Source: Psychroflexus torquis ATCC 700755 | Lineage (GTDB): Bacteria; Bacteroidota; Bacteroidia; Flavobacteriales; Flavobacteriaceae | DNA length: 64,000 nt | Assembly (NCBI RefSeq): GCF_000153485.2 | Contig: NC_018721.1 | Location: 4,216,001 to 4,280,000 of the forward strand | Direction of reading: 5' to 3' | Shown here: in pieces, positions 1-64,000 of the stretch | Numbering within the stretch: position 1 is the stretch's first letter | Layout: every line of letters starts with the position of its first letter | The notes under the pieces: model-generated | Databases searched by the model: none | What the model saw: only the letters and a program-made list of their open reading frames with translations | Told to the model about the DNA's origin: nothing | Position numbers and translations under genes: made by a program

Positions 1-225
1 ATATACCATAGCATTACAAAATCTAATCGTTTTTATAATATTAGATTTTCCAGAAGCATTAGCTCCATATAAAGCAAGTGTTTTTAAAACTTCAATATCA
101 CCATACTTAAATACATTGCCTGATAAAAATTTTGATTTTGCAGTATTAATATTTCCAGTTCTTATGTCTAAAATCACCTCTTCATTGATTGAAAAGAAAT
201 TTCTTAATCGGATTTCTAAAACCAT
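1..225 (-). CDS. AAA-family ATPase, N-terminal part (runs off the left edge)
   Basis: The first 75 residues of a P-loop ATPase are visible, starting with ATG at 225. A typical AAA_15/AAA_21 opening (MVLEIRLRNFFSINEE) is followed by a Walker A motif, GANASGKSN, near residue 62. This opening is typical of SMC/RecF-like and OLD-like ATPases that often act in phage-defence or abortive-infection loci. That role is known for the family and is not shown here, because the signature, Walker B and any effector domain lie outside the window. The upstream side is a LIR repeat with its own terminator, so the gene looks like another unit of the accessory array. Confidence 0.75.
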   Translation of the reverse strand, partial: MVLEIRLRNFFSINEEVILDIRTGNINTAKSKFLSGNVFKYGDIEVLKTLALYGANASGKSNIIKTIRFCNAMVY

Positions 226-320
226 TTTATATCTTCAATTTGTAAAATTTTTACAAATATAAACATTAAAATTGATTTTTATTTCTGTTTAGAAGATTTT
301 ATGAGTTATATTGGGCATGA

Positions 321-735
321 CACACAACATCCGTATAAACTCTATTCAAACCTTCAGTAGAGGGTATATTTTTTAAATAGGTCATTTTTAATTTTGATCT
401 AAATTAATACTTCCACATATATTATCCAACAGACTTTGTATTAATCTCAAAAACTAGAGTGTTTTAACCAACGGCTTTTTGTAAACCCGTTGGTTGAATT
501 ATTGCAGCTGTCATTGGTGAATATAGCAGAGGTTTTTAAAATATTCAATAGCTACAGTTAGTTCCTGCTGGTCACCTCGCTGGTTATGAAGTTGAAAGTT
601 TCTATTTTACCAAAATAATTAAAAAAACTCAAAGAATCAGTTTTATGAATCTTTGAGTCTAGACTACTAGTGCCTCAAAATTAATGGAGAAAAGAGTGGT
701 TTTTCACCTCAGTTCTTTGTTGCCAACTGGCTTTT
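321..735 (-). repeat. LIR copy 1 (long intergenic repeat, subtype B)
   Basis: This repeat fills the gap between the AAA ATPase and higA. Its terminator half matches the other LIRs. Its gene-start half (about 321-480) is a distinct subtype shared only with the copy at 33.5 kb. It contains the inverted pair CCAACGGC...CCCGTTGG (about 470-495) and, for minus-strand transcripts, the hairpin CTCAAAG...CTTTGAG at 628-657 followed by a T run at 621-627. Confidence 0.85.
621..657 (-). terminator. Intrinsic terminator inside LIR copy 1, downstream of higA
   Basis: On the minus strand a stem of about 12 bp (CTCAAAGATTC / GAATCTTTGAG with small mismatches) is followed by seven T residues. The same structure recurs after other genes of the array (2621-2658, 17541-17577, 21455-21492). 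Confidence 0.75.
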
Positions 736-740
736 TTTAA

Positions 741-1097
741 TTAATAATCTTGAATTAAAACTTCAGTTGGAATATGAAGAGTAGTATTTAGTTTTCTAAT
801 CATATCTAATGTCAGTTTTCGCTTTTTATTCAAAATCTCACTAACTCTGCTTTTAAATCCGACAACTTCTGCTAAATCCTTTTGTTTCATTCCCAATTGT
901 TCCATTCGGAACTTAATTGCTTCAATAGGGTCAGGCATTCCAATTGGGAATTGCTCGTTTTCATATCGATCAATCAATATTGATAGGATTTCCAATTCGT
1001 CTCCTTCTTCCGTTCCTTTTTTTGCATCAAAAATATCCTCAAGTCTGTTGAGCGCTTTTTGATAATCGTTTTCGTTTCTAATTGGTAATATTTTCAT
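741..1097 (-). CDS. higA: HigA-type antitoxin, XRE helix-turn-helix
   Basis: This 118-residue protein has an acidic N-terminal half that would bind the toxin and a C-terminal XRE helix-turn-helix (about residues 62-110, KQKDLAEVVGFKSRVSEIL). That is the usual layout of HigA antitoxins paired with HigB. It follows higB by two bases, so the pair is one operon in the toxin-first order typical of HigBA. It should neutralise HigB by direct binding and repress the operon. A perfect palindrome over the promoter at 1428-1442 fits as its operator. Toxin-antitoxin genes are common stabilisers of gene-cassette arrays, which fits the repeat-bounded setting. Confidence 0.88.
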   Translation of the reverse strand: MKILPIRNENDYQKALNRLEDIFDAKKGTEEGDELEILSILIDRYENEQFPIGMPDPIEAIKFRMEQLGMKQKDLAEVVGFKSRVSEILNKKRKLTLDMIRKLNTTLHIPTEVLIQDY

Positions 1098-1099
1098 AA

Positions 1100-1393
1100 T
1101 CAGATGTTATTTGCGTCAATTTTGTCATATTCTGCATGAGTTCCAATAAACCTTATCCAGCATATTCCATATTCAAAGTTGAATTTTACAATCAAACGAT
1201 AATTATTGCCTCTGATGTTGTAAACAATTCGATTGTCCTTTAAAATACTTGCACTCGGATACTCACTTTTTAATTCGTTAATATTCTTCCATTCGGATTT
1301 TTCTGTTTCTTTATACCACGATTTTAATTGTTCTTCACAATCAGCGTGTTTTTCACAAAAATCTCGTAAAGTTCGTTTTGCGATTACTCTCAC
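1100..1393 (-). CDS. higB: HigB-type mRNA interferase toxin
   Basis: This 97-residue RelE-superfamily toxin matches the HigB_toxin family from end to end. It starts MRVIAKRTLRDFCEKH, has the central SWYKE segment and the YRLIVKFNF strand, and ends WIRFIGTHAEYDKI. Family members cleave mRNA on the ribosome. The chosen start is GTG at 1393. The ATG overlapping it by one base is in another frame and stops at once. A promoter -7 element lies only about 18 bases upstream, so the leader is very short. higA follows immediately. No catalytic residue is obviously missing, so the toxin is probably functional. Confidence 0.9.
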   Translation of the reverse strand: MRVIAKRTLRDFCEKHADCEEQLKSWYKETEKSEWKNINELKSEYPSASILKDNRIVYNIRGNNYRLIVKFNFEYGICWIRFIGTHAEYDKIDANNI

Positions 1394-1410
1394 ATTATAA
1401 TTGTTTAACC

Positions 1411-1442
1411 CAAATATAAGAAAAAAGTTACCAATTTGGTAA
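1411..1442 (-). promoter_or_regulatory. higBA promoter -7 element with palindromic operator
   Basis: On the minus strand TATATTTG (1418-1411) matches the Bacteroidetes -7 consensus TAnnTTTG. Just upstream, 1428-1442 is a perfect 15-bp palindrome, TTACCAATTTGGTAA. Its placement between the -33 and -7 regions is right for autoregulation by HigA; that function is inferred. Confidence 0.6.
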
Positions 1443-1458
1443 TTAATTTATTTTTTTA

Positions 1459-1595
1459 GCTTGTTGGCAACAACAAGTATAAGCGTAGTGAGAGATTTCG
1501 AAGCACTTACTTTCAATTTACCGTAATGTTTGTTAATTACAAGGTATTTATATTTAGACGCTTAGCCCACATTACGCTTATACAATATTGTGAGC
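1459..1595 (-). repeat. attC-like imperfect inverted repeat, site S1
   Basis: This is a 137-bp dyad between the CPBP gene and higB. The outer arms GTATAAGCGTAGTG (1478-1491) and CACATTACGCTTATAC (1568-1583) pair with small bulges, and GTTGGCAAC lies at the left edge. The sequence differs from the LIRs but has the same position: after one minus-strand gene and before the next. The shape resembles integron attC sites. I cannot compute the fold, so the assignment is tentative. Confidence 0.45.
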
Positions 1596-1607
1596 TTTTA
1601 CTTTTTT

Positions 1608-2225
1608 TTATATAACGAATCCAACGACAAGGTATGTTATGACATTCGCTAATCCGTGAGCAATCCAACTTGGAATTATACTCCCGTTTCCTTTTTTTTC
1701 ATTCAAATATCCAAATACATAAGCTGCAACTGTTGGGAAAATAAAAATCAAACTCAAATAAATGAAATTAGTAGTAATTACAGCAAATAGAATCATGTGT
1801 AATATTCCGAAAATTATTGCTTGCATAATATTGCCTTTTATAAATCCAAGAGAACTGATTAAACGTTTAGCAATAAATCCCCTAAATAATATCTCTTCTG
1901 CAAATGACGTTTTGAATATTGCAATTATTAATAGGATAATTATGGAATTAGTTCCAAAATCCATTGCCCTTAATTTTCCCGTTATACTATTCGGATCAAA
2001 CATAATTTCTCTGAACGATTCGCTTGTAAATATTAAAAGTACCATTGGCGCCAATAAAATCAGAGATGCAAAAATCGCAAGAATATTTGCTTTTGAATTA
2101 GACTTCTTTAACCCTATATAATCTAAAAATCCTTTTAAAGTTTTTTTCTTAATTACATAAGCTAAAAATGGAATCAATGCGAATATTAGAATTTGTAATA
2201 TCATTTCAATTATCTCGATTCCCAT
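1608..2225 (-). CDS. CPBP-family intramembrane metalloprotease
   Basis: This 205-residue membrane protein has about six hydrophobic segments and the three CPBP (Abi, PF02517) motifs in order: EEILFRGF near residue 110, FGILH near residue 141, and a final HGLAN near residue 190. Those glutamates and histidines form the predicted metal and active site. Family members include CAAX-type prenyl proteases and bacteriocin-immunity proteins, so substrate and role are open. It stands alone between an attC-like dyad downstream and a LIR upstream. Start ATG at 2225 gives a normal full-length protein. Confidence 0.85.
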   Translation of the reverse strand: MGIEIIEMILQILIFALIPFLAYVIKKKTLKGFLDYIGLKKSNSKANILAIFASLILLAPMVLLIFTSESFREIMFDPNSITGKLRAMDFGTNSIIILLIIAIFKTSFAEEILFRGFIAKRLISSLGFIKGNIMQAIIFGILHMILFAVITTNFIYLSLIFIFPTVAAYVFGYLNEKKGNGSIIPSWIAHGLANVITYLVVGFVI

Positions 2226-2239
2226 AGTTTTTGTTTTAA

Positions 2240-2705
2240 TTGCTCACAACATGGGAATAATTCAACAAATTGTGTTATTCCAATTTTATTTGCAATATAA
2301 ATTTAGTATTTTTAATCGTCTTAAAAATATTAACATTAAAAACATGCCATAAATAAACGGTGAAATCTCGGAGGCAATTAATCTACCTCTCAAATCAAAA
2401 TATTAGAGTAAAACCTTTCATAAATGCTTAAAGAATAACCTAGTAACACTAATAGATATATTGAGTTATAGATGCTATTAGGCAAATCAATAGTTGATTA
2501 AAGGCCTACAATGCCCTTGGATTGGAAAACCAACGGGTTTGTAAAAACCCGCTGGTCTCCCCGTTGGTTATGAAGCTGAAAGTTTCTGTTTTGCCTAGAT
2601 ATAGGTAGAAGAATAAACAATAAAAAAACTCAAAGAATCACAAATGTGAATCTTTGAGCCTAGACTATTATCGTTTCAAAATTAATGGAGAAAAGAGTTG
2701 TTTTT
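2240..2705 (-). repeat. LIR copy 2 (subtype A, complete)
   Basis: This complete copy lies between the CPBP gene and the first GNAT gene. At its gene-start end it has the palindrome GGAATAATTCAAC...GTGTTATTCC (about 2250-2281). The arms differ from other copies but still pair, because the substitutions are compensatory. In the middle is CCAACGGG...CCGTTGG (2543-2577). The terminator hairpin is at 2629-2658 with an A run on the plus strand at 2621-2628. Confidence 0.88.
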
Positions 2706-2709
2706 TACT

Positions 2710-3267
2710 TCAATTCTTTGTTATGGGTAGTTCTTTATGATCCAATTTTGAATAAATATCCAAACTAATGAATTCACCATTTTTAATTTCGCAATCTTTC
2801 ATAGTTCCTTCAAAACTGAATTTCAGTTTTGCAAGTGCCTTTTTACAATTCATATTTTCAGTTTCCACAAATCCCTCAATCCTATGCAGTCCAATTTTGT
2901 CAAATGCGTAAGTAAAGATAAGTGGCATGGTTTCAGTCATAAATCCTTTTCCCCAGTTCTCTGGTAATAACCAAAACCCAATTTCAGCTTTTTTATTTTC
3001 TTTATTTAAGTCGTTTAAACCTCCTGCGCCAAGAAATTTTCCATCAACTTTAGAGCATATCGCCCACCAAATCCCATTTTGGTTTTTTTCAAGATTAGAA
3101 AACCATTGCATTTGTTCTTTGGTTGCTTCTAAACTATCGAAACTAATACCGTAATACTTTATAATATCAGGATGAGAAAGCCCTTTAAAAACATCTTCTA
3201 AATCAGAATCAACAAATTGCCTGAGAATCGTTCTTTCTGATTCTAAAGTTGGGAAATTATCTTTCAT
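2710..3267 (-). CDS. GNAT-family N-acetyltransferase (RimJ/RimL type), copy 1
   Basis: This 185-residue protein matches the Acetyltransf_3 (RimJ/RimL/RimI) fold. An N-terminal ERTILRQF strand is followed by the acetyl-CoA loop around residues 95-125 (GFWLLPENWGKGFMTE) and the GLHRIEGFVETEN segment typical of protein N-alpha-acetyltransferases. The acceptor cannot be named from sequence. A second copy at 22641-23177 is about 93 percent identical, and both are followed upstream by the same secreted-protein gene, so the two genes were duplicated together. This copy has seven extra C-terminal residues (ELPITKN), produced where the duplicated block ends next to a LIR. Confidence 0.88.
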   Translation of the reverse strand: MKDNFPTLESERTILRQFVDSDLEDVFKGLSHPDIIKYYGISFDSLEATKEQMQWFSNLEKNQNGIWWAICSKVDGKFLGAGGLNDLNKENKKAEIGFWLLPENWGKGFMTETMPLIFTYAFDKIGLHRIEGFVETENMNCKKALAKLKFSFEGTMKDCEIKNGEFISLDIYSKLDHKELPITKN

Positions 3268-3282
3268 TTAGAGTTTTTTTTT

Positions 3283-3426
3283 AATGACTTACAAGGTTGC
3301 CTGTATGGTTAGTGATGTATATAAATCAGTACATTTTTCTGAAAATGTTAAACTTAATTTAATGGTCTTAACTTTTGTGTTTTGCCATTAGAAAACCATT
3401 GACTATACAGATTGTTATAAGGCGTT
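3283..3426 (-). repeat. attC-like inverted repeat, site S2 (between duplicated genes)
   Basis: Imperfect arms CCTGTATGGTTAGTG (3300-3314) and ACCATTGACTATACAG pair across about 90 bp. GTTATAAGGCG lies at the gene-proximal edge, right after the stop of the 3427 gene. A near-identical site (S6, 23195-23337) sits in the duplicate block, and a related arm pair is at 18395-18535. Position and form resemble a cassette recombination site. Confidence 0.5.
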
Positions 3427-4059
3427 TTATAGTATCGGTTTCCAAATTTCATTTACTGGTTTTTTACCTGTAATCATTTCTAATAATTGAATTAAATATT
3501 GATTTTCTTCTTCACCATTGTCTTCAATCATTTTTTTAAATGCCATTGCACCAACTGGGAATATGGAAGTTAAATCAATTTTCCAATTATTACTTTCCTT
3601 ATAGAAATGAAAGTAAAAGGGAGCTTTTTGTCCATTCGAAATAAGCTGCCCTTTAGCAAAATTTTTATCGATTTCAACATCTCCAATTTCAGTATTCATT
3701 ACGCTGTTTTTTCCAACCATTCCTTCTTTAATAGCGTAAATTAATAGTTCTTTCCCATTGAATGATAAAATATCTCTTTTTGATGTTCTATACCTGATTG
3801 ATATAACCATTAACTTGTCAAGAATTCCTAATGAATTTAGAGTCAAAGAATCTGCCTTTTTAGTTGTTTCAAGAATTTCATTATAATAAGATATTGTTTT
3901 ACTGTCAACAAAATCTACTGCTTTTTCTCCTTTGTCATTTAAAATTGAAGTTTTATAGCTGTTAAATGATTCTCTTACTAATTTCTCTTCTTTTTCTTGT
4001 CCAAGACAACATGTAATTATTGACAATGATAGGAATAGGCTACTTAATATTTTTTTCAT
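3427..4059 (-). CDS. Secreted protein of unknown function, copy 1
   Basis: This 210-residue protein has a clear N-terminal signal peptide ending near residue 20 (SIITCCLGQ). It is probably exported to the periplasm, and the two cysteines could also allow lipidation. I do not recognise the family. The spacing of the helical N-terminal part and the later strands (KGQLISNGQKAPFYFHFY) is reminiscent of SnoaL/NTF2-like folds, but that is a guess. A copy about 95 percent identical lies at 23338-23970. Differences cluster in the signal peptide, where selection is weakest. A MITE is inserted 20 bp upstream of the start and may affect expression. Confidence 0.7.
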   Translation of the reverse strand: MKKILSSLFLSLSIITCCLGQEKEEKLVRESFNSYKTSILNDKGEKAVDFVDSKTISYYNEILETTKKADSLTLNSLGILDKLMVISIRYRTSKRDILSFNGKELLIYAIKEGMVGKNSVMNTEIGDVEIDKNFAKGQLISNGQKAPFYFHFYKESNNWKIDLTSIFPVGAMAFKKMIEDNGEEENQYLIQLLEMITGKKPVNEIWKPIL

Positions 4060-4079
4060 GCTTTTTATTTAATGACTTA

Positions 4080-4286
4080 TACAAAGTATATTTATAATGC
4101 CGTATGAATAAATTGAATTATACTACGACGTAGCTCAGCACAGGTTTTTTGATGGATTGAAATTAAAAATAATTAGCATAGCCTTAGCTACGGTAATTAT
4201 TTTTCATAAAAAGCAGGTGAAAAAAGCCTGTGCCGAATTCGTTTCGGTAAAATGATTTATTGCGACATTATAGGTCTAATTTGGTA
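4080..4286 (+). mobile_element. MITE copy 1 (TNA-duplicating palindromic element)
   Basis: This 207-bp element has imperfect terminal inverted repeats of about 34 bp (consensus TACCAAATTA...TAATTTGGTA) and TTA target duplications on both sides. The whole element is nearly palindromic, with inner arms CAGCACAGG...CCTGTGC and a CAAAAATAA/TTATTTTTG pair. No coding capacity. The left terminal repeat here is mutated (TACAAAG). Confidence 0.85.
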
Positions 4287-4299
4287 TTATAGCGGTTTG

Positions 4300-4445
4300 C
4301 ATATAAAACGTAGTTATAAAAATAATCTACTACTTTTTGGATTATAGATGAGCCGAATTTTAAATTTGGTGATCTTCACTAATGAGCAAAAAAAAGTCTG
4401 GTAAAGTAGGTAGTAGCTATGTTTTATAAACATTGTTCTTCACCT
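4300..4445 (-). repeat. attC-like imperfect dyad, site S3
   Basis: The arms ATAAAACGTAGTTATA and, about 110 bp later, GTAGCTATGTTTTAT pair with an inner CTACTAC.../...GTAGTAG step. The site lies directly downstream of the histidine kinase gene on the minus strand. It is unrelated in sequence to S1 and S2 but similar in architecture. Confidence 0.4.
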
Positions 4446-4476
4446 TTTTTTTGTACTCGAGTATGCCTTTTATCGG

Positions 4477-5625
4477 TTAAATATTATCCAAAACAAAAGT
4501 CAATTTCGCACGCCTCTTTCCTACTTCATTAAATTGTTTAATCAGATTTACTGTAAAAGTAGTACCTGTTTTTTCGTCACTCACAAGATTAATATCCCCA
4601 CCGTGAGCCTCAGCAACAATTTGTGTTAATGTCAAGCCCATTCCCCAACTAGCTGAAACCGGTTTTTTATCCCTTTTTGCACTTCCCATAAACTTGAATA
4701 TCTGCTCTTGTTTGGAGAGAGGAATAGGATTACCCCAATTATGGACTTTAATTGCGACCGCATCTTCTTCATCTTCTATTGAAATTGTAATTGGTTTATC
4801 GATAGAACCATACTTGATAGCATTACCGATTAGATTATCGACCAACCTTTTAACTGCAGTTTTGTCAAAAATACCTATGATTTTTTTTGCATTATATTCC
4901 AAATTTATTTCGCGAGTGTAAACCTCTTTACTCTCGGCGTGAACAAATTTCATTTCTTTTAAAAGGTCTGAACTTTCAAAGGTTAACAACATTCCTTCGC
5001 CAGATTTAACTGTAATTCCGTTCATAAGCCCTTCAATAAGGTTAATCGCTTTTTTCACGCTTCGCTGGGCTGCTATTCTCGTTTTATTAGTCCATTCACC
5101 TGTTTTGTCCTGCTTCATCATTTCTAACGACAACTGGGCGGCAGCAAGTGGGTTTCTTATATCGTGAGCGAGCGTACCAATTAATTTTTCCTGCATATCC
5201 TGTATGGAACGTGAAAATGAACCTACAGATTTTAGTATCGAGGTTTCGATAACATATTTGAGCAAATCCGAAACCTTTTCACTATAGCCATTGTGGGATA
5301 TGAGGAATTCACTCAATGTGCGGTGAAAGATTATATATTCGTGTACAATCTGTTCAGCAGTATAATAGACTTTAGTTGATCGTTGCTTGCCGTGTTCTTC
5401 GCTGGTTTTAAGGATTTCTATGTATTTTTCATCCTTATTAAAACCCTCCATTTTATCGTATCGTATCATTAATCTGGCGATATCGTTTATAAGATCAGGT
5501 AACTGGTTGTATAAAGCAATGGAGTCAGATTCCTTGCTTGCAAGTACTTCTTGCACAACTTGGTTCTGCCAAATTTTCATAATTTCTGCATTATTATCTC
5601 GAAGAATTTTTGCTGTTTTTTCCAT
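4477..5625 (-). CDS. Sensor histidine kinase with RsbRD-N-like input domain
   Basis: This 382-residue protein is without transmembrane segments, so it is a soluble kinase. Residues 5-140 form an all-helical region resembling the RsbRD_N sensory domain. HisKA follows with the phospho-acceptor in LAHDIRNPL (about residue 153), then HATPase_c with N box NLIGNAIKYGS, a G1-type WGNPIPLS segment and G2 box GMGLTLTQIV. No response regulator or receiver domain is adjacent, so it is an orphan kinase whose partner must be elsewhere. It stands alone between an attC-like dyad and a LIR, an unusual cargo for a small cassette. Start ATG at 5625. Confidence 0.85.
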   Translation of the reverse strand: MEKTAKILRDNNAEIMKIWQNQVVQEVLASKESDSIALYNQLPDLINDIARLMIRYDKMEGFNKDEKYIEILKTSEEHGKQRSTKVYYTAEQIVHEYIIFHRTLSEFLISHNGYSEKVSDLLKYVIETSILKSVGSFSRSIQDMQEKLIGTLAHDIRNPLAAAQLSLEMMKQDKTGEWTNKTRIAAQRSVKKAINLIEGLMNGITVKSGEGMLLTFESSDLLKEMKFVHAESKEVYTREINLEYNAKKIIGIFDKTAVKRLVDNLIGNAIKYGSIDKPITISIEDEEDAVAIKVHNWGNPIPLSKQEQIFKFMGSAKRDKKPVSASWGMGLTLTQIVAEAHGGDINLVSDEKTGTTFTVNLIKQFNEVGKRRAKLTFVLDNI

Positions 5626-5749
5626 AATTTAGAAAAATATTTAGCAAATTTAACTTTTAAATCGATATAACAATCTGTAAGTCAGTTAGTATTTATTGAA
5701 AGAGTTAAATTATTAATTTTGTGACCGATTTTTTTCAAAGATGATGTGG

Positions 5750-6180
5750 AACCTATGCATAACACAACTTGTTGTGTTATGCATTTTTATCAAAAATCTA
5801 ATATATTAACTTTTTATCGTCTTAAAAGTCTTAACACTAAGAACATGCTTTAATAAACTCTAAAATCCCGTAGGCAATTAACCTCTCAAATCACCCTATT
5901 TGATTATACCTTATTATAAAGGCTTCTTTAGCTACTAATCCTTAAATCAATAGCTAATTAATGGCCTCTAAAAACTCTACAATTACCTTAGATTAGAGAA
6001 CCAATGGCCTTTTGTAAACCCGTTGTTCTCTCCGTTGGTTATAAAGTTAAAGGTTTCGGTTTTGCCTAGGTAAATAGAGAAAAAAAACTCAGAGAATCAC
6101 AAAGGTGAATTTATAAACCTAGAATTAGGGTACCAAAATTAAAGTAGAAAAGAGTTGTTTTTTACCTCAGTTCTTTGCTG
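5750..6180 (-). repeat. LIR copy 3 (subtype A)
   Basis: This copy lies upstream of the kinase gene and downstream of the 6188 gene. At 5755-5784 is the best palindrome of the family: arms ATGCATAACACAAC and GTTGTGTTATGCAT are perfect over 14 bp around a 2-base loop. The terminator hairpin is weak in this copy (CTCAGAGAATC...), so read-through is likelier here. Confidence 0.87.
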
Positions 6181-6187
6181 TAAAGTG

Positions 6188-6949
6188 TTATTTCCCAGAA
6201 CTTGGTATTTTTCCACTTTTCCATTCCTTCATTTGAATTTCCGAACCTGGGAAATATCGTAAATCTTTTGTCTTTAGATCTAATATTCCAAACGCGAGAA
6301 TTTGATATTTATCTTGATTAAATTTACTTTCGTAATCATCTTTTTTCAATGGAATAAAATAGCCTACAATTTTTATGGTGTTATCTACTTTTTCAAAACC
6401 GCTATCAATCATTGAAATTACCCAAATTTCTTTATTACCAATCTTTAGTTTAGAATAAGGTGTGTTTTTACTACTTCTTTCAACTTGGACAACTTGCCCC
6501 TCTAAAGCAATAATTTTATTTTTCCAGTTTCCTATTTCTTCAAAATCTTTCTCCTCAAAATTTATTGGATATGTTTTAGATTTATTTGAGTTGGCTGGTT
6601 CAATTGATTTTTTAAGTTCAGCATCTATTAACCTTCTTACCTTTTCGCAGTTTTTATTTAATGATGGAATTATTCTGTTTTTGATTTTGTCAATTACTCC
6701 TTCTCCAATTAAAATTTTCTGTTCATCCTTATCTACAATACTAAAAATCTGATTAAATTCTTTATCGTAACATTTATTAAATTCTGGTTTTATCTCTGAA
6801 TATGATTGCATATCGTTATCCATACAATCACAAATTTTGGTTGAAACCTTGTTCGTTATAGATTGAATACTTTGGCTAAAACCTATAAGGTTAATTAAAA
6901 GCGCGGCTATAGTAAAAATTACTCTCATTTGTTTTTTTATATTTTGCAA
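6188..6949 (-). CDS. Secreted protein of unknown function
   Basis: This 253-residue protein has a signal peptide (FTIAALLINLIGFS) and should be exported. ATG at 6928 is an equally good start behind an A-rich leader. The N-terminal third has three cysteines in ICDCMDN and NKCYDK, suggesting a disulfide-stabilised helical domain. The C-terminal half (about residues 130-240) looks like a small beta domain with KLKIGNKEIWVISM. I do not recognise a family and assign no function. It sits between a LIR and an attC-like dyad. Confidence 0.65.
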   Translation of the reverse strand: MQNIKKQMRVIFTIAALLINLIGFSQSIQSITNKVSTKICDCMDNDMQSYSEIKPEFNKCYDKEFNQIFSIVDKDEQKILIGEGVIDKIKNRIIPSLNKNCEKVRRLIDAELKKSIEPANSNKSKTYPINFEEKDFEEIGNWKNKIIALEGQVVQVERSSKNTPYSKLKIGNKEIWVISMIDSGFEKVDNTIKIVGYFIPLKKDDYESKFNQDKYQILAFGILDLKTKDLRYFPGSEIQMKEWKSGKIPSSGK

Positions 6950-6954
6950 AACAA

Positions 6955-7125
6955 TTAGGCTAATGCTAGTAAGACAGTCGATAAGCCCTTAGCCAAAGCT
7001 TTTTCATTTTGCTTTTATCTTATTTTTTTAAAAGTCAAATTAAAAAGATTTTGTAGTCTTTGAAATTAAGAAAAAATCTTTGGCAAAGCCTATATTCACT
7101 ATGTTTTATAGACTTTTGTTATGCC
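6955..7125 (-). repeat. attC-like imperfect dyad, site S4
   Basis: The segment AGGCTAATGC...TAAGCCCTTAGCCAAAGC at the left pairs with CTTTGGCAAAGCCTATATTCAC near 7077-7098, and TATGCC/GGCTAATGC lie at the outer edges. The centre is A/T-rich. It lies between two convergently repeat-bounded minus-strand genes. Confidence 0.45.
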
Positions 7126-7140
7126 ACATTGTTCTGCACA

Positions 7141-8049
7141 TCAAAAGCCATATTTTACTTTTCTTATACTGTCTTTTTTCTCTTTTAGCACCAAAGGTGG
7201 CAAACCAATCGAAATTCGGTTGCTATCTACTTTTTTAAGGTCGTCTATCATATTCGCATATCCGCCACCTTGCGCATTGTAAGTTCCATAAATTTGAGGT
7301 TCATCATTGTATAAATAATATTGGTCAATCATAGTACCTAAAGCTCTTAGTGGTGCTGTCCCATTTCGAACAAACTCTTTGATTTTTGGAACGAAATAAT
7401 TCATTCGGATGCTATCTTTTGTGTGTAACAAAAATAATCCGACATCTACTGGATAATCCATCATATGTGGGCCAAGAAGTTCATCAGTTGGATATCCAAT
7501 ACTTTCAAAAAGTTCAATCAATCTTTCTTCATGTAATTTGTCGATACTATCCTGTTTTGTAAAATCAGATTTGCCATTCCCACCACGATACATTTGGTCA
7601 GCACTTCGCATCCAAATCAATTCGTCACGCAGTTTTAAATTAGCTTTATTCTCAAAGTCTTTTCTTAACACGTCATATTCTAAAACGAATTTTTTACCAT
7701 AATCTGATAATAGGAAATCATCAAAAATCTCATTGTTTTGAAATCTGCTTAATTTTACACCCTTTTTAATCTGCTTTTTTGCATAGTCATATGTAATATC
7801 ATACTTTTTCAAAATAGCGGAACTTTGTGTGAATTTACCTATTTCGTTAAAGGTTGTTGTATTTTTTGCTTTACAGGAGTTAAAGATGTCTTGGTATAAA
7901 TCAAATGCTTTTTCGTAATTTTCAATATCAAATTTGTAGTCAGCTCTATACATTATTTGGTAATAATCTGTAATGTAATTGCATTTATTTTTTGGCTCAT
8001 TTGCGCAACCAAGAAAAATTAAAATCAATAGTATTGAAAGTATTTTCAT
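7141..8049 (-). CDS. Lipoprotein with DUF6624-like domain
   Basis: Start ATG at 8049 gives a 302-residue protein with a lipoprotein signal, LILIFLGC, with Cys at about residue 15. An in-frame upstream start would only add residues read from the LIR. The C-terminal 170 residues carry DUF6624-type landmarks: an RSADQMYR segment, a GYPTDELLG turn and a final QIYGTYN, the equivalent of QxYGTQ in that family. The function of the family is unknown. The protein should sit in the inner or outer membrane leaflet facing the periplasm. Isolated gene, LIR upstream and dyad S4 downstream. Confidence 0.7.
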   Translation of the reverse strand: MKILSILLILIFLGCANEPKNKCNYITDYYQIMYRADYKFDIENYEKAFDLYQDIFNSCKAKNTTTFNEIGKFTQSSAILKKYDITYDYAKKQIKKGVKLSRFQNNEIFDDFLLSDYGKKFVLEYDVLRKDFENKANLKLRDELIWMRSADQMYRGGNGKSDFTKQDSIDKLHEERLIELFESIGYPTDELLGPHMMDYPVDVGLFLLHTKDSIRMNYFVPKIKEFVRNGTAPLRALGTMIDQYYLYNDEPQIYGTYNAQGGGYANMIDDLKKVDSNRISIGLPPLVLKEKKDSIRKVKYGF

Positions 8050-8055
8050 AGTTTT

Positions 8056-8235
8056 TTTCAATGTGGCGTTACCTATGGAAAACACAAAAAGTTGTATTAT
8101 CCAAATTATCAAGTAACTAATATAAGAACTTTCTATCGTCTTAAAAGTCTTAACACTAAGAACATGCTTTAATAAACACTGAAACCTCGGAACTAATTAA
8201 TCTACCTCTCAAATCACAAATTTGAGTACACTCAT
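8056..8235 (-). repeat. LIR copy 4, truncated (gene-start half only)
   Basis: The first 180 bp match the gene-start half of the other LIRs (GGAAAACACAAAAAG palindrome remnant, ATCGTCTTAAAAG, AACATGCTTTAATAAAC). Similarity then stops, and there is no terminator half. The truncation coincides with the change to the acyl-CoA ligase gene, which does not look like array cargo. Confidence 0.8.
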
Positions 8236-8620
8236 CTATAAATTTTGTTTTCTAGCATCTAAAAGTCAGATCAAAGACTACGTTATGTATTAATTGTTTA
8301 AGGTTTTAATACCCATAAATTGAAGGAATCTGGATAATAAGATCAACATCTATTTGCATTCTACAGACGTTTTATGGCGACAGAATTTCTAATTTGAGTA
8401 TTTATTGAAGACTAAAATATTTTATGCTTAGGGAATCTTACGCGAGGAGCAAGTAATACCAATTTTTGCATTTCAGCAAACACAGAAAAGGAAATCAATT
8501 CTTTTCTGTGTTCTGAAAAAATAGTTAACCTGCTTTTCGACTTCTAATTTTCGCGATTATTAGTTGAATTCAAAAATTACTATTTGACAAAACTATAGTC
8601 ATCCGTTGATTTATAGCATT
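8236..8620. other. Intergenic, no gene; hairpin at 8480-8513
   Basis: No coding region is supported. AACACAGAAAAG (8480-8491) pairs perfectly with CTTTTCTGTGTT (8502-8513). This is a plausible transcription terminator for the ligase gene, although the T run on the minus strand is short. Confidence 0.5.
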
Positions 8621-10417
8621 TTACTCGTTATACATTTTATCTATAATCACCTTGTATTTTTTCTGAATGACTTTTCGTTTTAGCTTTAAAGTTGCTGTGA
8701 TCTCTCCCGCTTCGATACTAAATTCTCTTGGTAACAATTTAAATTTTTTAATTTTTTCAAATACCGAAAAATCTTTTTGCAAGGCTTCAATTCGCTTTTC
8801 AAACATCTCTTTAATCTGACTGTTATTAATCAATTCTTCAACGTCTTTGTAGGCAATTTTATGCTCAGTGGCATATTTTTTTAAATTCTCAAAACTCGGA
8901 ACAGCCAATGCGGTTACATACTTCTGTTGGTCACCTACTACTGAAATTTGTTCAATAAAAGCATCGTTTATCAATGCCGTTTCTAATTTTTGAGGCGCAA
9001 TATATTTTCCGCCAGACGTTTTCATTAAATCTTTTATTCTGTCTGTAATAATTAAATTCCCTTTTTCATCTATCAGTCCAGCATCACCAGTTTTAAACCA
9101 ACCGTCTTCAAAAACATCGGCAGTTTCTTTTGGTTTTTTGTAATACCCTTTCATTACGCTAGGTCCTTTTACTAAAATTTCATCGTTTTCTCCTATTTTT
9201 ATTTGAGTACCATGAATTGCTTTTCCTGCAGAATTAAATTCGAAATGCTTATATCCAAATAGCGAGACGGTTGCTGTAGTTTCAGTTAAGCCGTAACCAC
9301 ATTTAATATTTAAACCAAAAGAATGAAAAAAAGACACCATATCGGGAGCTAAAGGGGCTCCTCCGCAAGGCATGAATTTTATGCGTCCACCAAAAACTTC
9401 TCTTAATTTGCTCAACACCAATTTATCTGCAATTTTGTGTTTCAACTTTAAAGCTAATGGTACTTTTATATCGTTTCGTTTGTATTTGTTAAAATAGGCG
9501 TTTCCAATACCCAAAGCCCAGCTGGCTAATTTCATTTTTGTAGGCGAAGCTTCTTTCCTTTTATCTTGAATTGCAGCATAAATTTTCTCGAAAATACGAG
9601 GAACTGTGCACATCACTGTTGGTTTTACCTCTTTTAATACCTCGGCGATTAACTTCGGATTTTGGTTGAAATATACTTTTATGCCTCGATGCAAACAAAA
9701 GAAAACCCAGCTTCTCTCATAAATATGACTCAATGGTAAAAAGCTTAATGAAGAATCTTTTTCTGAAACAAACAATTCAAAATCATGCGCTACTAACGAC
9801 TGCATAAAGCTTGTATGATCCAGCATGACTCCTTTGGGTTCTCCGGTAGTGCCTGAAGTATAGATAATACTTGCCAAATCGGTTGACTTGCATTCGTAAT
9901 ATCTTTTTTGAAGCTCTGTTTCAATGGTTTCATTCGCTTTTAAAACCAAAAAATCATTTAGATGAATTGAGTTTTCGTTGTCCTCGATGTTTATGTCTTC
10001 GCAAAGACTAACTATGTATTTTAAGTTGCTATTAGTTTTTGAAATTTGCAGTGTTTTGTCATATTCTTCCTGCCCCCCCACAAAAACCAAATTTATTTCA
10101 GCATCGTTTACAATGTATTCAACCTCCTTCTTTGAATTTGTTGCGTAAATAGGAACCGTCACTGCTCTTATGCTCATTATGGCAATATCTGCTGTGATCC
10201 ATTCGGGCATGTTTTCAGCGAATATGGCAATATTTTGATGTTCTTTTATTCCGTAATTCAATAATGCTTTTGACAGGTTTTGAATTTTGTCGCCAAAATC
10301 CGTCCATGAAATTCCAACCCATGTATTCAATTTATCATCCTTGTAATAAATTGAATTTGCACCCTGATATTGCTGTACGTTGTTTCTTATTTCTGTGCCA
10401 ATATGACTGTTTTCCAT
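8621..10417 (-). CDS. Long-chain fatty-acid--CoA ligase (AMP-forming)
   Basis: This 598-residue ANL-superfamily enzyme is most like the COG1022 (FAA1-type) long-chain acyl-CoA synthetases of Bacteroidetes. It activates fatty acids to acyl-CoA through an acyl-AMP intermediate. The P-loop-like motif IIYTSGTTGEPKGV is near residue 187, the GYGLTETTA motif near 376, and the TGD...DRIKDLMKTSGGKYI hinge and adenylation segment near 445-475. The length is normal and there is no frameshift. This is a typical housekeeping gene, unlike the small hypotheticals on each side. It marks either backbone inside the array or a recombination junction, since both flanking LIRs are partial. Confidence 0.92.
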   Translation of the reverse strand: MENSHIGTEIRNNVQQYQGANSIYYKDDKLNTWVGISWTDFGDKIQNLSKALLNYGIKEHQNIAIFAENMPEWITADIAIMSIRAVTVPIYATNSKKEVEYIVNDAEINLVFVGGQEEYDKTLQISKTNSNLKYIVSLCEDINIEDNENSIHLNDFLVLKANETIETELQKRYYECKSTDLASIIYTSGTTGEPKGVMLDHTSFMQSLVAHDFELFVSEKDSSLSFLPLSHIYERSWVFFCLHRGIKVYFNQNPKLIAEVLKEVKPTVMCTVPRIFEKIYAAIQDKRKEASPTKMKLASWALGIGNAYFNKYKRNDIKVPLALKLKHKIADKLVLSKLREVFGGRIKFMPCGGAPLAPDMVSFFHSFGLNIKCGYGLTETTATVSLFGYKHFEFNSAGKAIHGTQIKIGENDEILVKGPSVMKGYYKKPKETADVFEDGWFKTGDAGLIDEKGNLIITDRIKDLMKTSGGKYIAPQKLETALINDAFIEQISVVGDQQKYVTALAVPSFENLKKYATEHKIAYKDVEELINNSQIKEMFEKRIEALQKDFSVFEKIKKFKLLPREFSIEAGEITATLKLKRKVIQKKYKVIIDKMYNE

Positions 10418-10832
10418 TTATAATTTAGCTTTTTATATTTTGAAATCTTAACTAATATAGTGGCATAAAGATACGAAGATTTACTGCGATTAGAGAAGGT
10501 AAGCGGAATATAAAAACCACTGCGCTACTTCAGTAGTGTTGTCTGTTCTCAGGGAAAACATATCCATTTTTTAAAAAAAATAGCCATGAATTTGATTCGC
10601 CTGTTGCTGCTGTTCGGGTCTAAAAAAACACGATAACAAAACTCAAAGAATCACGAATATAAATCTATAAGTCAAGAATAATAGTTTCTCAAGATTAATA
10701 AAGAAAAGTGTTGTTTTTTAGCTCAATCTTTTGCTGGTAAATCGTAGTCTGTTTTCTATAATTGATAGCTTTAAGGTTTTGTTAAATTCCCATTTTCGAA
10801 GTAGACTTTCCATTGTTCAATTAGTGCAGCTT
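10418..10832. repeat. Intergenic with LIR copy 5 (terminator half only, 10622-10740)
   Basis: Positions 10418-10620 hold the leader of the ligase gene with nothing recognisable. Positions 10622-10740 match the terminator half of the LIRs (AACTCAAAGAATCACG...GATTAATAAAGAAAAGTG). Together with the half copy at 8056-8235, the ligase gene is bracketed by one complementary pair of LIR halves. The remaining 90 bp are empty. Confidence 0.7.
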
Positions 10833-11516
10833 CTATCTTAGTATTTTTCGTTCATCAATCAACTTGCAATTGTCTATTGGAATAGTTTTCCTTTTGCTGA
10901 TTTTATTCAATTCACAAAATTCAATAGTATCAATTTTCCCTATCCACTCTATGATGTAGTCATATTCATAAAAAGTCCTTTCTTTACTTCCAGTCAATGT
11001 GAAATCGGATTTTCCATTTATTTTATATCTAATAGGTTTAGAGTGTTTTAGGTCACAGATTTTATGGTTCTCCCGTTTAGGAATTCCAATTCTCTTTGAA
11101 TTTGATTCATAATCAAGAAAAACTTCATAGGTATCTTTGTTAGATTTTTTTAATTTGAAAAATTCAAAAGCTTTAGGGCTATCTAATTGTATTAAGGTAT
11201 AGAAACTTTCGTGATTTGATAGTATAGATTTTGTCGGCACATTCTTAAAGGAATTTGATACATCAGTATTTTTGATATGTTTATTCTCTAAGAAAGATAA
11301 CCATCCTTTAGTATCTTGAATAATAGTTACATCTGCTGTTTCAAAATCTGGAAATTTCTTGTAGTGAATGGGTAACATCAGTATGTCGTTTTCTAAATAG
11401 CCTTGCCTAGAATCAAACGACATATCGATATCCTGAAAATGCTTTCTATTTTCAGGATTGTAAGTAGATTTAGTAAAAACCCCCTTCGATTTATAAATTT
11501 GAATTACATCAATCAT
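10833..11516 (-). CDS. Hypothetical protein
   Basis: This 227-residue protein has no signal peptide or membrane segment and a mixed, mainly beta composition. The basic C-terminus contains NKISKRKTIPIDN. I recognise no family or catalytic motif. It ends next to a LIR half and is separated from the DUF3999 gene by 116 bp, so it could be the last gene of the DUF2339-DUF3999 transcription unit. Cytoplasmic location is inferred only from the lack of export signals. Confidence 0.6.
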   Translation of the reverse strand: MIDVIQIYKSKGVFTKSTYNPENRKHFQDIDMSFDSRQGYLENDILMLPIHYKKFPDFETADVTIIQDTKGWLSFLENKHIKNTDVSNSFKNVPTKSILSNHESFYTLIQLDSPKAFEFFKLKKSNKDTYEVFLDYESNSKRIGIPKRENHKICDLKHSKPIRYKINGKSDFTLTGSKERTFYEYDYIIEWIGKIDTIEFCELNKISKRKTIPIDNCKLIDERKILR

Positions 11517-11632
11517 TCTAAAAGCTAATGAATTTGTTAAGATGGCTTTTTTGTAATATAGACTCTTTTCTATTCAATTTTTATTCCTGTCTATGTCATC
11601 AGTTTTTTGAATCTTAGAAACAGAAAGCATTT

Positions 11633-12868
11633 TTATTTTTTTCTTATCATTTTTACTGAAAACCATCCGAGCAATAAAATTATTATTGTCATGATTGTCC
11701 ATAGCCAATTTTTGTTTTTGAAAAGGGGGTCCGTTACCGGAACTTCCTCCCTTTCAATTGTTTGTTCGTTACCTAATTCTATCGCTGTTATTGTCTCTGG
11801 AATCTTGTCTGTAAATCGGTTAATGTCATAATATGCTTTTACTGCTTTGCTTTTTCCGTAGGTTAGGTAATAGGTTGCTGGCTCAGTAAAGCGAGTTACT
11901 AATTCATGAACGTTCCCTTTTATCTGGATTTTATCAAGAGTCAAAGATTGATTATCTTGATTATGAATAACTATTTTTAGTTTTTGAATTATCAAACTGT
12001 TGGTTTTAAACTCATTTTTTTCAAATGAGTTTAGTGTTCCCATAGTTAAATTGCGGTAATTATATGTCCATCCTTGTTCCGTTTGTACACTATCTGAAAG
12101 GTATTTTATTGTCAATGGCCGATAATAGTCAAATGAGTTAATCGCATTAATTTTAATATAACTTACAGGAACAGGAGATTGCAATTCGATGTCTACTATT
12201 GTCTGCTTGGTTTCTTTATTCTCTTTTGTAAGCGTTTTCTTAATAGGATAATCTCTAAACACACCTTCTGTAATGTTTTGTCGTGTAATACTAATAGATT
12301 TTAAATCAGGCTTTTCTCTACTGTTCACTACAAGAAATCTAAAAAAACGGTACTTCGAATTTGGAAAGCTTAGTTTGCTAAATTGGAAGTCTGTTAATTC
12401 ATTTTTGATTGCTAAAATTCGATAATCATCAATAATGGTAAACCATTCTTGTTGATTTTGACTCCCTTCTAGTTTAAGTTGCCAGTCAAAATTTTGCTGC
12501 TTAAATTTTAGTTTGATTTGATTAATTGTTTCTATTGAAGGAATTTCAAAAGTAAAAAAATAACCTTTGTCACTACGAGAGGTGTTCAGTATTTTAAAAA
12601 CTGCTTCTTTGCTAGATAGCTCATCTGTTAGTGTACGAAGCAAGTAAGGTGATTCAATAGTATCATTACTTGCTGTTATACCAAAAACTCTAATATCAGA
12701 TAAGTCTGGTGAAACCTTTTCGAAAATGTCATTTGGCAAAACTATTTTGTGCCATTGCTTATTAATTCCTTTTAATTCTCTTTTGTTGCTATACTGTTGC
12801 ATTTGTCCATGTGAATATGAAAATGCTAGCAGAAATAAGGAAATAGTTATTTTAATTCTCAATCTCAT
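11633..12868 (-). CDS. DUF3999 family membrane-anchored protein
   Basis: This 411-residue protein has an N-terminal signal peptide (SLFLLAFSYSHGQ), a large beta-rich exported region and a single C-terminal membrane anchor (WTIMTIIILLLGWFSV) followed by MIRKK. That layout and its position directly after a DUF2339 gene match DUF3999, a family of unknown function that is nearly always the DUF2339 partner. The start overlaps the end of the DUF2339 gene by 17 bp, suggesting translational coupling. Because the upstream partner is broken by an intron and a stop codon, translation of this gene may be reduced. Confidence 0.8.
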   Translation of the reverse strand: MRLRIKITISLFLLAFSYSHGQMQQYSNKRELKGINKQWHKIVLPNDIFEKVSPDLSDIRVFGITASNDTIESPYLLRTLTDELSSKEAVFKILNTSRSDKGYFFTFEIPSIETINQIKLKFKQQNFDWQLKLEGSQNQQEWFTIIDDYRILAIKNELTDFQFSKLSFPNSKYRFFRFLVVNSREKPDLKSISITRQNITEGVFRDYPIKKTLTKENKETKQTIVDIELQSPVPVSYIKINAINSFDYYRPLTIKYLSDSVQTEQGWTYNYRNLTMGTLNSFEKNEFKTNSLIIQKLKIVIHNQDNQSLTLDKIQIKGNVHELVTRFTEPATYYLTYGKSKAVKAYYDINRFTDKIPETITAIELGNEQTIEREEVPVTDPLFKNKNWLWTIMTIIILLLGWFSVKMIRKK

Positions 12869-14114
12869 CAGATATAATATGCTTGTTTTTGTTGTATAAA
12901 AATGAAATAATTAAAAGCAGAATTCCTAACGATACAAATACAATTGTTTTTGCAATGGTGTTAAGATGCGAAATATCATATAAAAAAAGCTTTATAAGTG
13001 TTATTCCAAACAGTATAATAGCTCCAACTCGTAAGTGTTTCTTGTTTTTCCAAATGCCCAAAACTATAAGTAATAATGAATAAACTCCCCAAAGAATACT
13101 CAGTCCAAGTTTGTAGGATTCTTTATATTCTGCAATATCCATCCAATTTATTAATTCGCTGCTGAAAATCCATATTGTAGAGATATGGAGGATAAAATCA
13201 AATATTTTTTTAAAATTTCGATGCATAAATTTTTGCCTTGTAGCCTTATAACACATAAAAAGTGTGATAGCTATGAATACAAATGAAACATATCTTATGC
13301 CAATATTAAAAACTCCAGATTTATAGTATTCTAATAAGGATTGATCTAAATAGGTTTCGCGTAATTCGCTAAAGGCATAAAGACCTTGAGTTAAAAAGAC
13401 AAGCATGGTAAACGCAATTAAACTGAAAGTGATTAACCCCACCTTTTTATCTTGTAATTTCCTTGTATTCAAAAAAGATAAAACCGAAACAAAAAGTAAA
13501 GAATAATCAATAATCCATATTGTTTTAAAGTGGCTAATGTCGTAGTTTCTATAGAAGTTATAATATTGATCACTTTCTGAATTGATTGAAAGAGCAGAAT
13601 CTATATACAGTTGATCCCAATAATTTGCTATCTCCATCCTAAAGGCATAATAAATAGTTATAAACAGCATTGCAGGAATGGAAAAGTATATGATTTTAGA
13701 AAATCTTTTTTTTAAGATGAAAGCGTGAGAATAGTTTTTATTTCTATTCAGAAAATTGATAAATCCAAAAGCTGCAATAAATAATAGAGATGTAAGAAAA
13801 TTGATATTAAGCAGAGGAGTTATTCTTGTTTCTGGTTGCTCTACATAATAACCATCATAGACAGTTGTCCAGTCTTGGAAAATGCTGAAAAATGCTAAAA
13901 ACATTAAAATATAAGATAGATCTTCATAAATGGCAATAGCTTTTGTCCTTCCTATCCAAAATAGTAAAGCTGCTTCTCCAATCCATAATAACGTAACCTA
14001 GTTACCATCTAATTGTACGGGAATTGTAATGGTAATAAATACCAATACCAAACCAGATACTAAATAAAATAGGTTTTTATCTGCTAATTTTTGTTTGTAA
14101 ATTATTGCACTAAC
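12852..14114 (-). pseudogene. DUF2339 membrane protein, exon 2 (with internal stop)
   Basis: This is the second part of the DUF2339 gene, downstream of the group II intron. Reading from 14114, the protein continues VSAIIYKQKLADK and then a series of about ten membrane segments to the natural stop at 12852. An in-frame TAG at 13998-14000 interrupts TIPVQLDGN-VTLLWIGEA. The family has tryptophan there, so a single TGG-to-TAG change killed the frame. ATG at 13904 could restart only the last 350 residues. DUF2339 proteins are polytopic membrane proteins of unknown role. Confidence 0.85.
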
Positions 14115-16059
14115 ATCGAGTAGACAAGGGGAATTTCACCCCAAGCCTCTCACAGAACCGTGCTTGAAAGTCTCCCCTCACACGGCTCTTGTTGTACAAA
14201 TCTAAGCGATAATGTTTATCTGAGAAAAGTTCCAATGGTAAAACAAAGTAGGAAATTGCTTTCTTACCGTTGCCAACCATTTGTACCCTTTCCTAATACT
14301 GGTTTTATAACGCTTATACCTTTTCCTTGCCCACCAAACTAATCGTTTACTTAGTAATCGAAAGACTTTTGTAAGTTCATACATCTTAAATTTACCATAG
14401 TAACGCACCCATCCCCTAATCATTGGATTAAGGTATTGTGCCACTCCTACAATGCTTTTAAACGTAAGTTTATTTACCTTGAGTTCTTCGAGCTTGTCTG
14501 CGATTCGTTTTCTTGAACTAATACTTATAGCACAATCATAACCTAAAAATAGCTTTCTCTTTTTCTTAGAATAAGCTGTTCTTGGTTGAAAAGAGTATCC
14601 CAAAAAATCAAATCTGACCATTGGGTGATTTTCTTTTCTTCTGTAATCTCGGCAATAGACAATTTTTGTCTTTTTAGGATGTAATTCTAATCCTACCGAT
14701 TCCATTCTTTGATGTACTAATTGCAGTATTTGTTCCGCATGAGCTTTTGTATTACAGTGTAATATCACATCATCGGCATAACGAGTGAAAACTACATTTT
14801 TGTCTACCTTTTCCAACCATGTATCAAAAGCGTAATGCAGAAAAAGATTTGCCAGTAAGGGACTGATTACTCCGCCTTGTGGCGTTCCTTTTCCTTTCCT
14901 TTGGGTCAGTTTTCCAGACTTTGTAACAACGGGTGCTTCCAGCCATCGTGTGATGTAGAGTTTAACCCAATTTTCAGGTACATGTTTCTCTACTGCAAGC
15001 ATCAGTTTGTTATGGTCTATATTGTCAAAGAAACCTTTGATGTCTAAGTCAATACCCAGTTTTTCTTCCAACAGTTCTCTCTTACCCTGATAATGCTTGA
15101 TGAGCACTTCTCTTTGGTCGATAGCCGTAAGAATTTGGACTGAATACTAACTCTAATCTTGGTTCAAAAAACATTTTAACCACCATTTGCCTACTCTGTC
15201 ACTAATAGTGGGTATACCCAATTTACGGATTGTACCGTCTTTCTTTGATATCTCTACTTCTTTGACAGGTGGGGGGAAATAACTCCCTGATGCCATCCGA
15301 TTCCAAAGTTTGTAAAGGTGTTTACTGCGGTTGGCATCAAATTCTTGCATACCAATAGCATCTATTCCCGCACTTCCTTTGTTGGAACGCACTTTTTGAT
15401 AAGCCTCCCAAACCATTAGGCGACTTATCGGTATTGATTTTGTTTCATTCCATAAATTCATCCTCACATTTTGTAAGTTGATTCGTAAAATGCAACTGTA
15501 CAACTTAACCCCTTTGCTCCAGTTTCATTACAAAACCTTCTTCACTACTACGGATTAATCTGCCTCTGCTTATAACTTCGGTATTCTATCTCTCGATTGT
15601 TTCGATTGTATATTTCCCTTTGACTTGTAGCGAATCCTAATGCGGTAGCCTTACACAAGTCTATCATTCATAAGCAGTTTCCCAAGTTCCGTAAATAAGC
15701 CTGAATAAAGTTCTTGCCATCTGAATGACGCCAGTCTTACAGAAAATAAATAGGTTATCTCTGTAATTAATAGTATCAATACTATTACTTTTCACTCCGT
15801 ATCATACTTCGTAGCTTTTGACTGGAGGTTCCTACTTCTCGACACCTCTTCAATGGTTCACTTTAGTTCAACTCCTTTATTCGTACCTGCTAATCTCCAG
15901 GACTAGATTCTCCTAAACGCTCAATACCAAGACTATTAATCAAAGCACCTTTAGGTGGTTTAAAGCCATCGCCTATACAACGACTCTGATGGACCTACCA
16001 TCATCTTAATTACAGCATTCAACCATTTTATTTATTGCCATGGTTGATTCTTGGCACAC
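14115..16059 (-). mobile_element. Group II intron inserted in the DUF2339 gene
   Basis: The intron is 1945 bp. Its 5' end is GTGTGCC at 16059-16053, matching the GUGYG rule. Domain V, GAGCCGTGTGAGGGGAG...GCACGGTTC, lies at 14188-14155. Domain VI follows and the 3' end is CTACTCGAT at 14115. Removing exactly these bases joins CATTTCATA to GTTAGTGCA in frame and gives HFIVSAIIYK, as expected for DUF2339. The ribozyme core (domains I-III) occupies about 15504-16059, and a reverse-transcriptase ORF sits in domain IV. Boundaries come from the exon frame and are not experimental. Confidence 0.9.
14202..15461 (-). pseudogene. ltrA: Group II intron reverse transcriptase/maturase, frameshifted
   Basis: This is an LtrA-type intron-encoded protein in at least two frames. 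The N-terminal RT part (NKGSAGIDAIG..., ISDRVG) stops at 15153. A middle piece is readable only in another frame (MVVKMFFEPRLE, SYGYRPKRSAHQA). From about 15107 a third stretch continues with LDIKGFFDNIDH, the catalytic FTRYADDVILHC (YADD), the maturase GIM-type segment RGWVRYYGKF and a basic C-terminus. Two indels, near 15170 and 15110, separate the parts. Unless these are sequence errors, the intron cannot make its own maturase and would need help in trans to splice or move. Confidence 0.85.
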
Positions 16060-17175
16060 TATGAAATGTAGGATTGCATTACAAAGAGTGAAAATCCCTA
16101 ATAATTGTTTTCCTGTTTCATGGTCATCGAGAATAGCATAGCCAACTCCATAAAAAATAAAGGAATTTATTAGTAATAATGCAATGTTTTCAATTCCAAA
16201 TTTCTCTTTCTTAATTAATTTGTAGGCCAGAAACACAAGGTAAAATATGACGAAAAATATGGATAGAAACGTGAGTGCTAAACCATAATAGGCCTCTGTT
16301 TGATAATTTGACACATACCATAAAAAGAATATGAGCCATGTGAGACCAAATGAAGAATAGTAAAGTGGTTTCCAATATTTTTTGAATGAGATAACAAGAA
16401 TACCTACATTAATAATTGCCATATAACTAAAAAGAATTGCGACTTGTCCTGAATTTTCACTTAATAAGTAAGGCACTGCATACGCGCCAACGAGTCCAAT
16501 ATGAGCTATAACCTGTTTGTTATAGTTTATTGCAGCCACAACCGTAAAAACCGTAAAAACGACCATTAATAAAAAGGCCATTGTTTGTGGAATCAAGTCA
16601 TAAAAACTATAAGCAGAATAGGTAATAAAATACATAATAGCAATAGCACCACTTACGAGTACAGCACTATAATTTTCGTAATTTTTCTTTAATTTAATAC
16701 CAAATCCTAATAATCCGATTCCTGCTAAGTATCCTAATATTATTCTTGTAAGTGGACTAATTAAATCATTCTCAATAGAATATTTCGCACCTATGGCAAC
16801 ACCAATCACGGTGATAATAATTCCGATTTTATTAATTAGGTTTTCACCAATAAATTTTTCAAGATCTAATTTTATTTTTGGTGGTTTGTTAACTGGTGTG
16901 TCTGTTTCTCTAGGTAATTCCTTTTTTATTTGTTGCTCAGAAGAAGAAGAAGAATCGAGGGTTGTTTTCGCTTTTGCGATTTCAAAGTCACTATCTATTA
17001 TAGGTTTATCTTCTTTTATGTCTACTTTTTCAATATTTCTTTCTGTCTCATAGCTTTGAAGGTTCGTTATTTCAATTCGTAAACTGTCGATATCTCTTGA
17101 AAAGTCATCTTGTCTTTTTAAAAGATTTTCTAGTTTACTGAGAAGCTGATTTATTTTATCTTGATTGTTAGTCAT
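16060..17175 (-). pseudogene. DUF2339 membrane protein, exon 1
   Basis: This is the N-terminal 372 residues, from ATG at 17175 (MTNNQDKINQLLSKLENLL) to HFI at the intron junction. It has an N-terminal coiled coil (about 1-50), an acidic linker rich in Ser and Glu (SSSSSEQQIKKE), the conserved DUF2339 entry LEKFIGENLINKIGIIITVIG, and then about ten hydrophobic segments. An in-frame ATG at 17241 is read from the LIR and is unlikely to be used. Beyond the junction, unspliced message runs into the intron and stops at 16006. The gene works only if the intron is spliced and the stop at 13998 is bypassed. Confidence 0.85.
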
Positions 17176-17182
17176 TTTTTTC

Positions 17183-17640
17183 AATGTGAAGCAACGTATG
17201 GATAACTCAACAAGTTGTGTTATCTCCATTTTATTATTCATATAAACTTAGTGATTTTTTTATTGTCTTAAAAATATTAACATTAAAAACATGCTTTGAT
17301 AAACGGTGAAATCTCGAAGGCAATTAATCTACATATCAAATCACACTATTAGAGTACACTCTATAATAAATTCTTTTTTATTGCTACTCATAGGCAAATC
17401 AATAGCTGTTTAATGGTCTCCAATAGCCCTACAATTAACTTGGATTGGATAACCAACGGCTTTTTGTAAACCCGTGGGTTACACTGTTGGTTATGAAGTT
17501 GAAAGTTTCTATTTTGTCTATATAATTAAAAGTATAAACAAAAAAAACTCAAAGAATCACAAATGTGAATCTTTGAGTCTAGACTACTAGTGTCTCAAAA
17601 TTAATGGAGAAAAGAATTGTTTTTTATCAAAGCTATTTTT
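17183..17640 (-). repeat. LIR copy 6 (subtype A, complete)
   Basis: Gene-start palindrome GGATAACTCAAC...GTTGTGTTATC is at about 17198-17222. The CCAACGGC...CCGTGGG pair is near 17452-17478. The terminator hairpin CTCAAAGAATCACA...TGTGAATCTTTGAG is at 17548-17577 with an eight-base A run on the plus strand. It separates the DUF2339 gene from the 17733 lipoprotein gene. Confidence 0.9.
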
Positions 17641-17732
17641 TAGCCTTTGCTGTTTGTCTTTTCAATTATTCTTAATAAGAGAATTTAAATTGAGCAATTA
17701 AAATTCTACTTTTATAGTTGTTTTGTCAGTTG

Positions 17733-18167
17733 TTATTCTGGTTTTTTACATTTGGAATAGTCTACATCAAAATTGAAATTCTTTGTGCTTAATTTTTGAA
17801 TTGCAGGGTTTCCTTTATGATCTGGTTTATATGCAGCTCCTGTTCCTAAGTCAACTCCTATTCCAATTATACCCCAAGATACCGCACTCAAAATAAAATT
17901 CCCTGTTCTGAAAGTATTATTATAAGTTAGAGTTTGTGGCTCGCATCCTTCTTCTTCTAGAGTGACAACTAAAGGCCTATCTCTCTTAAATAAATTAGTC
18001 GTCGTTCCTGTTCCTATTTTTTGTCCATCAACAGAAATATCTGCATTTGGATGGTCTTTTGCTGTAATTGTTCCTTGGTATTTGCTACCTCCAAACATTA
18101 CTCCACAACTTGTTAAACTTGCGGAAAATAAAATTGCAGCAGCAATAAATAAAATGCTCTTTTTCAT
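17733..18167 (-). CDS. Small lipoprotein with PEGA-like beta domain
   Basis: This 144-residue protein has a lipobox ASLTSC at about residues 16-21. The mature part begins GVMFGGSKYQG, has a PEGA-like surface-layer type hairpin (NADISVDGQKIGTG) and a short hydrophobic segment FILSAVSWGIIGIGVD that may insert in or lie on the membrane. The C-terminal segment is highly polar. Similar small lipoproteins are common in Bacteroidetes; no function is known. The gene lies between a LIR (downstream) and about 230 bp of A/T-rich leader plus dyad S5. Confidence 0.65.
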   Translation of the reverse strand: MKKSILFIAAAILFSASLTSCGVMFGGSKYQGTITAKDHPNADISVDGQKIGTGTTTNLFKRDRPLVVTLEEEGCEPQTLTYNNTFRTGNFILSAVSWGIIGIGVDLGTGAAYKPDHKGNPAIQKLSTKNFNFDVDYSKCKKPE

Positions 18168-18394
18168 ATTTTTTTTTATTTGTATTAATGTAATTGTTTA
18201 AAAATTAATAATTATTTATAATAAATATTATTAATTTTAATTGCTCAATTTTTTTGTTTTTATATGCATGGATACAATCTTTCTTGTGGTTTTAAAAGAA
18301 AATGTGGAAATAGTATTTAAAATTTTTTCATTGTTCTGTTTTATCAAATAAATAATCTTGAAATCCTCAATTAACTAATCTAATTTTTCGGCAA

Positions 18395-18535
18395 TATTTT
18401 GTAAAGTTTACTGCATGATTAGTGGCGTATTAAAGTGCCGAAACTTTAAATTTATTACAGAATTTAATTGAATAAACAGAATCTTAAATCTAGCAAAAAA
18501 TAGTCATTAATTATACAGATTGTTGGCAATAGTTT
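18395..18535 (-). repeat. attC-like inverted repeat, site S5
   Basis: CTGCATGATTAGTG (about 18411-18424) pairs with the complement of CATTAATTATACAG (about 18507-18520). The gene-side edge is GATTGTTGGCAATAG just after the serine hydrolase stop codon. The arm CTGTATAATTAATG is close to the arms of S2 and S6, so these three form one sequence family. The bases from 18168 to 18394 upstream hold nothing recognisable. Confidence 0.45.
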
Positions 18536-19687
18536 TTATTCATTAATTAGTTCCATTAACTTATATGCAACTGCCTCAACGGGAATATTTTCATTGATTG
18601 AAATAGTTATAATTGCTTTGGTCTGTATATCATAAGCAACAATGGCTTTGTAATTTTCTGTTCCTCCAGAATGTCCTATCCAACTATTATCTGTTTGATT
18701 AACGTCATTAAAATCATAAAGCATTATCCCTTTTCCATAGTATTGACCTTTATCAAACATTGGGTATAAGTCTTTCATCATATTATGAACATCTTTTATA
18801 GGAATTATTTTACCTGTGAGTAAAGCACTTAAGAAAATAGCCATATCTTTTGAGTTACTTATCATATTGCCTGCACCAAGAGGAACAGAATAATCTTTAT
18901 GTTTAACAGAATCTTTATTATGGGCTAACGCTAGGTTGAGTGAATTTTCCGTGGCTGTTTTTAATGATTTTAGGTTTAGTGGTTCGGATATTCTATCTTT
19001 TATTATTTGGCTAAATGTTTTAGACTCTATTTTCTCTGTTATTAAAGCAAGTAATAAATAACCAGTATTTGTATATGACCAGTATTCGCTTGGTTTAAAT
19101 AGATTTTTTTTAGACTTTGCTACATTTAACAATTCATCTGGGTTGAAATGCTTATTGCTGAAATGTATTGTAGAATCGGAATTGAAACTATAAATTCCAT
19201 TGGTATGTGTAAGTAATTGCTCTATTGTTATTTTTTTAGAATATTGAATGTTAGGATACCATTTAGAAAGTTTGTCGTCAAAAGAAAGGCTTCCTTCTGA
19301 AACTAACTGATGAATTATAGTACTTGTTATTAATTTGGATACGCTTGCCCAATAAAATACAGAAGAACTATCAATAACTATATTTTCTGGTTTAGATATA
19401 AAACCTCTATTTGTTTCCCAAATTCCTTTTTTCGGAATTAAAATAGTTGCTGTAATACCTGCAATATCGTATTTGCCAAAAAGTTCATCAATTTTTTGAT
19501 TTAATTTAATTTCTAAAGTATCGTTTAGTCTTTTATCAAAAATATATATCGTCTCATTTGGAAGAGATTCAATTTCAGGTTGCATATGCTTTGTTCCTCC
19601 TTTGTAATTCTTTTGGGCAATTACTTTATTCGTTATACTCGAAATAATTGAAAGTAGAATTAGTATTAAAATAAACTTATTTTTCAT
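18536..19687 (-). CDS. Serine hydrolase, beta-lactamase family (class C-like fold)
   Basis: This 383-residue exported protein has an N-terminal signal (FILILILLSIISSITN). The PF00144 motifs are in order: SxxK in FYWASVSKLITS at about residue 118, YxN in YWSYTNTGYLL at about 206, and a C-terminal HSGG in WIGHSGGTENYKA at about 339, replacing KTG. The family includes penicillin-binding esterases, D-aminopeptidases and class C beta-lactamases. The substrate cannot be named, and resistance should not be assumed. Another serine hydrolase of the same fold lies at the right edge of the window. Confidence 0.85.
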   Translation of the reverse strand: MKNKFILILILLSIISSITNKVIAQKNYKGGTKHMQPEIESLPNETIYIFDKRLNDTLEIKLNQKIDELFGKYDIAGITATILIPKKGIWETNRGFISKPENIVIDSSSVFYWASVSKLITSTIIHQLVSEGSLSFDDKLSKWYPNIQYSKKITIEQLLTHTNGIYSFNSDSTIHFSNKHFNPDELLNVAKSKKNLFKPSEYWSYTNTGYLLLALITEKIESKTFSQIIKDRISEPLNLKSLKTATENSLNLALAHNKDSVKHKDYSVPLGAGNMISNSKDMAIFLSALLTGKIIPIKDVHNMMKDLYPMFDKGQYYGKGIMLYDFNDVNQTDNSWIGHSGGTENYKAIVAYDIQTKAIITISINENIPVEAVAYKLMELINE

Positions 19688-19722
19688 ATTTTTTCAAATG
19701 TTATATCTCGCTTTTAATTAGA

Positions 19723-20300
19723 GCCAACATACGGATAACACAACTTGTTCTGTTATCTATACGTTACAAAATAACCAATATAAGAACTTTTTATCGTCTT
19801 AAAATTTTTAACATTAATAATATTCTTTAGTCTCTATTGGTTTAATTCCCAGAGGCTTGCCTCGAGTTTTGAGGAAAGTTTGAAAACGGATGATTTTCAT
19901 CAATCAAAAAAAAGCCCTCTAAATGCCTCGTGGGCTGGCCCCGAGGATTCTATACTAAATGCTGAAATCTAGGGGACCACTAATCTAACTCTCAAGTTAA
20001 AATATTAAAGTACACTCCATTATAAATGTTTTAAAATATAACCAAGTAACACTTATAGATATGTTGAATTACAGCTACTCATAGACAAATCAATAGCTGT
20101 TTAATGGTCTCCAATGGTTTTACAATCACTGGTTTTACCAAAACCAAGTGGTCTCCCTGTTGGTTATAAAGTTGAAAGTTTTTGTTTTACCTGCATAAAT
20201 GTAAAAAACACAAAAAATCAAGAATGTGAATCTCTAATACTGAACTACTTCAGTATCAACATTAATAGAGAAAAAAATGATTTTTACCTCAGTTCTTTCC
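19723..20300 (-). repeat. LIR copy 7 with a nested insertion
   Basis: This is a full LIR with the gene-start palindrome GATAACACAAC/GTTCTGTTATC at about 19734-19757. The copy is interrupted at 19831 and resumes at about 19956, so an element of about 125 bp is inserted in it. The terminator half (about 20200-20245) is degenerate. Confidence 0.82.
19831..19957. repeat. REP-like palindromic insert inside LIR copy 7
   Basis: Two GC-richer hairpins lie at the ends: AGAGGCTTGCCTCGAG and GCCTCGTGGGCTGGCCCCG. They are about 80 bp apart in a region far more GC-rich than its surroundings. REP elements mobilised by Y1 (RAYT) transposases look like this, but no such transposase is in the window. Confidence 0.55.
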
Positions 20301-20323
20301 TAGCCTTTGTTGTTTTGTGCAAT

Positions 20324-21064
20324 TTATTCAGTTTCAAAATCATCAATAATCTTAATCATTTCTTTGGTTTTGCTCAATAGTTCATTTCGCATACGACTTA
20401 CAAATGACATAGTTGTTATTTTAATAGTCAGCATACCGTTGAAATTGGCTTTTAATTTATTTTCATCAATATCTTCCCAAACCGAGTTCATAAGGTTTCC
20501 ATTTATTCCGTTTAATGGGAAATTGATAGGGTAATTACTTATATACTGTACACCAGCATCTGCTCCAAGTTGTAAATTAACCCCTACAACTTTTAAAGTT
20601 TTTAATTGTTCCGCATTGTGATTTTGTATTTTACCATTCAATTCTTTACCCAATAAGTTGATATTTCCTGTTGAGATAAGTGCGTTATACGTATTTAAGT
20701 TCAATTCGTTATCTGGACTGTAAAATGGTAGAAACTCATATCTCGCTATTTTAATAATACTATCAACATTCGCATTTGGAGCAGAAAGCCTTTTAGAAAA
20801 CCCAATGTTTTTCTTTAAGTCATTGTCAAAGTTTTCAATCTGACTTTCAAGTAAAGCTACATCAGCTACCAAATCATTCCGCAATGATTGTACATAGCTA
20901 TTTCGAATAGTCAGTTTTTTATTCTGTTCAACTTTGCTATTAATTCCCAAAGCTATTAGTATGCCAATTACGACGAGCAAAATTTCGCCAATTGCATAAA
21001 TTAAATACTTTGAGAATTTAGTATTTCTCAATGCTGACATTCTCATTTTCCGAAATATTTTCAT
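20324..21064 (-). CDS. DUF6090 family membrane protein
   Basis: This 246-residue protein matches the flavobacterial DUF6090 family. A short basic N-terminus (MKIFRKMRMSALRNTKFSKYL) is followed by a single membrane segment (EILLVVIGILIALGI), then a charged, helical C-terminal domain with LRNDLVADVALLESQIENF, probably a coiled coil in the periplasm. The usual IALQINNWNE after the helix is changed to IALGINSKVEQ, so the protein is divergent. Function of the family is unknown. DUF6090 genes are often found in tandem runs; here it is alone between two LIRs. Confidence 0.8.
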   Translation of the reverse strand: MKIFRKMRMSALRNTKFSKYLIYAIGEILLVVIGILIALGINSKVEQNKKLTIRNSYVQSLRNDLVADVALLESQIENFDNDLKKNIGFSKRLSAPNANVDSIIKIARYEFLPFYSPDNELNLNTYNALISTGNINLLGKELNGKIQNHNAEQLKTLKVVGVNLQLGADAGVQYISNYPINFPLNGINGNLMNSVWEDIDENKLKANFNGMLTIKITTMSFVSRMRNELLSKTKEMIKIIDDFETE

Positions 21065-21091
21065 TTAATCACGATTATTTTTTAAATAAAG

Positions 21092-21550
21092 GCCAACATA
21101 CTGATAACAGAACAAATTATGTTATCCATTTTATGGATAGAATAAATTTAGTGTTTTTTTATCATCTTAAAATTTTTAACATTAAAAACATGCTTTAGTC
21201 AACCTTGAAATCTAGGAGCTAATAAGCCTACTTCTCAAACCACACTATTAAAGTACGTTCTATTACAAATGCTTTAAGAAAAATCTCGAAACACATATTA
21301 AAAATGCTGTTTTATAGCTGGTGATAGGAAAATCAATAGCTCTACAATTGCACTACAGTGGTTTGTATTGAAAACCCAGCTGTTTTTTTTTTGCAAATCC
21401 GTTGGTTATAAATTAAAGGAGTTCTGTTCTGCTTAGATAATGAAAAGTATAAACAAAAAAGCTCAAAGAATCGGTTTCACGAATCCTTGAGCCAAGACTA
21501 CTAGTCTTTTCGATTAAAGTAAAAAAAAATTGTTTTACCTCAGTTCTTTT
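21092..21550 (-). repeat. LIR copy 8 (subtype A)
   Basis: The palindrome GATAACAGAAC...TATGTTATC starts near 21102. The terminator hairpin at 21461-21492 has GCTCAA.../...TTGAGC. Here both arms gained a closing G-C pair, another compensatory change. It ends next to a degenerate MITE rather than a gene. Confidence 0.87.
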
Positions 21551-21565
21551 GAATGAAGTTACTTA

Positions 21566-21747
21566 TACCAATTTAGCATTCAAATGTTATGTAAAATCAG
21601 TTTCTTTTTCACTTATTAATCGTTATAAAATAGAACCGTAACTATTGCTATGCTTATATTTTCTTCCTCAACTAAGTAAAAAACCTGTGCTGAGCTACGT
21701 CGTAGTATAATTCAAATTTTTAATGCATCATTTAAAAACTAAACTGA
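21566..21747 (-). mobile_element. Degenerate MITE copy
   Basis: It opens TACCAATTTA after TTA and contains the recognisable arm AACCTGTGCTGAGCTACGTC at about 21681-21700, which reads TAATTCAAAT... out of the element. The remaining inner sequence has diverged from the other copies, and the right terminal repeat is poor. It lies immediately downstream of the outer-membrane protein gene. Confidence 0.55.
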
Positions 21748-21749
21748 TA

Positions 21750-22415
21750 TTATAGAAGTATAGTCATACCAAATATAAAACTTGAAGACCCAAAATTAAA
21801 TGAAAGGGAGTTTGTTTCGCTATTCTGGATCCCATCAGTTTCTCCTGAAGAATAATTGTAACCAAAGGTAGCGAAGTTAGCTTGAAGCAATATATTTTTG
21901 GTCAAACTAAGATTAATGCCTGGTCTAATTCCAACGAAAATTGATTCATTTCTAGATTCTCTTTCAGTATTATCGCTATTTTCAAAATTATTTTTACCGA
22001 AGGCGAATCTAGTTTCACCTTGTAAATGAAATGCTATTTTTTCACTAACTGGAAAAAATTTCTTTACAAATGGAGAAATTGCAAAAAAATTGGATGTTGA
22101 AGAAGTTGTTCTTAGAATTTGTTCATTTTCATTCTCATCTTCTGACTTAGAGTAACCATAACCTAATCCTAAACCAAGAATCAAGTTTTCACTGATGGCG
22201 TATCCAATTTTTGGTGAAACACTGAAGTTAAAATCCTTACTGTCTGAAGAAAAGGTTGGATTGAAAAAATCGTCATTTCTTGAATTTATTGAAAAATCCG
22301 CCTCTAAACTCCAAGTTCCCTTTTCAATTGAAAAATACTCTTTATCATCTTGATCATTTTGACCAAAACTAATACTCGTAAATAGAATTAGAAATAATGT
22401 AAGTGATGTTCTCAT
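21750..22415 (-). CDS. Outer-membrane beta-barrel protein
   Basis: This 221-residue protein has a signal peptide (TLFLILFTSISFGQ). The mature part is an alternating pattern of amphipathic strands (LILGLGLGYGYSKSE, ISPFVKKFF, FVGIRPGINLSL, LLQANFATFGYNYSS) ending in a hydrophobic last strand, SSFIFGMTILL. This fits an 8-stranded OmpW/PF13568-type barrel in the outer membrane. No ligand can be named. The stop codon abuts the degenerate MITE. Confidence 0.78.
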   Translation of the reverse strand: MRTSLTLFLILFTSISFGQNDQDDKEYFSIEKGTWSLEADFSINSRNDDFFNPTFSSDSKDFNFSVSPKIGYAISENLILGLGLGYGYSKSEDENENEQILRTTSSTSNFFAISPFVKKFFPVSEKIAFHLQGETRFAFGKNNFENSDNTERESRNESIFVGIRPGINLSLTKNILLQANFATFGYNYSSGETDGIQNSETNSLSFNFGSSSFIFGMTILL

Positions 22416-22504
22416 GGTGATTGGGTTTAAGGATTATTATTTCAAAGGTGAATTCAATAGTTATACCATAAAGGAGTTGAAGCTTAATTTTTGTTTTTTT
22501 TATT

Positions 22505-22570
22505 AAAAGTAACCTAGGGATAACACCACAAATTATGTTATCCCCATTTTATTGATAAAAATGGACTAGA
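22505..22570 (-). repeat. LIR remnant 9 (palindrome only)
   Basis: Only the gene-start palindrome survives, with AGGGATAACACCAC...TATGTTATCCCC at about 22516-22543. It retains pairing through the extra G-C pairs at its base. The rest of the LIR up to the second GNAT gene is missing. Confidence 0.65.
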
Positions 22571-22640
22571 GAAAGTTCCTTCAGAATTTTATAGATAAGC
22601 GCTTACCAAAGTAATCAATTGTATCCCGTGTTTTAAGGCC

Positions 22641-23177
22641 TTATTTATGATTCAATTTTGAATAAATATCCAAACTAATAAATTCACTATTTTTAATTTC
22701 GCAATCTTTCATTGTTCCTTCTAAATTGAATTTCAGTTTTGCAAGTGCCTTTTTACAATTCGTATTTTCAGTTTCCACAAATCCCTCAATCCTATGCAGC
22801 CCAATATGGTCAAATGCGTAATTAAAGATAAGTGGCATTGTTTCAGTCATAAATCCTTTCCCCCAATTTTCTGGAAATAACCAAAACCCAATTTCAGCTT
22901 TTTTATTTTCTTTATTTAAGTCGTTTAAACCTCCTGCACCAAGAAATTTTCCATCAACTTTAGAACATATAGCCCACCAAATCCCATTTTGGTTTTTTTC
23001 AAGATTAGAAAACCAGTGCATTTGTTCTTTGGTTGCTTCTAAACTATCGAAACTAATACCGTAATACTTTATAATATCAGGATGAGAAAGCCCTTTAAAA
23101 ACATCTTTTAAATCAGAATCAACAAATTGCCTGAGAATCGTTCTTTCTGATTCTAAAGTTGGGAAAATATCTTCCAT
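22641..23177 (-). CDS. GNAT-family N-acetyltransferase (RimJ/RimL type), copy 2
   Basis: This 178-residue copy differs from the protein at 2710-3267 at about 12 positions. All the acetyl-CoA contact region (FWLFPENWGKGFMTE) and the GLHRIEGFVETEN motif are kept, so both copies look functional. The C-terminus ends seven residues earlier (YSKLNHK), where the duplicated block joins unrelated sequence. As in copy 1, the next gene on the minus-strand upstream side is the secreted 210-residue protein, with an attC-like site between them. Confidence 0.87.
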   Translation of the reverse strand: MEDIFPTLESERTILRQFVDSDLKDVFKGLSHPDIIKYYGISFDSLEATKEQMHWFSNLEKNQNGIWWAICSKVDGKFLGAGGLNDLNKENKKAEIGFWLFPENWGKGFMTETMPLIFNYAFDHIGLHRIEGFVETENTNCKKALAKLKFNLEGTMKDCEIKNSEFISLDIYSKLNHK

Positions 23178-23194
23178 TTAGAGTTTATTTTTTA

Positions 23195-23337
23195 ATGACT
23201 TTTAGGTTTGCCTGTATAGTTGGTGATATTTATAAATCACTATATTTTTCTGTAAATATTAGACTTAATTTAATGGGCTTAACTTTTGTGTTTTGCCATC
23301 AAAAAATCATTGAGTATTCAGACTGATGCAAGGCGCT
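23195..23337 (-). repeat. attC-like inverted repeat, site S6 (duplicate of S2)
   Basis: This corresponds base for base to S2 with scattered changes. The arms are CCTGTATAGTTGGTG and CATTGAGTATTCAG, and the gene-side edge is GATGCAAGGCGC, where S2 has GTTATAAGGCG. The better left arm and worse right arm show independent drift since duplication. Confidence 0.5.
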
Positions 23338-23970
23338 TTATAGTATCGGTTTCCAAATTTCATTTACTGGTTTTTTACCAGTGATCATTTCTAATAATTG
23401 AATTAAATATTGGTTTTCTTCTTCACCATTGTCTTCAATCATTTTTTTAAATGCCATTGCACCTTCCGGGAATATAGAAGTTAAATCAATTTTCCAAATA
23501 TTACTTTCCTTATAAAAATGAAAGTAAAAAGGAGTTTTTTGTCCTTTCGAAATAAGTTGCCCTTTAGCAAAATTTCCATCGATTTCAACATCTCCAATTT
23601 CAGTATTCATAACGCTGTTTTTCCCAACCATTCCCTCTTTAATAGCGTAAATTAATAGTTCTTTCCCATTGAATGATAAAATATCCCTTTTGGATGTTCT
23701 ATACCTGATTGATATAACCATTAACTTGTCAAGAATTCCTAATGAATTTACAGTCAAAGAATCTGCCTTTTTAGTTGTTTCAAGAATTTCATTATAATAA
23801 GATATTGTTTTACTGTCTACAAAATCTACTGCTTTTTCTCCTTTGTCATTTAAAATTGAAGTTTTATAACTGTTAAATGATTCTCTTACTAATTTCTCTT
23901 CTTTTTCTTGTCCAAGACAACATGTAATTATTGAAAATGATAGGGATATGCAACTTAATATTTTTTTCAT
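23338..23970 (-). CDS. Secreted protein of unknown function, copy 2
   Basis: This 210-residue protein is about 95 percent identical to the product of 3427-4059. Changes are mainly in the signal peptide (MKKILSCISLSFSIITCC) and a few mature positions (DGNF, SKGQKT, FPEGA). The mature sequence begins QEKEEKLVRESF. No family is recognised. Preservation of both frames over the duplicated block suggests both copies are, or recently were, useful. Sequence similarity to the first block ends a few bases upstream of the start codon. Confidence 0.7.
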   Translation of the reverse strand: MKKILSCISLSFSIITCCLGQEKEEKLVRESFNSYKTSILNDKGEKAVDFVDSKTISYYNEILETTKKADSLTVNSLGILDKLMVISIRYRTSKRDILSFNGKELLIYAIKEGMVGKNSVMNTEIGDVEIDGNFAKGQLISKGQKTPFYFHFYKESNIWKIDLTSIFPEGAMAFKKMIEDNGEEENQYLIQLLEMITGKKPVNEIWKPIL

Positions 23971-24193
23971 ACTTTTTGTTTAATAATTTACAACGCTAAA
24001 GCAATGATTCGTGATGCCTAGAAATCTGACAGATTTCCAGTTACGTGCAAAGCAAAAACTTTTAGTTATGCTTTATTTTTTTTGTCTAAAGCAAAAATAA
24101 AAGTTTTTGTGACTTCATAAATGTACATAGATCTCGGCCTAAACATCGAAGTCAAGATTAATTATAGGTGTTATTACCGATCGTTTATTATTT

Positions 24194-24660
24194 TTAAGAC
24201 TCTACTATCTCCGAGATTAATGTTTTATATTCTTCAACATCCTTTTTGAATTTATTCTGAACAGTAATCCATAATACAATTAATAATGCTAATAGTATTG
24301 CGCCAAATATGTACATAAAAATACTGCTACTCCCTTTTGAGATTATCGCAGCTAGAAACCCCAAACCCAAAAACATATGTGTAAATATTATCAGTTTCCA
24401 TAAAAAGTATTGAGTAAAAGAAATTTCTATATCGGATTCACTTACAGTATCTGTTTTAATATCTTCCCGTCTACAATGATTTTATTTACAAACATGAAAT
24501 AGAAGGCCTATAGCCCTCGATTATGTACTTTAAATGTTGCTGAATCATTTTCACCTTTATCCATATCAAAAACAAATCGGTCACCAGAGCCAAGTGAACT
24601 ATCCAGTTTCTTAATGATGACTTGAACGCTATTTTTAACTTTAATATTCCATCTTTTCAT
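24194..24660 (-). pseudogene. Broken gene for a small membrane protein
   Basis: Two small open frames are fragments of one gene. From ATG at 24660 the frame reads MKRWNIKVKNSVQVI...ATFKVHNRGL, then TAG, then continues in the same frame AFYFMFVNKIIVDGKILK. One missing base in a run of A near 24440 shifts to TDTVSESDIEISFTQYFLW and on to MFLGLGFLAAIISKG, ending KTLISEIVES at 24194. The ancestral product would be about 155 residues with a cytoplasmic N-domain and two membrane helices. One nonsense codon plus one frameshift make loss of function likely. Confidence 0.75.
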
Positions 24661-24669
24661 AGTGTTGAT

Positions 24670-24940
24670 TTTATGTTTTGCAACGTATTGATGTTGCAAA
24701 ACAAGATGAGTAATCCATATTATACAGTAACTAATATAAGAACTTTTTACCGTCTTAAAAGTCTTAACATTAAAAACATACTTTAATAAACGCTGAAATC
24801 TCGGAGGTAATTAATCTACCCCGTAAACCACACTATAAGAGTACACCCTATTATAAATGCTTAAAGAATAAACAACAAAAAATTCAAAGAATTAATAATG
24901 TGAATCTCTAATACCAATTAAACCTACAACGTCGCAGTAA
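24670..24940 (-). repeat. LIR copy 10, shortened
   Basis: The palindrome at the gene-start end has been replaced by GCAACGTATTGATGTTGC (about 24679-24696), itself an inverted repeat. The middle (ACCGTCTTAAAAGTC ... AACATACTTTAATAAACGC) is conserved. About 150 bp before the terminator half are missing, and the hairpin is degenerate (TTCAAAGAATTAATAATGTG). Nothing else is seen up to 25006. Confidence 0.78.
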
Positions 24941-25006
24941 ATCGTTTTTTTTTGCCTGCTTTTTATTATTCAACGTTTTATTTTAATTTCTTAAAACAAC
25001 ATTCAA

Positions 25007-26122
25007 TTACTCTTTAATTATTTTCTTGACAATAGATGTATGATCTTTTAAATTGATCTTGACCAAATAAAACCCTTTATTTAGTTTTGAAAGATTTAAT
25101 TTTTGATTGTCTCCTCTATAAACAAGGGTAGATTTGGCATCATAGATTTCTACTGAAGTAAATTCTAGTCCTTCAATGAATAATTCATCTTTGACAGGGT
25201 TTGGATATAAATTAACTACAGAAATATCCTGATCTATTATAGATAACAAAATGTCATTTGTTGTAAATGAAATCAATTTTCCAGGATTGGAAAACCCTTG
25301 TATGTTGAATGTTTCAGAGGTGATAAAATACCTATTCGCTCCGATATGTGTTATAGCCTCTGTTTGTTCAAACCCTAGACTTGTAAGTGATGTTTTAGTG
25401 TTAGTGCCTGAAAAGATATCATTATTTGTAAAGTTTTCACTAACCCAAACAAAAGGTTGTAGTATTCGGCTATAACCGACTAAATATACTTTTTCTGTTG
25501 ATGGATTGTAGGTGGCTCCTGTTATTAACCCTGCCTCCGCTAAAGGTGTTGGTGACGAATCTACAGTATATGTTCCGCTATTTTTTGGGATTGAGTAGGC
25601 TTTTGAAATTTCATCGACCCAATTTTTAGTAAATAAAATCAAGTTGTTTGCATCAAAAGAAATCAGTGCTTCTGCATCCCATTCTGTATTATTAAGATTA
25701 GCGGTAAAATCTACTTGATCTGCATAGCTAAAGTTTATAATTTCTGATGTTATATTGGTGGAATTTAGATAATCATTTTTATTGATTTTATAAATTTTTA
25801 GATCAGTTCTATTTCCACTGTTGTTACCTATATCGCCAATATAAATTGAGGAGTCATCTTGTGCGATATCTTCCCAATCTATATTTGTGGCGTTGGTAAC
25901 TGTAACTGTTCTCGTAACCAACCCAGAAATTGTATCCAATTCATAAAGTTTATTTTCATTACCCGAATCATTATGACTAATTAGTCTATCGTTAAAAAAG
26001 ATTGCTCCTGATGATTCACTCAAAATTGTTGGTAAATCAAATTTCTTTTCAACATTCGTGATTTGAGCTATTGCATTCAATGCACTTAAAATAAAAGCTG
26101 ATGCTACAATTATTTTTTTCAT
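25007..26122 (-). CDS. Secreted protein with T9SS C-terminal sorting domain
   Basis: This 371-residue protein has an N-terminal signal peptide (ILSALNAIAQ). The central region of about 270 residues has repeated strand pairs and Asp/Asn-rich turns (SHNDSGNENKLYELD, YIGDIGNNSGNRTDLKIYKI, TEWDAEALISF) like a beta-propeller lacking a named family. The last 75 residues are a type A T9SS sorting domain: VVNLYPNPVKDELFI, then a VEIYDAKSTLVYRG strand, GFYLVKI, and a basic KKIIKE end. It should be exported by type IX secretion and released or attached at the cell surface. An A-rich leader and GGAGG lie just upstream of the start. Confidence 0.88.
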   Translation of the reverse strand: MKKIIVASAFILSALNAIAQITNVEKKFDLPTILSESSGAIFFNDRLISHNDSGNENKLYELDTISGLVTRTVTVTNATNIDWEDIAQDDSSIYIGDIGNNSGNRTDLKIYKINKNDYLNSTNITSEIINFSYADQVDFTANLNNTEWDAEALISFDANNLILFTKNWVDEISKAYSIPKNSGTYTVDSSPTPLAEAGLITGATYNPSTEKVYLVGYSRILQPFVWVSENFTNNDIFSGTNTKTSLTSLGFEQTEAITHIGANRYFITSETFNIQGFSNPGKLISFTTNDILLSIIDQDISVVNLYPNPVKDELFIEGLEFTSVEIYDAKSTLVYRGDNQKLNLSKLNKGFYLVKINLKDHTSIVKKIIKE

Positions 26123-26592
26123 TTTTTTGGAGGATTTTTAAAAATAGTTCTATTTACAAACAAATATGGTTTAATAAATTGAATTAACTTGAGTTCATTT
26201 TCTATCTTTTGAACAATTGCTGTAAGTGCATTCTTTTCTCTTTCAGATATATACAAGGCTTTATGCTATCGTTATCAAAGAAATAATACTACCGAATGGA
26301 ACTGGAAAGTGAAAAGCTCAAGTTAAATCGGAATGAAGAAAAATACTCCATCCGCCTAAAACTGATTTTGTATTAGCACAGTTTAGAGCGTTTTTTTAGG
26401 AGGCGTAAAAGACTAAACTTTCTTTTATAGAAATTTAAGTGGCAAAGCTTTATTTTCTCTTCACCATTCTATTCTATTGGCAAATATTTTGGACCTTGAT
26501 CTTTATTTGGAAACTTAGAGGTGTGAAGTTTTTAGAAATAATTTGGACTCACTGTCAATTAATAGCGGAGCCATCCACTCGATCACAAACTG
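26123..26592. other. Intergenic, no intact gene
   Basis: On the minus strand, 26160-26290 contains a short helical reading frame (LTAIVQKIENELK) that could be a scrap of an AraC-type regulator; this is weak. A plus-strand open frame from 26439 overlaps the cyanophycinase gene on the other strand and looks like chance. Nothing else is supported. Confidence 0.4.
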
Positions 26593-27440
26593 CTATTTCT
26601 CTATTACTTTTCTTTCTCTTAAATTATATTCATCTTCACTTCGAAGGTAATAGAACATTTCATTTTTATTGGGTAAGTGCTTCAATTCATAACCCTCACG
26701 AGACCAAAACGAGTTGTCATAAATAATAACATAGCTTTCTCCTATAACTTTAAAAACATCTCCTTTTACGACTATAGCTGTACTTTCATCAATTCCAATA
26801 CCTAGAAGTTCTGGTTTGTCCTCGAGAATTGTAAACATATCGAATTGTCTATTTCTGGCCATAATATGTTGATCAATGGCAATATTTGAAATAAAACCCA
26901 GTCCAACCTCATGATCCCCCATCATAATTTGATTGTTTTTTGAATCTCCTCTAGCTAAATAAGAACCTTGAATTGTTGCGCCCGCAGAGGAACCGGCGAT
27001 TACACCTCCTCTATCTAACAACTTATACCAAATTATATTTATAATGCCGTATAAATAAATTGAATTATTTTTTGATTGATTGAAATCAAAAATAACTAGC
27101 ATAGCCTTAGCTACGGTAATTATTTTTGATGAAAAGCAGGCGAAAAAGAAACGATTTATTACGTCATTATAGGTCTAATTTGGTATTAAACATTTCATCA
27201 TGTGCTTTAGTGTTTAAAAAACCATCAACAATTCGCCATTTTCTACCCCCCATAAAATAGATTCCTGTAGCTTCTCTTTTGATTTCTCCATGTTTAGAAG
27301 AAGGGTCTGCTCATTATGCGAAGAAATCAGTTCTCGAATAATCATCAGATTTTTTTTTATAAACCATTTGAACATAAGTTTATAAATCGAACCGTTATTG
27401 AGAGAGAAGCACGAACCTAGCAATCTCATGATGAGAACGA
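26593..27440 (-). pseudogene. Cyanophycinase-like peptidase (S51 family), split by a MITE
   Basis: The C-terminal part (26593-27025) has LDRGGVIAGSSAGATIQGS with the S51 nucleophile serine in GSSAGA, a GDHEVGLGFI segment, DQHIMARNRQ and GIGIDESTAIVV, all family landmarks. Upstream of the MITE, in the frame that joins it, is DPSSKHGEIKREATGIYFMG, then the GGR element of the glutamine-amidotransferase-like fold. Removing the 160-bp MITE and one TAA copy joins HDEMF to KLLDRGG in frame. The N-terminal end of the protein beyond about 27440 is not recognisable, so the gene is both truncated and interrupted. Confidence 0.8.
27026..27185 (+). mobile_element. MITE copy (short 160-bp form) inside the cyanophycinase gene
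   Basis: The ends are TACCAAATTA and TAATTTGGTA with TTA duplications on both sides. It lacks the inner CAGCACAGG/CCTGTGC arms present in the 207-224 bp form. An identical internal deletion is seen in the copy at 54357-54516, so the short form is a separately amplified subfamily. Confidence 0.88.
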
Positions 27441-27831
27441 AATTAACTGGTAGCGTATGGCTTCTCTGGCTGTGTAATTAGAGTTTACAGTTAGCTACTT
27501 AGGTAGTAATAAAAATTATTTTAAGATTGGTAAGTACAAAATAGTAGGTGTATTTTGATTGATAATTAGTATGGCGTCTGTGCTGTTGTTTGGCATATAT
27601 AAGAAGGGAAAGGACAATCAGTAATGCGATCTGAAATTTAGAAAAATGCTAAAGGGAAGCAAAAAAGCCGCCCTCTAATAAGGTGCGACTTTTTAATTTA
27701 TCTTTCTGCTAAGTTATATTGATTTGAAAGCGTATACCACCAATTTTTGTGGACAATTAAAGCTAAACTCTCCGTTTTAACAACGTCTTAAAGTAAATTA
27801 TTGTGCTTACTTAAAGCGCTGTTTTATTTTA
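27441..27831. other. Intergenic with a terminator at 27664-27697
   Basis: No gene is supported. On the minus strand AAGTCGCACCT...AGGGCGGCTT followed by TTTT forms a GC-rich hairpin with a T run. It lies about 135 bp downstream of the adhesin gene stop and probably ends its transcript. Confidence 0.65.
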
Positions 27832-28299
27832 TTATAAACTAAACCATTTGTTAACAACATAAATGAGTCTAATACTTTGTGATATCTGAATGGCCGATGT
27901 GTAGTTTACTCCGGCTATTCTAATGGTTTTTCCATTTGGGTTAACGGATGTATCGTCCCCATCCGCATAAATCAAGATGTTTTGTCCATCAATAGGATTT
28001 ACAGGTAATGTAATGGTGATTGTTCCAGAAGTTGCTACTACTTGGTTATCCGTATTTAAGGTTGAATTTGCAGACACTATGCTAGTAGCCAAATAGCTTG
28101 TAGGTACCTTGCTAGTGGCTAAATTGCTTGCACGTGTAGAATAAACTATTTCATTGGTAGCTCGATCGTAAAATAAGGGAACATCCCCAGAACCAAAATC
28201 GCCTTCCCTAATAGGCGCTACGTAAAAACCTGACGCCCGTGCACCAAAAGGCATTCCGCTTGCGTCTATCACAATAGAATTTGGGGATTGGAAGGTACC

Positions 28300-28960
28300 A
28301 GCTCCTGTTCCTATTGCAATTGCGTATTCTCCTTGATTTTTTTCACCAGCTCCTGTTCCTATTGCAATTGCGTATTCTCCTTGATTGTTTTCACCAGCAA
28401 ATCGACCTAATGCGATCGCGTCTTCTCCTTGACTGGATGAACCAGCACCTTCACCTACCGCGATCGCTCCAAATCCTTGCTGGTCTCCACCAGCACTTAC
28501 GCCTAACGCGATTGCGGAAGATCTTTGGGTGTTATTACCAGCTCCTGTTCCCTATTGCAATTGGCGTTTTCTCCTTGGGTGGTGCGAGCAAACAAAAAAG
28601 ACCTAACGCGATTGCGGAAGATCCTTGACTGAATGAACCAGCATTTACGCCTAACGCGATCGCGTCTTCTCCTTGGGTGCTACTACCAGCAAATCGACCT
28701 AACGCGATTGCGGAAGATCCTTGACTGAATGAACCAGCATTTACGCCTAACGCGATCGCGTCTTCTCCTTGGGTGCTACTACCAGCAAATCGACCTAACG
28801 CGATTGCGGAAGATCCTTGATTGTCTCTACCAGCAGATTGACCTACCGCGATCGCGTCTTCTCCTTGATTGTCGCTACCAGCAGATTGACCTACCGCGAT
28901 CGCGGCATCTCCTTGTGTTGTTTTACCAGCTGAAGTTCCTAATGCTATTGAGCTAATCCC
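28300..28960 (-). repeat. 45/48-bp coding tandem repeat (YadA-head type)
   Basis: About 14 imperfect units of roughly 48 bp contain AACGCGATCGCGTC or AACGCGATTGCGG. A higher-order unit of 96 bp is repeated exactly at about 28612-28707 and 28708-28803. Each unit encodes AIALG-xx-AG-xxx-QG. This is coding minisatellite DNA and not a CRISPR. Confidence 0.85.
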
Positions 28961-29169
28961 TTGTGGTGTTTCACCAGCCTCAAAACCAATAGCAAAAGAA
29001 TTATTTGTCTGAGATGCCGCATATATATCAGCAAATTTTAAACTTAATGTTTCATCATCCACGAATTTCTTTGTGACATATTCTTGATCATTTCCAAATG
29101 ATGTCTGATCTGTTGTAAAAGGGCCTACAATACTTGTATTGTCAGCTGTAGCGGTTATATTTTGTGTTT

Positions 29170-29660
29170 TGCTAGCATTATCTGATATTCCGGTAACATT
29201 AGTTGCTATTGCGCTAGCATTATCTGATATTCCGCTAACATTAGTTGTTATATCGGTAACATTAGTTCCTATTCCGCTAGCATTATCTGATATTCCGGTA
29301 ACATTAGTTGCTATTCCGCTAGCATTAGTTGCTATATCGGTAACATTATCTGATATTCCAGTAATATTAGTTGCTATGGCTGTAGTATTATCTGATATTC
29401 CAGTAACATTAGTTGCTATATCGGTAGCATTATCTGATATTCTGGTAACATTAGTTGCTATTCCGGTAAAATTAGTTGCTATATCGGTAACATTAGTTGC
29501 TATGGCTGTAGCATTATCTGATATTCCGGTAACATTAGTTCCTATGGATGTATTAGCAGTTGTTATATCGGCAGTATTATCTGATATATCAGTAACATTA
29601 GTTGCTATATTGGTATTAGCAGTTCCTATATCGGTAGCATTCGTTATAATGTCATTAGCA
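29170..29660 (-). repeat. 21-bp coding tandem repeat (stalk region)
   Basis: Roughly 22 units of about 21 bp alternate GCTATTCCGGTAACATTAGT and GCATTATCTGATATTCC variants. They encode alternating NVTGISD / NATAIAT heptads, consistent with a left-handed coiled-coil stalk. Confidence 0.8.
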
Positions 29661-30357
29661 TTTGTTGAAATTGCAGTAGCACTTGTTATAATAGCATCTC
29701 CATTTGTTCTTACTTGTCCATCTAAAGCTTGGGTTGCATCTACTAAAGAAGTAGCAGCATTGATGTAGTTTGTGTTTGCATTGGTCGTATAGGTTCCGTC
29801 TAAATTTAAACCAGCACCTGTTTGAGTGGCATCTAATTCGGATTGAATCGCGTCAGTGGTAGTTGTGTTAGCTGGTCCTGTTAAACCTATTTCTCCTTGA
29901 ATACCTTGAGCACCTGTATCTCCTTGCGGTCCTATTGGCCCCGGAATAGAGCTTCCTGAGGTTTTAGCATACAAGGCATAAGGTACACTCATTAACTGTG
30001 TTGTTCCAGTAATGGTGTAACTTGTGCCTCCCATTGGATCTGTTTCTGTTTTTATAAAATAGGTGTCATCTGCCCAATCAATTGCAGAAAAATCGCCAGA
30101 AGTTGCTCCTGTTCCTATTTCTAAACTTACTAATCCGTTGGCATTGGTCGTTGGTGTTTGTGTTTCTACATAAACGGTTGTTCCTGTTGCAGCTCCTTGT
30201 AGTATGCTAATTTGCATTCCTACGGCTTGTGTTGCTACTAATGCATTATTTGCATCTCTTAAGACGGCTTGATAACTCATTTTTTCTGGACTTTGTGCCC
30301 ATACCATTGCAGTCATTAGTAATACTGTTGCTATTGTAAATATTCTTTTCATTATTT

Positions 30358-30840
30358 TTAGTTTTTAATAATTTTAAATGTCTTAATTTTTTTGTTTTGT
30401 TGGTTTACGACATTTATGAAGTAAATAGCAGTTGGCAAGCTTGTCATTCCAATTTTCGTTTGTTGAGTTACTATTTGCCCTTTATTTAACAATTTACCCT
30501 GCATATCATAAAGCTTATATAACAACTTTTCGTTGTTGTAATTGCTTATTTGTAGAGTTAAATTATCCAATGTAGGGTTTGGAAATGCCTTAAGGGAAAT
30601 ATTCAGTTCGGTTTCTTTGACCCCTAGCGTAAATATTTCGTAAGGCTGTTGCACACCTTGGCTTACAGTACCAGAAGCATTCGTATTTGCAGTATAAACT
30701 ACCTGTCCTACACTGAAAGCAACAGTTCCGCCTGATCCTGTTGCCACTCCACCTGTGGCAGTTGTGTTTTCTTGTGCATGTAATCCTATTAAACCTAGGA
30801 TGAAAAACACGATACTTGTCAATGTTTTTTTGTGTTTCAT
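30358..30840 (-). CDS. Small T9SS-sorted protein upstream of the adhesin
   Basis: This 160-residue protein has a signal peptide (VFFILGLIGLHAQ). A Gly/Thr-rich N-terminal part (ATGGVATGSGGTVAFSVGQ) is shared by many flavobacterial genes located directly before repeat adhesins. A T9SS sorting domain fills the C-terminal half (LKAFPNPTLDNLTLQI, LYKLYDMQGKLL, AIYFINV, KTFKIIKN). The gap to the adhesin gene is only 5 bp, so the two are co-transcribed. It is expected at the cell surface and probably works with the adhesin; that pairing is known for the locus type, but the mechanism is unknown. Confidence 0.85.
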   Translation of the reverse strand: MKHKKTLTSIVFFILGLIGLHAQENTTATGGVATGSGGTVAFSVGQVVYTANTNASGTVSQGVQQPYEIFTLGVKETELNISLKAFPNPTLDNLTLQISNYNNEKLLYKLYDMQGKLLNKGQIVTQQTKIGMTSLPTAIYFINVVNQQNKKIKTFKIIKN

Positions 30841-30905
30841 ATTTTTTTTTTAAAAATATGAAATTAACATAATTGTTGTATCATTTTTTATCGTTGTGTT
30901 GTCAA

Positions 30906-31166
30906 TTAACGAAAATATAACTTAAATTTATATTGTTTTAAATTGCTATGATTTTGTGGGTCTAAATCTGTCTTAAGGCTTTTTCCTGTTCCATAGGTGT
31001 AAAGTGTCATGGATGCTTCAAGGCTCACCATTGTTGCTTTTAAAGCTTTGAGATAAGTTCTTTGTATACTACTACTGGAATACTGCCTGCCAGTTTGCCC
31101 CTCGAACAAACAGTAAGCTGGCTTATAAATCTTGTAACATTCTCGAAGTAATTCTAACAGATGCTT
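30906..31166 (-). pseudogene. Tyrosine recombinase (integrase) remnant
   Basis: The reading frame LLELLRECYKIYKPAYC continues into LFEGQTGRQYSSSSIQRTYL and KALKAT. This is the typical lead-in to the catalytic domain of Bacteroidetes tyrosine integrases (family pattern YLFEGQTGGxYSxxSIQ). The HTLRHSFATH box that should follow is degraded to TLYTYGTG, and the catalytic Arg/His and Tyr are lost. An in-frame stop precedes the fragment. It is the only recombinase trace in the cassette-like region. The pattern is of the general Xer-like integrase type, not IntI. Confidence 0.6.
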
Positions 31167-31249
31167 TTAAACTAGTGGATAAGCAGATTTTTCAATAGCT
31201 AATAATTAGTGCATTTCACTACTGCTTTTTAGGGGCAACATGTCTTTCA

Positions 31250-31744
31250 TTAAAAAGCGTTCAGAATATGGTCGTAGTAAATTTGAGCTCTTTCTTTTGA
31301 AAAATAATCTATGATAATTAATGACATCCCAAAAACCGTCAAAGCTATTCCGATAGCGTGAAACGTGGAGTTTTTAGAATACGCAAAGGCAAGAACCGTA
31401 ATCAGAAAACAAACGGCACTAATAGCCAATGATGTAGGATACATAAACTGAAAATCTTCGACTCGCTTCTTTTCATTCTGAATAAATGCTGCTGAATCTG
31501 TTTGATACGCGTTTTGAAATTCTGTAATGCGTTTGTTGTTCGAATACATCATAAAACTTCCCATTGTACTAAAAAGTATACCCAAAACAAGTGCTGGAAT
31601 TAGCAAAGCTTTAGCATTAACGGTTGTACCAAATTTCCAAATTAATACCGAATAGATTAACGTAAGTATCCCAGCAATAGTGATACACATGCCTTCAAAA
31701 CTTTCTCCTTTTGCCCATTGGACACTATATTCTACTAATTTCAT
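31250..31744 (-). CDS. Hypothetical membrane protein
   Basis: Start ATG at 31744 gives 164 residues (MKLVEYSVQWAKGESFEGM). Four hydrophobic segments are visible: ITIAGILTLIYSVLIW, LLIPALVLGILFSTMG, LAISAVCFLITVLAFAY and GIALTVFGMSLIIIDYF. A charged helix containing KKRVEDFQ lies between the second and third. I recognise no family. It follows the XRE/DUF4870-like regulator pseudogene by 75 bp in the same direction, so it was probably its target or partner. Confidence 0.65.
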   Translation of the reverse strand: MKLVEYSVQWAKGESFEGMCITIAGILTLIYSVLIWKFGTTVNAKALLIPALVLGILFSTMGSFMMYSNNKRITEFQNAYQTDSAAFIQNEKKRVEDFQFMYPTSLAISAVCFLITVLAFAYSKNSTFHAIGIALTVFGMSLIIIDYFSKERAQIYYDHILNAF

Positions 31745-31819
31745 TTTTATTGTTTTATACCCATTTAAACCTATAATGTAGTCATAAATACAATTAGATA
31801 CAAGTTCTGCAGGCAACAG

Positions 31820-32401
31820 TTATTTAATAAGCCGTATTAGATGTGGATAAGAGGTAAACTTAGTTTTTTCTTTAATTCTCATTGCGATTATAAGTGCCAT
31901 CCAAATATTAATACCGCTTAGAGCGATAAATAAACCCAAAAGCAAATAGGATATATATCCATTTTCTGGATTAAATAATTCTAGTGTGGCGGTTAATAAG
32001 GCTGAAGAAAATGTTATTGTTGTTAAAATTGTCCAGATTATTTAAAAATTCAATAAACGAGTTCCTTTATCATCTAGATCTACAATTTTTTCTTTTTTAG
32101 AAATCCAAAAAATTAACGGAATTAAAATATTTCCAATTGGAATAACCAAATAGGTAATGACTGATAAATGCATGAGTACGAGAAGCTTTGAATCCTCTTT
32201 TTTGCCGTAATTAATAATTTTTTCCGGTAAGGTTTCTAAGGCTTCACAAATACGTTTTATGGAATTTCCACTTGGCTTGTTTTCTCCATTCTCTATTCTT
32301 TGAATGGTCCTTAAGTTAACTTTTGCTTTCTCCGCTAATTCCTCTTAAGCATATCCTTTTGACTTTCTTAGCTCAACGATTTTTTGACCATTGGTTTCCA
32401 C
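31820..32401 (-). pseudogene. XRE transcriptional regulator with C-terminal membrane domain (two stops)
   Basis: The frame begins at GTG 32401 (VETNGQKIVELRKSKGYA), hits TAA where the helix-turn-helix should read SQEELA, then continues EELAEKAKVNLRTIQRIENG, a clear HTH_3. It goes on to a linker and two or more membrane helices (VITYLVIPIGNILIPLIFW). A second TAA after TRLLNF interrupts before IIWTILTTITFSSALLTATL and a last helix, ending LIRLIK at 31820. Both stops are one base from Gln codons (CAA to TAA). The architecture is HTH plus a DUF4870-like membrane domain. Probably dead. Confidence 0.78.
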
Positions 32402-33125
32402 GTCTTATCATTTTAATTATTTGGTCAAAGTTATTTTGAAAATAGACAAATTGATAACGGTGTGTTTCTGACAATTTTACGACATTTTTGTCAATCTGTT
32501 CATTTCTAATGGTTACCAAGGTGATTTAATTGGTTATTCAACCAAGTTAATAAACAAATACGGACTAAAGCAGCCCGCCATACCGACCCCTGTCGGATAG
32601 GTTTATTGGAATCTCAATATCCATAAGAATAATGTCTCCACTGGCATAATTAGAATACTTTTCAGCTTTATTTTTTTTTCAAATTTACCCGAGCTTATGA
32701 TCGATGTCTTGCACTGTACAAACCTGAAATCTTCTCTTAAGCTTGCCAAAACTTAAGTCACCAGAAATACCAAGTGGCAAACTGTGATCAAGAAGGATAA
32801 GTCTAGCGAAAAACTGCCGCTTAAGCAGTTGCCTATATTCGACCAACTATTTTGACGCGTTTAAATATTTACCTTATAGAAAAAACTGGGTGAAGATTAG
32901 TAATGGTCGAAATATTTACCAGACTAGTGATCTAGAGGTTTATTGGTTTTTATTCTGATATGTTGTAATAATTAGCTGAATGCAACTAAAAACAGCCTTC
33001 TCCTCTTGTAAGGTTCTTACCAACTCATCGAATTTCTCCTTATCCAAAAGTCCTGAACCAGTCAACAAATCATATAGCTTTGACCTAGCGGCAAGCCATA
33101 TACTTAGTTATTGGGCACTGGCTTT
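32402..33125. other. Intergenic with unrecognised gene scraps
   Basis: 32402-32520 is the A/T-rich promoter region of the XRE gene and includes the near-palindrome GACAAATTGATAACGG/...TTTTTGTCAATCTG. On the minus strand near 32600-32640 the frame DIILMDIEIPIN looks like the phospho-acceptor strand of a response regulator, but flanking sequence does not support a gene. The remainder looks like eroded coding DNA. Confidence 0.4.
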
Positions 33126-33515
33126 TTATTTTCCACCTCTAAATTCATCAATCTTATATTCAGTATCTATTTTCCTTAAAGTTAAATATCCATTTGTTGC
33201 ACCAACTATTTCATCTGATTTTCCAAGTGACATAATTATGATTGAGTCCAAATCATTAGTATGAAAAACTCCATCTCCACCATTTTTTAGATTGTCGGAA
33301 AGTTTGCGTAAAAATTGAGTATTACTCAAAGAATCAGACCAAGTCATTATAGAATTAAATCCTTTTTCGGTTGTAATCTTTTCTAACTCTTCTGAATCAA
33401 TTTCAGCTATTACAACCGAAAAATCAGTCAAAGATTTGTCCAATTCGGGGTTTGAATTTGAACAACCGACATTTAGTACTAACGTTAAAAGGATTACAAT
33501 TTTCATTTTTCTCAT
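33126..33515 (-). CDS. Small lipoprotein of unknown function
   Basis: This 129-residue protein has an N-terminal lipoprotein signal, LLTLVLNVGC, with Cys at residue 18. The second ATG (33506) is an equally good start. The mature domain is alpha/beta with a conserved-looking LTDFSVVIAEIDSEELEK opening and two late strands (SIIIMSLG, TEYKIDEF). I recognise no family. A plus-strand open frame over the same bases (32980-33264) has no family resemblance and is rejected. A subtype-B LIR lies upstream, like the arrangement before the AAA ATPase. Confidence 0.65.
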   Translation of the reverse strand: MRKMKIVILLTLVLNVGCSNSNPELDKSLTDFSVVIAEIDSEELEKITTEKGFNSIMTWSDSLSNTQFLRKLSDNLKNGGDGVFHTNDLDSIIIMSLGKSDEIVGATNGYLTLRKIDTEYKIDEFRGGK

Positions 33516-33524
33516 TGTTCTTTC

Positions 33525-33834
33525 TGCTTGTTTACAACATCCATATAAACTCTATTTAAATCTTCATTATAGGGCATATATCTTTTAAGTAGAATATTTA
33601 AATTTTGATCCAAACTAACACTTTCACATATATTATCCAACAGACTTTAGATTAATCTCAAAAACTAGAGTGTTTTTAACCAACGGCTTTTTGTAATCCC
33701 GTTGGTTCAATTATTGGAGCTGTCATTGGTGAATATAGCAGATGTTTAAAATATTTAATAGCTACCCTTAGTTCCCGCTGGTCACCTCGTTGTTTATGAA
33801 GTTGAAAGTTTCCGTTTTACCAGGATAATCAATA
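33525..33834 (-). repeat. LIR copy 11 (subtype B), broken at the terminator half
   Basis: About 310 bp match LIR copy 1 (321-735) closely, including CAACATCC-TATAAACTCTATT, ATATTATCCAACAGACTTT and CCAACGGC...CCCGTTGG. At about 33834 the match ends abruptly, before the terminator hairpin, and runs into the remnant of a lipoprotein gene. Confidence 0.85.
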
Positions 33835-33835
33835 C

Positions 33836-34078
33836 GCTCAAAACCGGTTCATAACCTAAATCAATTAAGTTCGGAAGAATTGGCTCGAAACAATTTTTGA
33901 AATCAATTTGGTCAGTTTTGCAGATTTGGTTCTCAAAAAACACCGCTATTTTTTGTAAATCCGCAATTTGGTCGGCTGAAAAATGAATTTTTAATTCAGG
34001 CGTTGAGTATTGACTTTTTATAAGACAAATTTAAAATTAGAATAAGTAAAATTAATTTTCTCAATGTCTTTTTAGTAT
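33836..34078 (-). pseudogene. Lipoprotein gene remnant
   Basis: Minus-strand sequence reads a signal-like KKTLRKLILLILILNLS, then after a frameshift SQYSTPELKIHFSADQIADL and KIAVFFENQICKTDQ, ending at the LIR junction in GYEPVLS. A 5' gene half is thus joined to LIR copy 11 in place of its own 3' end. The right side is cut by a MITE. Function unknown. Confidence 0.55.
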
Positions 34079-34080
34079 TA

Positions 34081-34292
34081 TACCAAATTATATTTATAAT
34101 GCCGCACGAATAAATTGAATTATACGACGATGTAGCTCAGTACAGGTTTTTTGATTGATTGATTGAAATCAAAAATAACTAGCATAGCATTAGCTACGGT
34201 AATTATTTTTGATGAAAAGCAGGCGAAAAAAGCCAGTGCCGAATTCGTATCGGTAAAACGATTTATTGCGACATTATTGGTCTAATTTGGTA
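34081..34292 (+). mobile_element. MITE copy (212 bp)
   Basis: Ends TACCAAATTA/TAATTTGGTA, flanked by TTA on each side. It has three GATT units before AAATCAAAAATAAC. The left flank is the lipoprotein remnant and the right flank is an IS3 transposase fragment, so the element marks a junction between unrelated sequences. Confidence 0.9.
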
Positions 34293-34295
34293 TTA

Positions 34296-34418
34296 TATGA
34301 GTCTATTGATAGCTACATGTATTGGTATAATACCAAAAGATTAAATTCTAGTTTAGGATATCTCTCACCTCTAGAAATGAAAATAAAATTGAGAGGATTT
34401 ATTAAAAAAGTAGCTTAA
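34296..34418 (+). pseudogene. IS3-family transposase OrfB, C-terminal fragment 1
   Basis: It reads YESIDSYMYWYNTKRLNSSL, then GYLSPLEMKIKLRG, to the natural stop. This is the last 40 residues of an rve-type IS3 (IS150-group-like) transposase, starting exactly at the MITE edge. Confidence 0.8.
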
Positions 34419-34449
34419 AAATTAGTCACAAATTTACTAGCTATTCCAT

Positions 34450-34779
34450 ATTCATAAAGAATTTATTTTTCATTCAGATAGAGGTGCACAATATGCTCTG
34501 AGTAAAATGACTAACATTTGCAATTTTAACCTTAAAATAACCCAAAGTATGAGTAGAAAGGGTAATTGCTGGGACAATGCTGTAGCTGAAAGCTTTTTTA
34601 AAACAATCAAATACGAATGGCTATATCGATTTAAATTTACCTCATATAATCAATTATATGAGTCTATTAATAGGTACATGCATTGGTATAATACCGAAAG
34701 ATTACATTCTAGTTAAGGATATCTCTCACCTCTAGAAATGGAAATAAAATTGAGAGGATCTAATAAAAAATTAGCTTAA
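34450..34779 (+). pseudogene. IS3-family transposase OrfB, C-terminal fragment 2
   Basis: It begins IHKEFIFHSDRGAQYAL, including the second catalytic Asp in HSDRG, then MSRKGNCWDNAVAESFFKT with the catalytic Glu, and RYMHWYNTERLHSS. A TTA-to-TAA change makes a stop before GYLSPLEMEIKLRG. It is a close relative of fragment 1, so two partial copies are nested or in tandem. Not functional. Confidence 0.85.
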
Positions 34780-34835
34780 AAAATTAGTCACAAATTTACT
34801 AGCTAATCCATTTTCATTGGAATGAAAATTAAGAA

Positions 34836-34877
34836 ACTTCCTTGAAACAGAGATGTTATGTTTCAAGGAAGTTTTAG
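34836..34877. terminator. Strong bidirectional terminator
   Basis: ACTTCCTTGAAAC (34837-34849) pairs perfectly with GTTTCAAGGAAGT (34860-34872) and is followed by TTTT. It sits 20 bp downstream of the stop of the 34890 gene and serves it on the minus strand; on the plus strand it may insulate the IS3 remnant. Confidence 0.8.
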
Positions 34878-34889
34878 ATTCTTATAAAA

Positions 34890-35630
34890 TTATTCTGGCC
34901 ATGAGTTGGTGACCTTACCTTGGTCATCAAACACTTCTAGTTTTACGTTATTGTCTTTATCAACATAAAACATAGCTTTTGGTTTTCCGTTATCTCCAAA
35001 TAGAAATAACCCATTATTTTGACTTTTCGTTTTTCCAAGCAGTACCCTTGGTGTCCCGCCTATAAGTCCTTGATCTGAATATTCTCTGTATTTTTGTCTT
35101 CTTAATTTTTTATCTTTAATACTATCTATCTCTGCCATTATTTTATGTGTTTCCTCAATAGATACGTTTGCAGTACGATCGTTAAAAACTAAAGCACTCG
35201 ATACTCTTCTTTCGTCTCCTCTTGCTTCATCAGTCGTTATGAGTTGCATTACCTGGTCACCGTCATATCGATCGTATGATAATGAAAGTCCAGAACTATG
35301 TCCTTTTTCATTTTTGGCACCGTCATATATAAGTCCGCCACATTCAAGGCCATCTTCATTAAAATATAACATTCCTGATCGTTTTTTTCTGTTTTTATTT
35401 ATAGCTTTATTATTGATTATAGTTTCTCCATTTGGAAACTGTTCTACATTGGTAATGATTATTTTAACAGTACCGTCAGCTTCTACAATATTGATGCGTT
35501 CCACATCAATAGTTCCGAATTTTTGATTTTCATTCGTTTTAAAAGCAAACAATACTATTACTGCCATAATAGCTACTGTGCTGACTGCAAATGTTCTTAG
35601 TAATACTAGTTCTCGATTTAATTTTTTCAT
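34890..35630 (-). CDS. Single-pass membrane protein of unknown function
   Basis: This 246-residue protein has one N-terminal membrane helix (TFAVSTVAIMAVIVLFAF) and a periplasmic C-domain made of strand pairs with repeated short motifs: GTIDVERINIVEADGTV, MLYFNEDGLECGGLIYDG, NNGLFLFGDNGKPKAMFYVD and VKLEVFDDQGKV. The repeats FNEDGxE, FGDNGxP and FDDQGxV suggest a beta-structured scaffold. Similar hypothetical proteins are widespread in Bacteroidetes and other bacteria, but I know no function. Own terminator downstream. The 250 bp upstream contain only A/T-rich leader. Confidence 0.7.
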   Translation of the reverse strand: MKKLNRELVLLRTFAVSTVAIMAVIVLFAFKTNENQKFGTIDVERINIVEADGTVKIIITNVEQFPNGETIINNKAINKNRKKRSGMLYFNEDGLECGGLIYDGAKNEKGHSSGLSLSYDRYDGDQVMQLITTDEARGDERRVSSALVFNDRTANVSIEETHKIMAEIDSIKDKKLRRQKYREYSDQGLIGGTPRVLLGKTKSQNNGLFLFGDNGKPKAMFYVDKDNNVKLEVFDDQGKVTNSWPE

Positions 35631-35884
35631 GATCTCTATTTTTAATTATTTAATTATTTGAGACAATGGTAGAACTATAATCACAACTCGACAAGAACTA
35701 TATAGGGAGTACAGGAAAATATGAGTTGAAGTAAGGAATAAATAGGTTGAGTGGTTTTCTGAAAAATCTATTTAAATCATTAAGTGTAAAGTTTCACCAT
35801 ATGGTTAATGAAATTTCGAGGAACTGAATTTTAAATACGGGCATGAGAGTAATTGTTATGTGTTTGTTTAAATTTAGTCACCTG

Positions 35885-35995
35885 GTTAAGCAACTGAATG
35901 AGTAAACAAATACTTACCAAAGAAAATTCCTAGGGAATTTTCTTTGGTAGGCAATGTCCAGAGTAGTCAATTATACAGCGTGTTGCTAGTCGTTT
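35885..35995 (-). repeat. attC-like region S11 with a 16-bp perfect inverted repeat
   Basis: TACCAAAGAAAATTCC (35915-35930) and GGAATTTTCTTTGGTA (35934-35949) are perfect arms around a 3-base spacer. The outer parts GGTTAAGCAAC (about 35884) and TTATACAGCGTGTTGCTAG before the next gene's stop pair only partly. TATACAG is shared with S2 and S5. The inner hairpin is far stronger than in the other dyads and could be a separate signal. Confidence 0.5.
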
Positions 35996-36844
35996 TTATT
36001 TAGAATATTCTTCCACTTTTAAATGTATTCCAATTCCTACATTATATTTTGCTCTTCTTTCATTCCATTCAACATCAACATTATTTCTCCAGATAAAAGG
36101 GCCACTGAATAATTTGGAGGAAAATCTAATTCTCTTATTTTCTTCTTCAATATTTACATCATTTTCTAGATGAATACATTCTATAGATACTATAAAATCA
36201 TTTTCAAAAGATAAATATTGATTTGAAACATCAATTTTAACCAGTCCCGTTTCACTGATTTCAACAATATTATCAACTTCATTTATTTTCACAAAATCTA
36301 TTTGATCATCTTTAATAGTGTAAAAATTGACTCTAAAAGTTGCAGATTTATATCCTAGTTCAGCTATATTAAATTTAACATTTTTTATATCGTAGGTTTT
36401 ATTTTTTTTCACCTCAATTTTTTTACCGATTTCTGTGCCTAAACTTTCGGAAAGAAAATTGACTAGAATCATTTTTGTTTCAGTTTTAGATCCAACAATT
36501 TTTTCTTTAAATCTCCTTTTTTCATTAGAAACCATAACTTCCTCTAAACTCTCAATTTTAGAGATGAGTTGAATAGGATTTAGTTCTAATTGATTTTTAA
36601 TTATTTTTTTTTCAAAATTCAAATGTGAAAAAATTAAAGAATCATTCTCTTTTAGTAATGAGTTTTCAAAAGAAAATAGTCCTTTCATAGTACTCACTGT
36701 TCCAATAGAGGTTCCTTTTATTGAGATGTTTACGTATGGTATTCCATTTCCAAATTCATCTACACATTTTCCCTTTAGTTGAGAATAAGAATTTGAAACA
36801 AAAAATAAGCAAGCGAAAAGCAGTAATTTAGAATAGTATTTCAT
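35996..36844 (-). CDS. Secreted protein with carboxypeptidase-like regulatory (CarboxypepD_reg) domain
   Basis: This 282-residue protein has a signal peptide (LLFACLFFVSNSYSQ). Residues 22-105 match the CarboxypepD_reg-like beta sandwich found at the N-terminus of SusC/TonB-dependent receptors: LKGKCVDEFGNGIPYVNISI, then GTSIGTVSTMKGLFSF. The rest is a beta-rich domain (KYNVGIGIHLKVEE at the end) without a barrel or plug, so it is not a receptor. Stand-alone proteins of this layout are common in flavobacteria. Substrate and role unknown. Confidence 0.78.
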   Translation of the reverse strand: MKYYSKLLLFACLFFVSNSYSQLKGKCVDEFGNGIPYVNISIKGTSIGTVSTMKGLFSFENSLLKENDSLIFSHLNFEKKIIKNQLELNPIQLISKIESLEEVMVSNEKRRFKEKIVGSKTETKMILVNFLSESLGTEIGKKIEVKKNKTYDIKNVKFNIAELGYKSATFRVNFYTIKDDQIDFVKINEVDNIVEISETGLVKIDVSNQYLSFENDFIVSIECIHLENDVNIEEENKRIRFSSKLFSGPFIWRNNVDVEWNERRAKYNVGIGIHLKVEEYSK

Positions 36845-37141
36845 TTTTTTTCTATAATAATTTATAATAACTTATATTAAGACGAACGAACTTAAAGTTT
36901 GTTACAGTTCAGCAATCAGTTTTTAAATTACTAGCGACGGGTATTATAGGGCAAGTAGAGCGGTAAAAAGCGATACGTCTTTAATTTTACACTGAGCCAA
37001 AATGGTGTAACTTGATTTTAATTGATTCATTCTTAAAAGCCAAATCAAATAGATTTGGAGAACTTAGTTTAAGGCTCTAAACTTTGGGTTAATCACCAAA
37101 ACCCGTATTAACTATAGCCATTGTTTCACTTTCGTGTTCTT

Positions 37142-38062
37142 TCATCTAGTTTGTATGTCAGATTGAGAAACTTGCATAATAACTTTCTTATCATATAACA
37201 AGCTTAATATGTAGCCAATTTGGTCTTTATCGCCCGCATTACAACCTATTTTTAAAATGTCTTTTGATGCAATTCCATCATGTCCAAAATTTGTGAACAT
37301 TTTTAATGTGTTTGGTGTTTTATTTTCTATAAATATATTTGATTTTCCATTTTGGAAGTTACCATCTATATTTTTGTGAAAAGTACCGTTGGAAATACAA
37401 ATTATTCGCCATTCTTTTTCTGAAGACCACTCTTTTCTTTTTATCATAGAAGATATTAATGAACAGAAAAATTTCAATTCATTTAACTCTGCATGACTAA
37501 TTTCATTATCAATAAAGTAACTGTTGATGTCTGAAATAAAACCGCTTTTCATCTCATCAAAAATAGTTCCGTATGGATCTATATATTTAGAATTATTGCT
37601 ATAGTATATTACTGGAATCAAAAACACAGTAATGTTATCAATTTCACACCAGAATTCAAGAAGGTTTTTAGGAGTAAAACCAACACGTATTCCTTTATGT
37701 TTATTTCCATATTTTTCCCATTGATTCATATCGTCGTTCAATTCTGATAGACTGAAAACGAACGCTGAAAAGTTGTTAATCGATTGTCCTTTATATGACT
37801 GCTTTAATTTATTAGATAGTGTTTGATCAAATTTATTGGAGATATATTCTTGACCATATATTAATTCATTAGGGTCATTCATTAAAAAAATACTAGAAGC
37901 TCTAATGGATTGAGATTTAATCATTGCCTCCATCGCTTCTAATGAAGTGTAGTGATATAATTGCGATTCTTGTTTGTATTCAGGATTATTTGAAATAATT
38001 TCATTCGCTTTCATTGAAAAATCTTCGAATCTTTTTATGAATGTATCCTTAATAGAAGTCAT
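37142..38062 (-). CDS. DUF2971 family protein
   Basis: This 306-residue cytoplasmic protein has DUF2971 landmarks: YHYTSLEAMEAMIKSQSIRA near the start, FLMNDPNELIYG, then MNQWEKYGNKHKGIRVGF and WSSEKEWRIICIS. DUF2971 proteins occur in defence islands and mobile elements, and their fold is thought related to ADP-ribosyl-type enzymes; I treat that as possible only. The gene lies between a LIR upstream and an unclear 300-bp spacer (36845-37141) containing TATTATAGGGC and CTATAGCC segments. Start ATG at 38062. Confidence 0.8.
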   Translation of the reverse strand: MTSIKDTFIKRFEDFSMKANEIISNNPEYKQESQLYHYTSLEAMEAMIKSQSIRASSIFLMNDPNELIYGQEYISNKFDQTLSNKLKQSYKGQSINNFSAFVFSLSELNDDMNQWEKYGNKHKGIRVGFTPKNLLEFWCEIDNITVFLIPVIYYSNNSKYIDPYGTIFDEMKSGFISDINSYFIDNEISHAELNELKFFCSLISSMIKRKEWSSEKEWRIICISNGTFHKNIDGNFQNGKSNIFIENKTPNTLKMFTNFGHDGIASKDILKIGCNAGDKDQIGYILSLLYDKKVIMQVSQSDIQTR

Positions 38063-38082
38063 TGATTATAAGTTTTTTTTAC

Positions 38083-38420
38083 ATGAAGCACAAAATATGG
38101 ACAATATAATAAGTTGTGTTATTCTCATTTCAGTAACAGTATAAATTTAGTGATTTTTTTATTGTCTTAAAAGTCTTAACATTAAAAACATGCTTTAATA
38201 AATGCTGAAATATTGGAAGTAATTAATCTATATCTCAAACCACAACATTAGATTACACTCTATTGTAAAAGAATCTTAAAATGCTTTTTACTAGCTACTA
38301 ATAGACTAATCAATAGCTAATTAATGGCCTCCAATGGCTTCACAATTACCTTGAAATAGAAAACCAACGTTAAGACTAACGGCTTTTTATAAACTCGTTA
38401 ATCTTAACCTTGGTTATGAA
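38083..38420 (-). repeat. LIR copy 12, without terminator half
   Basis: The gene-start palindrome is GACAATATAATAAGTTGTG-TTATTC at about 38099-38126. The conserved middle is intact (TTGTCTTAAAAGTC, AACATGCTTTAATAAATGC), and an extra duplication, CCAACGTTAAGACTAACGGC, lies near 38363-38382. At GTTATGAAGTTTAAAATTAC similarity stops and an eroded membrane-protein gene begins. Confidence 0.83.
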
Positions 38421-38424
38421 GTTT

Positions 38425-38615
38425 AAAATTACTTCAATTACAATAATTATTAGCGCATTTATTCCACCAATTGTATTGCTGATTTGCCCTGTCTGACTAA
38501 AATCAAAATCACTCTAATATACAGGTATAGTAAAAGCAAATAAACTTCCAATTAAAATAAGCACAACTCTTATATAGTTAAAAATGGATTTATTTAACCC
38601 CTACATTTATTTTTC
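38425..38615 (-). pseudogene. Small membrane protein remnant
   Basis: The minus-strand frame reads NKSIFNYIRVVLILIGSLFA, then FTIPVY, TAG, SDFDFSQTGQISNTI and GGINALIIIVIEVILNF. It has two hydrophobic helices separated by a nonsense codon and no start. Gene family unknown. Between it and 38700, GGGCTAACC (38628) and GTTAGC (38684) form the ends of a 60-bp attC-like segment. Confidence 0.5.
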
Positions 38616-38767
38616 TAATAAGGGCTAACCTTAGGACATAGTAGAAGTAGAGTTCTACCAACTTTACCATTTTTATTATGATGTTAGCAAACGTACTTTC
38701 TTAAAACCTACTTATTAAATTTTATAGCAATTGCCTTTTTTCCACGTTTATACATTATTGCGGACTT

Positions 38768-39887
38768 GAATTCAACTAATAAATGCAACTTTTAGATTTG
38801 ATTATTATAGCTACTTTTTCAAAACAAGAAAGAGGAAAATATTCCTCTTTCTTGTTTTGATGGAAAGGTTATTTTTACAGCATCAAATCGCCAAAAAAGA
38901 AGTTGCAATGAGTCACCTTACCAAAGAACAAAGATATACAATATCTGTAATGCGCAAAGAAGGCTATAACCATAGAGCTATTGCAGAAAGTATAGACAAA
39001 GACAAGTCAGTAATTAGTCGAGAGCTAAAGCGTAATAAGGATCAAAGAAGCGGTGAATATCGCTATGAATTAGCTGTGAAAAAGTGTCGCGAGAGACATA
39101 AAACAAAACCTAAACAGATTTGTTTTACAAATGAAATAAAAACAGCTTCAGAAAGGCTTTTAAAGTTAGATTATAGTCCAGAACAGGTAGTAGGGATATT
39201 AAAGAAACACCAAGAACCTAGTGTAAGTGTTGAAACACTTTATCAACATATCTGGAATGATAAAAAACATAAAGGAACCCTACATAAGCATCTAAGACAT
39301 CAAGGCAGGCGTTATCGTAAAAGAGGCGCAGCAAAGGATTCTAGGGGTATTATAAAAGACAGGGTAAGTATAGAAAAACGACCTAGTAAAGTGGAGCTCA
39401 GAGATCGCTTTGGAGATCTTGAAGTGGATTTGATAATAGGTAAAAATCACAATCAAGCTATTCTAACAATTAATGATAGAAGCTCTGGAATGCTTAAAAT
39501 GAAAAAAGTTCCTTCTAAAGAATCCAAAGGGGTAGGCTTAGCAATCATAGATTTATTAGAGGATTGGAAACCTTATTTGAAAACTATTACAGCGGATAAT
39601 GGAAAAGAGTTTGCAGACCACCTTGTGGTAGCGCAAGAGCTAAATATAGATTATTATTTTGCAAGACCTTATCACTCCTGGGAACGGGGTTCAAACGAAA
39701 ACCTAAACGGACTGATAAGACAATATTTACCTAAAAAAACAGACTTTACAAAAATCACTGATTACCAAGTAAAACAGATACAAGAGAAATTAAATCTAAG
39801 ACCTAGAAAAAGGTTCAATTATGAAAATCCTATATTTGTAATGGATCAATTATTATTTAACCCAGAAGTTGCATTTATGACTTGAAT
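38768..39887 (+). mobile_element. IS30-family insertion sequence, copy 1 (intact)
   Basis: About 1.12 kb long, with inverted repeats containing ATTCAA-CTnATAAATGCAACTT at both ends (left near 38768, right near 39862-39887). It carries one intact transposase. It lies inside the tandem-domain gene. A second, decayed copy is at 48400-49505. Confidence 0.88.
38908..39885 (+). CDS. IS30-family transposase
   Basis: Start ATG at 38908 (MSHLTKEQRYTISVMRKEG) gives 325 residues. An N-terminal helix-turn-helix of the IS30 type (NHRAIAESIDKDKSVISREL) is followed by the DDE integrase core: DLEVDLIIGKNHNQAIL with the first Asp, TITADNGKEFADH with the second, and WERGSNENLNGLIRQYLPK with the catalytic Glu. 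All catalytic residues are present and the frame is open, so the element may be active. An in-frame upstream start at 38857 is less likely because it reads from near the inverted repeat. Confidence 0.92.
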   Translation: MSHLTKEQRYTISVMRKEGYNHRAIAESIDKDKSVISRELKRNKDQRSGEYRYELAVKKCRERHKTKPKQICFTNEIKTASERLLKLDYSPEQVVGILKKHQEPSVSVETLYQHIWNDKKHKGTLHKHLRHQGRRYRKRGAAKDSRGIIKDRVSIEKRPSKVELRDRFGDLEVDLIIGKNHNQAILTINDRSSGMLKMKKVPSKESKGVGLAIIDLLEDWKPYLKTITADNGKEFADHLVVAQELNIDYYFARPYHSWERGSNENLNGLIRQYLPKKTDFTKITDYQVKQIQEKLNLRPRKRFNYENPIFVMDQLLFNPEVAFMT

Positions 39888-40514
39888 CCGGCGGATATTT
39901 GTTTTCTCCAAAATTTCTTTTCCATTTTTTTCGCAAACTTCAATAAATCTTGTTCAATACTATTATTTATTAAACCTCCCGTTAAAGCAGATTTCCACTT
40001 AATTCCTCCCCTAATTTTTTTTATGAAATCATAGTCTTTTATAGGTTCACTCATCACAAAGAAAGGAATTGCCTCAATTTTTTGAACTACGGCAATTCTG
40101 TCATTTTCAGGAGTTTTTTCGTCCGTAAACTTTATTGCAGTCATTTGTTTTCCGTTTGTATAAATTACTGCGTCAAATTTTATATTTTCATATTTGTATT
40201 GTTTAGCTAATTTATTAATATACTTACTCACCTTTGTAGCTATACTTTCATTTACCAATCCTCCAGTAATAACAGAACCCCATTGTATTCCTTTTCCACC
40301 TCCTTTTAAAGTTTCATATTCTCTTACAGGTTCTGCCAATAAATAAACTTCGATTCCATTTACTTTTTGAACTTTCGATTTAATTTGTGCAACACTATTC
40401 AGCGTAATAAATAATACTAAAATTGATAATACTTTTCTCATACTTTTAATTTTCCTTTTGTTTTGATTTGTGAATAATTACTTTTTTCAATTTATAATTT
40501 TGACTGGTTTTCAA

Positions 40515-40675
40515 TCGCATATTTGCTAACGCGTTTGTATATTATTTGTTGCGTTGATCGGACAACCAATTTAATATTTGCAAACTGAATAGAAAATCCA
40601 AGAGTTCCTCCGCTTCGGGATTCCTAAGTGGAGAATAACTTACGATTAATTTTACACGCGTTGTACACCTTAATT
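40515..40675 (-). repeat. attC-like imperfect dyad, site S8
   Basis: TTTGCTAACGCGTTTGTATA (40530-40549) and, at the far edge, TTTTACACGCGTTGTACACC pair through AACGCG/CGCGTT and the A/T step. A second internal pair is TGTTGCGTTGATCG/CGATTAATTTTAC. GCTAACGCG...ACGCGTTGT is the most attC-like pair in the window. It sits upstream of the broken 38708 gene and is the right-hand end of the cassette-like region. Confidence 0.5.
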
Positions 40676-40818
40676 TAGTGTCTAATTGAAGTGTAAATAC
40701 TGTATTTTTCTATTATTGTTTTATTATCCCAATCAATTTCTAATGTTTGATATGATCTACTTACGCTATGTTTTTCTGCCGAAAATTGAAATACCTAAGC
40801 CAGTTTGTTATATTTTAA

Positions 40819-42207
40819 CACTAGCATCCGAAAGTTTTTAGAAAGAAGTAAGAAACATGTTTCTACCCCAATGTTTACATTAAAAAGCTCACTTTACCCA
40901 GAAAATAAGTCCCTCTCTAACACTAATACTTTTTGTGGTGAAATTGTCACTTTACGAACACCTTCTCTGACTTCATTGCACACATAGTCTAGTGATAAGT
41001 AGTGATATAAGCAAAATCTCACTTTTTCTGACAAATTAGAAAAAGCAACTGCTTTTTTGGAAATAGTTCGCTTTATAAGCTCTAAAAGTAGATAATTTAT
41101 CAGCGCTACATATATTTGCGATTTTACTGCATTCTCACTGGTTCCCCAGAAGGTTTTTACTTGTAGGTTTTGTTTTAAAGCTTTAAAAAACAATTCAATA
41201 TCCCAACGTTTCTTATATAATGCTGCAATGGTATTGTATTCCCAATCAAGTTGGTTGGTAATAATGGCAATTACTTTGTTTTCATCTTCTTTATAAACAT
41301 GTACCAATCTTAGTTTATGCTTTGAAATACCCGTTTCTATCGCCCTACCTGATGTAAGTTGTATTATTTCATCTTTAAGAATATGTTGGTCAACATCATC
41401 AGCAAGCTCCAGCTCCTCTATCGTTTCATACAAAGTGTTGGACTTAATTCTAGTAACAAATACATTTTCTGCTTTTATTCTATTGAGCATTAATTCAAAA
41501 TCGAAATAAGCTCTGTCTTCAACTATAATAGTGTCTTTAGGGAAAATCAGTTGCTTTAATCCATATCTGTCATGAACCTTTGCTTCTGTTATATTTACTA
41601 CATCAGGTATCATTAAATTATAATCCCAGCTAGTGTGCAATTTAATACCTCCTTTAGCTGTCCGAAACTCTGCCCAATCAAACATAGCCAGACACAAGGA
41701 AATCGTTGAGCTATCTATTAGTTTAACTACCTTGCCCTTAATCTCTTCTATAATATGGGTGTTATGATGCTGTTTTAGCACCGATTTATAGTGACTTAAT
41801 AAACGATAATACAAGCTCTCAAACACCTGCCAGTCACGCTTTTTATTGCCATCGCTCATTGTAGAACGAGCAGGGCTTTGGGTTAAACCTAAGTCGCTTA
41901 TAAAAATCTCGCTAACTCCAATTCCTGCTGATATATCATTGAGGCTCTGGCACTTATTAAGCTGTCCGAAAGTTAAAGCAACAAACTGGTCGTAAGTTCT
42001 ATACTTATGAACACCTTTATCTGTTTTGTAGGTATTGGTGCAACTTCTAAATAACCAATGGGGTACTAAATCTAAAATTTGTCGAATGACTGGTTTATTG
42101 TTATTTTTGTTTCGCCTGAAGAGTCCCATATTTGAAAAGTTTTTGGTAGAACTCAAAAATACGTGATTCTGAGGGCTTTTTAAAATCCCGACTTTCGGAT
42201 GCTAGTG
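40819..42207 (-). mobile_element. IS4-family insertion sequence with 9-bp target duplication
   Basis: The element is 1389 bp. Terminal inverted repeats are perfect over 17 bp: CACTAGCATCCGAAAGT (40819-40835) and ACTTTCGGATGCTAGTG (42191-42207). The 9-bp target duplication ATATTTTAA is exact on both sides (40810-40818, 42208-42216). Perfect ends and duplication indicate a recent insertion. Confidence 0.95.
40894..42156 (-). CDS. IS4-family transposase
   Basis: This 420-residue protein has an N-terminal DUF4372-type region (FGQLNKCQSLNDISAG) and then a DDE_Tnp_1 core: VVKLIDSSTISLCLAMFDWA with the first Asp, DTIIVEDRAYFDF with the second, and the YREK-type signature YKKRWDIELFFKALKQNL with Glu. 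The frame is open, with a normal length for the IS4 group typical of Bacteroidetes. ATG at 42129 (MGLFRRNKNNNK) is an alternative start. Confidence 0.92.
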   Translation of the reverse strand: MSSTKNFSNMGLFRRNKNNNKPVIRQILDLVPHWLFRSCTNTYKTDKGVHKYRTYDQFVALTFGQLNKCQSLNDISAGIGVSEIFISDLGLTQSPARSTMSDGNKKRDWQVFESLYYRLLSHYKSVLKQHHNTHIIEEIKGKVVKLIDSSTISLCLAMFDWAEFRTAKGGIKLHTSWDYNLMIPDVVNITEAKVHDRYGLKQLIFPKDTIIVEDRAYFDFELMLNRIKAENVFVTRIKSNTLYETIEELELADDVDQHILKDEIIQLTSGRAIETGISKHKLRLVHVYKEDENKVIAIITNQLDWEYNTIAALYKKRWDIELFFKALKQNLQVKTFWGTSENAVKSQIYVALINYLLLELIKRTISKKAVAFSNLSEKVRFCLYHYLSLDYVCNEVREGVRKVTISPQKVLVLERDLFSG

Positions 42208-42419
42208 ATATTTTAAGTCTACATCAAAATCTTTAGAATCCAATGCATTTCTTTTCGGTCTTTGACACTATTTTTGGTTCCTTATAATGGATTACTCCCC
42301 TTAGTCATAAAAATGCTTCCCACTCCCCCACTGTTTTACTCTTATCTTTAGAAATGACTCTAAATAATTTTAGTTATTTATCCTTCTTATTATAAATTAC
42401 CTTGTATATTTATCTTGTA

Positions 42420-42500
42420 AATTTTGGGAGTAGCTATTGAGTTAGTTTGAGAAAAATCCTTAGAACCTGATTTGGTTAATACCAACGTAGGAAAAAAATT
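42420..42500 (+). promoter_or_regulatory. TPP riboswitch (THI element)
   Basis: The 3' core CTTAGAACCTGATTTGGTTA plus ATACCAACGTAGGAAA matches the TPP aptamer (CCTGATctGGaTAATaCCAGCGTAGGgAA). The 5' side has TTTTGGGAGTAGC, TTGAGTTAGTTTGAGA in place of the CTGAGA segment, and a TTTT/AAAA P1. It binds thiamine pyrophosphate and would repress the thi genes downstream. The first of those, thiS, is dead, so the switch now controls thiC alone. Confidence 0.88.
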
Positions 42501-42559
42501 ACTTAGATTTAGTTGTACAGACACTACTTCCCAAAGGTTTACAGTACTATTTTATAAAT

Positions 42560-42765
42560 ATAATCACTATAAAAGTAAACCAAGAAATCCATCAATTTTC
42601 AGAAATATTAAAGGCAATTGCCCACGTTCGTTTTATAACTATAAATACGAATAAGACAGTCATAACGCTAAGTAGCCCTGTTTTTAAGAAAATGTATTGG
42701 TCTTTTTTGGAGCATTTTAAAATAGTGATAAAATGCTAATTGGTATATCCACAACAGGAGGTTAA
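42560..42765 (+). pseudogene. thiS: thiS remnant (sulfur-carrier protein)
   Basis: The segment is 206 bp, the length of a normal thiS. The frame opens I-ITIKVNQEIHQFSE, like the ThiS N-terminus, but with ATA where ATG is expected. After WSFLEHF one base is out of phase near 42718, and the second frame ends DKMLIGISTTGG and TAA. That is the ThiS C-terminal Gly-Gly that becomes thiocarboxylated. Position between the TPP riboswitch and thiC is the standard flavobacterial order. A lost start plus a frameshift mean no ThiS is made here. Confidence 0.75.
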
Positions 42766-42807
42766 CTAATTAGTTATTAAACCTTGTAAACTATTTAATT
42801 GATCTAA

Positions 42808-44673
<1,866 letters not shown>

Positions 44674-44689
44674 GATTTTTAGGAAGTTC

Positions 44690-44713
44690 CCACGCTTTAA
44701 AAAAAAAGCGTGG
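44690..44713 (+). terminator. Intrinsic terminator after thiC
   Basis: CCACGCTTT pairs with AAAGCGTGG across an A-rich loop. It is followed by the widespread flavobacterial GTCGGGCTTTCC tail, which recurs in part at 53386-53470. Confidence 0.7.
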
Positions 44714-44797
44714 TCGGGCTTTCCTTTTTATCTTTTGCCGAAAGAGCAAAAGGATGCCAATACAATCCCTAACTCATGCCTAGTTAAATTTATAATG
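44714..44797 (+). repeat. 84-bp terminator-associated repeat, copy 1
   Basis: The segment from GGGCTTTCC through GCAAAAGGATGCCAATACA and CCCTAACTCATG to TAAATTTATAAT is repeated at 53386-53470 with few changes. The inner CTTTTGC...GCAAAAG is a hairpin. Such tails follow terminators at several places in flavobacterial genomes. Confidence 0.7.
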
Positions 44798-44985
44798 TCC
44801 TATAAATAAATTTAATTATACAACAACGCAGTTCAGATTTTATGCTGGATTAAAGTTGAAATAATTAGCATAGCCTTTATCAGGGAATTGTTTTTGATAA
44901 AAACCAACTTAAAAAGCCTGTACCGAATTTAGTTCAGTACAGGCTTTTTAGTGCGACAGTTTAGGTTTAGATTGGTATTACCACT
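44786..44985 (+). mobile_element. Degenerate MITE copy
   Basis: The pattern TTTATAATGTCCTATAAATAAATTTAATTATACAAC ... CATAGCC ... AAAGCCTGTACCGAA ... AGATTGGTATTA is recognisable, but both terminal repeats are eroded and the inner sequence is about 25 percent diverged from the other copies. It appears to be the oldest copy in the window. Confidence 0.6.
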
Positions 44986-45096
44986 AAAATCATGATCTCC
45001 TGATAAAATTATGTGTCACTAGTCAAGTGATCTTTCAATATAGTGTAGTATATTTAATAATCATACATGTTTTAAGGCAGCTATAAGCTAGCCAGC

Positions 45097-45136
45097 AAGG
45101 GTACTTCCACATTCGTGTGGTGTACCCTTCTTTTAT
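45097..45136 (+). terminator. Terminator-like hairpin without an adjacent gene
   Basis: AAGGGTACTTCCAC (45097-45110) pairs with GTGGTGTACCCTT (45117-45129) and is followed by CTTTT. No gene ends nearby now. It may be left over from the deleted part of the thi operon. Confidence 0.55.
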
Positions 45137-45354
45137 GATAATTATTTTCATAAGAATTTCGGTTTCTATCTTTCATAAAAATAAGATCAAGCATTTTTCT
45201 CTATACAGTTATCAGAGCTTTCATTTTGATTCTACTTTTTAAGAGGAGTTTGACCTGTAAGTCTTTATGAGATTGATTATATTTTATAGAGAACAGAAAT
45301 GGAATATTTATTTCTGTTCTTAAAGGCTTATTTCTTCTTTTTGATATTCTAAAT

Positions 45355-45590
45355 TTATCTTTTAGTGATGTTCCAGACTGTTTTTCTATTTAACTTTCTC
45401 ATCCAATTCCCTATTATAAATCCTCCAATTATACCCGGTATAAACCAACCATAAAAGCTATGGAAATATTCATTCACAACAACAAATACCGTTGTGGTAC
45501 AAATGTATCCTCCAATCATTTTGCTTAAATGTAATTTTAACCATCCATTTATTAATCGTTAAGGTGTTTTGAACAACATTAAATCTGTAA
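45355..45590 (-). pseudogene. Membrane protein remnant (DUF2306-like C-terminal part)
   Basis: Minus-strand frame: an in-frame TAA, then RLINGWLKLHLSKMIGGYIC, TTTVFVVVNEYFHSFYGWFI, PGIIGGFIIGNWMRKLNRK, and a stop at 45355. The segment KMIGGYIxxxTxFxVVN resembles the last helices of small membrane proteins of the DUF2306 type. There is no start and one internal stop. It is flanked on the right by the first of two tandem MITEs. Confidence 0.6.
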
Positions 45591-45798
<208 letters not shown>

Positions 45799-45801
45799 TT
45801 A

Positions 45802-46025
45802 TACCAAATTATATTTATAATGCCGTATGAATAAATTGAATTATACTACAACGTAGCTCAGCACAGGTTTTTTGATTGATTGATTGATTGGTTGATTAAA
45901 ATCAAAAATAACTAGCATAGCCTTAGCTACGGTAATTATTTTTGATGAAAAGCAGGCGAAAAAAGCCAGTGCCGAATTCGTATCGGTAAAACGATTTATT
46001 GCGTCATTATAGGTCTAATTTGGTA
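45802..46025 (+). mobile_element. MITE copy (224 bp, tandem pair, right)
   Basis: Perfect TACCAAATTA/TAATTTGGTA ends, TTA at 45799-45801 and 46026-46028. It contains about four GATT units with one GGTT variant. It is inserted exactly at the edge of the rhodanese/thiF remnant. Confidence 0.9.
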
Positions 46026-46027
46026 TT

Positions 46028-46135
46028 AGTAGTGTATATAAGTCTGGACTTCGCAGTGCGCAAGCGATTGGTATTTTAATGGAAAACAACTTTCCAGCTG
46101 CAGTATTAAACTTAAAAGGAGGTTGTTTTCAATAG
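46028..46135 (+). pseudogene. 3' scrap of a thiF/moeB-rhodanese gene
   Basis: The frame SVYKSGLRSAQAIGILMENN continues FPAAVLNLKGGCFQ and TAG. This is the end of a rhodanese domain (family YCxSGxRSxxAxxxL...NLxGG) such as the C-terminal domain of flavobacterial ThiF/MoeB adenylyltransferases. The active-site Cys position reads Tyr. The upstream 300 or so codons are gone, and the remnant starts at the TTA duplication of the MITE. Being in line with thiC, it is most simply the last gene of the former thi operon. Confidence 0.65.
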
Positions 46136-46278
46136 ATCTCTTACAAGGATTTAAAAAGAGTAATTGTATTAAAGGGTATTAAATTTTAAAATTAATACAA
46201 CAAAGTACTGTAATAATAGCAATTAAACTAGAAATAATAAGATGTCAAGCTACATTAATAAAAAATAAACACTTAGAA

Positions 46279-46310
46279 TTTGTAAAATTGCTTAGAAAAA
46301 AGTATTTTTG
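46279..46310 (+). promoter_or_regulatory. Bacteroidetes-type promoter of bipA
   Basis: TTTG at 46279-46282 (-33) and TATTTTTG at 46303-46310 (-7, consensus TAnnTTTG) have the expected 20-base spacing. The start codon is about 20 bases further downstream. Confidence 0.75.
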
Positions 46311-46331
46311 CACCAAATTTAAGAAATTCGC

Positions 46332-48104
46332 ATGCATCAAATTAGAAATATCGCTATCATAGCCCATGTCGATCATGGAAAAACAACCTTAGTAGACAAA
46401 ATTATAGATCAAGCAAAAATATTAGACGATCGTAAAGAGCGTAAAGATTTATTGCTAGATAATAATGACTTAGAACGTGAAAGAGGAATAACCATTCTTT
46501 CTAAGAACGTTTCTGTAATGTATAAAGGAACAAAAATCAATGTCATTGATACACCTGGTCACGCCGATTTCGGTGGAGAAGTAGAGCGTGTATTAAAAAT
46601 GGCTGATGGTGTTTTATTATTAGTAGATGCATTTGAAGGACCAATGCCACAAACTCGTTTTGTATTAGGTAAAGCTTTAGACTTAGGTTTAACTCCCATT
46701 GTTGTTGTCAATAAAGTAGACAAAGACAACTGTACTCCTGACATCGTTCACGAAAAAGTTTTTGATTTAATGTTTGCATTAGATGCAACGGAAGAACAAT
46801 TAGATTATGCAACCATTTACGGTTCTGCAAAAAATAATTGGATGAGTACAGATTGGAGAAATGAAACGGATAACATTATTCCTTTGTTAGATGCCGTTTT
46901 AGAATCTATTCCAGCAACTAAATACAACGAAGGAACACCACAAATGCAAATTACTTCTTTAGATTTTTCTTCTTTTACAGGTAGAATTGCTATTGGACGT
47001 GTATTCCGTGGAGATTTAGAAGCGGGTAAAGATTACACGTTATGTAAAGCTGATGGTGTTACTAAAAAAGTAAGAATTAAAGAATTGCACGTATTTGAAG
47101 GTTTGGGGAAAATGCAAGTAGAAAAAGTACCCTGTGGAGATATTTGTGCAATTACGGGTCTTGATGGATTTGAAATTGGTGATACCATTGCAGATCTAGA
47201 AAACCCAGAAGCATTGCCAAGAACAGAGATAGACCAACCAACAATGAGTATGTTGTTTACAATTAACAATTCTCCTTTCTTCGGTAAAGAAGGAAAATTT
47301 GTTACTTCGCGTCACATTCGTGATCGTCTGTTCAAAGAATTAGAAAAAAACTTAGCATTAAAAGTTGAAACCACTGATAGTGAAGATAAATTTAACGTTT
47401 ATGGACGTGGAGTTTTACACTTATCTGTTTTAATTGAAACAATGCGTAGAGAAGGGTACGAATTACAAGTGGGAAGACCACAAGTAATTATTAAAATGAT
47501 TGACGGTAAGAAACATGAGCCAATGGAAACATTGTCTATTGATGTTCCTGAAGAAATGGCTTCTAGAGCTATTAATTTAGTATCCCTTAGAAAAGGAGAC
47601 ATGTTAATCATGGAACCTAAAGGAGATTTACAACACTTAGAATTTTCAATTCCTTCAAGAGGTTTGATCGGTCTAAGAAATAGAATTTTAACAGCAACAG
47701 CTGGTTCAGCAATTATTAACCACAGATTTAGTGAATATGCTCTTTATAAAGGAGATTTTACTGAGGAAGTAAAAGGAGCTATCATCTCTTCTGCAGCTGG
47801 TAAAGCAACAGGATATGCATTAAACCGTTTGCAAGATAGAGGTCGTTTCTTTATTGATGTAAATCAAGAGATTTATATTGGTCAAGTCATTGGCGAAAAC
47901 AGTAAATCTGATGAGATGGCTGTAAACCTAATTAAAGGAAAGCAATTGACAAACATGCGTAAATCTGGTACAGATGAAGCTATGAAAATTGCACCGAAAG
48001 TAGATTTCTCTTTGGAGGAAAATATGGAATATATTAAGACTGATGAGTACTTAGAAGTCACTCCAAAAAGTTTAAGAATGCGTAAAATTGTCTTTAAAGG
48101 ATAA
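46332..48104 (+). CDS. typA: Ribosome-dependent translational GTPase BipA/TypA
   Basis: This is a complete 590-residue BipA. The GTPase domain has G1 [10 protein letters not shown]2 RGITI, G3 [12 protein letters not shown]4 NKVDK and a GSAKNNW-type G5. An EF-Tu-like domain 2 ([15 protein letters not shown]), domains III and V of the EF-G type ([37 protein letters not shown]) and the BipA-specific C-terminal domain ([18 protein letters not shown]) follow. It binds 70S ribosomes and assists subunit assembly and stress adaptation, especially in the cold. Own promoter and terminator, monocistronic. Confidence 0.98.
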
Positions 48105-48129
48105 TTTTCAAACATATAAATAGTATAAA

Positions 48130-48160
48130 AGCTCAAGATTTGTTTCTTGAGCTTTTTTTG
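48130..48160 (+). terminator. Intrinsic terminator of bipA
   Basis: AGCTCAAGA and TCTTGAGCT form a perfect stem around a TTTGTT loop, followed by seven T. It lies 26 bp after the stop. Confidence 0.9.
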
Positions 48161-48399
48161 TTTCATAAAATTTAAAGTATTCAGTCTGACAATAAGTTTT
48201 AAACCTAAGGGTACTGGAAGTATATAATTACTCCATCATTTTACGTCTGCAATTTTCTGTTATATCGTCTCTACCAAAAATATGGTTTTCTAATTTTGGG
48301 TACTGTTTATGTATAAAAATGCTTTTAATTCCAGTTTAAAAATAAAAAAAGCAAAAACTTTGTAGTTCTTACTTGTCTACTCTATTTTATATATGCTGA

Positions 48400-49505
48400 A
48401 TTCAAGTTATAAATGCAACTTCTGAGTTAAATAGCCATTGATCCATCACAGATATAGGATTTTCATAATTGAACCTTTTTCTAGATCTTAGATTTAATTT
48501 CTCTTGTATCTGTTTTACTTGGTAATCAGTGATTTTTGTAAAGTCTGTTTTTTTAGGTAAATATTGTCTTATCAGTCCGTTTAGGTTTTCGTTTGAACCC
48601 TGTTTCCAAGAGTGATAAGGTCTTGCAAAATAATAATCTATATTAAGCTGCTGCACTACCACAAGGTGGTCTGCAAACTCTTTTCCATTATCCACTGTAA
48701 TAGTTTTCAAATAAGGTTTCCAATCCTCTAGTAAATCTATGATTGCTGCCCCTACCCCTTTGGATTCTTTAGAAGAAACTTTTTTCATTTTAAGCATTCC
48801 ACAGCTTCTCTCATTAATTGTTAGAATAGCTTGATTGTGATTTTTACTTATTATCAAATCTACCTCAAGATCTCTAAAGCGATCTCTGAGCTCCACTCTA
48901 CTGGGTCGGTTTTCTATACGTACCCTGTTTTTTATAATACCCCTAGAATTCTTTGCTACGCCTCTTTTAAGATAAAGCCTGCCTTGATGTTTTAAATGTT
49001 TATGTCGGGTTTCTTTATGTTTTTTCTCATTCCAGATATAGTGATAATGTTTTCAACACTTAGACTAGGTTCTTGGTGTTTCTTTAATATCCCTACTACT
49101 TGTTGGGGACTATAATCTAACTTTAAAAGTCTTTGTGAAGCTGTTTTTATTTCATCTGTAAAACAAATCTGTTTAAGTTTTTGTATTATGTCTCTCACGA
49201 CACTTCTTCACAGCTAATTCGTAGCGATATTCACCGCTTCTTTGATCCTTATGACGCTTTAGCTCTTGACTAATTACTGGCTTTTCTTTGTCTACTGCAA
49301 TAGCTCTCTGATTATAACCTTCTTTGCGCCTTGTATATCTTTATTCTTTGGTAAGGTGATTCATTGCAACTTCTTTTTTGGCGATTTGAAGCTGTAAAAT
49401 AACCTTTCTATCAAAACAAGAAAGAGGAACATATTCCTCTTTCTGTTTTAAAAGCATCTATACTAATCAAATCTAAAAGTTACGCTTATAACTTGAATTC
49501 AAGTT
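48400..49505 (-). pseudogene. IS30 copy 2, decayed
   Basis: The inverted ends GAATTCAAGTTATAAATGCA (near 48400) and AAAAGTTACGCTTATAACTTG (near 49464) define the element. The transposase is closely related to the 38908 copy but broken. The C-terminal part reads ELRDRFRDLEVDLIISKNHN and on to the end at 48402, the centre (TASQRLLKLDYSPQQVVGIL) is in a second frame, and the N-terminal helix-turn-helix has a stop. Several catalytic segments survive (TVDNGKEFADH, WKQGSNENLNG). Not functional alone, but it could be mobilised by copy 1. Confidence 0.85.
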
Positions 49506-49676
49506 TTTATTTCCCTAGTGTCATCAGTAAAGAGATGAAGTATATATGCTTTCTGAACATATTGTTCAACTTTATCGAAATTCTATTTATTCCAAATTTC
49601 GTCTTCAAACTCACAAAGGAAAACTCTCTGTTCATTGTCTTTATTTACTTGCTGTTAAGGTATCTAAGCAAAAAAA

Positions 49677-49708
49677 TATAAAGAGCAAAAGAAGTATTGC
49701 TCTTTATA
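49677..49708. terminator. Hairpin terminator after the FG-GAP gene
   Basis: TATAAAGAGCAA and TTGCTCTTTATA are perfect arms around AAGAAGTA. The minus-strand gene ends about 60 bp to the right, so this hairpin lies downstream of its stop. Confidence 0.7.
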
Positions 49709-49767
49709 TAATTGGGTTTAACCGAAGAGGCCCCTTATTGCAATTATAATAACTTAGCTATGCTACC

Positions 49768-51249
49768 TTAATTAATCTTGATAATTTTTTTCGTTGACAT
49801 TCTCCCATCTTGCATATATACATTTACAAAGTAAATTCCCTGTGCAATGCGAGAAACATCTAAATTATACTCTCTTTCAACTGATAGTGTCTCTTCCTTG
49901 ATAAGCCTTCCCTGTAAGTTCATCAATTTAATTTTTGAAATGGTACCAGAGTTGGTTGCTATGGTAATATGATCTTTAGCAGGAACAGGATATACCGTAA
50001 AAATAACTTCTAAAGAATTATCTGTGGAACCTCCTAGCATTTCTGAATCTTCGAAAATGTAGGCAGAACCAGCTCGATCTATTCCATTTTCTCCATTGGC
50101 ATCGTGGTCTTCCCAAGGTGCACTCGCAATTAATTGTTTTTCATGCATAGCAATACTCCAACCATAAAAATCTTCTCCTATGGTGTCTTCACCTAGTATA
50201 ATTTGATCTTCTACCCAGAGACCATTGCTCTCTCTTTTATAGAAATAAGCTTCTCCAACTTCTAATCCGAAGATATGTGGAGCGGATACAGAAATATAAT
50301 TTGGTTGGATATCTGTACTCCAACCAAATTGTGCATTTTCTATTGAAGAGTTCCCATTCAATTTTTGAACTTCTAACCAAACTCCTTCATTATCCTTTTC
50401 ATACACATAGGCTGCCCCTTGTTCAGAATTTGTACCATAAGCTCCCACAACTAATTGATCACCAGAAATGTTCACTGAATTTCCAAAGAAAGAACCATTG
50501 CTTGCATCTGAAGCCATTAAAGTTTGGTTGTATTCCCATATACCAGAACTGTTTTTCATATATATATAAGTAGCACCTTTACGTCTATCTACATCGCTAG
50601 CACCAATCACTAAATAATCTCCAGAAATAGATACTCCTACTCCAAAAGTGTCATTAGTTGGTGCTTCAGGGCTTAGTATTTTTTGAGTTTCTGTCCAAGT
50701 CCCTCCTTCTTTAGTAAATACATACACAGATCCTATCCATCCGTTTTCAGCAGGAGCACCTGCAACAATTGTATTGCCGTCTACATCCATAGAGGTAGGG
50801 TTCATCCCTAATTTTGCATCTCCACTATAATCTGAGGCTACTAATTTTGTGCTATACTCCCAATTGTCATTTTGATAGTCATAGACATACAAGGCTCCCG
50901 CTCTTTCTATATTTTCTACATTTGCTCTTCCTGCTGCAACTACTAAATAATCATCCGAAAATTTTACGCCACCTCCAAATTCAGCACCTTGGTTGGGGTC
51001 AAAAGCAGCTAATCTTTGTGAATAACTCCAAACCCCTCGGTCATCTTTGCTATAAACATAGGCAGCTCCTGAAGCAATAGTCTCTCGTGAAGCACCAACA
51101 ATTGCAAAATCTTTAGCAATGGCGACCGAAGTTCCATATTCAGCACGACTTTCTCTATTCTCGCTTACCACTTTAGCTATTTGTGTAAATTGAGCTTTCA
51201 TGATAGTACCTCCAAGTAAGCATACAAGAATAATAAAGCTCTTTGTCAT
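49768..51249 (-). CDS. Secreted FG-GAP repeat beta-propeller with T9SS sorting domain
   Basis: Start ATG at 51249 (MTKSFIILVCLLGGTIMKAQ) gives a clean signal peptide. In-frame starts up to 51381 would add an unlikely hydrophilic leader. The mature protein has about seven FG-GAP-like blades, each with a GxSVxISGDYLVIGA core followed by GAAYVY(E/K)KD, as in the integrin-alpha-type PF14312 family. The last 75 residues are a T9SS type A sorting domain (FTVYPVPAKDHITIATN, KIKLMNLQGRLIKEE, GIYFVNVYM, TKKIIKIN). Expected to be surface-attached or released, possibly for adhesion or binding; ligand unknown. It follows the TPR-LuxR gene in the same direction. Confidence 0.88.
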   Translation of the reverse strand: MTKSFIILVCLLGGTIMKAQFTQIAKVVSENRESRAEYGTSVAIAKDFAIVGASRETIASGAAYVYSKDDRGVWSYSQRLAAFDPNQGAEFGGGVKFSDDYLVVAAGRANVENIERAGALYVYDYQNDNWEYSTKLVASDYSGDAKLGMNPTSMDVDGNTIVAGAPAENGWIGSVYVFTKEGGTWTETQKILSPEAPTNDTFGVGVSISGDYLVIGASDVDRRKGATYIYMKNSSGIWEYNQTLMASDASNGSFFGNSVNISGDQLVVGAYGTNSEQGAAYVYEKDNEGVWLEVQKLNGNSSIENAQFGWSTDIQPNYISVSAPHIFGLEVGEAYFYKRESNGLWVEDQIILGEDTIGEDFYGWSIAMHEKQLIASAPWEDHDANGENGIDRAGSAYIFEDSEMLGGSTDNSLEVIFTVYPVPAKDHITIATNSGTISKIKLMNLQGRLIKEETLSVEREYNLDVSRIAQGIYFVNVYMQDGRMSTKKIIKIN

Positions 51250-51461
51250 GTTAATTTTTGTCATTAGATTAATTTTAGAATTAATTAAGTTTATTGTTTG
51301 AATAAAAAGAGTGCTCAAAATGTTCCTTGTTTTACACAAATGGATTATTGAGTAATCTGTTTTAAATCGATTAGGGATCAAAAGTATATTTAGAATTCAA
51401 GTTTTTAAAAAATATCGTGAGACATTTTGTGACATACCTACTAACAAAGCGTGACATTATA

Positions 51462-53147
51462 TTAAATACTTGATAAATACATGTGAATTGAAAGGTTGCT
51501 TGCGATATTCATCTTTTTTGAAATACGCTCTTTTCTCTTTCTACATGACTGAGGTGTAATATTAAGTAAAGACGCAATTTCTTTATAAGTTAAATTCATA
51601 TAAAGAAAAGTTGTAAACCGAATATCACTCGAAGTTAAATTGGGATGTTGGGCCCTTAATCTGTCCAAAAAACCCTGATTTACATCTTCAAAATGCACAA
51701 AAAAACTGTCCCATTGGGTATCTTTTTTTAGGTGTTTTTTTAATTCATTTATTTGTTTCTTTAAAACGGCATTGGTTTCGATTTGCGTATTGGCAGATAA
51801 GGTTTGAACAATTTCTTCTATAAGTTCATTTTTACTTGATAAAAACATAGCTTTTGAGGTTAGCTCCCTGTTTTTATTGTCCAATTCATTTTTAAATCTT
51901 TCTCTTTCTAACAGTACTTGGGCTTTTCTTTCTTGATTCTGTCTTTCGATTAAAAGATGACTATTTTTTTCCTTAGCCAATTTGAGTTCTGCTATCTTTT
52001 TTTGCTGTTTGTGCTTTAGAGAATTGTATTTGTATACCAATATTAAAAATCCCATAAACAGAACTACACAGATTATTAAACCATAAAAAAACTGTCTTTC
52101 TCCTTGCAGTTTTTCTTTGCTTTCAGAAAGTTCATGCTGGTAATTATGAATTTGAAACTTGACCTGTTCACTTTTAAACAAAGCAGTGTTCTTAATAGCG
52201 TACAGGGAATCTGTAGCGATAACAACCGAATCTTTATAGGCCATTGCTTTTACAAAATCGTTTGTCTCATAATATAATCTGGCAAGATGATTGTAAATTT
52301 CTTTACGTCCTTCAATATCTTTACGAGATGAGCGTGCTAATAGAGCATATTTTTGAGCAAGCTTAAATTGCTTTTGTTCTTCATATACCTGAGTTAAGAT
52401 CAACAAAACAGTAATTCTGTCATTAACTGTCATTCCATCTCTTAAAATTGATAAATCATTTATTTGTGGTAAAAGCTTTAGTGCTAGGTTTTCGGCTTTT
52501 ACATATTGAGCTCTTAAAAGCAAATTTTCAGCCCTTGCAATTTCTCCCGATAGAAACAAAATAAGATTATCATTTATAAGGGGTAATCCCTCATCAATAT
52601 ACTTTTCCGAAAGTTCCAACTCCCCCATTTTATTTCCTAGCAAAGCAAGGTTAATGGCATAGGCCCCAATTTTTTCTTTATCGTCTAACTTTTTTGCAAT
52701 TTCATAAGCCTTTAGAAACGATTTTTTCGCCTTTATAAGGTCTTTGTCTTCCGTATATAAAACCCCAATATTATTAAATGCAACCATTTCTTGCCTTGCA
52801 CTCAAGTGCTTTACAGCAATTTCGTAGGCTTGCAAATAGTATTGAAAAGCCTCACCATAATCCATTAGTAAGTAATAGTTGTTTCCAATATTTAGGCTTG
52901 CATTAAATGCCTGAGAATACCATTCTTCTCGGATTGCTAACTCTTTTGCTCCGATTAGTTCTTCTAGCGATTTAGCATGATTTTTCTCAGATAAATATTT
53001 TATACCCAAATCAATGCGTTCAATTACACTCGCTTGAGTCTCTATTTGAGCAGAAAGTTTTAGTGGCGATATGTTAAATAGCAGCAATAGGATCGCATAT
53101 TTAAATAAATGCATTTTTTTAAAAAATGGAGATATGAGTTTGATCAC
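51462..53147 (-). CDS. TPR-containing membrane regulator with LuxR-type HTH
   Basis: This 561-residue protein has an N-terminal signal or anchor (YAILLLLFNISPLKLSAQ), six or more TPR units (about residues 50-330), a membrane helix (FFYGLIICVVLFMGFLILVY, near 372), a long coiled coil (AELKLAKEKNSHLLIERQ) and a C-terminal LuxR/GerE-like HTH: LTSSDIRFTTFLYMNLTYKE, IASLLNITPQSCRKRKERI. In Bacteroidetes such proteins couple a periplasmic TPR sensor to cytoplasmic DNA binding. The T9SS protein gene starts 213 bp downstream and may be its target; that is inference. ATG at 53114 (MHLFKYAILL) is an alternative start. Confidence 0.87.
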   Translation of the reverse strand: MIKLISPFFKKMHLFKYAILLLLFNISPLKLSAQIETQASVIERIDLGIKYLSEKNHAKSLEELIGAKELAIREEWYSQAFNASLNIGNNYYLLMDYGEAFQYYLQAYEIAVKHLSARQEMVAFNNIGVLYTEDKDLIKAKKSFLKAYEIAKKLDDKEKIGAYAINLALLGNKMGELELSEKYIDEGLPLINDNLILFLSGEIARAENLLLRAQYVKAENLALKLLPQINDLSILRDGMTVNDRITVLLILTQVYEEQKQFKLAQKYALLARSSRKDIEGRKEIYNHLARLYYETNDFVKAMAYKDSVVIATDSLYAIKNTALFKSEQVKFQIHNYQHELSESKEKLQGERQFFYGLIICVVLFMGFLILVYKYNSLKHKQQKKIAELKLAKEKNSHLLIERQNQERKAQVLLERERFKNELDNKNRELTSKAMFLSSKNELIEEIVQTLSANTQIETNAVLKKQINELKKHLKKDTQWDSFFVHFEDVNQGFLDRLRAQHPNLTSSDIRFTTFLYMNLTYKEIASLLNITPQSCRKRKERISKKMNIASNLSIHMYLSSI

Positions 53148-53385
53148 TTTTGATGAAATTGATGTTTAATTCTGACTTCTTTAGTTTTACTATGTTTTTA
53201 TTAAGACGCTTATTCTTTGGATAAGTTACATAATCATTAGGCACGAAATAATAACTTTTAAAAAACAGTGTATTAATTATAAAGGTATCAAAGTGAAAAC
53301 GCCTGTATTTTTTTAGGTTTTCACAAAACAGATGTGAGCTCGCTAATAAATTACCGCAATATAGAAGTAGGTATAAAAGAGAGTA

Positions 53386-53535
53386 GTCAGGCTTTCCTTT
53401 CTATCTTTTGCAGAAAAAGCAAAAGGATGCCAATACAATCCCTAACTCATGTCTAAGTAAATTTATAATCACATAAAACTGTATAACAATAATACCTCAA
53501 AATATCGATGATTTTTTCATTGATATCTTGAGGTA
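53386..53535. repeat. Terminator-associated repeat copy 2 and an adjacent 19-bp palindrome
   Basis: 53386-53470 repeats the sequence found after thiC (44714-44797). At 53493-53534, TACCTCAAAATATCGATGA and TCATTGATATCTTGAGGTA form near-perfect 19-bp arms (2 mismatches) around TTTTT. No gene ends here on the plus strand. The DUF4377 gene ends to the right on the minus strand, so this may be its terminator, about 100 bp after the stop. Confidence 0.6.
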
Positions 53536-53632
53536 AATTTTAATCCCCACTGTCTACATACCTTTAAAAGAAACATGCTAAGACATAAAGCTAAAACAGA
53601 TCAATTAATGTTGTAAAATATTGGTGATATTT

Positions 53633-54175
53633 TTATTCAAGTTCCATTAATTGTATTTCATTATTAGAAATTCTTTTAAACGTTCCAACTACAAAATCTT
53701 GATTCGTTATTGTTGTTTCTAATTCATTGCAAAGAGTATTACAATCAATATCTATTTGATTAAGCAGTTTTAATCCAGAGTCGGTGGTTACAAAACTTTC
53801 TCCACCTATTTTTAAATCTATATCAAAAAGAGTTTCAGTATCAACGTCTTGAGTTGACTTAACTTCTACAAGAGTATAGTTCACAGAACTTCCATCAGCA
53901 GGTGGGTTGTCTATATTTTCTATTTTTACCGAAAGATTGTAGATTTTACCTGGTTCATAATTAAATCCCTCAATATATGAATAGAATTTAGTCCAGCTCT
54001 CTGTTCCAATATTATTTCCCTCCTGTATTTCTAATATTAAAATAGGGCTTAGAGCTATTCCTGTATCCTGGAAATGGTTAATTCTTATATCAATAATTTG
54101 AGAGTCATTTCCATCATCATTAGAACAAGAGCATAAAATCCCTAAAACCATTAAAAGTAAAAATTTCGTTTTCAT
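53633..54175 (-). CDS. DUF4377 lipoprotein
   Basis: This 180-residue protein has a lipobox LGILCSC at about residues 11-17. The mature domain is DUF4377: SWTKFYSYIEGFNYEPGKIY, then LSVKIENIDNPPADGSSVNY and TLVEVKST. All are family landmarks (WxxFYxxIEGFxYxxGYxYxLxV and NPPADGSS). Family members are small exported lipoproteins, some related to heat-shock HslJ partners; no biochemical role is established. It is isolated, with 450 bp upstream holding dyad S9 and a MITE. Confidence 0.82.
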   Translation of the reverse strand: MKTKFLLLMVLGILCSCSNDDGNDSQIIDIRINHFQDTGIALSPILILEIQEGNNIGTESWTKFYSYIEGFNYEPGKIYNLSVKIENIDNPPADGSSVNYTLVEVKSTQDVDTETLFDIDLKIGGESFVTTDSGLKLLNQIDIDCNTLCNELETTITNQDFVVGTFKRISNNEIQLMELE

Positions 54176-54204
54176 ATTTTTTAGATTTAGTTACTAGTAC
54201 TAAG

Positions 54205-54350
54205 TTGCATGATTATGCTAACGGTTGCGTCAAAGTGTTGCCAAGGTTTGCTGAAGGGTTTGCTGCACAAACACTTAAATGATAAAAATGGACTACGTGC
54301 AGGCAATTCAACAGAATTTCCGCAGTAATCATTAAACGCTCTTTAGCAAT
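54205..54350 (-). repeat. attC-like imperfect dyad, site S9
   Basis: TTATGCTAACGGTTGCGTC (about 54214-54232) is an edge like those of attC-type sites, and a far edge GCAATAAG/AACGCTC follows around 54336-54352. Inner arms GGTTTGCTGAAGGGTTTGCTG are direct repeats rather than inverted, so the fold is uncertain. Confidence 0.35.
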
Positions 54351-54356
54351 AAGTGA

Positions 54357-54516
54357 TACCAAATTATATTTATAATGCCGTATGAATAAATTGAATTATT
54401 TTTTGATTGATTGAAATCAAAAATAAGTAGCATAGCCTTAGCTACGGTAATTATTTTTGATGAAAAGCAGGCGAAAAAGAAACGATTTATTGCGTCATTA
54501 TAGGTCTAATTTGGTA
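54357..54516 (+). mobile_element. MITE copy (short 160-bp form, TGA duplication)
   Basis: Perfect TACCAAATTA/TAATTTGGTA ends with TGA on both sides (54354-54356, 54517-54519). Same internal deletion as the copy at 27026-27185. The TGA duplication shows that the 3-bp target repeat is not simply part of the element. Confidence 0.9.
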
Positions 54517-54541
54517 TGATATGCTTTGTTTTGCTTAGTTA

Positions 54542-55576
54542 TTATAGATTTTCTTTAAACCAACTAAGGAGTAATCTATTAAGCTCTTCTTTTTTATTAG
54601 AAAACGTATGATCCGTCTTCACTTTTTCAAGTTTAAAATCATAGTTTATTTCCTCCAGTTTGTGAGCTATTAAATCAGCTTGATTTGGATGTACTTGTTC
54701 ATCCTCGGTTCCGCAAAGAATAAGTAAACTAGCATTTTTATCTAATTCATCTGCCCAATTAATAACAGAACGTTTTTGTAATTCTTTTGTTTTGTTCTTA
54801 TCGTATTCAGGAATCAGCTTTGCACATACCCTACTGTCCATTTCCGGTCTATCAATGATAAGTGCTTCTAAATCTGAAGGTCCATTACCCACTACTGCCG
54901 TTTTAATTTTAGTGCTATTTTTTAAGGATAAGTAGGTCATCATTCCTCCTCTTGACCATCCATACATCCCTATGCGAGTTGCGTCAGCTTTATCAATAGA
55001 TTTAATAGTTTCAGTTAGATTGAGTACATCGTTAAGGTCATCCCCTCCAATCTCATCTTCTTCTCTGTAGCAGCTAGCAATAAGTAAATAATCTTCATCT
55101 GCCAGTTTAGAGGCCGTTGTTATTAGAGAATATAGTGTTTTAGCTTTTGCAACTTTCCCAATTTCTTTATTGCCTCCTCTGTTAAATATAATTACAGGAA
55201 ATCGTCCTTCTTTTTTGGGTTCAGCAATTATTCCATTAACCAAAAGTAAATCACTTTTATAAACGATGACATAAAAATTGATGTTATCTAAATATTTATA
55301 AGCATGTAGTAAAGAATCATTTTCAGAAATAGTAGTCCAAATTGGTAGTATTTCTGAAAGGTTAATTATTTTTTTAGATAAAATTTGTCCATTTTTTAGA
55401 CGCTCTGCTTTAGTGTAATCACTAGAGCTAATTTCATTATCTAAAATTGTATTGGTTAGTATCTCTTCGTTTTGATATGATTTGTAATATCTCATCCCAA
55501 ATTTTAAACCGAGAAAGAGGGTTCCCGATAAGGTTAGCACTGATATGGTAATTGCAATTCGTTTTAATATTTTCAT
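54542..55576 (-). CDS. Alpha/beta hydrolase, S9-peptidase-like, membrane-anchored
   Basis: This 344-residue protein has an N-terminal membrane anchor (AITISVLTLSGTLFLGLKFG). The catalytic domain has FPVIIFNRGGNKE (oxyanion region), the nucleophile elbow GMYGWSRGGMMTY (Ser near residue 210), the acid in LLILCGTEDEQVHP and the His in VKTDHTFSNK, giving a full Ser-Asp-His triad of the prolyl-oligopeptidase/dipeptidyl-peptidase type. A propeller is absent, so it is a stand-alone hydrolase acting in the periplasm. Substrate unknown. Confidence 0.85.
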   Translation of the reverse strand: MKILKRIAITISVLTLSGTLFLGLKFGMRYYKSYQNEEILTNTILDNEISSSDYTKAERLKNGQILSKKIINLSEILPIWTTISENDSLLHAYKYLDNINFYVIVYKSDLLLVNGIIAEPKKEGRFPVIIFNRGGNKEIGKVAKAKTLYSLITTASKLADEDYLLIASCYREEDEIGGDDLNDVLNLTETIKSIDKADATRIGMYGWSRGGMMTYLSLKNSTKIKTAVVGNGPSDLEALIIDRPEMDSRVCAKLIPEYDKNKTKELQKRSVINWADELDKNASLLILCGTEDEQVHPNQADLIAHKLEEINYDFKLEKVKTDHTFSNKKEELNRLLLSWFKENL

Positions 55577-55659
55577 AAATCATATACTTTCTCTTTAAGA
55601 CGAATTATTTGTTTTTTTGTTACAATCTTGGCATTAAGTCCAATGCTTTGGCTAAAAAA

Positions 55660-55859
55660 CGTGAGGAATAAAAAACCAGTTACTTCCAAATAACACCAAG
55701 CCATTACCCTTCAATATCAATACTTATGGTGGTCTTTTTAAAAACTTGCAAAACTTTGGGGTTTCCACTTTCTTAGCTATTGCTTATACATTTTTAGCAA
55801 CTGTTATGTTACTTTCCTCTCACCATTTACAAAGACTCAATAGTATTTCTTTTCTTTAA
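55660..55859 (+). pseudogene. Membrane-protein fragment
   Basis: The plus-strand frame reads NNTKPLPFNINTYGGLFKNL, then QNFGVSTFLAIAYTFLATVM and LLSSHHLQRL, to a stop at 55859. It has one clear membrane helix and ordered, non-random composition, but no plausible start and no family I can name. Probably the 3' end of a lost gene. Confidence 0.35.
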
Positions 55860-58434
55860 GTAAGTAAACCCCTATAGTTCTTTATGAAGCCAAATCATAT
55901 AATTTTAATTAGTTTTTAAGTCACCAACAGATTCAAAAAGGTCTGTGATTATATGTTTTTGATCGCTTGGTGCAACCTCTCTAAAATAGCCTAACAGATC
56001 TTTGGTAGTTGCATACCTGTCTGTAGTCAACTTTAGTTTTCCATCTCTTGAATTCCAGTCATTTATAAATCGTTTCAAAGCCAGATTGACTTGGTCTTCA
56101 CCAATCTGTTTCTGAAGTTCATACATAGTAATAGCCCCTTTTTCATAATAAACATACTTTTGATTTTCTACCAAAGCTAATGATGGCTCTTGAGCATTTT
56201 CTTTGCGTTTTTCTTCTAAATACCGATCTTTCTGAAGCTCCAAAAATTGCTGCACTTTTCCTTCAGAATAGTGTTGCTTCAATACCATGGTTGCAGCATA
56301 TTGCGATAAAGTTTCTAATAGCATAAGTCGTCCTTGAACATTAGCAGCTTCCACTTGCATTCCAAACCATTGATGTGCCAATTCATGAGCCGTCACATAA
56401 AATGCCATATCCACATCTTTTTCATCATCAATATCTAACACAAATCCGATAGATTCAGAAAAGGGTAATGTTCCCGGAAATGCTTGTGCAAATTCTGCAT
56501 AACGCGGAAATTCCATAATACGCATTTGTTGATATTGATACGGACTAAAATTAGTACTGTAATAGTCAAACGATGTCTTCATTGACTCCATCATTCTGTT
56601 TATATTATAGTCATGTTCTTTATGATAATAAATCTCTAAATCAACAGGTTTCTTTGCAGTACCTGATGTTGGAATCCAAGTATCTTTTTTAACTTCATAG
56701 TGTGCTGAACCTATTGAATAAAAGTTGGTCATTTGGATATCCATTTTATAATGAAAATAAGAACGATCGTTTTCTTTCCAACTCTTCAATAGATTACCAG
56801 GAGCAATAGCGGTCTGATTCTTATCTGTCCCAATCACAATTTCAAAATGAATACCGTCAGAATCTCCGCCAGACATAGCGTTGACTAATTCTTTGGGGTT
56901 TTCCCTCTGAGCTTTGCTTGATCTAATTGGTAAATTATAATCTGCACGATCATCAGCATCACTGAGTTCATATTTTTTGTTATAACCTAAGGTTGGAAAA
57001 TCCGTATTGTTGAAAAAGGTACCGTTATGTACAATTTTAGTATTGGAGCTACCTTGCTCAAAGCCCTTCGTTGTAAAGGTCTGCTTAAAGTTCATTTTTA
57101 TGGAATCTCCAGGTTGTAAGGGGTGCTGTAACTTATAATTATAATAAGAGAATTCTGAATACTTTTTATCAATAGTTGCTTCGCCTTCAAAAGTCACAGA
57201 CTCCAGTTCTACATTTTTTTCTATGAGTTTCTGAATATGAATTTCTTTAATAAGAGTATCGTTTGTGTTTTTCAGAACATAAAAGCCTTCAGCAGTATAA
57301 TTTCTGGACTTTGGATATAGTTCTACCTTTAAATTAACAGCTACTATTTTGGGCTGCGGCAGGTATTCAAACTTTTTTAATGTTCGTTCATAGTCAACTC
57401 TAAATACTGTCTTTTCAGAATTTGTCCAATGTTCATTTAAGATATTTGTGTTGTAAAATATATAGCTACCAAGCATAATAAAAGCTACCACTGTAACTAA
57501 TCCTAGTTTCAAGATAGGTTTACTTATTCGGTGTTTACTCGCTTTCAATCTTTTTATAAGATTAGTTTCTGTTCCCCTAACGGAAACAATCGATGCTACA
57601 ATTAGTAATAGCAGTCCGAATAAGAACCAATAGCTTTTAATGATTAGATAAGGCTTCATAAAATGTCCATAGCCGTTCATATCTGAATAAGCACCTAAGG
57701 AGCTACCTCCAAAGAAGTATAAATCGTGATCTATTCCGAAGAGCGCCAAAGAACCATTCAATATAAAAAATAGTAGAACCACAAGAATCCCGACAAATTT
57801 CTGATTGGTCATTACCTGCGCAAAGAAGGCTATAAGCGTAAATAAAGCTAGAAATGGTAAGATTTCCAGAAAGAAGCCATAGAAATATACCTCAAGATCA
57901 TAGTTGTAATATCCATTAATCGTTTGAAAAATGAGTCCTGAAATAATCAAGGATATAATAAGTACAATATAGATCAGTATGAGTCCAAAATATTTACCTG
58001 CGAGATTCAAGAAATCCGACATTGGACTTGCATCATAGATCAAGTTTAGTTTAGCACTTCTTTCCTTCCAAATGAGTTCTCCGGAATAAAAAACAAGGAT
58101 GATCACAAAGAAGTAAAAAGACGTTTCTCGAAGTTCTTCAACAATAAAATAAGTTGCAGGATAACTATCAACACCATATACGGTTCCGAGATTCACTGAA
58201 TTGATTAAAATGATAATCATCCCACAAATCACAATGGCCCAAAAAGAGGTTTGCTTGCAAATACTCACGAAATAAAACCATGAGAAATGCATGAGCTGGG
58301 ACCATTTCGATTTAATACCTTGTTCTATTCTGAATTCTGGAATTTCGACATCATAAAGTTGATCCGTTTCAGATTCAAGTGCTTGTGACTTTTTCTTTTT
58401 AATGCGTTTACTCCTAACTATTAACTTCGAATCA

Positions 58435-59525
58435 ATAGTTCTTTATTTATAGTTAAATATTTCGTATATTTATAGATGGAAAAAATAGACTTAAGGAGTG
58501 TTTCTGATCAGGAAAGAGGTATAATTCGAAGGGATGCTGTAAAAATGATAAAACGTGGAGATAAAAAAAAAGACATAGCTCTGTTTTACGGTGTTCATGT
58601 AAATACTGTTAGAGATTGGTGGAAGCTTTACAATAAAGAAGGTCATAAATCTTTGTCATATCAAAAACGAGGAGTCAAATCAGAAGATCGAAAACTACTC
58701 AATAAAGATCAAGAAGCTGCAATCCAAAAAATGATTATTGATGTAATGCCCGATCAACTAAAGTTAGATTATGCTTTGTGGACTACAAGGGCAGTAAGGG
58801 ATTTGATAGCAAGAGAGTTTAGTATTACAATCGGAAGAAGAGCTGTCGGTAATTATCTCAACGCTTGGGGATTCACGCCTCAAAAGCCAAAAAAGAGAGC
58901 TTATGAACAATGTTCCAAAAAAGTTCAAAAATGGTTAGACGAAGAATATCCAGCAATAAAAGAGAAGGCAAAACAAGAGAAGGCAACTATTCATTGGGGG
59001 GATGAAACGGGTGTAAAAAACAATAATCATCATGGACGTTCCTATGCTCCAAAAGGAAAAACTCCTGTTAAAAAACATATGTCGAAGCGGTTTTCAATCA
59101 ACATGATTTCTACAGTTACAAATCAGGGTTTAATTCAGTTTATGATATATAAAGAAAATATGAACTCAGATGTATTTATTCAATTTTTAGAACAGCTCAT
59201 CAAATCGCAAGAAACCAAAGTATTCTTAATCCTTGATAATTTACGAGTCCATCATAGTAAAGTTGTAAAGAAATGGGCGGAAGAAAATGGCGAAACCATA
59301 GAACTATTTTACCTGCCATCATACTCACCTGAGCGAAACCCAGATGAATATCTGAATTGCGATTTAAAGTATGGACTCTCGGATAAACCGGCACCAAAAA
59401 CACAAGAAAAAATGAAAGAAAATTTAGAGAATCATATGAAAATGCTTCAAAATGATAGCGAAAGGGTAGCAAAATATTTTAAACATGAGAGCATCAAATA
59501 TGCTGCATAAAATTAAAGATCTTTA
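58435..59525 (+). mobile_element. IS630-family insertion sequence in the permease gene
   Basis: About 1.09 kb, with imperfect ends TAGTTCTTTATTTATAG (58435) and, inverted at the right end, TAAAGATCTTTAATTTTAT. The usual IS630 target is TA. Both sides of the element are coding DNA of the same gene in the same frame family. Exact ends are uncertain by a few bases. Confidence 0.85.
58476..59510 (+). CDS. IS630-family transposase
   Basis: This 344-residue protein has an N-terminal HTH of the Tc1/IS630 type (KKKDIALFYGVHVNTVRDWW), a second HTH (FSITIGRRAVGNYLNAWGF) and the DDE core: IHWGDETGVKNN with the first Asp, VFLILDNLRVHHS with the second, and SYSPERNPDEYLN with the catalytic Glu. The frame is open and complete, so it may be active. 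Confidence 0.93.
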   Translation: MEKIDLRSVSDQERGIIRRDAVKMIKRGDKKKDIALFYGVHVNTVRDWWKLYNKEGHKSLSYQKRGVKSEDRKLLNKDQEAAIQKMIIDVMPDQLKLDYALWTTRAVRDLIAREFSITIGRRAVGNYLNAWGFTPQKPKKRAYEQCSKKVQKWLDEEYPAIKEKAKQEKATIHWGDETGVKNNNHHGRSYAPKGKTPVKKHMSKRFSINMISTVTNQGLIQFMIYKENMNSDVFIQFLEQLIKSQETKVFLILDNLRVHHSKVVKKWAEENGETIELFYLPSYSPERNPDEYLNCDLKYGLSDKPAPKTQEKMKENLENHMKMLQNDSERVAKYFKHESIKYAA

Positions 59526-60317
59526 AGTGCGAGGTTAATACATTAAATTCGAATTTCTTATAACCAAAGCCTAGAATAAGCACACCCAATACAACCCAAA
59601 ATAGCTTATTGTAAAGCAGCACTCCCCTAAAAGGAATTGCCTGTAAACTTATTTCTGCTCCTGTCCAAGTATCTGTGAGTAAGGTGAGTGTAGTTAATGA
59701 AAAAGGATCTAAAATAGCTTGCCAAAACTCATTAGTGATCGCTTTGGTCAACATAAATGCAACGAAAAAGAAAATTCCCTGTGTATACACAACCATTAAT
59801 TTTCTAGTTAATGCGCCAGTTATAAAAAATAGGCAAGCCCCAAAAAATAGAATTGGCAATGTTACCATTATAAATGGCTTCAGATAGGTCAATATATTAA
59901 GCGGGAGCAAATGATCTGGTTGATGCCAAGGCATAAATTCCCCCATCATCATTCCAAAGTAAACGCCACTAAACACAAAAAGTAACACTACAAAAGAACC
60001 TAGAAACCGGCCTAATAAATAATCTCGTTTCTTGATTGGATTTGAAAATAGGAGAGATTCTATATTATATTCAAAGTCACGTAAAACGGAGACTCCCATA
60101 ATCATAGAGGCTAGTATCATAAATAGTCCTGTAATCACTCCCATGGTTTTTGCAACAATCAATGGGGAATTCTTTTTAACGAGTCCGAAGTCCATCCCTT
60201 GATATATAAAATCGACGCCAACTAGTGAAAACAGTAATAGGAAGACAAAAAAGATGTAAGTATCTCCTCGCTTTAGCCTGTATTTTAATTCGAACTTAAA
60301 TATGTCGTACCACATCA

Positions 60318-61211
60318 TTATAAAACTGATTTAAGGTTTGTGTTGCTTCCAAATATTTGTGAGAAATACACATCCTCTAAATCGGCTTTAACGGGAGTAA
60401 AACCATTCCCAGGATTGGTGTCACTAAGAATGTGTATGATTGGTTTTCCAAGAAATAGTTTTTCACTGATCACTTGGTAGTTTTGCTTATAGGTTTCTAA
60501 CTCAGACTTGACTATTGTTCGCTGATACACTTTGCCTTCCAGCTCTTCAATTATTTTTAGAGGATTCCCTTTCAGTATCACCTTACCTTGGTTAATCACT
60601 GCCATAGTGGTGCATAATTCTTTTACATCTTCAACAATATGTGTCGACAGAATTACAACCGTATTTTCTCCGAGTTCACTTAATATATTATAGAAACGAT
60701 TTCTTTCTACAGGATCCAATCCTGCTGTAGGTTCATCTACAATAAGGAGTTTCGGGTTGCTAAGTAAGGCTTGGGCAATCCCAAAACGCTGTTTCATTCC
60801 ACCAGAAAAACCTCCAAGATTTTGTTTTTTTACGTTGTATAGATTCGTCTTGTGCAAAAGCGCATTTACAACATCTTTACGCTCCCCTTTATTTGTAATA
60901 CCCTTGAGAACTGCAAAATGATTTAATAATGCTTCTGCAGATATTTTAGGATACAAACCGAATTGCTGGGGTAAATATCCTAGAACATGCCGCACCTCAT
61001 TTTTCTGTGTTAAAACATCTAAATCGCCTAGTGAAATGGTTCCTTCATCGGCTTCCTGCAAGGTTGCAATGGTTCGCATTAACGTGGATTTACCTGCGCC
61101 ATTTGGGCCTAATAACCCAAACATTCCTTTAGGGATTTCTAGAGAGATATTCTGAAGGGCTTTTACGCCATTTGAATAGGTTTTTGATACATTGTCAATT
61201 ATGAGTTCCAT
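60318..61211 (-). CDS. ABC transporter ATP-binding protein (exporter type)
   Basis: Start ATG at 61211 (MELIIDNVSKTYSNGVKAL) gives 297 residues. An in-frame ATG at 61265 adds only 18 basic residues. It has Walker A GPNGAGKST, Q-loop GYLPQQFG, signature GGFSGGMKQR, Walker B LLIVDEPTAGLDP and the H-loop in ILSTHIVED, all intact. It overlaps the permease start by TAATG, so the two are co-translated. It would energise the ABC-2 permease/M1 peptidase exporter. With that partner split by IS630, the ATPase may be idle. Transcribed away from the LytS/LytTR pair. Confidence 0.92.
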   Translation of the reverse strand: MELIIDNVSKTYSNGVKALQNISLEIPKGMFGLLGPNGAGKSTLMRTIATLQEADEGTISLGDLDVLTQKNEVRHVLGYLPQQFGLYPKISAEALLNHFAVLKGITNKGERKDVVNALLHKTNLYNVKKQNLGGFSGGMKQRFGIAQALLSNPKLLIVDEPTAGLDPVERNRFYNILSELGENTVVILSTHIVEDVKELCTTMAVINQGKVILKGNPLKIIEELEGKVYQRTIVKSELETYKQNYQVISEKLFLGKPIIHILSDTNPGNGFTPVKADLEDVYFSQIFGSNTNLKSVL

Positions 61212-61440
61212 CTGTTCGTTTTTTGATTTTAATTCTTGTAATTTATTTTTCTTCTTAACAAACATAATGTCATGTTCTTCCTTCTAAAAATAACTGGGAC
61301 AAATGGTTTTAATACATGTATACAAAGACGCTATACACTGTCAAAGTTCTTTTATCACAGTTATTTAACTGTCTGTACTTCTCTTGAGGCTGTTTGTCAA
61401 CTTTCTTTGTGATGAGGTTTAATACGCTTAATTTAGAGGA

Positions 61441-62256
61441 ATGGTATTTCATATAAATAGAAAGAAAGGGCTCTTAATTATTAGTGTAGCGATAGTAACA
61501 GCGCTAATTCCAGTAGTAATCACCGCTTTTGAATTAATTACAACAGACAAAGAATCTGTTGTCTTTTTAGAAGGATATCCAACTTCAATTAGCGTTATTG
61601 TTCTTTTGTACTATATCCTACTCGTCATTTTAGGCCTTTTCTGGTTTATAAAACAACTTATATCCTTATTCAGATTAAAAAATGAAAAAGCAAAAACAGA
61701 GTTATTGCATTTAAAAAGCCAAGTAAATCCTCACTTCTTTTTTAATACGCTCAATAATTTATACGGTCTCGTCGGAACAGATACAAAAAAAGCGCAGGAG
61801 TTAATCCTTAAACTTTCAGATATGATGCGATACAGTATTTACGAAGGCGAAAAAGAGATGGTAACACTTAAAGCAGAAGTTGAGTATTTAAAGAATTATA
61901 TTGAGCTTCATAAAATGCGTTATCACAAACCTATTGATGTGAAATTTGAATCTGAAATTGAGGACGATTACAAAGTGATGCCTTTACTTTTTATTATTCT
62001 TTTAGAAAATGCATTTAAACATGGTATTGAGAACTTAAGTAAAGAGGCCTATGTTCATATTTGTATAAACTCAAAGAACAATAAAGTAATTTTCGAAATA
62101 GAAAATAATTTTGACACGACACTTACAAAAGGAGAAAACGGTATTGGATTGAACAATCTAAAACGAAGATTAGAATTGGTGTATTCAAAAAAACATAGCT
62201 TATCTTTTTCTACAAAACAAAATGTATATAGAGCACAATTAACATTGCAGTTATGA
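61441..62256 (+). CDS. Sensor histidine kinase, LytS/YehU type
   Basis: This 271-residue kinase has two N-terminal membrane helices (LLIISVAIVTALIPVVITAF and VIVLLYYILLVILGLFWFI), a short linker, and the PF06580 His_kinase core: LKSQVNPHFFFNTLNNLYGL with the phospho-acceptor His at about residue 98, then an HATPase-like C-domain with LENAFKHGIENL (N box) and GENGIGLNNLKRRLEL (G box). The response regulator gene overlaps its stop by 4 bp (ATGA), so they form a two-component operon. It is divergent from the ABC exporter genes, which are the obvious regulatory target (inference). Confidence 0.92.
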   Translation: MVFHINRKKGLLIISVAIVTALIPVVITAFELITTDKESVVFLEGYPTSISVIVLLYYILLVILGLFWFIKQLISLFRLKNEKAKTELLHLKSQVNPHFFFNTLNNLYGLVGTDTKKAQELILKLSDMMRYSIYEGEKEMVTLKAEVEYLKNYIELHKMRYHKPIDVKFESEIEDDYKVMPLLFIILLENAFKHGIENLSKEAYVHICINSKNNKVIFEIENNFDTTLTKGENGIGLNNLKRRLELVYSKKHSLSFSTKQNVYRAQLTLQL

Positions 62257-62951
62257 TTACATATCTAATTATTGATGATGAATATATAGCACATGATATT
62301 ATAAAGGGCTATTGTGGTTTATTGCCAAATATGCAGTTAATGAAAAACTGTTATGATGCTTTAGAAGCCGTTGACTATTTGAATAATAACACTGTTGATT
62401 TAATTTTTCTAGATTTAAATATGCCAAAGCTAAAGGGCTTTGAATTTTTAAAAACACTGACTTTGCCACCAAAAGTAATTGTAACCACAGCTTATAGAGA
62501 ATTTGCGCTTGAAGGATACGAACTAAATATTTCAGATTATTTATTGAAACCGTTTGGTTTCGAACGTTTTTTAAAAGCAATCAATAAAACAGTAAGTGTA
62601 ACCACCAAAACAACAAAATCTAGTGTAGATAAAAAAGATGCAGTTTCAAAAAGCATTTTTCTTCGAAGTAATACTAAATACATTCAGGTAACAATGGATA
62701 TCATTCAATATATTGAAGCCGCTGGGAATTATACTAAAGTGACTACCACCAAGGAGACGATTGCGATTAGAGAAAAGATTTCAGATATTTTAGAATTATT
62801 AAATGATATAGATTTTATCCAAGTCCACAAATCGTTTGCGGTATCAAAAAAGCACATTAAGAGCATTGAAGGTAATCGCATCTTTATTTCTGAAACTATT
62901 ATTCCTATTGGAAAAACTTATAAAGTAAATATTATTCAATTATTGAAGTAG
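62253..62951 (+). CDS. LytTR-family response regulator
   Basis: This 232-residue protein has a receiver domain with acidic pocket LIIDDEY, phospho-acceptor Asp in DLIFLDLNMP (about residue 54), Thr/Lys switch residues (VTTAYR, DYLLKPF), then a LytTR DNA-binding domain (about 130-232) with FLRSNTKYIQVTMDIIQYIE and HKSFAVSKKHIKSIEG. It binds direct repeats. Candidate repeats TATACA-N7-TATACA lie at about 61318-61336 in the divergent promoter region, but they do not match the classical LytTR repeat spacing. Confidence 0.92.
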   Translation: MITYLIIDDEYIAHDIIKGYCGLLPNMQLMKNCYDALEAVDYLNNNTVDLIFLDLNMPKLKGFEFLKTLTLPPKVIVTTAYREFALEGYELNISDYLLKPFGFERFLKAINKTVSVTTKTTKSSVDKKDAVSKSIFLRSNTKYIQVTMDIIQYIEAAGNYTKVTTTKETIAIREKISDILELLNDIDFIQVHKSFAVSKKHIKSIEGNRIFISETIIPIGKTYKVNIIQLLK

Positions 62952-62966
62952 CTCCTTTGGTTCTAA

Positions 62967-63174
62967 TACCAAATTAGACCTATAATGACGTAATAAATCG
63001 TTTTACCGATACGAATTCGGCACAGGCTTTTTTCGCCTGCTTTTCATCAAAAATTATTACCATAACTAAGGCTATGCTAGTTATTTTTGATTTCAATCAA
63101 TCAAAAAACCTGTGCTGAGCTACGCCGTAGTATAATTCAATTTATTCATACGGCATTATAAATATAATTTGGTA
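62967..63174 (-). mobile_element. MITE copy, inverted orientation (TAA duplication)
   Basis: A full-length 208-bp copy in the opposite orientation to the others, with TAA at 62964-62966 and 63175-63177. Both terminal repeats are complete and the inner palindrome CACAGGC...GCCTGTGC-type pairing is perfect, so this is among the best preserved copies. Confidence 0.92.
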
Positions 63175-63184
63175 TAAACAACTA

Positions 63185-63318
63185 ATGTACCTTTCTGTTT
63201 TGTCTAGAGAGGTATAATAAAAAATTCAAAGAATCACAAATGTGAATCTCCAAATCTAGAATACTAGGGTCTCATAATTAATGAAGATAAGAGTTGTTTT
63301 TTACCTCAGTTCTTTGTT
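63185..63318 (-). repeat. LIR copy 13 (terminator half only)
   Basis: TTTCTGTTTTGTCTAGAG, AATTCAAAGAATCACAAATG and ATTAATGAAGATAAGAGTTG, then TTACCTCAGTTCTTTGTTAA, match the terminator half of the LIRs. The gene-start half is missing because a MITE lies on that side. Its presence 25 kb from the main array indicates that cassette-type DNA resumes here. Confidence 0.85.
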
Positions 63319-63327
63319 AAGTGTAGG

Positions 63328-64000
63328 CTATTTAACTGACTTTAATATATACTTAGGTATCATTTCATTTGGTGGTGTACTTTTACCATATAATTGATAA
63401 GAATTATAGTTTCCACCAGTAAATACTGTAATCATATCAAGTTCAGGCCAAATATTGATTTTTTGCCCCCCATTTCCTGAGGCTAAATATGAGTTATAAG
63501 TTTGTCCATTAATTACAAAATATTTGTGCTCCCATAAATAGCCATAATCTCCTTTGTCCATTTTAATTGTTTTATCAATCCAACTTTTTGAGATTATTTG
63601 CTTGCCTTTCCACTTCCCCCCATCTTTAAATAACTTCGCCAATTTTATCAAATCTCTAGGCGTAATATACATTTGACTGAAATTATTTCTACTAGCCTGA
63701 TTCGGTTCGAAAGTCCAATCATAATTCAAGATTCCCAAGGGGTTGAATAGGTTTTCTTTTGCGAAATCTTCAATTTTCCTACCTGCTGCTATCTCAACTA
63801 AACTACCTAAAGTCAAAGCGCAACCAGTACAATAGGATGATGATATACCAGGTCTTTTTACCATTGGTAAATCAAGCGTGTATTTTACCCAATCCTTGCT
63901 TTCCATCATTGTAACCTCATTTCCCTTGCTTTCAGGATTGTTATTCTCACAGTCCATACCGTGGTGATACATCAAGAAATCTTCTATTGTAATTTCTCTT
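63328..64000 (-). CDS. Serine hydrolase, beta-lactamase family (N-terminus outside window)
   Basis: The C-terminal 224 residues are visible, beginning REITIEDFLMYHHGMDC, the conserved segment following the SxxK helix in PF00144. Next come SYCTGCALTLGSLVEIAAGR (position of the YxN motif, here YCT), NLFNPLGILNYDWTFEPN, a MYITPRDLIKLAKLF helix, and the family end AGNGGQKINIWPELDMI-type (here ASGNGGQ). The SxxK motif is off the edge. It resembles exported serine hydrolases or esterases of Bacteroidetes. A LIR terminator half lies immediately downstream, as for the array genes. Confidence 0.8.
   Translation of the reverse strand, partial: REITIEDFLMYHHGMDCENNNPESKGNEVTMMESKDWVKYTLDLPMVKRPGISSSYCTGCALTLGSLVEIAAGRKIEDFAKENLFNPLGILNYDWTFEPNQASRNNFSQMYITPRDLIKLAKLFKDGGKWKGKQIISKSWIDKTIKMDKGDYGYLWEHKYFVINGQTYNSYLASGNGGQKINIWPELDMITVFTGGNYNSYQLYGKSTPPNEMIPKYILKSVK

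Follow-up and report, generated by a model that had tools for sequence, protein, structure and literature searches.

The question raised by this locus is whether the genes that occupy its first 40.7 kb form an integron-type cassette array, and what the repeats of about 450 bp, termed LIR, that lie between them are. The window (the whole stretch of DNA that was analysed, 64,000 nucleotides) belongs to a chromosome of the Psychroflexus group. A first-pass annotation had proposed a cassette array with the LIRs and imperfect dyads as its recombination sites. Here we present the reading that this region would belong to a chromosomal integron of a Bacteroidota-type lineage and be in decay, with the LIRs as scattered copies of attI, to which we assign a probability of about 0.78.

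Genes and LIR copies in the window

Every ORF of at least 100 aa in 1-40.7 kb lies on the minus strand (frames overlapping a longer ORF excluded), and the proposed co-orientation holds with the sole exception of 38857-39885. This ORF sits within a multi-copy element of about 1.14 kb. The cassette-like character of the cargo is borne out by Pfam matches to HigB toxin and HTH antitoxin, GNAT, CPBP, a beta-lactamase-fold hydrolase and DUF2971; histidine kinase and AMP-binding enzyme were also found, and 6 of the 20 ORFs scanned had no Pfam match at E 0.001. The higBA-type toxin-antitoxin cargo is located at 741..1393 (minus strand; PF09907 with E 2.8e-33, and PF01381). A two-gene unit at 2731..4079 (minus strand) has a second copy at 22641-23990 (94%), and both borders differ in sequence between the copies, for which a simple cassette of gene plus attC would not account. 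A group II intron aimed at attC was considered and set aside; in the window it seems to split a DUF2339 gene (piece 12855-13904).

The count of twelve LIR places was reproduced, eleven by profile (E down to 2e-127 within the window, far beyond chance) and one as a type-2 copy at 33.5 kb, to which a right-end remnant is added. All lie on the minus strand. Full type-1 copies with profile matches are located at 2242..2708, 5745..6165 (conserved with the downstream gene in the relative G022), 17190..17626 and 21091..21539, and a type-1 copy at 19721..20288, with two profile matches, is interrupted by about 120 bp. Further profile matches are partial: the right (attI) part only of type 1 at 8064..8273, a type-1 right part at 24678..24871, the type-1 right and middle part at 38088..38430 with GTT changed to TTT, the left (IS) end only at 10626..10719, and a left end outside the main array at 63190..63304. 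The type-2 copy at 328..707 consists of an IS110-family end (564-707, profile match) followed by integrase 3' codons and attI type 2, which is closed by G|TT near 328; it aligns with the 3' end of the intact type-2 integrase and was matched genome-wide. The other type-2 copy, a right part with attI2 (GGATG|TTG) at 33538..33832, was recognized by the attI2 motif and the type-2 integrase alignment. The remnant at 22487..22576 (hairpin and R', repeat family D17) has no profile match of its own and is common, together with its downstream gene, to the window and G022.

The own-genome stretches examined gave 65 LIR profile matches, some LIRs being counted twice. An ORF of the same direction ends within 150 bp upstream of 29 of 34 left ends (opposite 1, none 4), and one starts within 300 bp of 28 of 30 right ends (opposite 2), so the uniform orientation relative to the genes that had been described is mostly correct. 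Plasmid and phage collections contained no LIR match.

Integrases, attI and arrays in relatives

As had been noted, no canonical IntI gene is present in the window, which contains only a 54-aa type-2 integrase relic (31032..31193, minus strand; tblastn 68.5%, E 5e-16). The host has one intact type-2 integrase of 382 aa and a broken one. The tyrosine recombinases of the relatives are IntI/Xer-like but lack the extra domain of IntI: residues 186-247 of 2a3v have no counterpart (62 vs 18 residues), and the cut-off of the integron-integrase profile was passed in 0 of 27 genomes (228 bits vs 265). These recombinases accordingly differ from an IntI-type integrase with the extra domain, one of the hallmarks of an integron. 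A form of about 600 aa has three added N-terminal modules, for which Pfam returned weak, unrelated names only. Host Xer proteins are not favoured as the array recombinase; the host's own two Xer-like proteins pair with each other, apart from the array integrases, in a tree with 8 open forks and several long branches. Viral contigs searched for the integrase delivered one weak locus with 23% identity.

Two attI types are present. Of the 14 distinct loci long enough to be read (the sequence of L147 ended too early), 13 have GATATATACTAG|TT or a close variant after the integrase stop codon, in the relatives at a distance of about 30-60 bp. The attI of the host's intact 382-aa gene is conserved with G022 as far as G|TT. 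In G010 and G011 the recombinase gene and a conserved attI are followed by mostly co-oriented genes with attC-like sites between them. G010 contains two 100% identical copies of an 882-bp cassette, the first at attI and the other 9 kb further on, both bounded by G|TT, and a second repeat is a cassette of about 500 bp with G|TT borders. Cassettes bounded by G|TT at attI and within the array are thus seen by sequence in G010, and in the window such borders are seen only at LIR right ends.

Matches to the attC-like model occur in every one of the 27 genomes of a genus-level group to which the host belongs, and at E 1e-4 in 91 of 158 sampled Bacteroidota genomes. A recombinase profile matched 204 of 395 Bacteroidota genomes at 1e-40, a figure not used as a count because Xer-like proteins are mixed in. 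This search yielded 25 loci, 23 of them readable, with 13 attC-like sites on the integrase strand and 0 on the other. We regard the system as a new integron variant that is probably widespread in Bacteroidota. Integrons are reported to be rare in Bacteroidetes (PMC9024848). In the relatives the attC-like sites stand beside a recombinase that does not qualify as IntI. Literature searches, with subscription papers mostly outside reach, returned no account of this Bacteroidota lineage.

Composition of the LIRs and the attC-like sites

The earlier view of the LIR as a single long recombination site did not hold; the LIR appears to be a composite of two sources and not one long attC. Its left end is the end of an IS110-family element, placed right after R'' according to comparison with relatives, and most of the 54 left ends listed come after ..AAC. 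Its right end consists of the last integrase codons and attI, of type 1 or 2, and ends at G|TT. Among 30 type-1 right ends, G|TT is retained in 24 (22-nt background 0.31) and GTT is lost in 6. The type-1 right half without hairpin gave no significant match to integrase genes (the best at the right place had E 4.7), and its integrase origin therefore rests on position and on the type-2 alignment. In the type-2 array the IS end lies within 330 nt in 5 of 9 right ends but not in the other 4, which speaks against the composite reading. With an IS end after R'' and, on the other side, the 3' end of an integrase gene and attI up to G|TT, the LIRs would be scattered attI copies in the position of attC.

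It is quite unlikely that the LIR is no more than a non-autonomous form related to the IS110-family element that inserts in intergenic sites, the region being an old genomic island whose genes were swapped by homologous recombination between repeats. Such an origin would fit, as the main reading does, the LIR left end and transposase codons, which match the element, and the element targets attC-like sites. A full-length copy in G005 shows PF01548 (DEDD transposase) and PF02371 (Transposase_20) above cut-off, and empty-site alignment placed the insertion at one point and in one orientation within the attC-like site in 3 of 3 full-length copies examined. Against the main reading, some LIRs are conserved together with the downstream gene, and in other cases it is the left end that is conserved along with the gene upstream. 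In favour of the IS origin, some borders between related units fall inside the repeat or at its left end. Past the LIR right ends, however, neither an IS right end nor a residual attC is found, but G|TT and then a new gene. Also at odds with this origin are the make-up of the right end, integrase 3' codons and attI, and the presence of attC-like sites and integrase relics in the same arrays. The first-pass annotation had named movement of the repeat itself into conserved gene orders as evidence against a cassette system, and here the outcome is divided: the IS does land in pre-existing attC-like sites of relatives, and yet different genes start exactly at the G|TT of LIR right ends.

One long functional attC is a very improbable description of the LIR, although it lies between R''-like and R'-like boxes after gene ends: its two halves are each found elsewhere without the other, and canonical attC-like sites in the same arrays, built of R'' (AAC), imperfect arms and R' (GTT), measure about 135-140 nt. 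The composite could act as attC.

Covariance model R1, built solely from other genomes, found three clear and two weak attC-like sites in the window, the clear ones directly 3' of a gene. These are located, all on the minus strand, at 1464..1598 (3' of the CPBP gene; 62.9 bits, E 5.9e-11; arm scanner 15.3), 3288..3425 (3' of gene 3427-4059; 52.5 bits, E 7.7e-9) and 18398..18533 (3' of gene 18536-19687; 51.6 bits, E 1.2e-8); a weak one at 23199..23336 (minus strand; 13.9 bits, E 0.57) duplicates 3288-3425. The sites show the R''/R' boxes and imperfect folded arms of attC and are unlike classical ones. Three sites by model R1, in a window whose sole integrase sequence is a relic, agree with the CALIN definition of at least two attC and no nearby integrase. 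R1 gave no match at E<=5 across 100 kb of E. coli K-12. Covariation at two pairs unused for selection was observed in the form of 24 of 25 and 25 of 25 paired rows with 13 and 15 double changes. Outside the window the strict arm scanner detected 12 and 11 gene-strand sites vs 1.0 and 0.8 in shuffles; own stretch 3.45-3.50 Mb gave 6 vs 0.8, and 4.195-4.216 Mb gave no gene-strand site and 1 on the opposite strand. The view of the dyads as putative recombination sites is retained for the three short ones and more weakly for two, but not for those of 170-230 bp (e.g. 4077-4291), a separate repeat family that also occurs in the backbone and in opposite orientation.

That there is no cassette system, but ordinary accessory genes, terminators and chance dyads, is scarcely credible: within the window the strict scanner found no excess (2 vs 1.4 in shuffles) and the looser one a weak excess (11 vs 4.6, and 4 on the other strand), but R1 places its three matches 3' of genes and none in 41-64 kb, all 23 R1 matches in other own stretches with array direction follow the gene direction, and the LIRs carry attI ends.

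Proposed system and comparison with known ones

The proposed integron-type array is supported by the attC-like dyads, by relatives with recombinase, attI and array, and by the G|TT-bounded cassettes. By sequence, the organisation in relatives is a recombinase gene, attI and then cassettes of the same direction, each cassette being a gene plus attC-like site with R'' (..AAC) just past the stop codon and R' (G|TT) closing, and the recombinase presumably inserts and excises cassettes at G|TT. The host system appears aged: one integrase is broken, that of the second type is intact, the window contains a relic and only a few short attC-like sites remain there. Many junctions carry a LIR, with the IS110-family end after R'' and the integrase 3' end plus attI running to G|TT opposite. 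By analogy with delta-attI cassettes of class 1 integrons, the LIRs may serve as cassette borders.

A wider reading is unlikely: a phylum-wide Bacteroidota integron lineage, which would have escaped notice for want of the IntI domain in its integrase, may read folded attC with extra DRD/HARP-like modules, and the host IS110-family element, landing just after R'', would have acquired attI and would carry it to gene 3' ends, so that transposition makes new cassette borders. If true, this would give a concrete answer to how genes become cassettes. If functional, the system would represent an extensive, so far unread reservoir of mobile genes and a natural test of which integrase parts recognise folded DNA, and would perhaps show by what route new genes acquire attI or attC sites.

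The arrays resemble sedentary chromosomal integrons and CALINs in the integrase-linked attI, co-oriented genes, folded attC-like sites, R''/R' boxes and G|TT borders, and CALINs also in attC clusters apart from any integrase. Unlike in sedentary chromosomal integrons, the recombinase lacks the IntI extra domain and has other N-terminal parts, its gene is co-directional with the cassettes, the attC arms contain an A.C mismatch, the attC loop measures about 74-79 nt or more, and attI copies are scattered through the array. Unlike XerC/XerD/XerA, the array recombinase is linked to attI and arrays. The IS1111-attC group described by Tetu and Holmes in 2008 reportedly has a DEDD transposase and enters attC at a single position, always in the same orientation. 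The IS found here shares the DEDD transposase and the single site and orientation, but is located in Bacteroidota attC-like sites, its IS110/IS1111 assignment coming from the transposase domains. For other IS110/IS1111 members a guide RNA from the non-coding region that matches the target is known (PMC11187229). Cassettes of the delta-attI type in class 1 integrons, whose genes are bordered by attI and not by attC, are reported as functional (PMC12901181). They share with the present arrays the use of attI in place of attC as gene border, whereas here a genome has dozens of attI copies, as candidate borders, each fused with integrase codons and the end of an IS.

Composite structure of the LIR

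The right end of the LIR, the repeat of about 450 bp bordering the array genes, occurs in two types. Type 1 consists of the hairpin GGATAACACAA-CTTG-TTGTGTTATCC followed by TACG|TT, and is also found directly 3' of the stop codon of the host's broken integrase gene (near 6.1 kb). The integrase gene preceding this end is split across two frames in the relative G008, too; an open version of 375 aa, which reaches into the hairpin at the contig end, is present in G022. The type 2 right end, TTTATACGGATG|TT, aligns with the last codons and the attI (the site after the integrase stop) of the host's intact 382-aa integrase. An 86-bp type 2 query had at least 28 matches in the host genome, at least 16 of them over at least 75 bp (query itself counted, 40 of 64 candidates scored); the window contains two type 2 right ends and, at 31032-31193, an integrase relic. 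The genes starting right after the LIR GTT differ between copies. In a separate host array at 748-800 kb of the chromosome type 2 attI sites occur at the junctions, with nine copies in 44 kb and in a single direction.

The LIR left end, AAC|AAAGAACTGAGGTAAAAAACAACTC, matches the terminus of an element, 1296-1297 bp long and carrying IS110-family domains, of which Psychroflexus tropicus (G005) has two copies and G008 one, positioned within an attC-like site (R'' with AAC, imperfect arms, R' with GTT) immediately past R''. After in silico removal of one IS copy the joined flanks align over nearly the full length of an IS-free site in the relative G010. Besides this element end, some LIRs carry transposase codons. 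The host chromosome has 20 transposase matches, and its IS110-family copies are mostly broken; the one at chromosome positions 1509666-1510637 is open with 337 codons.

LIR copies and other elements of the window

LIR copies, co-orientation of the genes and cassette-like cargo, as described in the first-pass annotation of bases 4216001-4280000 of the complete 4,321,832-bp chromosome, all proved real. A profile built from 11 full LIR copies gave 65 matches in the examined stretches of the host genome, which were selected for LIR presence; most cluster at about 1.22-1.26, 1.57, 2.92-2.96, 3.45-3.50 and 4.20-4.25 Mb of the chromosome. The LIR query matched in six of 59 relatives (7 of 60 genomes with the host), with good matches in G016 and G022, matches mainly to one end in G005, G008 and G027, and very weak ones in G052.

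Another family of dispersed repeats, about 170-230 bp long and containing an imperfect dyad as well as short GATT runs, is present at 4077-4291, 27017-27188, 34078-34297, 45586-46028, 54348-54517 and 62956-63177, in array and backbone alike and with one copy reversed. At 28262-29739, long tandem repeats (48 and 21 bp) fall inside a 605-aa ORF (28535-30352) and in the sequence immediately 3' of this frame. A group II intron (14113-16064), one of four near-identical host copies, seems to interrupt a DUF2339 gene. Copies of an element of about 1.14 kb were found at 38764-39898 and 48389-49504, and a third at chromosome positions 3476809-3477950. The backbone part contains a TPP riboswitch and two Flavo-1 RNAs (42416-42510, 44708-44789 and 53381-53458).

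Integrase, attI and attC-like sites in host and relatives

Of the 27 genus genomes (host included), 22 gave matches to an integron-integrase profile at E 1e-30, with open frames of 308-638 aa, and the curated cut-off of this profile was exceeded in none of the 27. In the complete genome of G010 a gene of about 600 aa is directly followed by at least 44 kb, and in Mesohalobacter halotolerans (G011) by at least 34 kb, of ORFs that are for the most part small and for the most part co-oriented. Sites between these ORFs share one form, AAC, left arm (AAT), loop, right arm (ACT) and CGTT; a scanner found 12 (G010) and 11 (G011) attC-like sites on the gene strand, versus 1.0 and 0.8 in shuffles.

Among 14 distinct loci for which sufficient sequence was available, 13 carry GATATATACTAG|TT or a close variant about 30-60 bases past the end of the ~600-aa gene (counted from its stop), those of Algoriphagus formosus, Mesonia hippocampi and a Vicingaceae MAG among them; the locus of a Chlorobi MAG is without this site. 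Beyond GTT the sequence is mostly locus-specific, except that G010 and P. halocasei (G003) are alike at the start. An 882-bp segment of G010 occurs in two 100% identical copies, one at attI and the other 9.2 kb further, starting as ACTA|GTTGTAAAAC versus GACC|GTTGTAAAAC and ending as CAAACGTT|gcc versus CAAACGTT|agtc; judged from sequence, such borders are the pattern expected of cassette insertion.

R1, a covariance model of attC-like sites that contains no host-genome site, detected three sites in the window (E 5.9e-11, 7.7e-9 and 1.2e-8) and two weak further ones (E 0.57 and 1.2), all five on the gene strand within 1-24 kb. Another 442 kb of host stretches gave 24 matches at E 0.01; a neighbouring LIR, integrase or array sets the direction for 23 of them, and all 23 agree. 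No match at E<=5 was obtained in 100 kb of E. coli K-12. Genome-wide, R1 has at least 63 matches in the host and 4-83 per genome across all 27 of the genus (122 candidates scored each), and at least 91 of 158 sampled Bacteroidota genomes have at least one match at E 1e-4 (20 candidates scored each), where E-values are rough and single-match genomes doubtful.

In 25 attC-like sites, all from other genomes, two column pairs that played no part in the selection, 18-145 and 19-144, are paired in 24 and 25 rows and show 13 and 15 double changes, respectively. The inner arm pairs were selected for and weigh less. The bases immediately beyond GTT pair poorly with R'' (11/25 and 15/25 rows), as expected if the exchange point is G|TT. 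The long loop (A4 columns 34-129) shows cross-species similarity for at least one pair, the sites G005 C1:845574 and G010 C1:1062158, so the loop may matter.

Proposed working and comparison with integrons

The attI/attC architecture, the G|TT borders, the IS landing site and the composite LIR are demonstrated at the level of sequence. The recombinase would perform the cassette exchanges, and LIRs may be able to act as cassette borders by analogy with the delta-attI cassettes of class 1 integrons, for which this role is described in PMC12901181. A simple cassette of gene plus attC does not account for a duplicated unit whose copies differ at either border, nor for the conservation of LIRs together with the downstream gene in certain pairs and with the upstream one in others. 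Bacteroidota are named among the integron-bearing phyla in a review (PMC8618304), and our literature search found no account of the present integrase/attC-like lineage. The system appears to share the mode of working of integrons, but differs from them in that its recombinase does not pass one of the tests by which IntI is defined.
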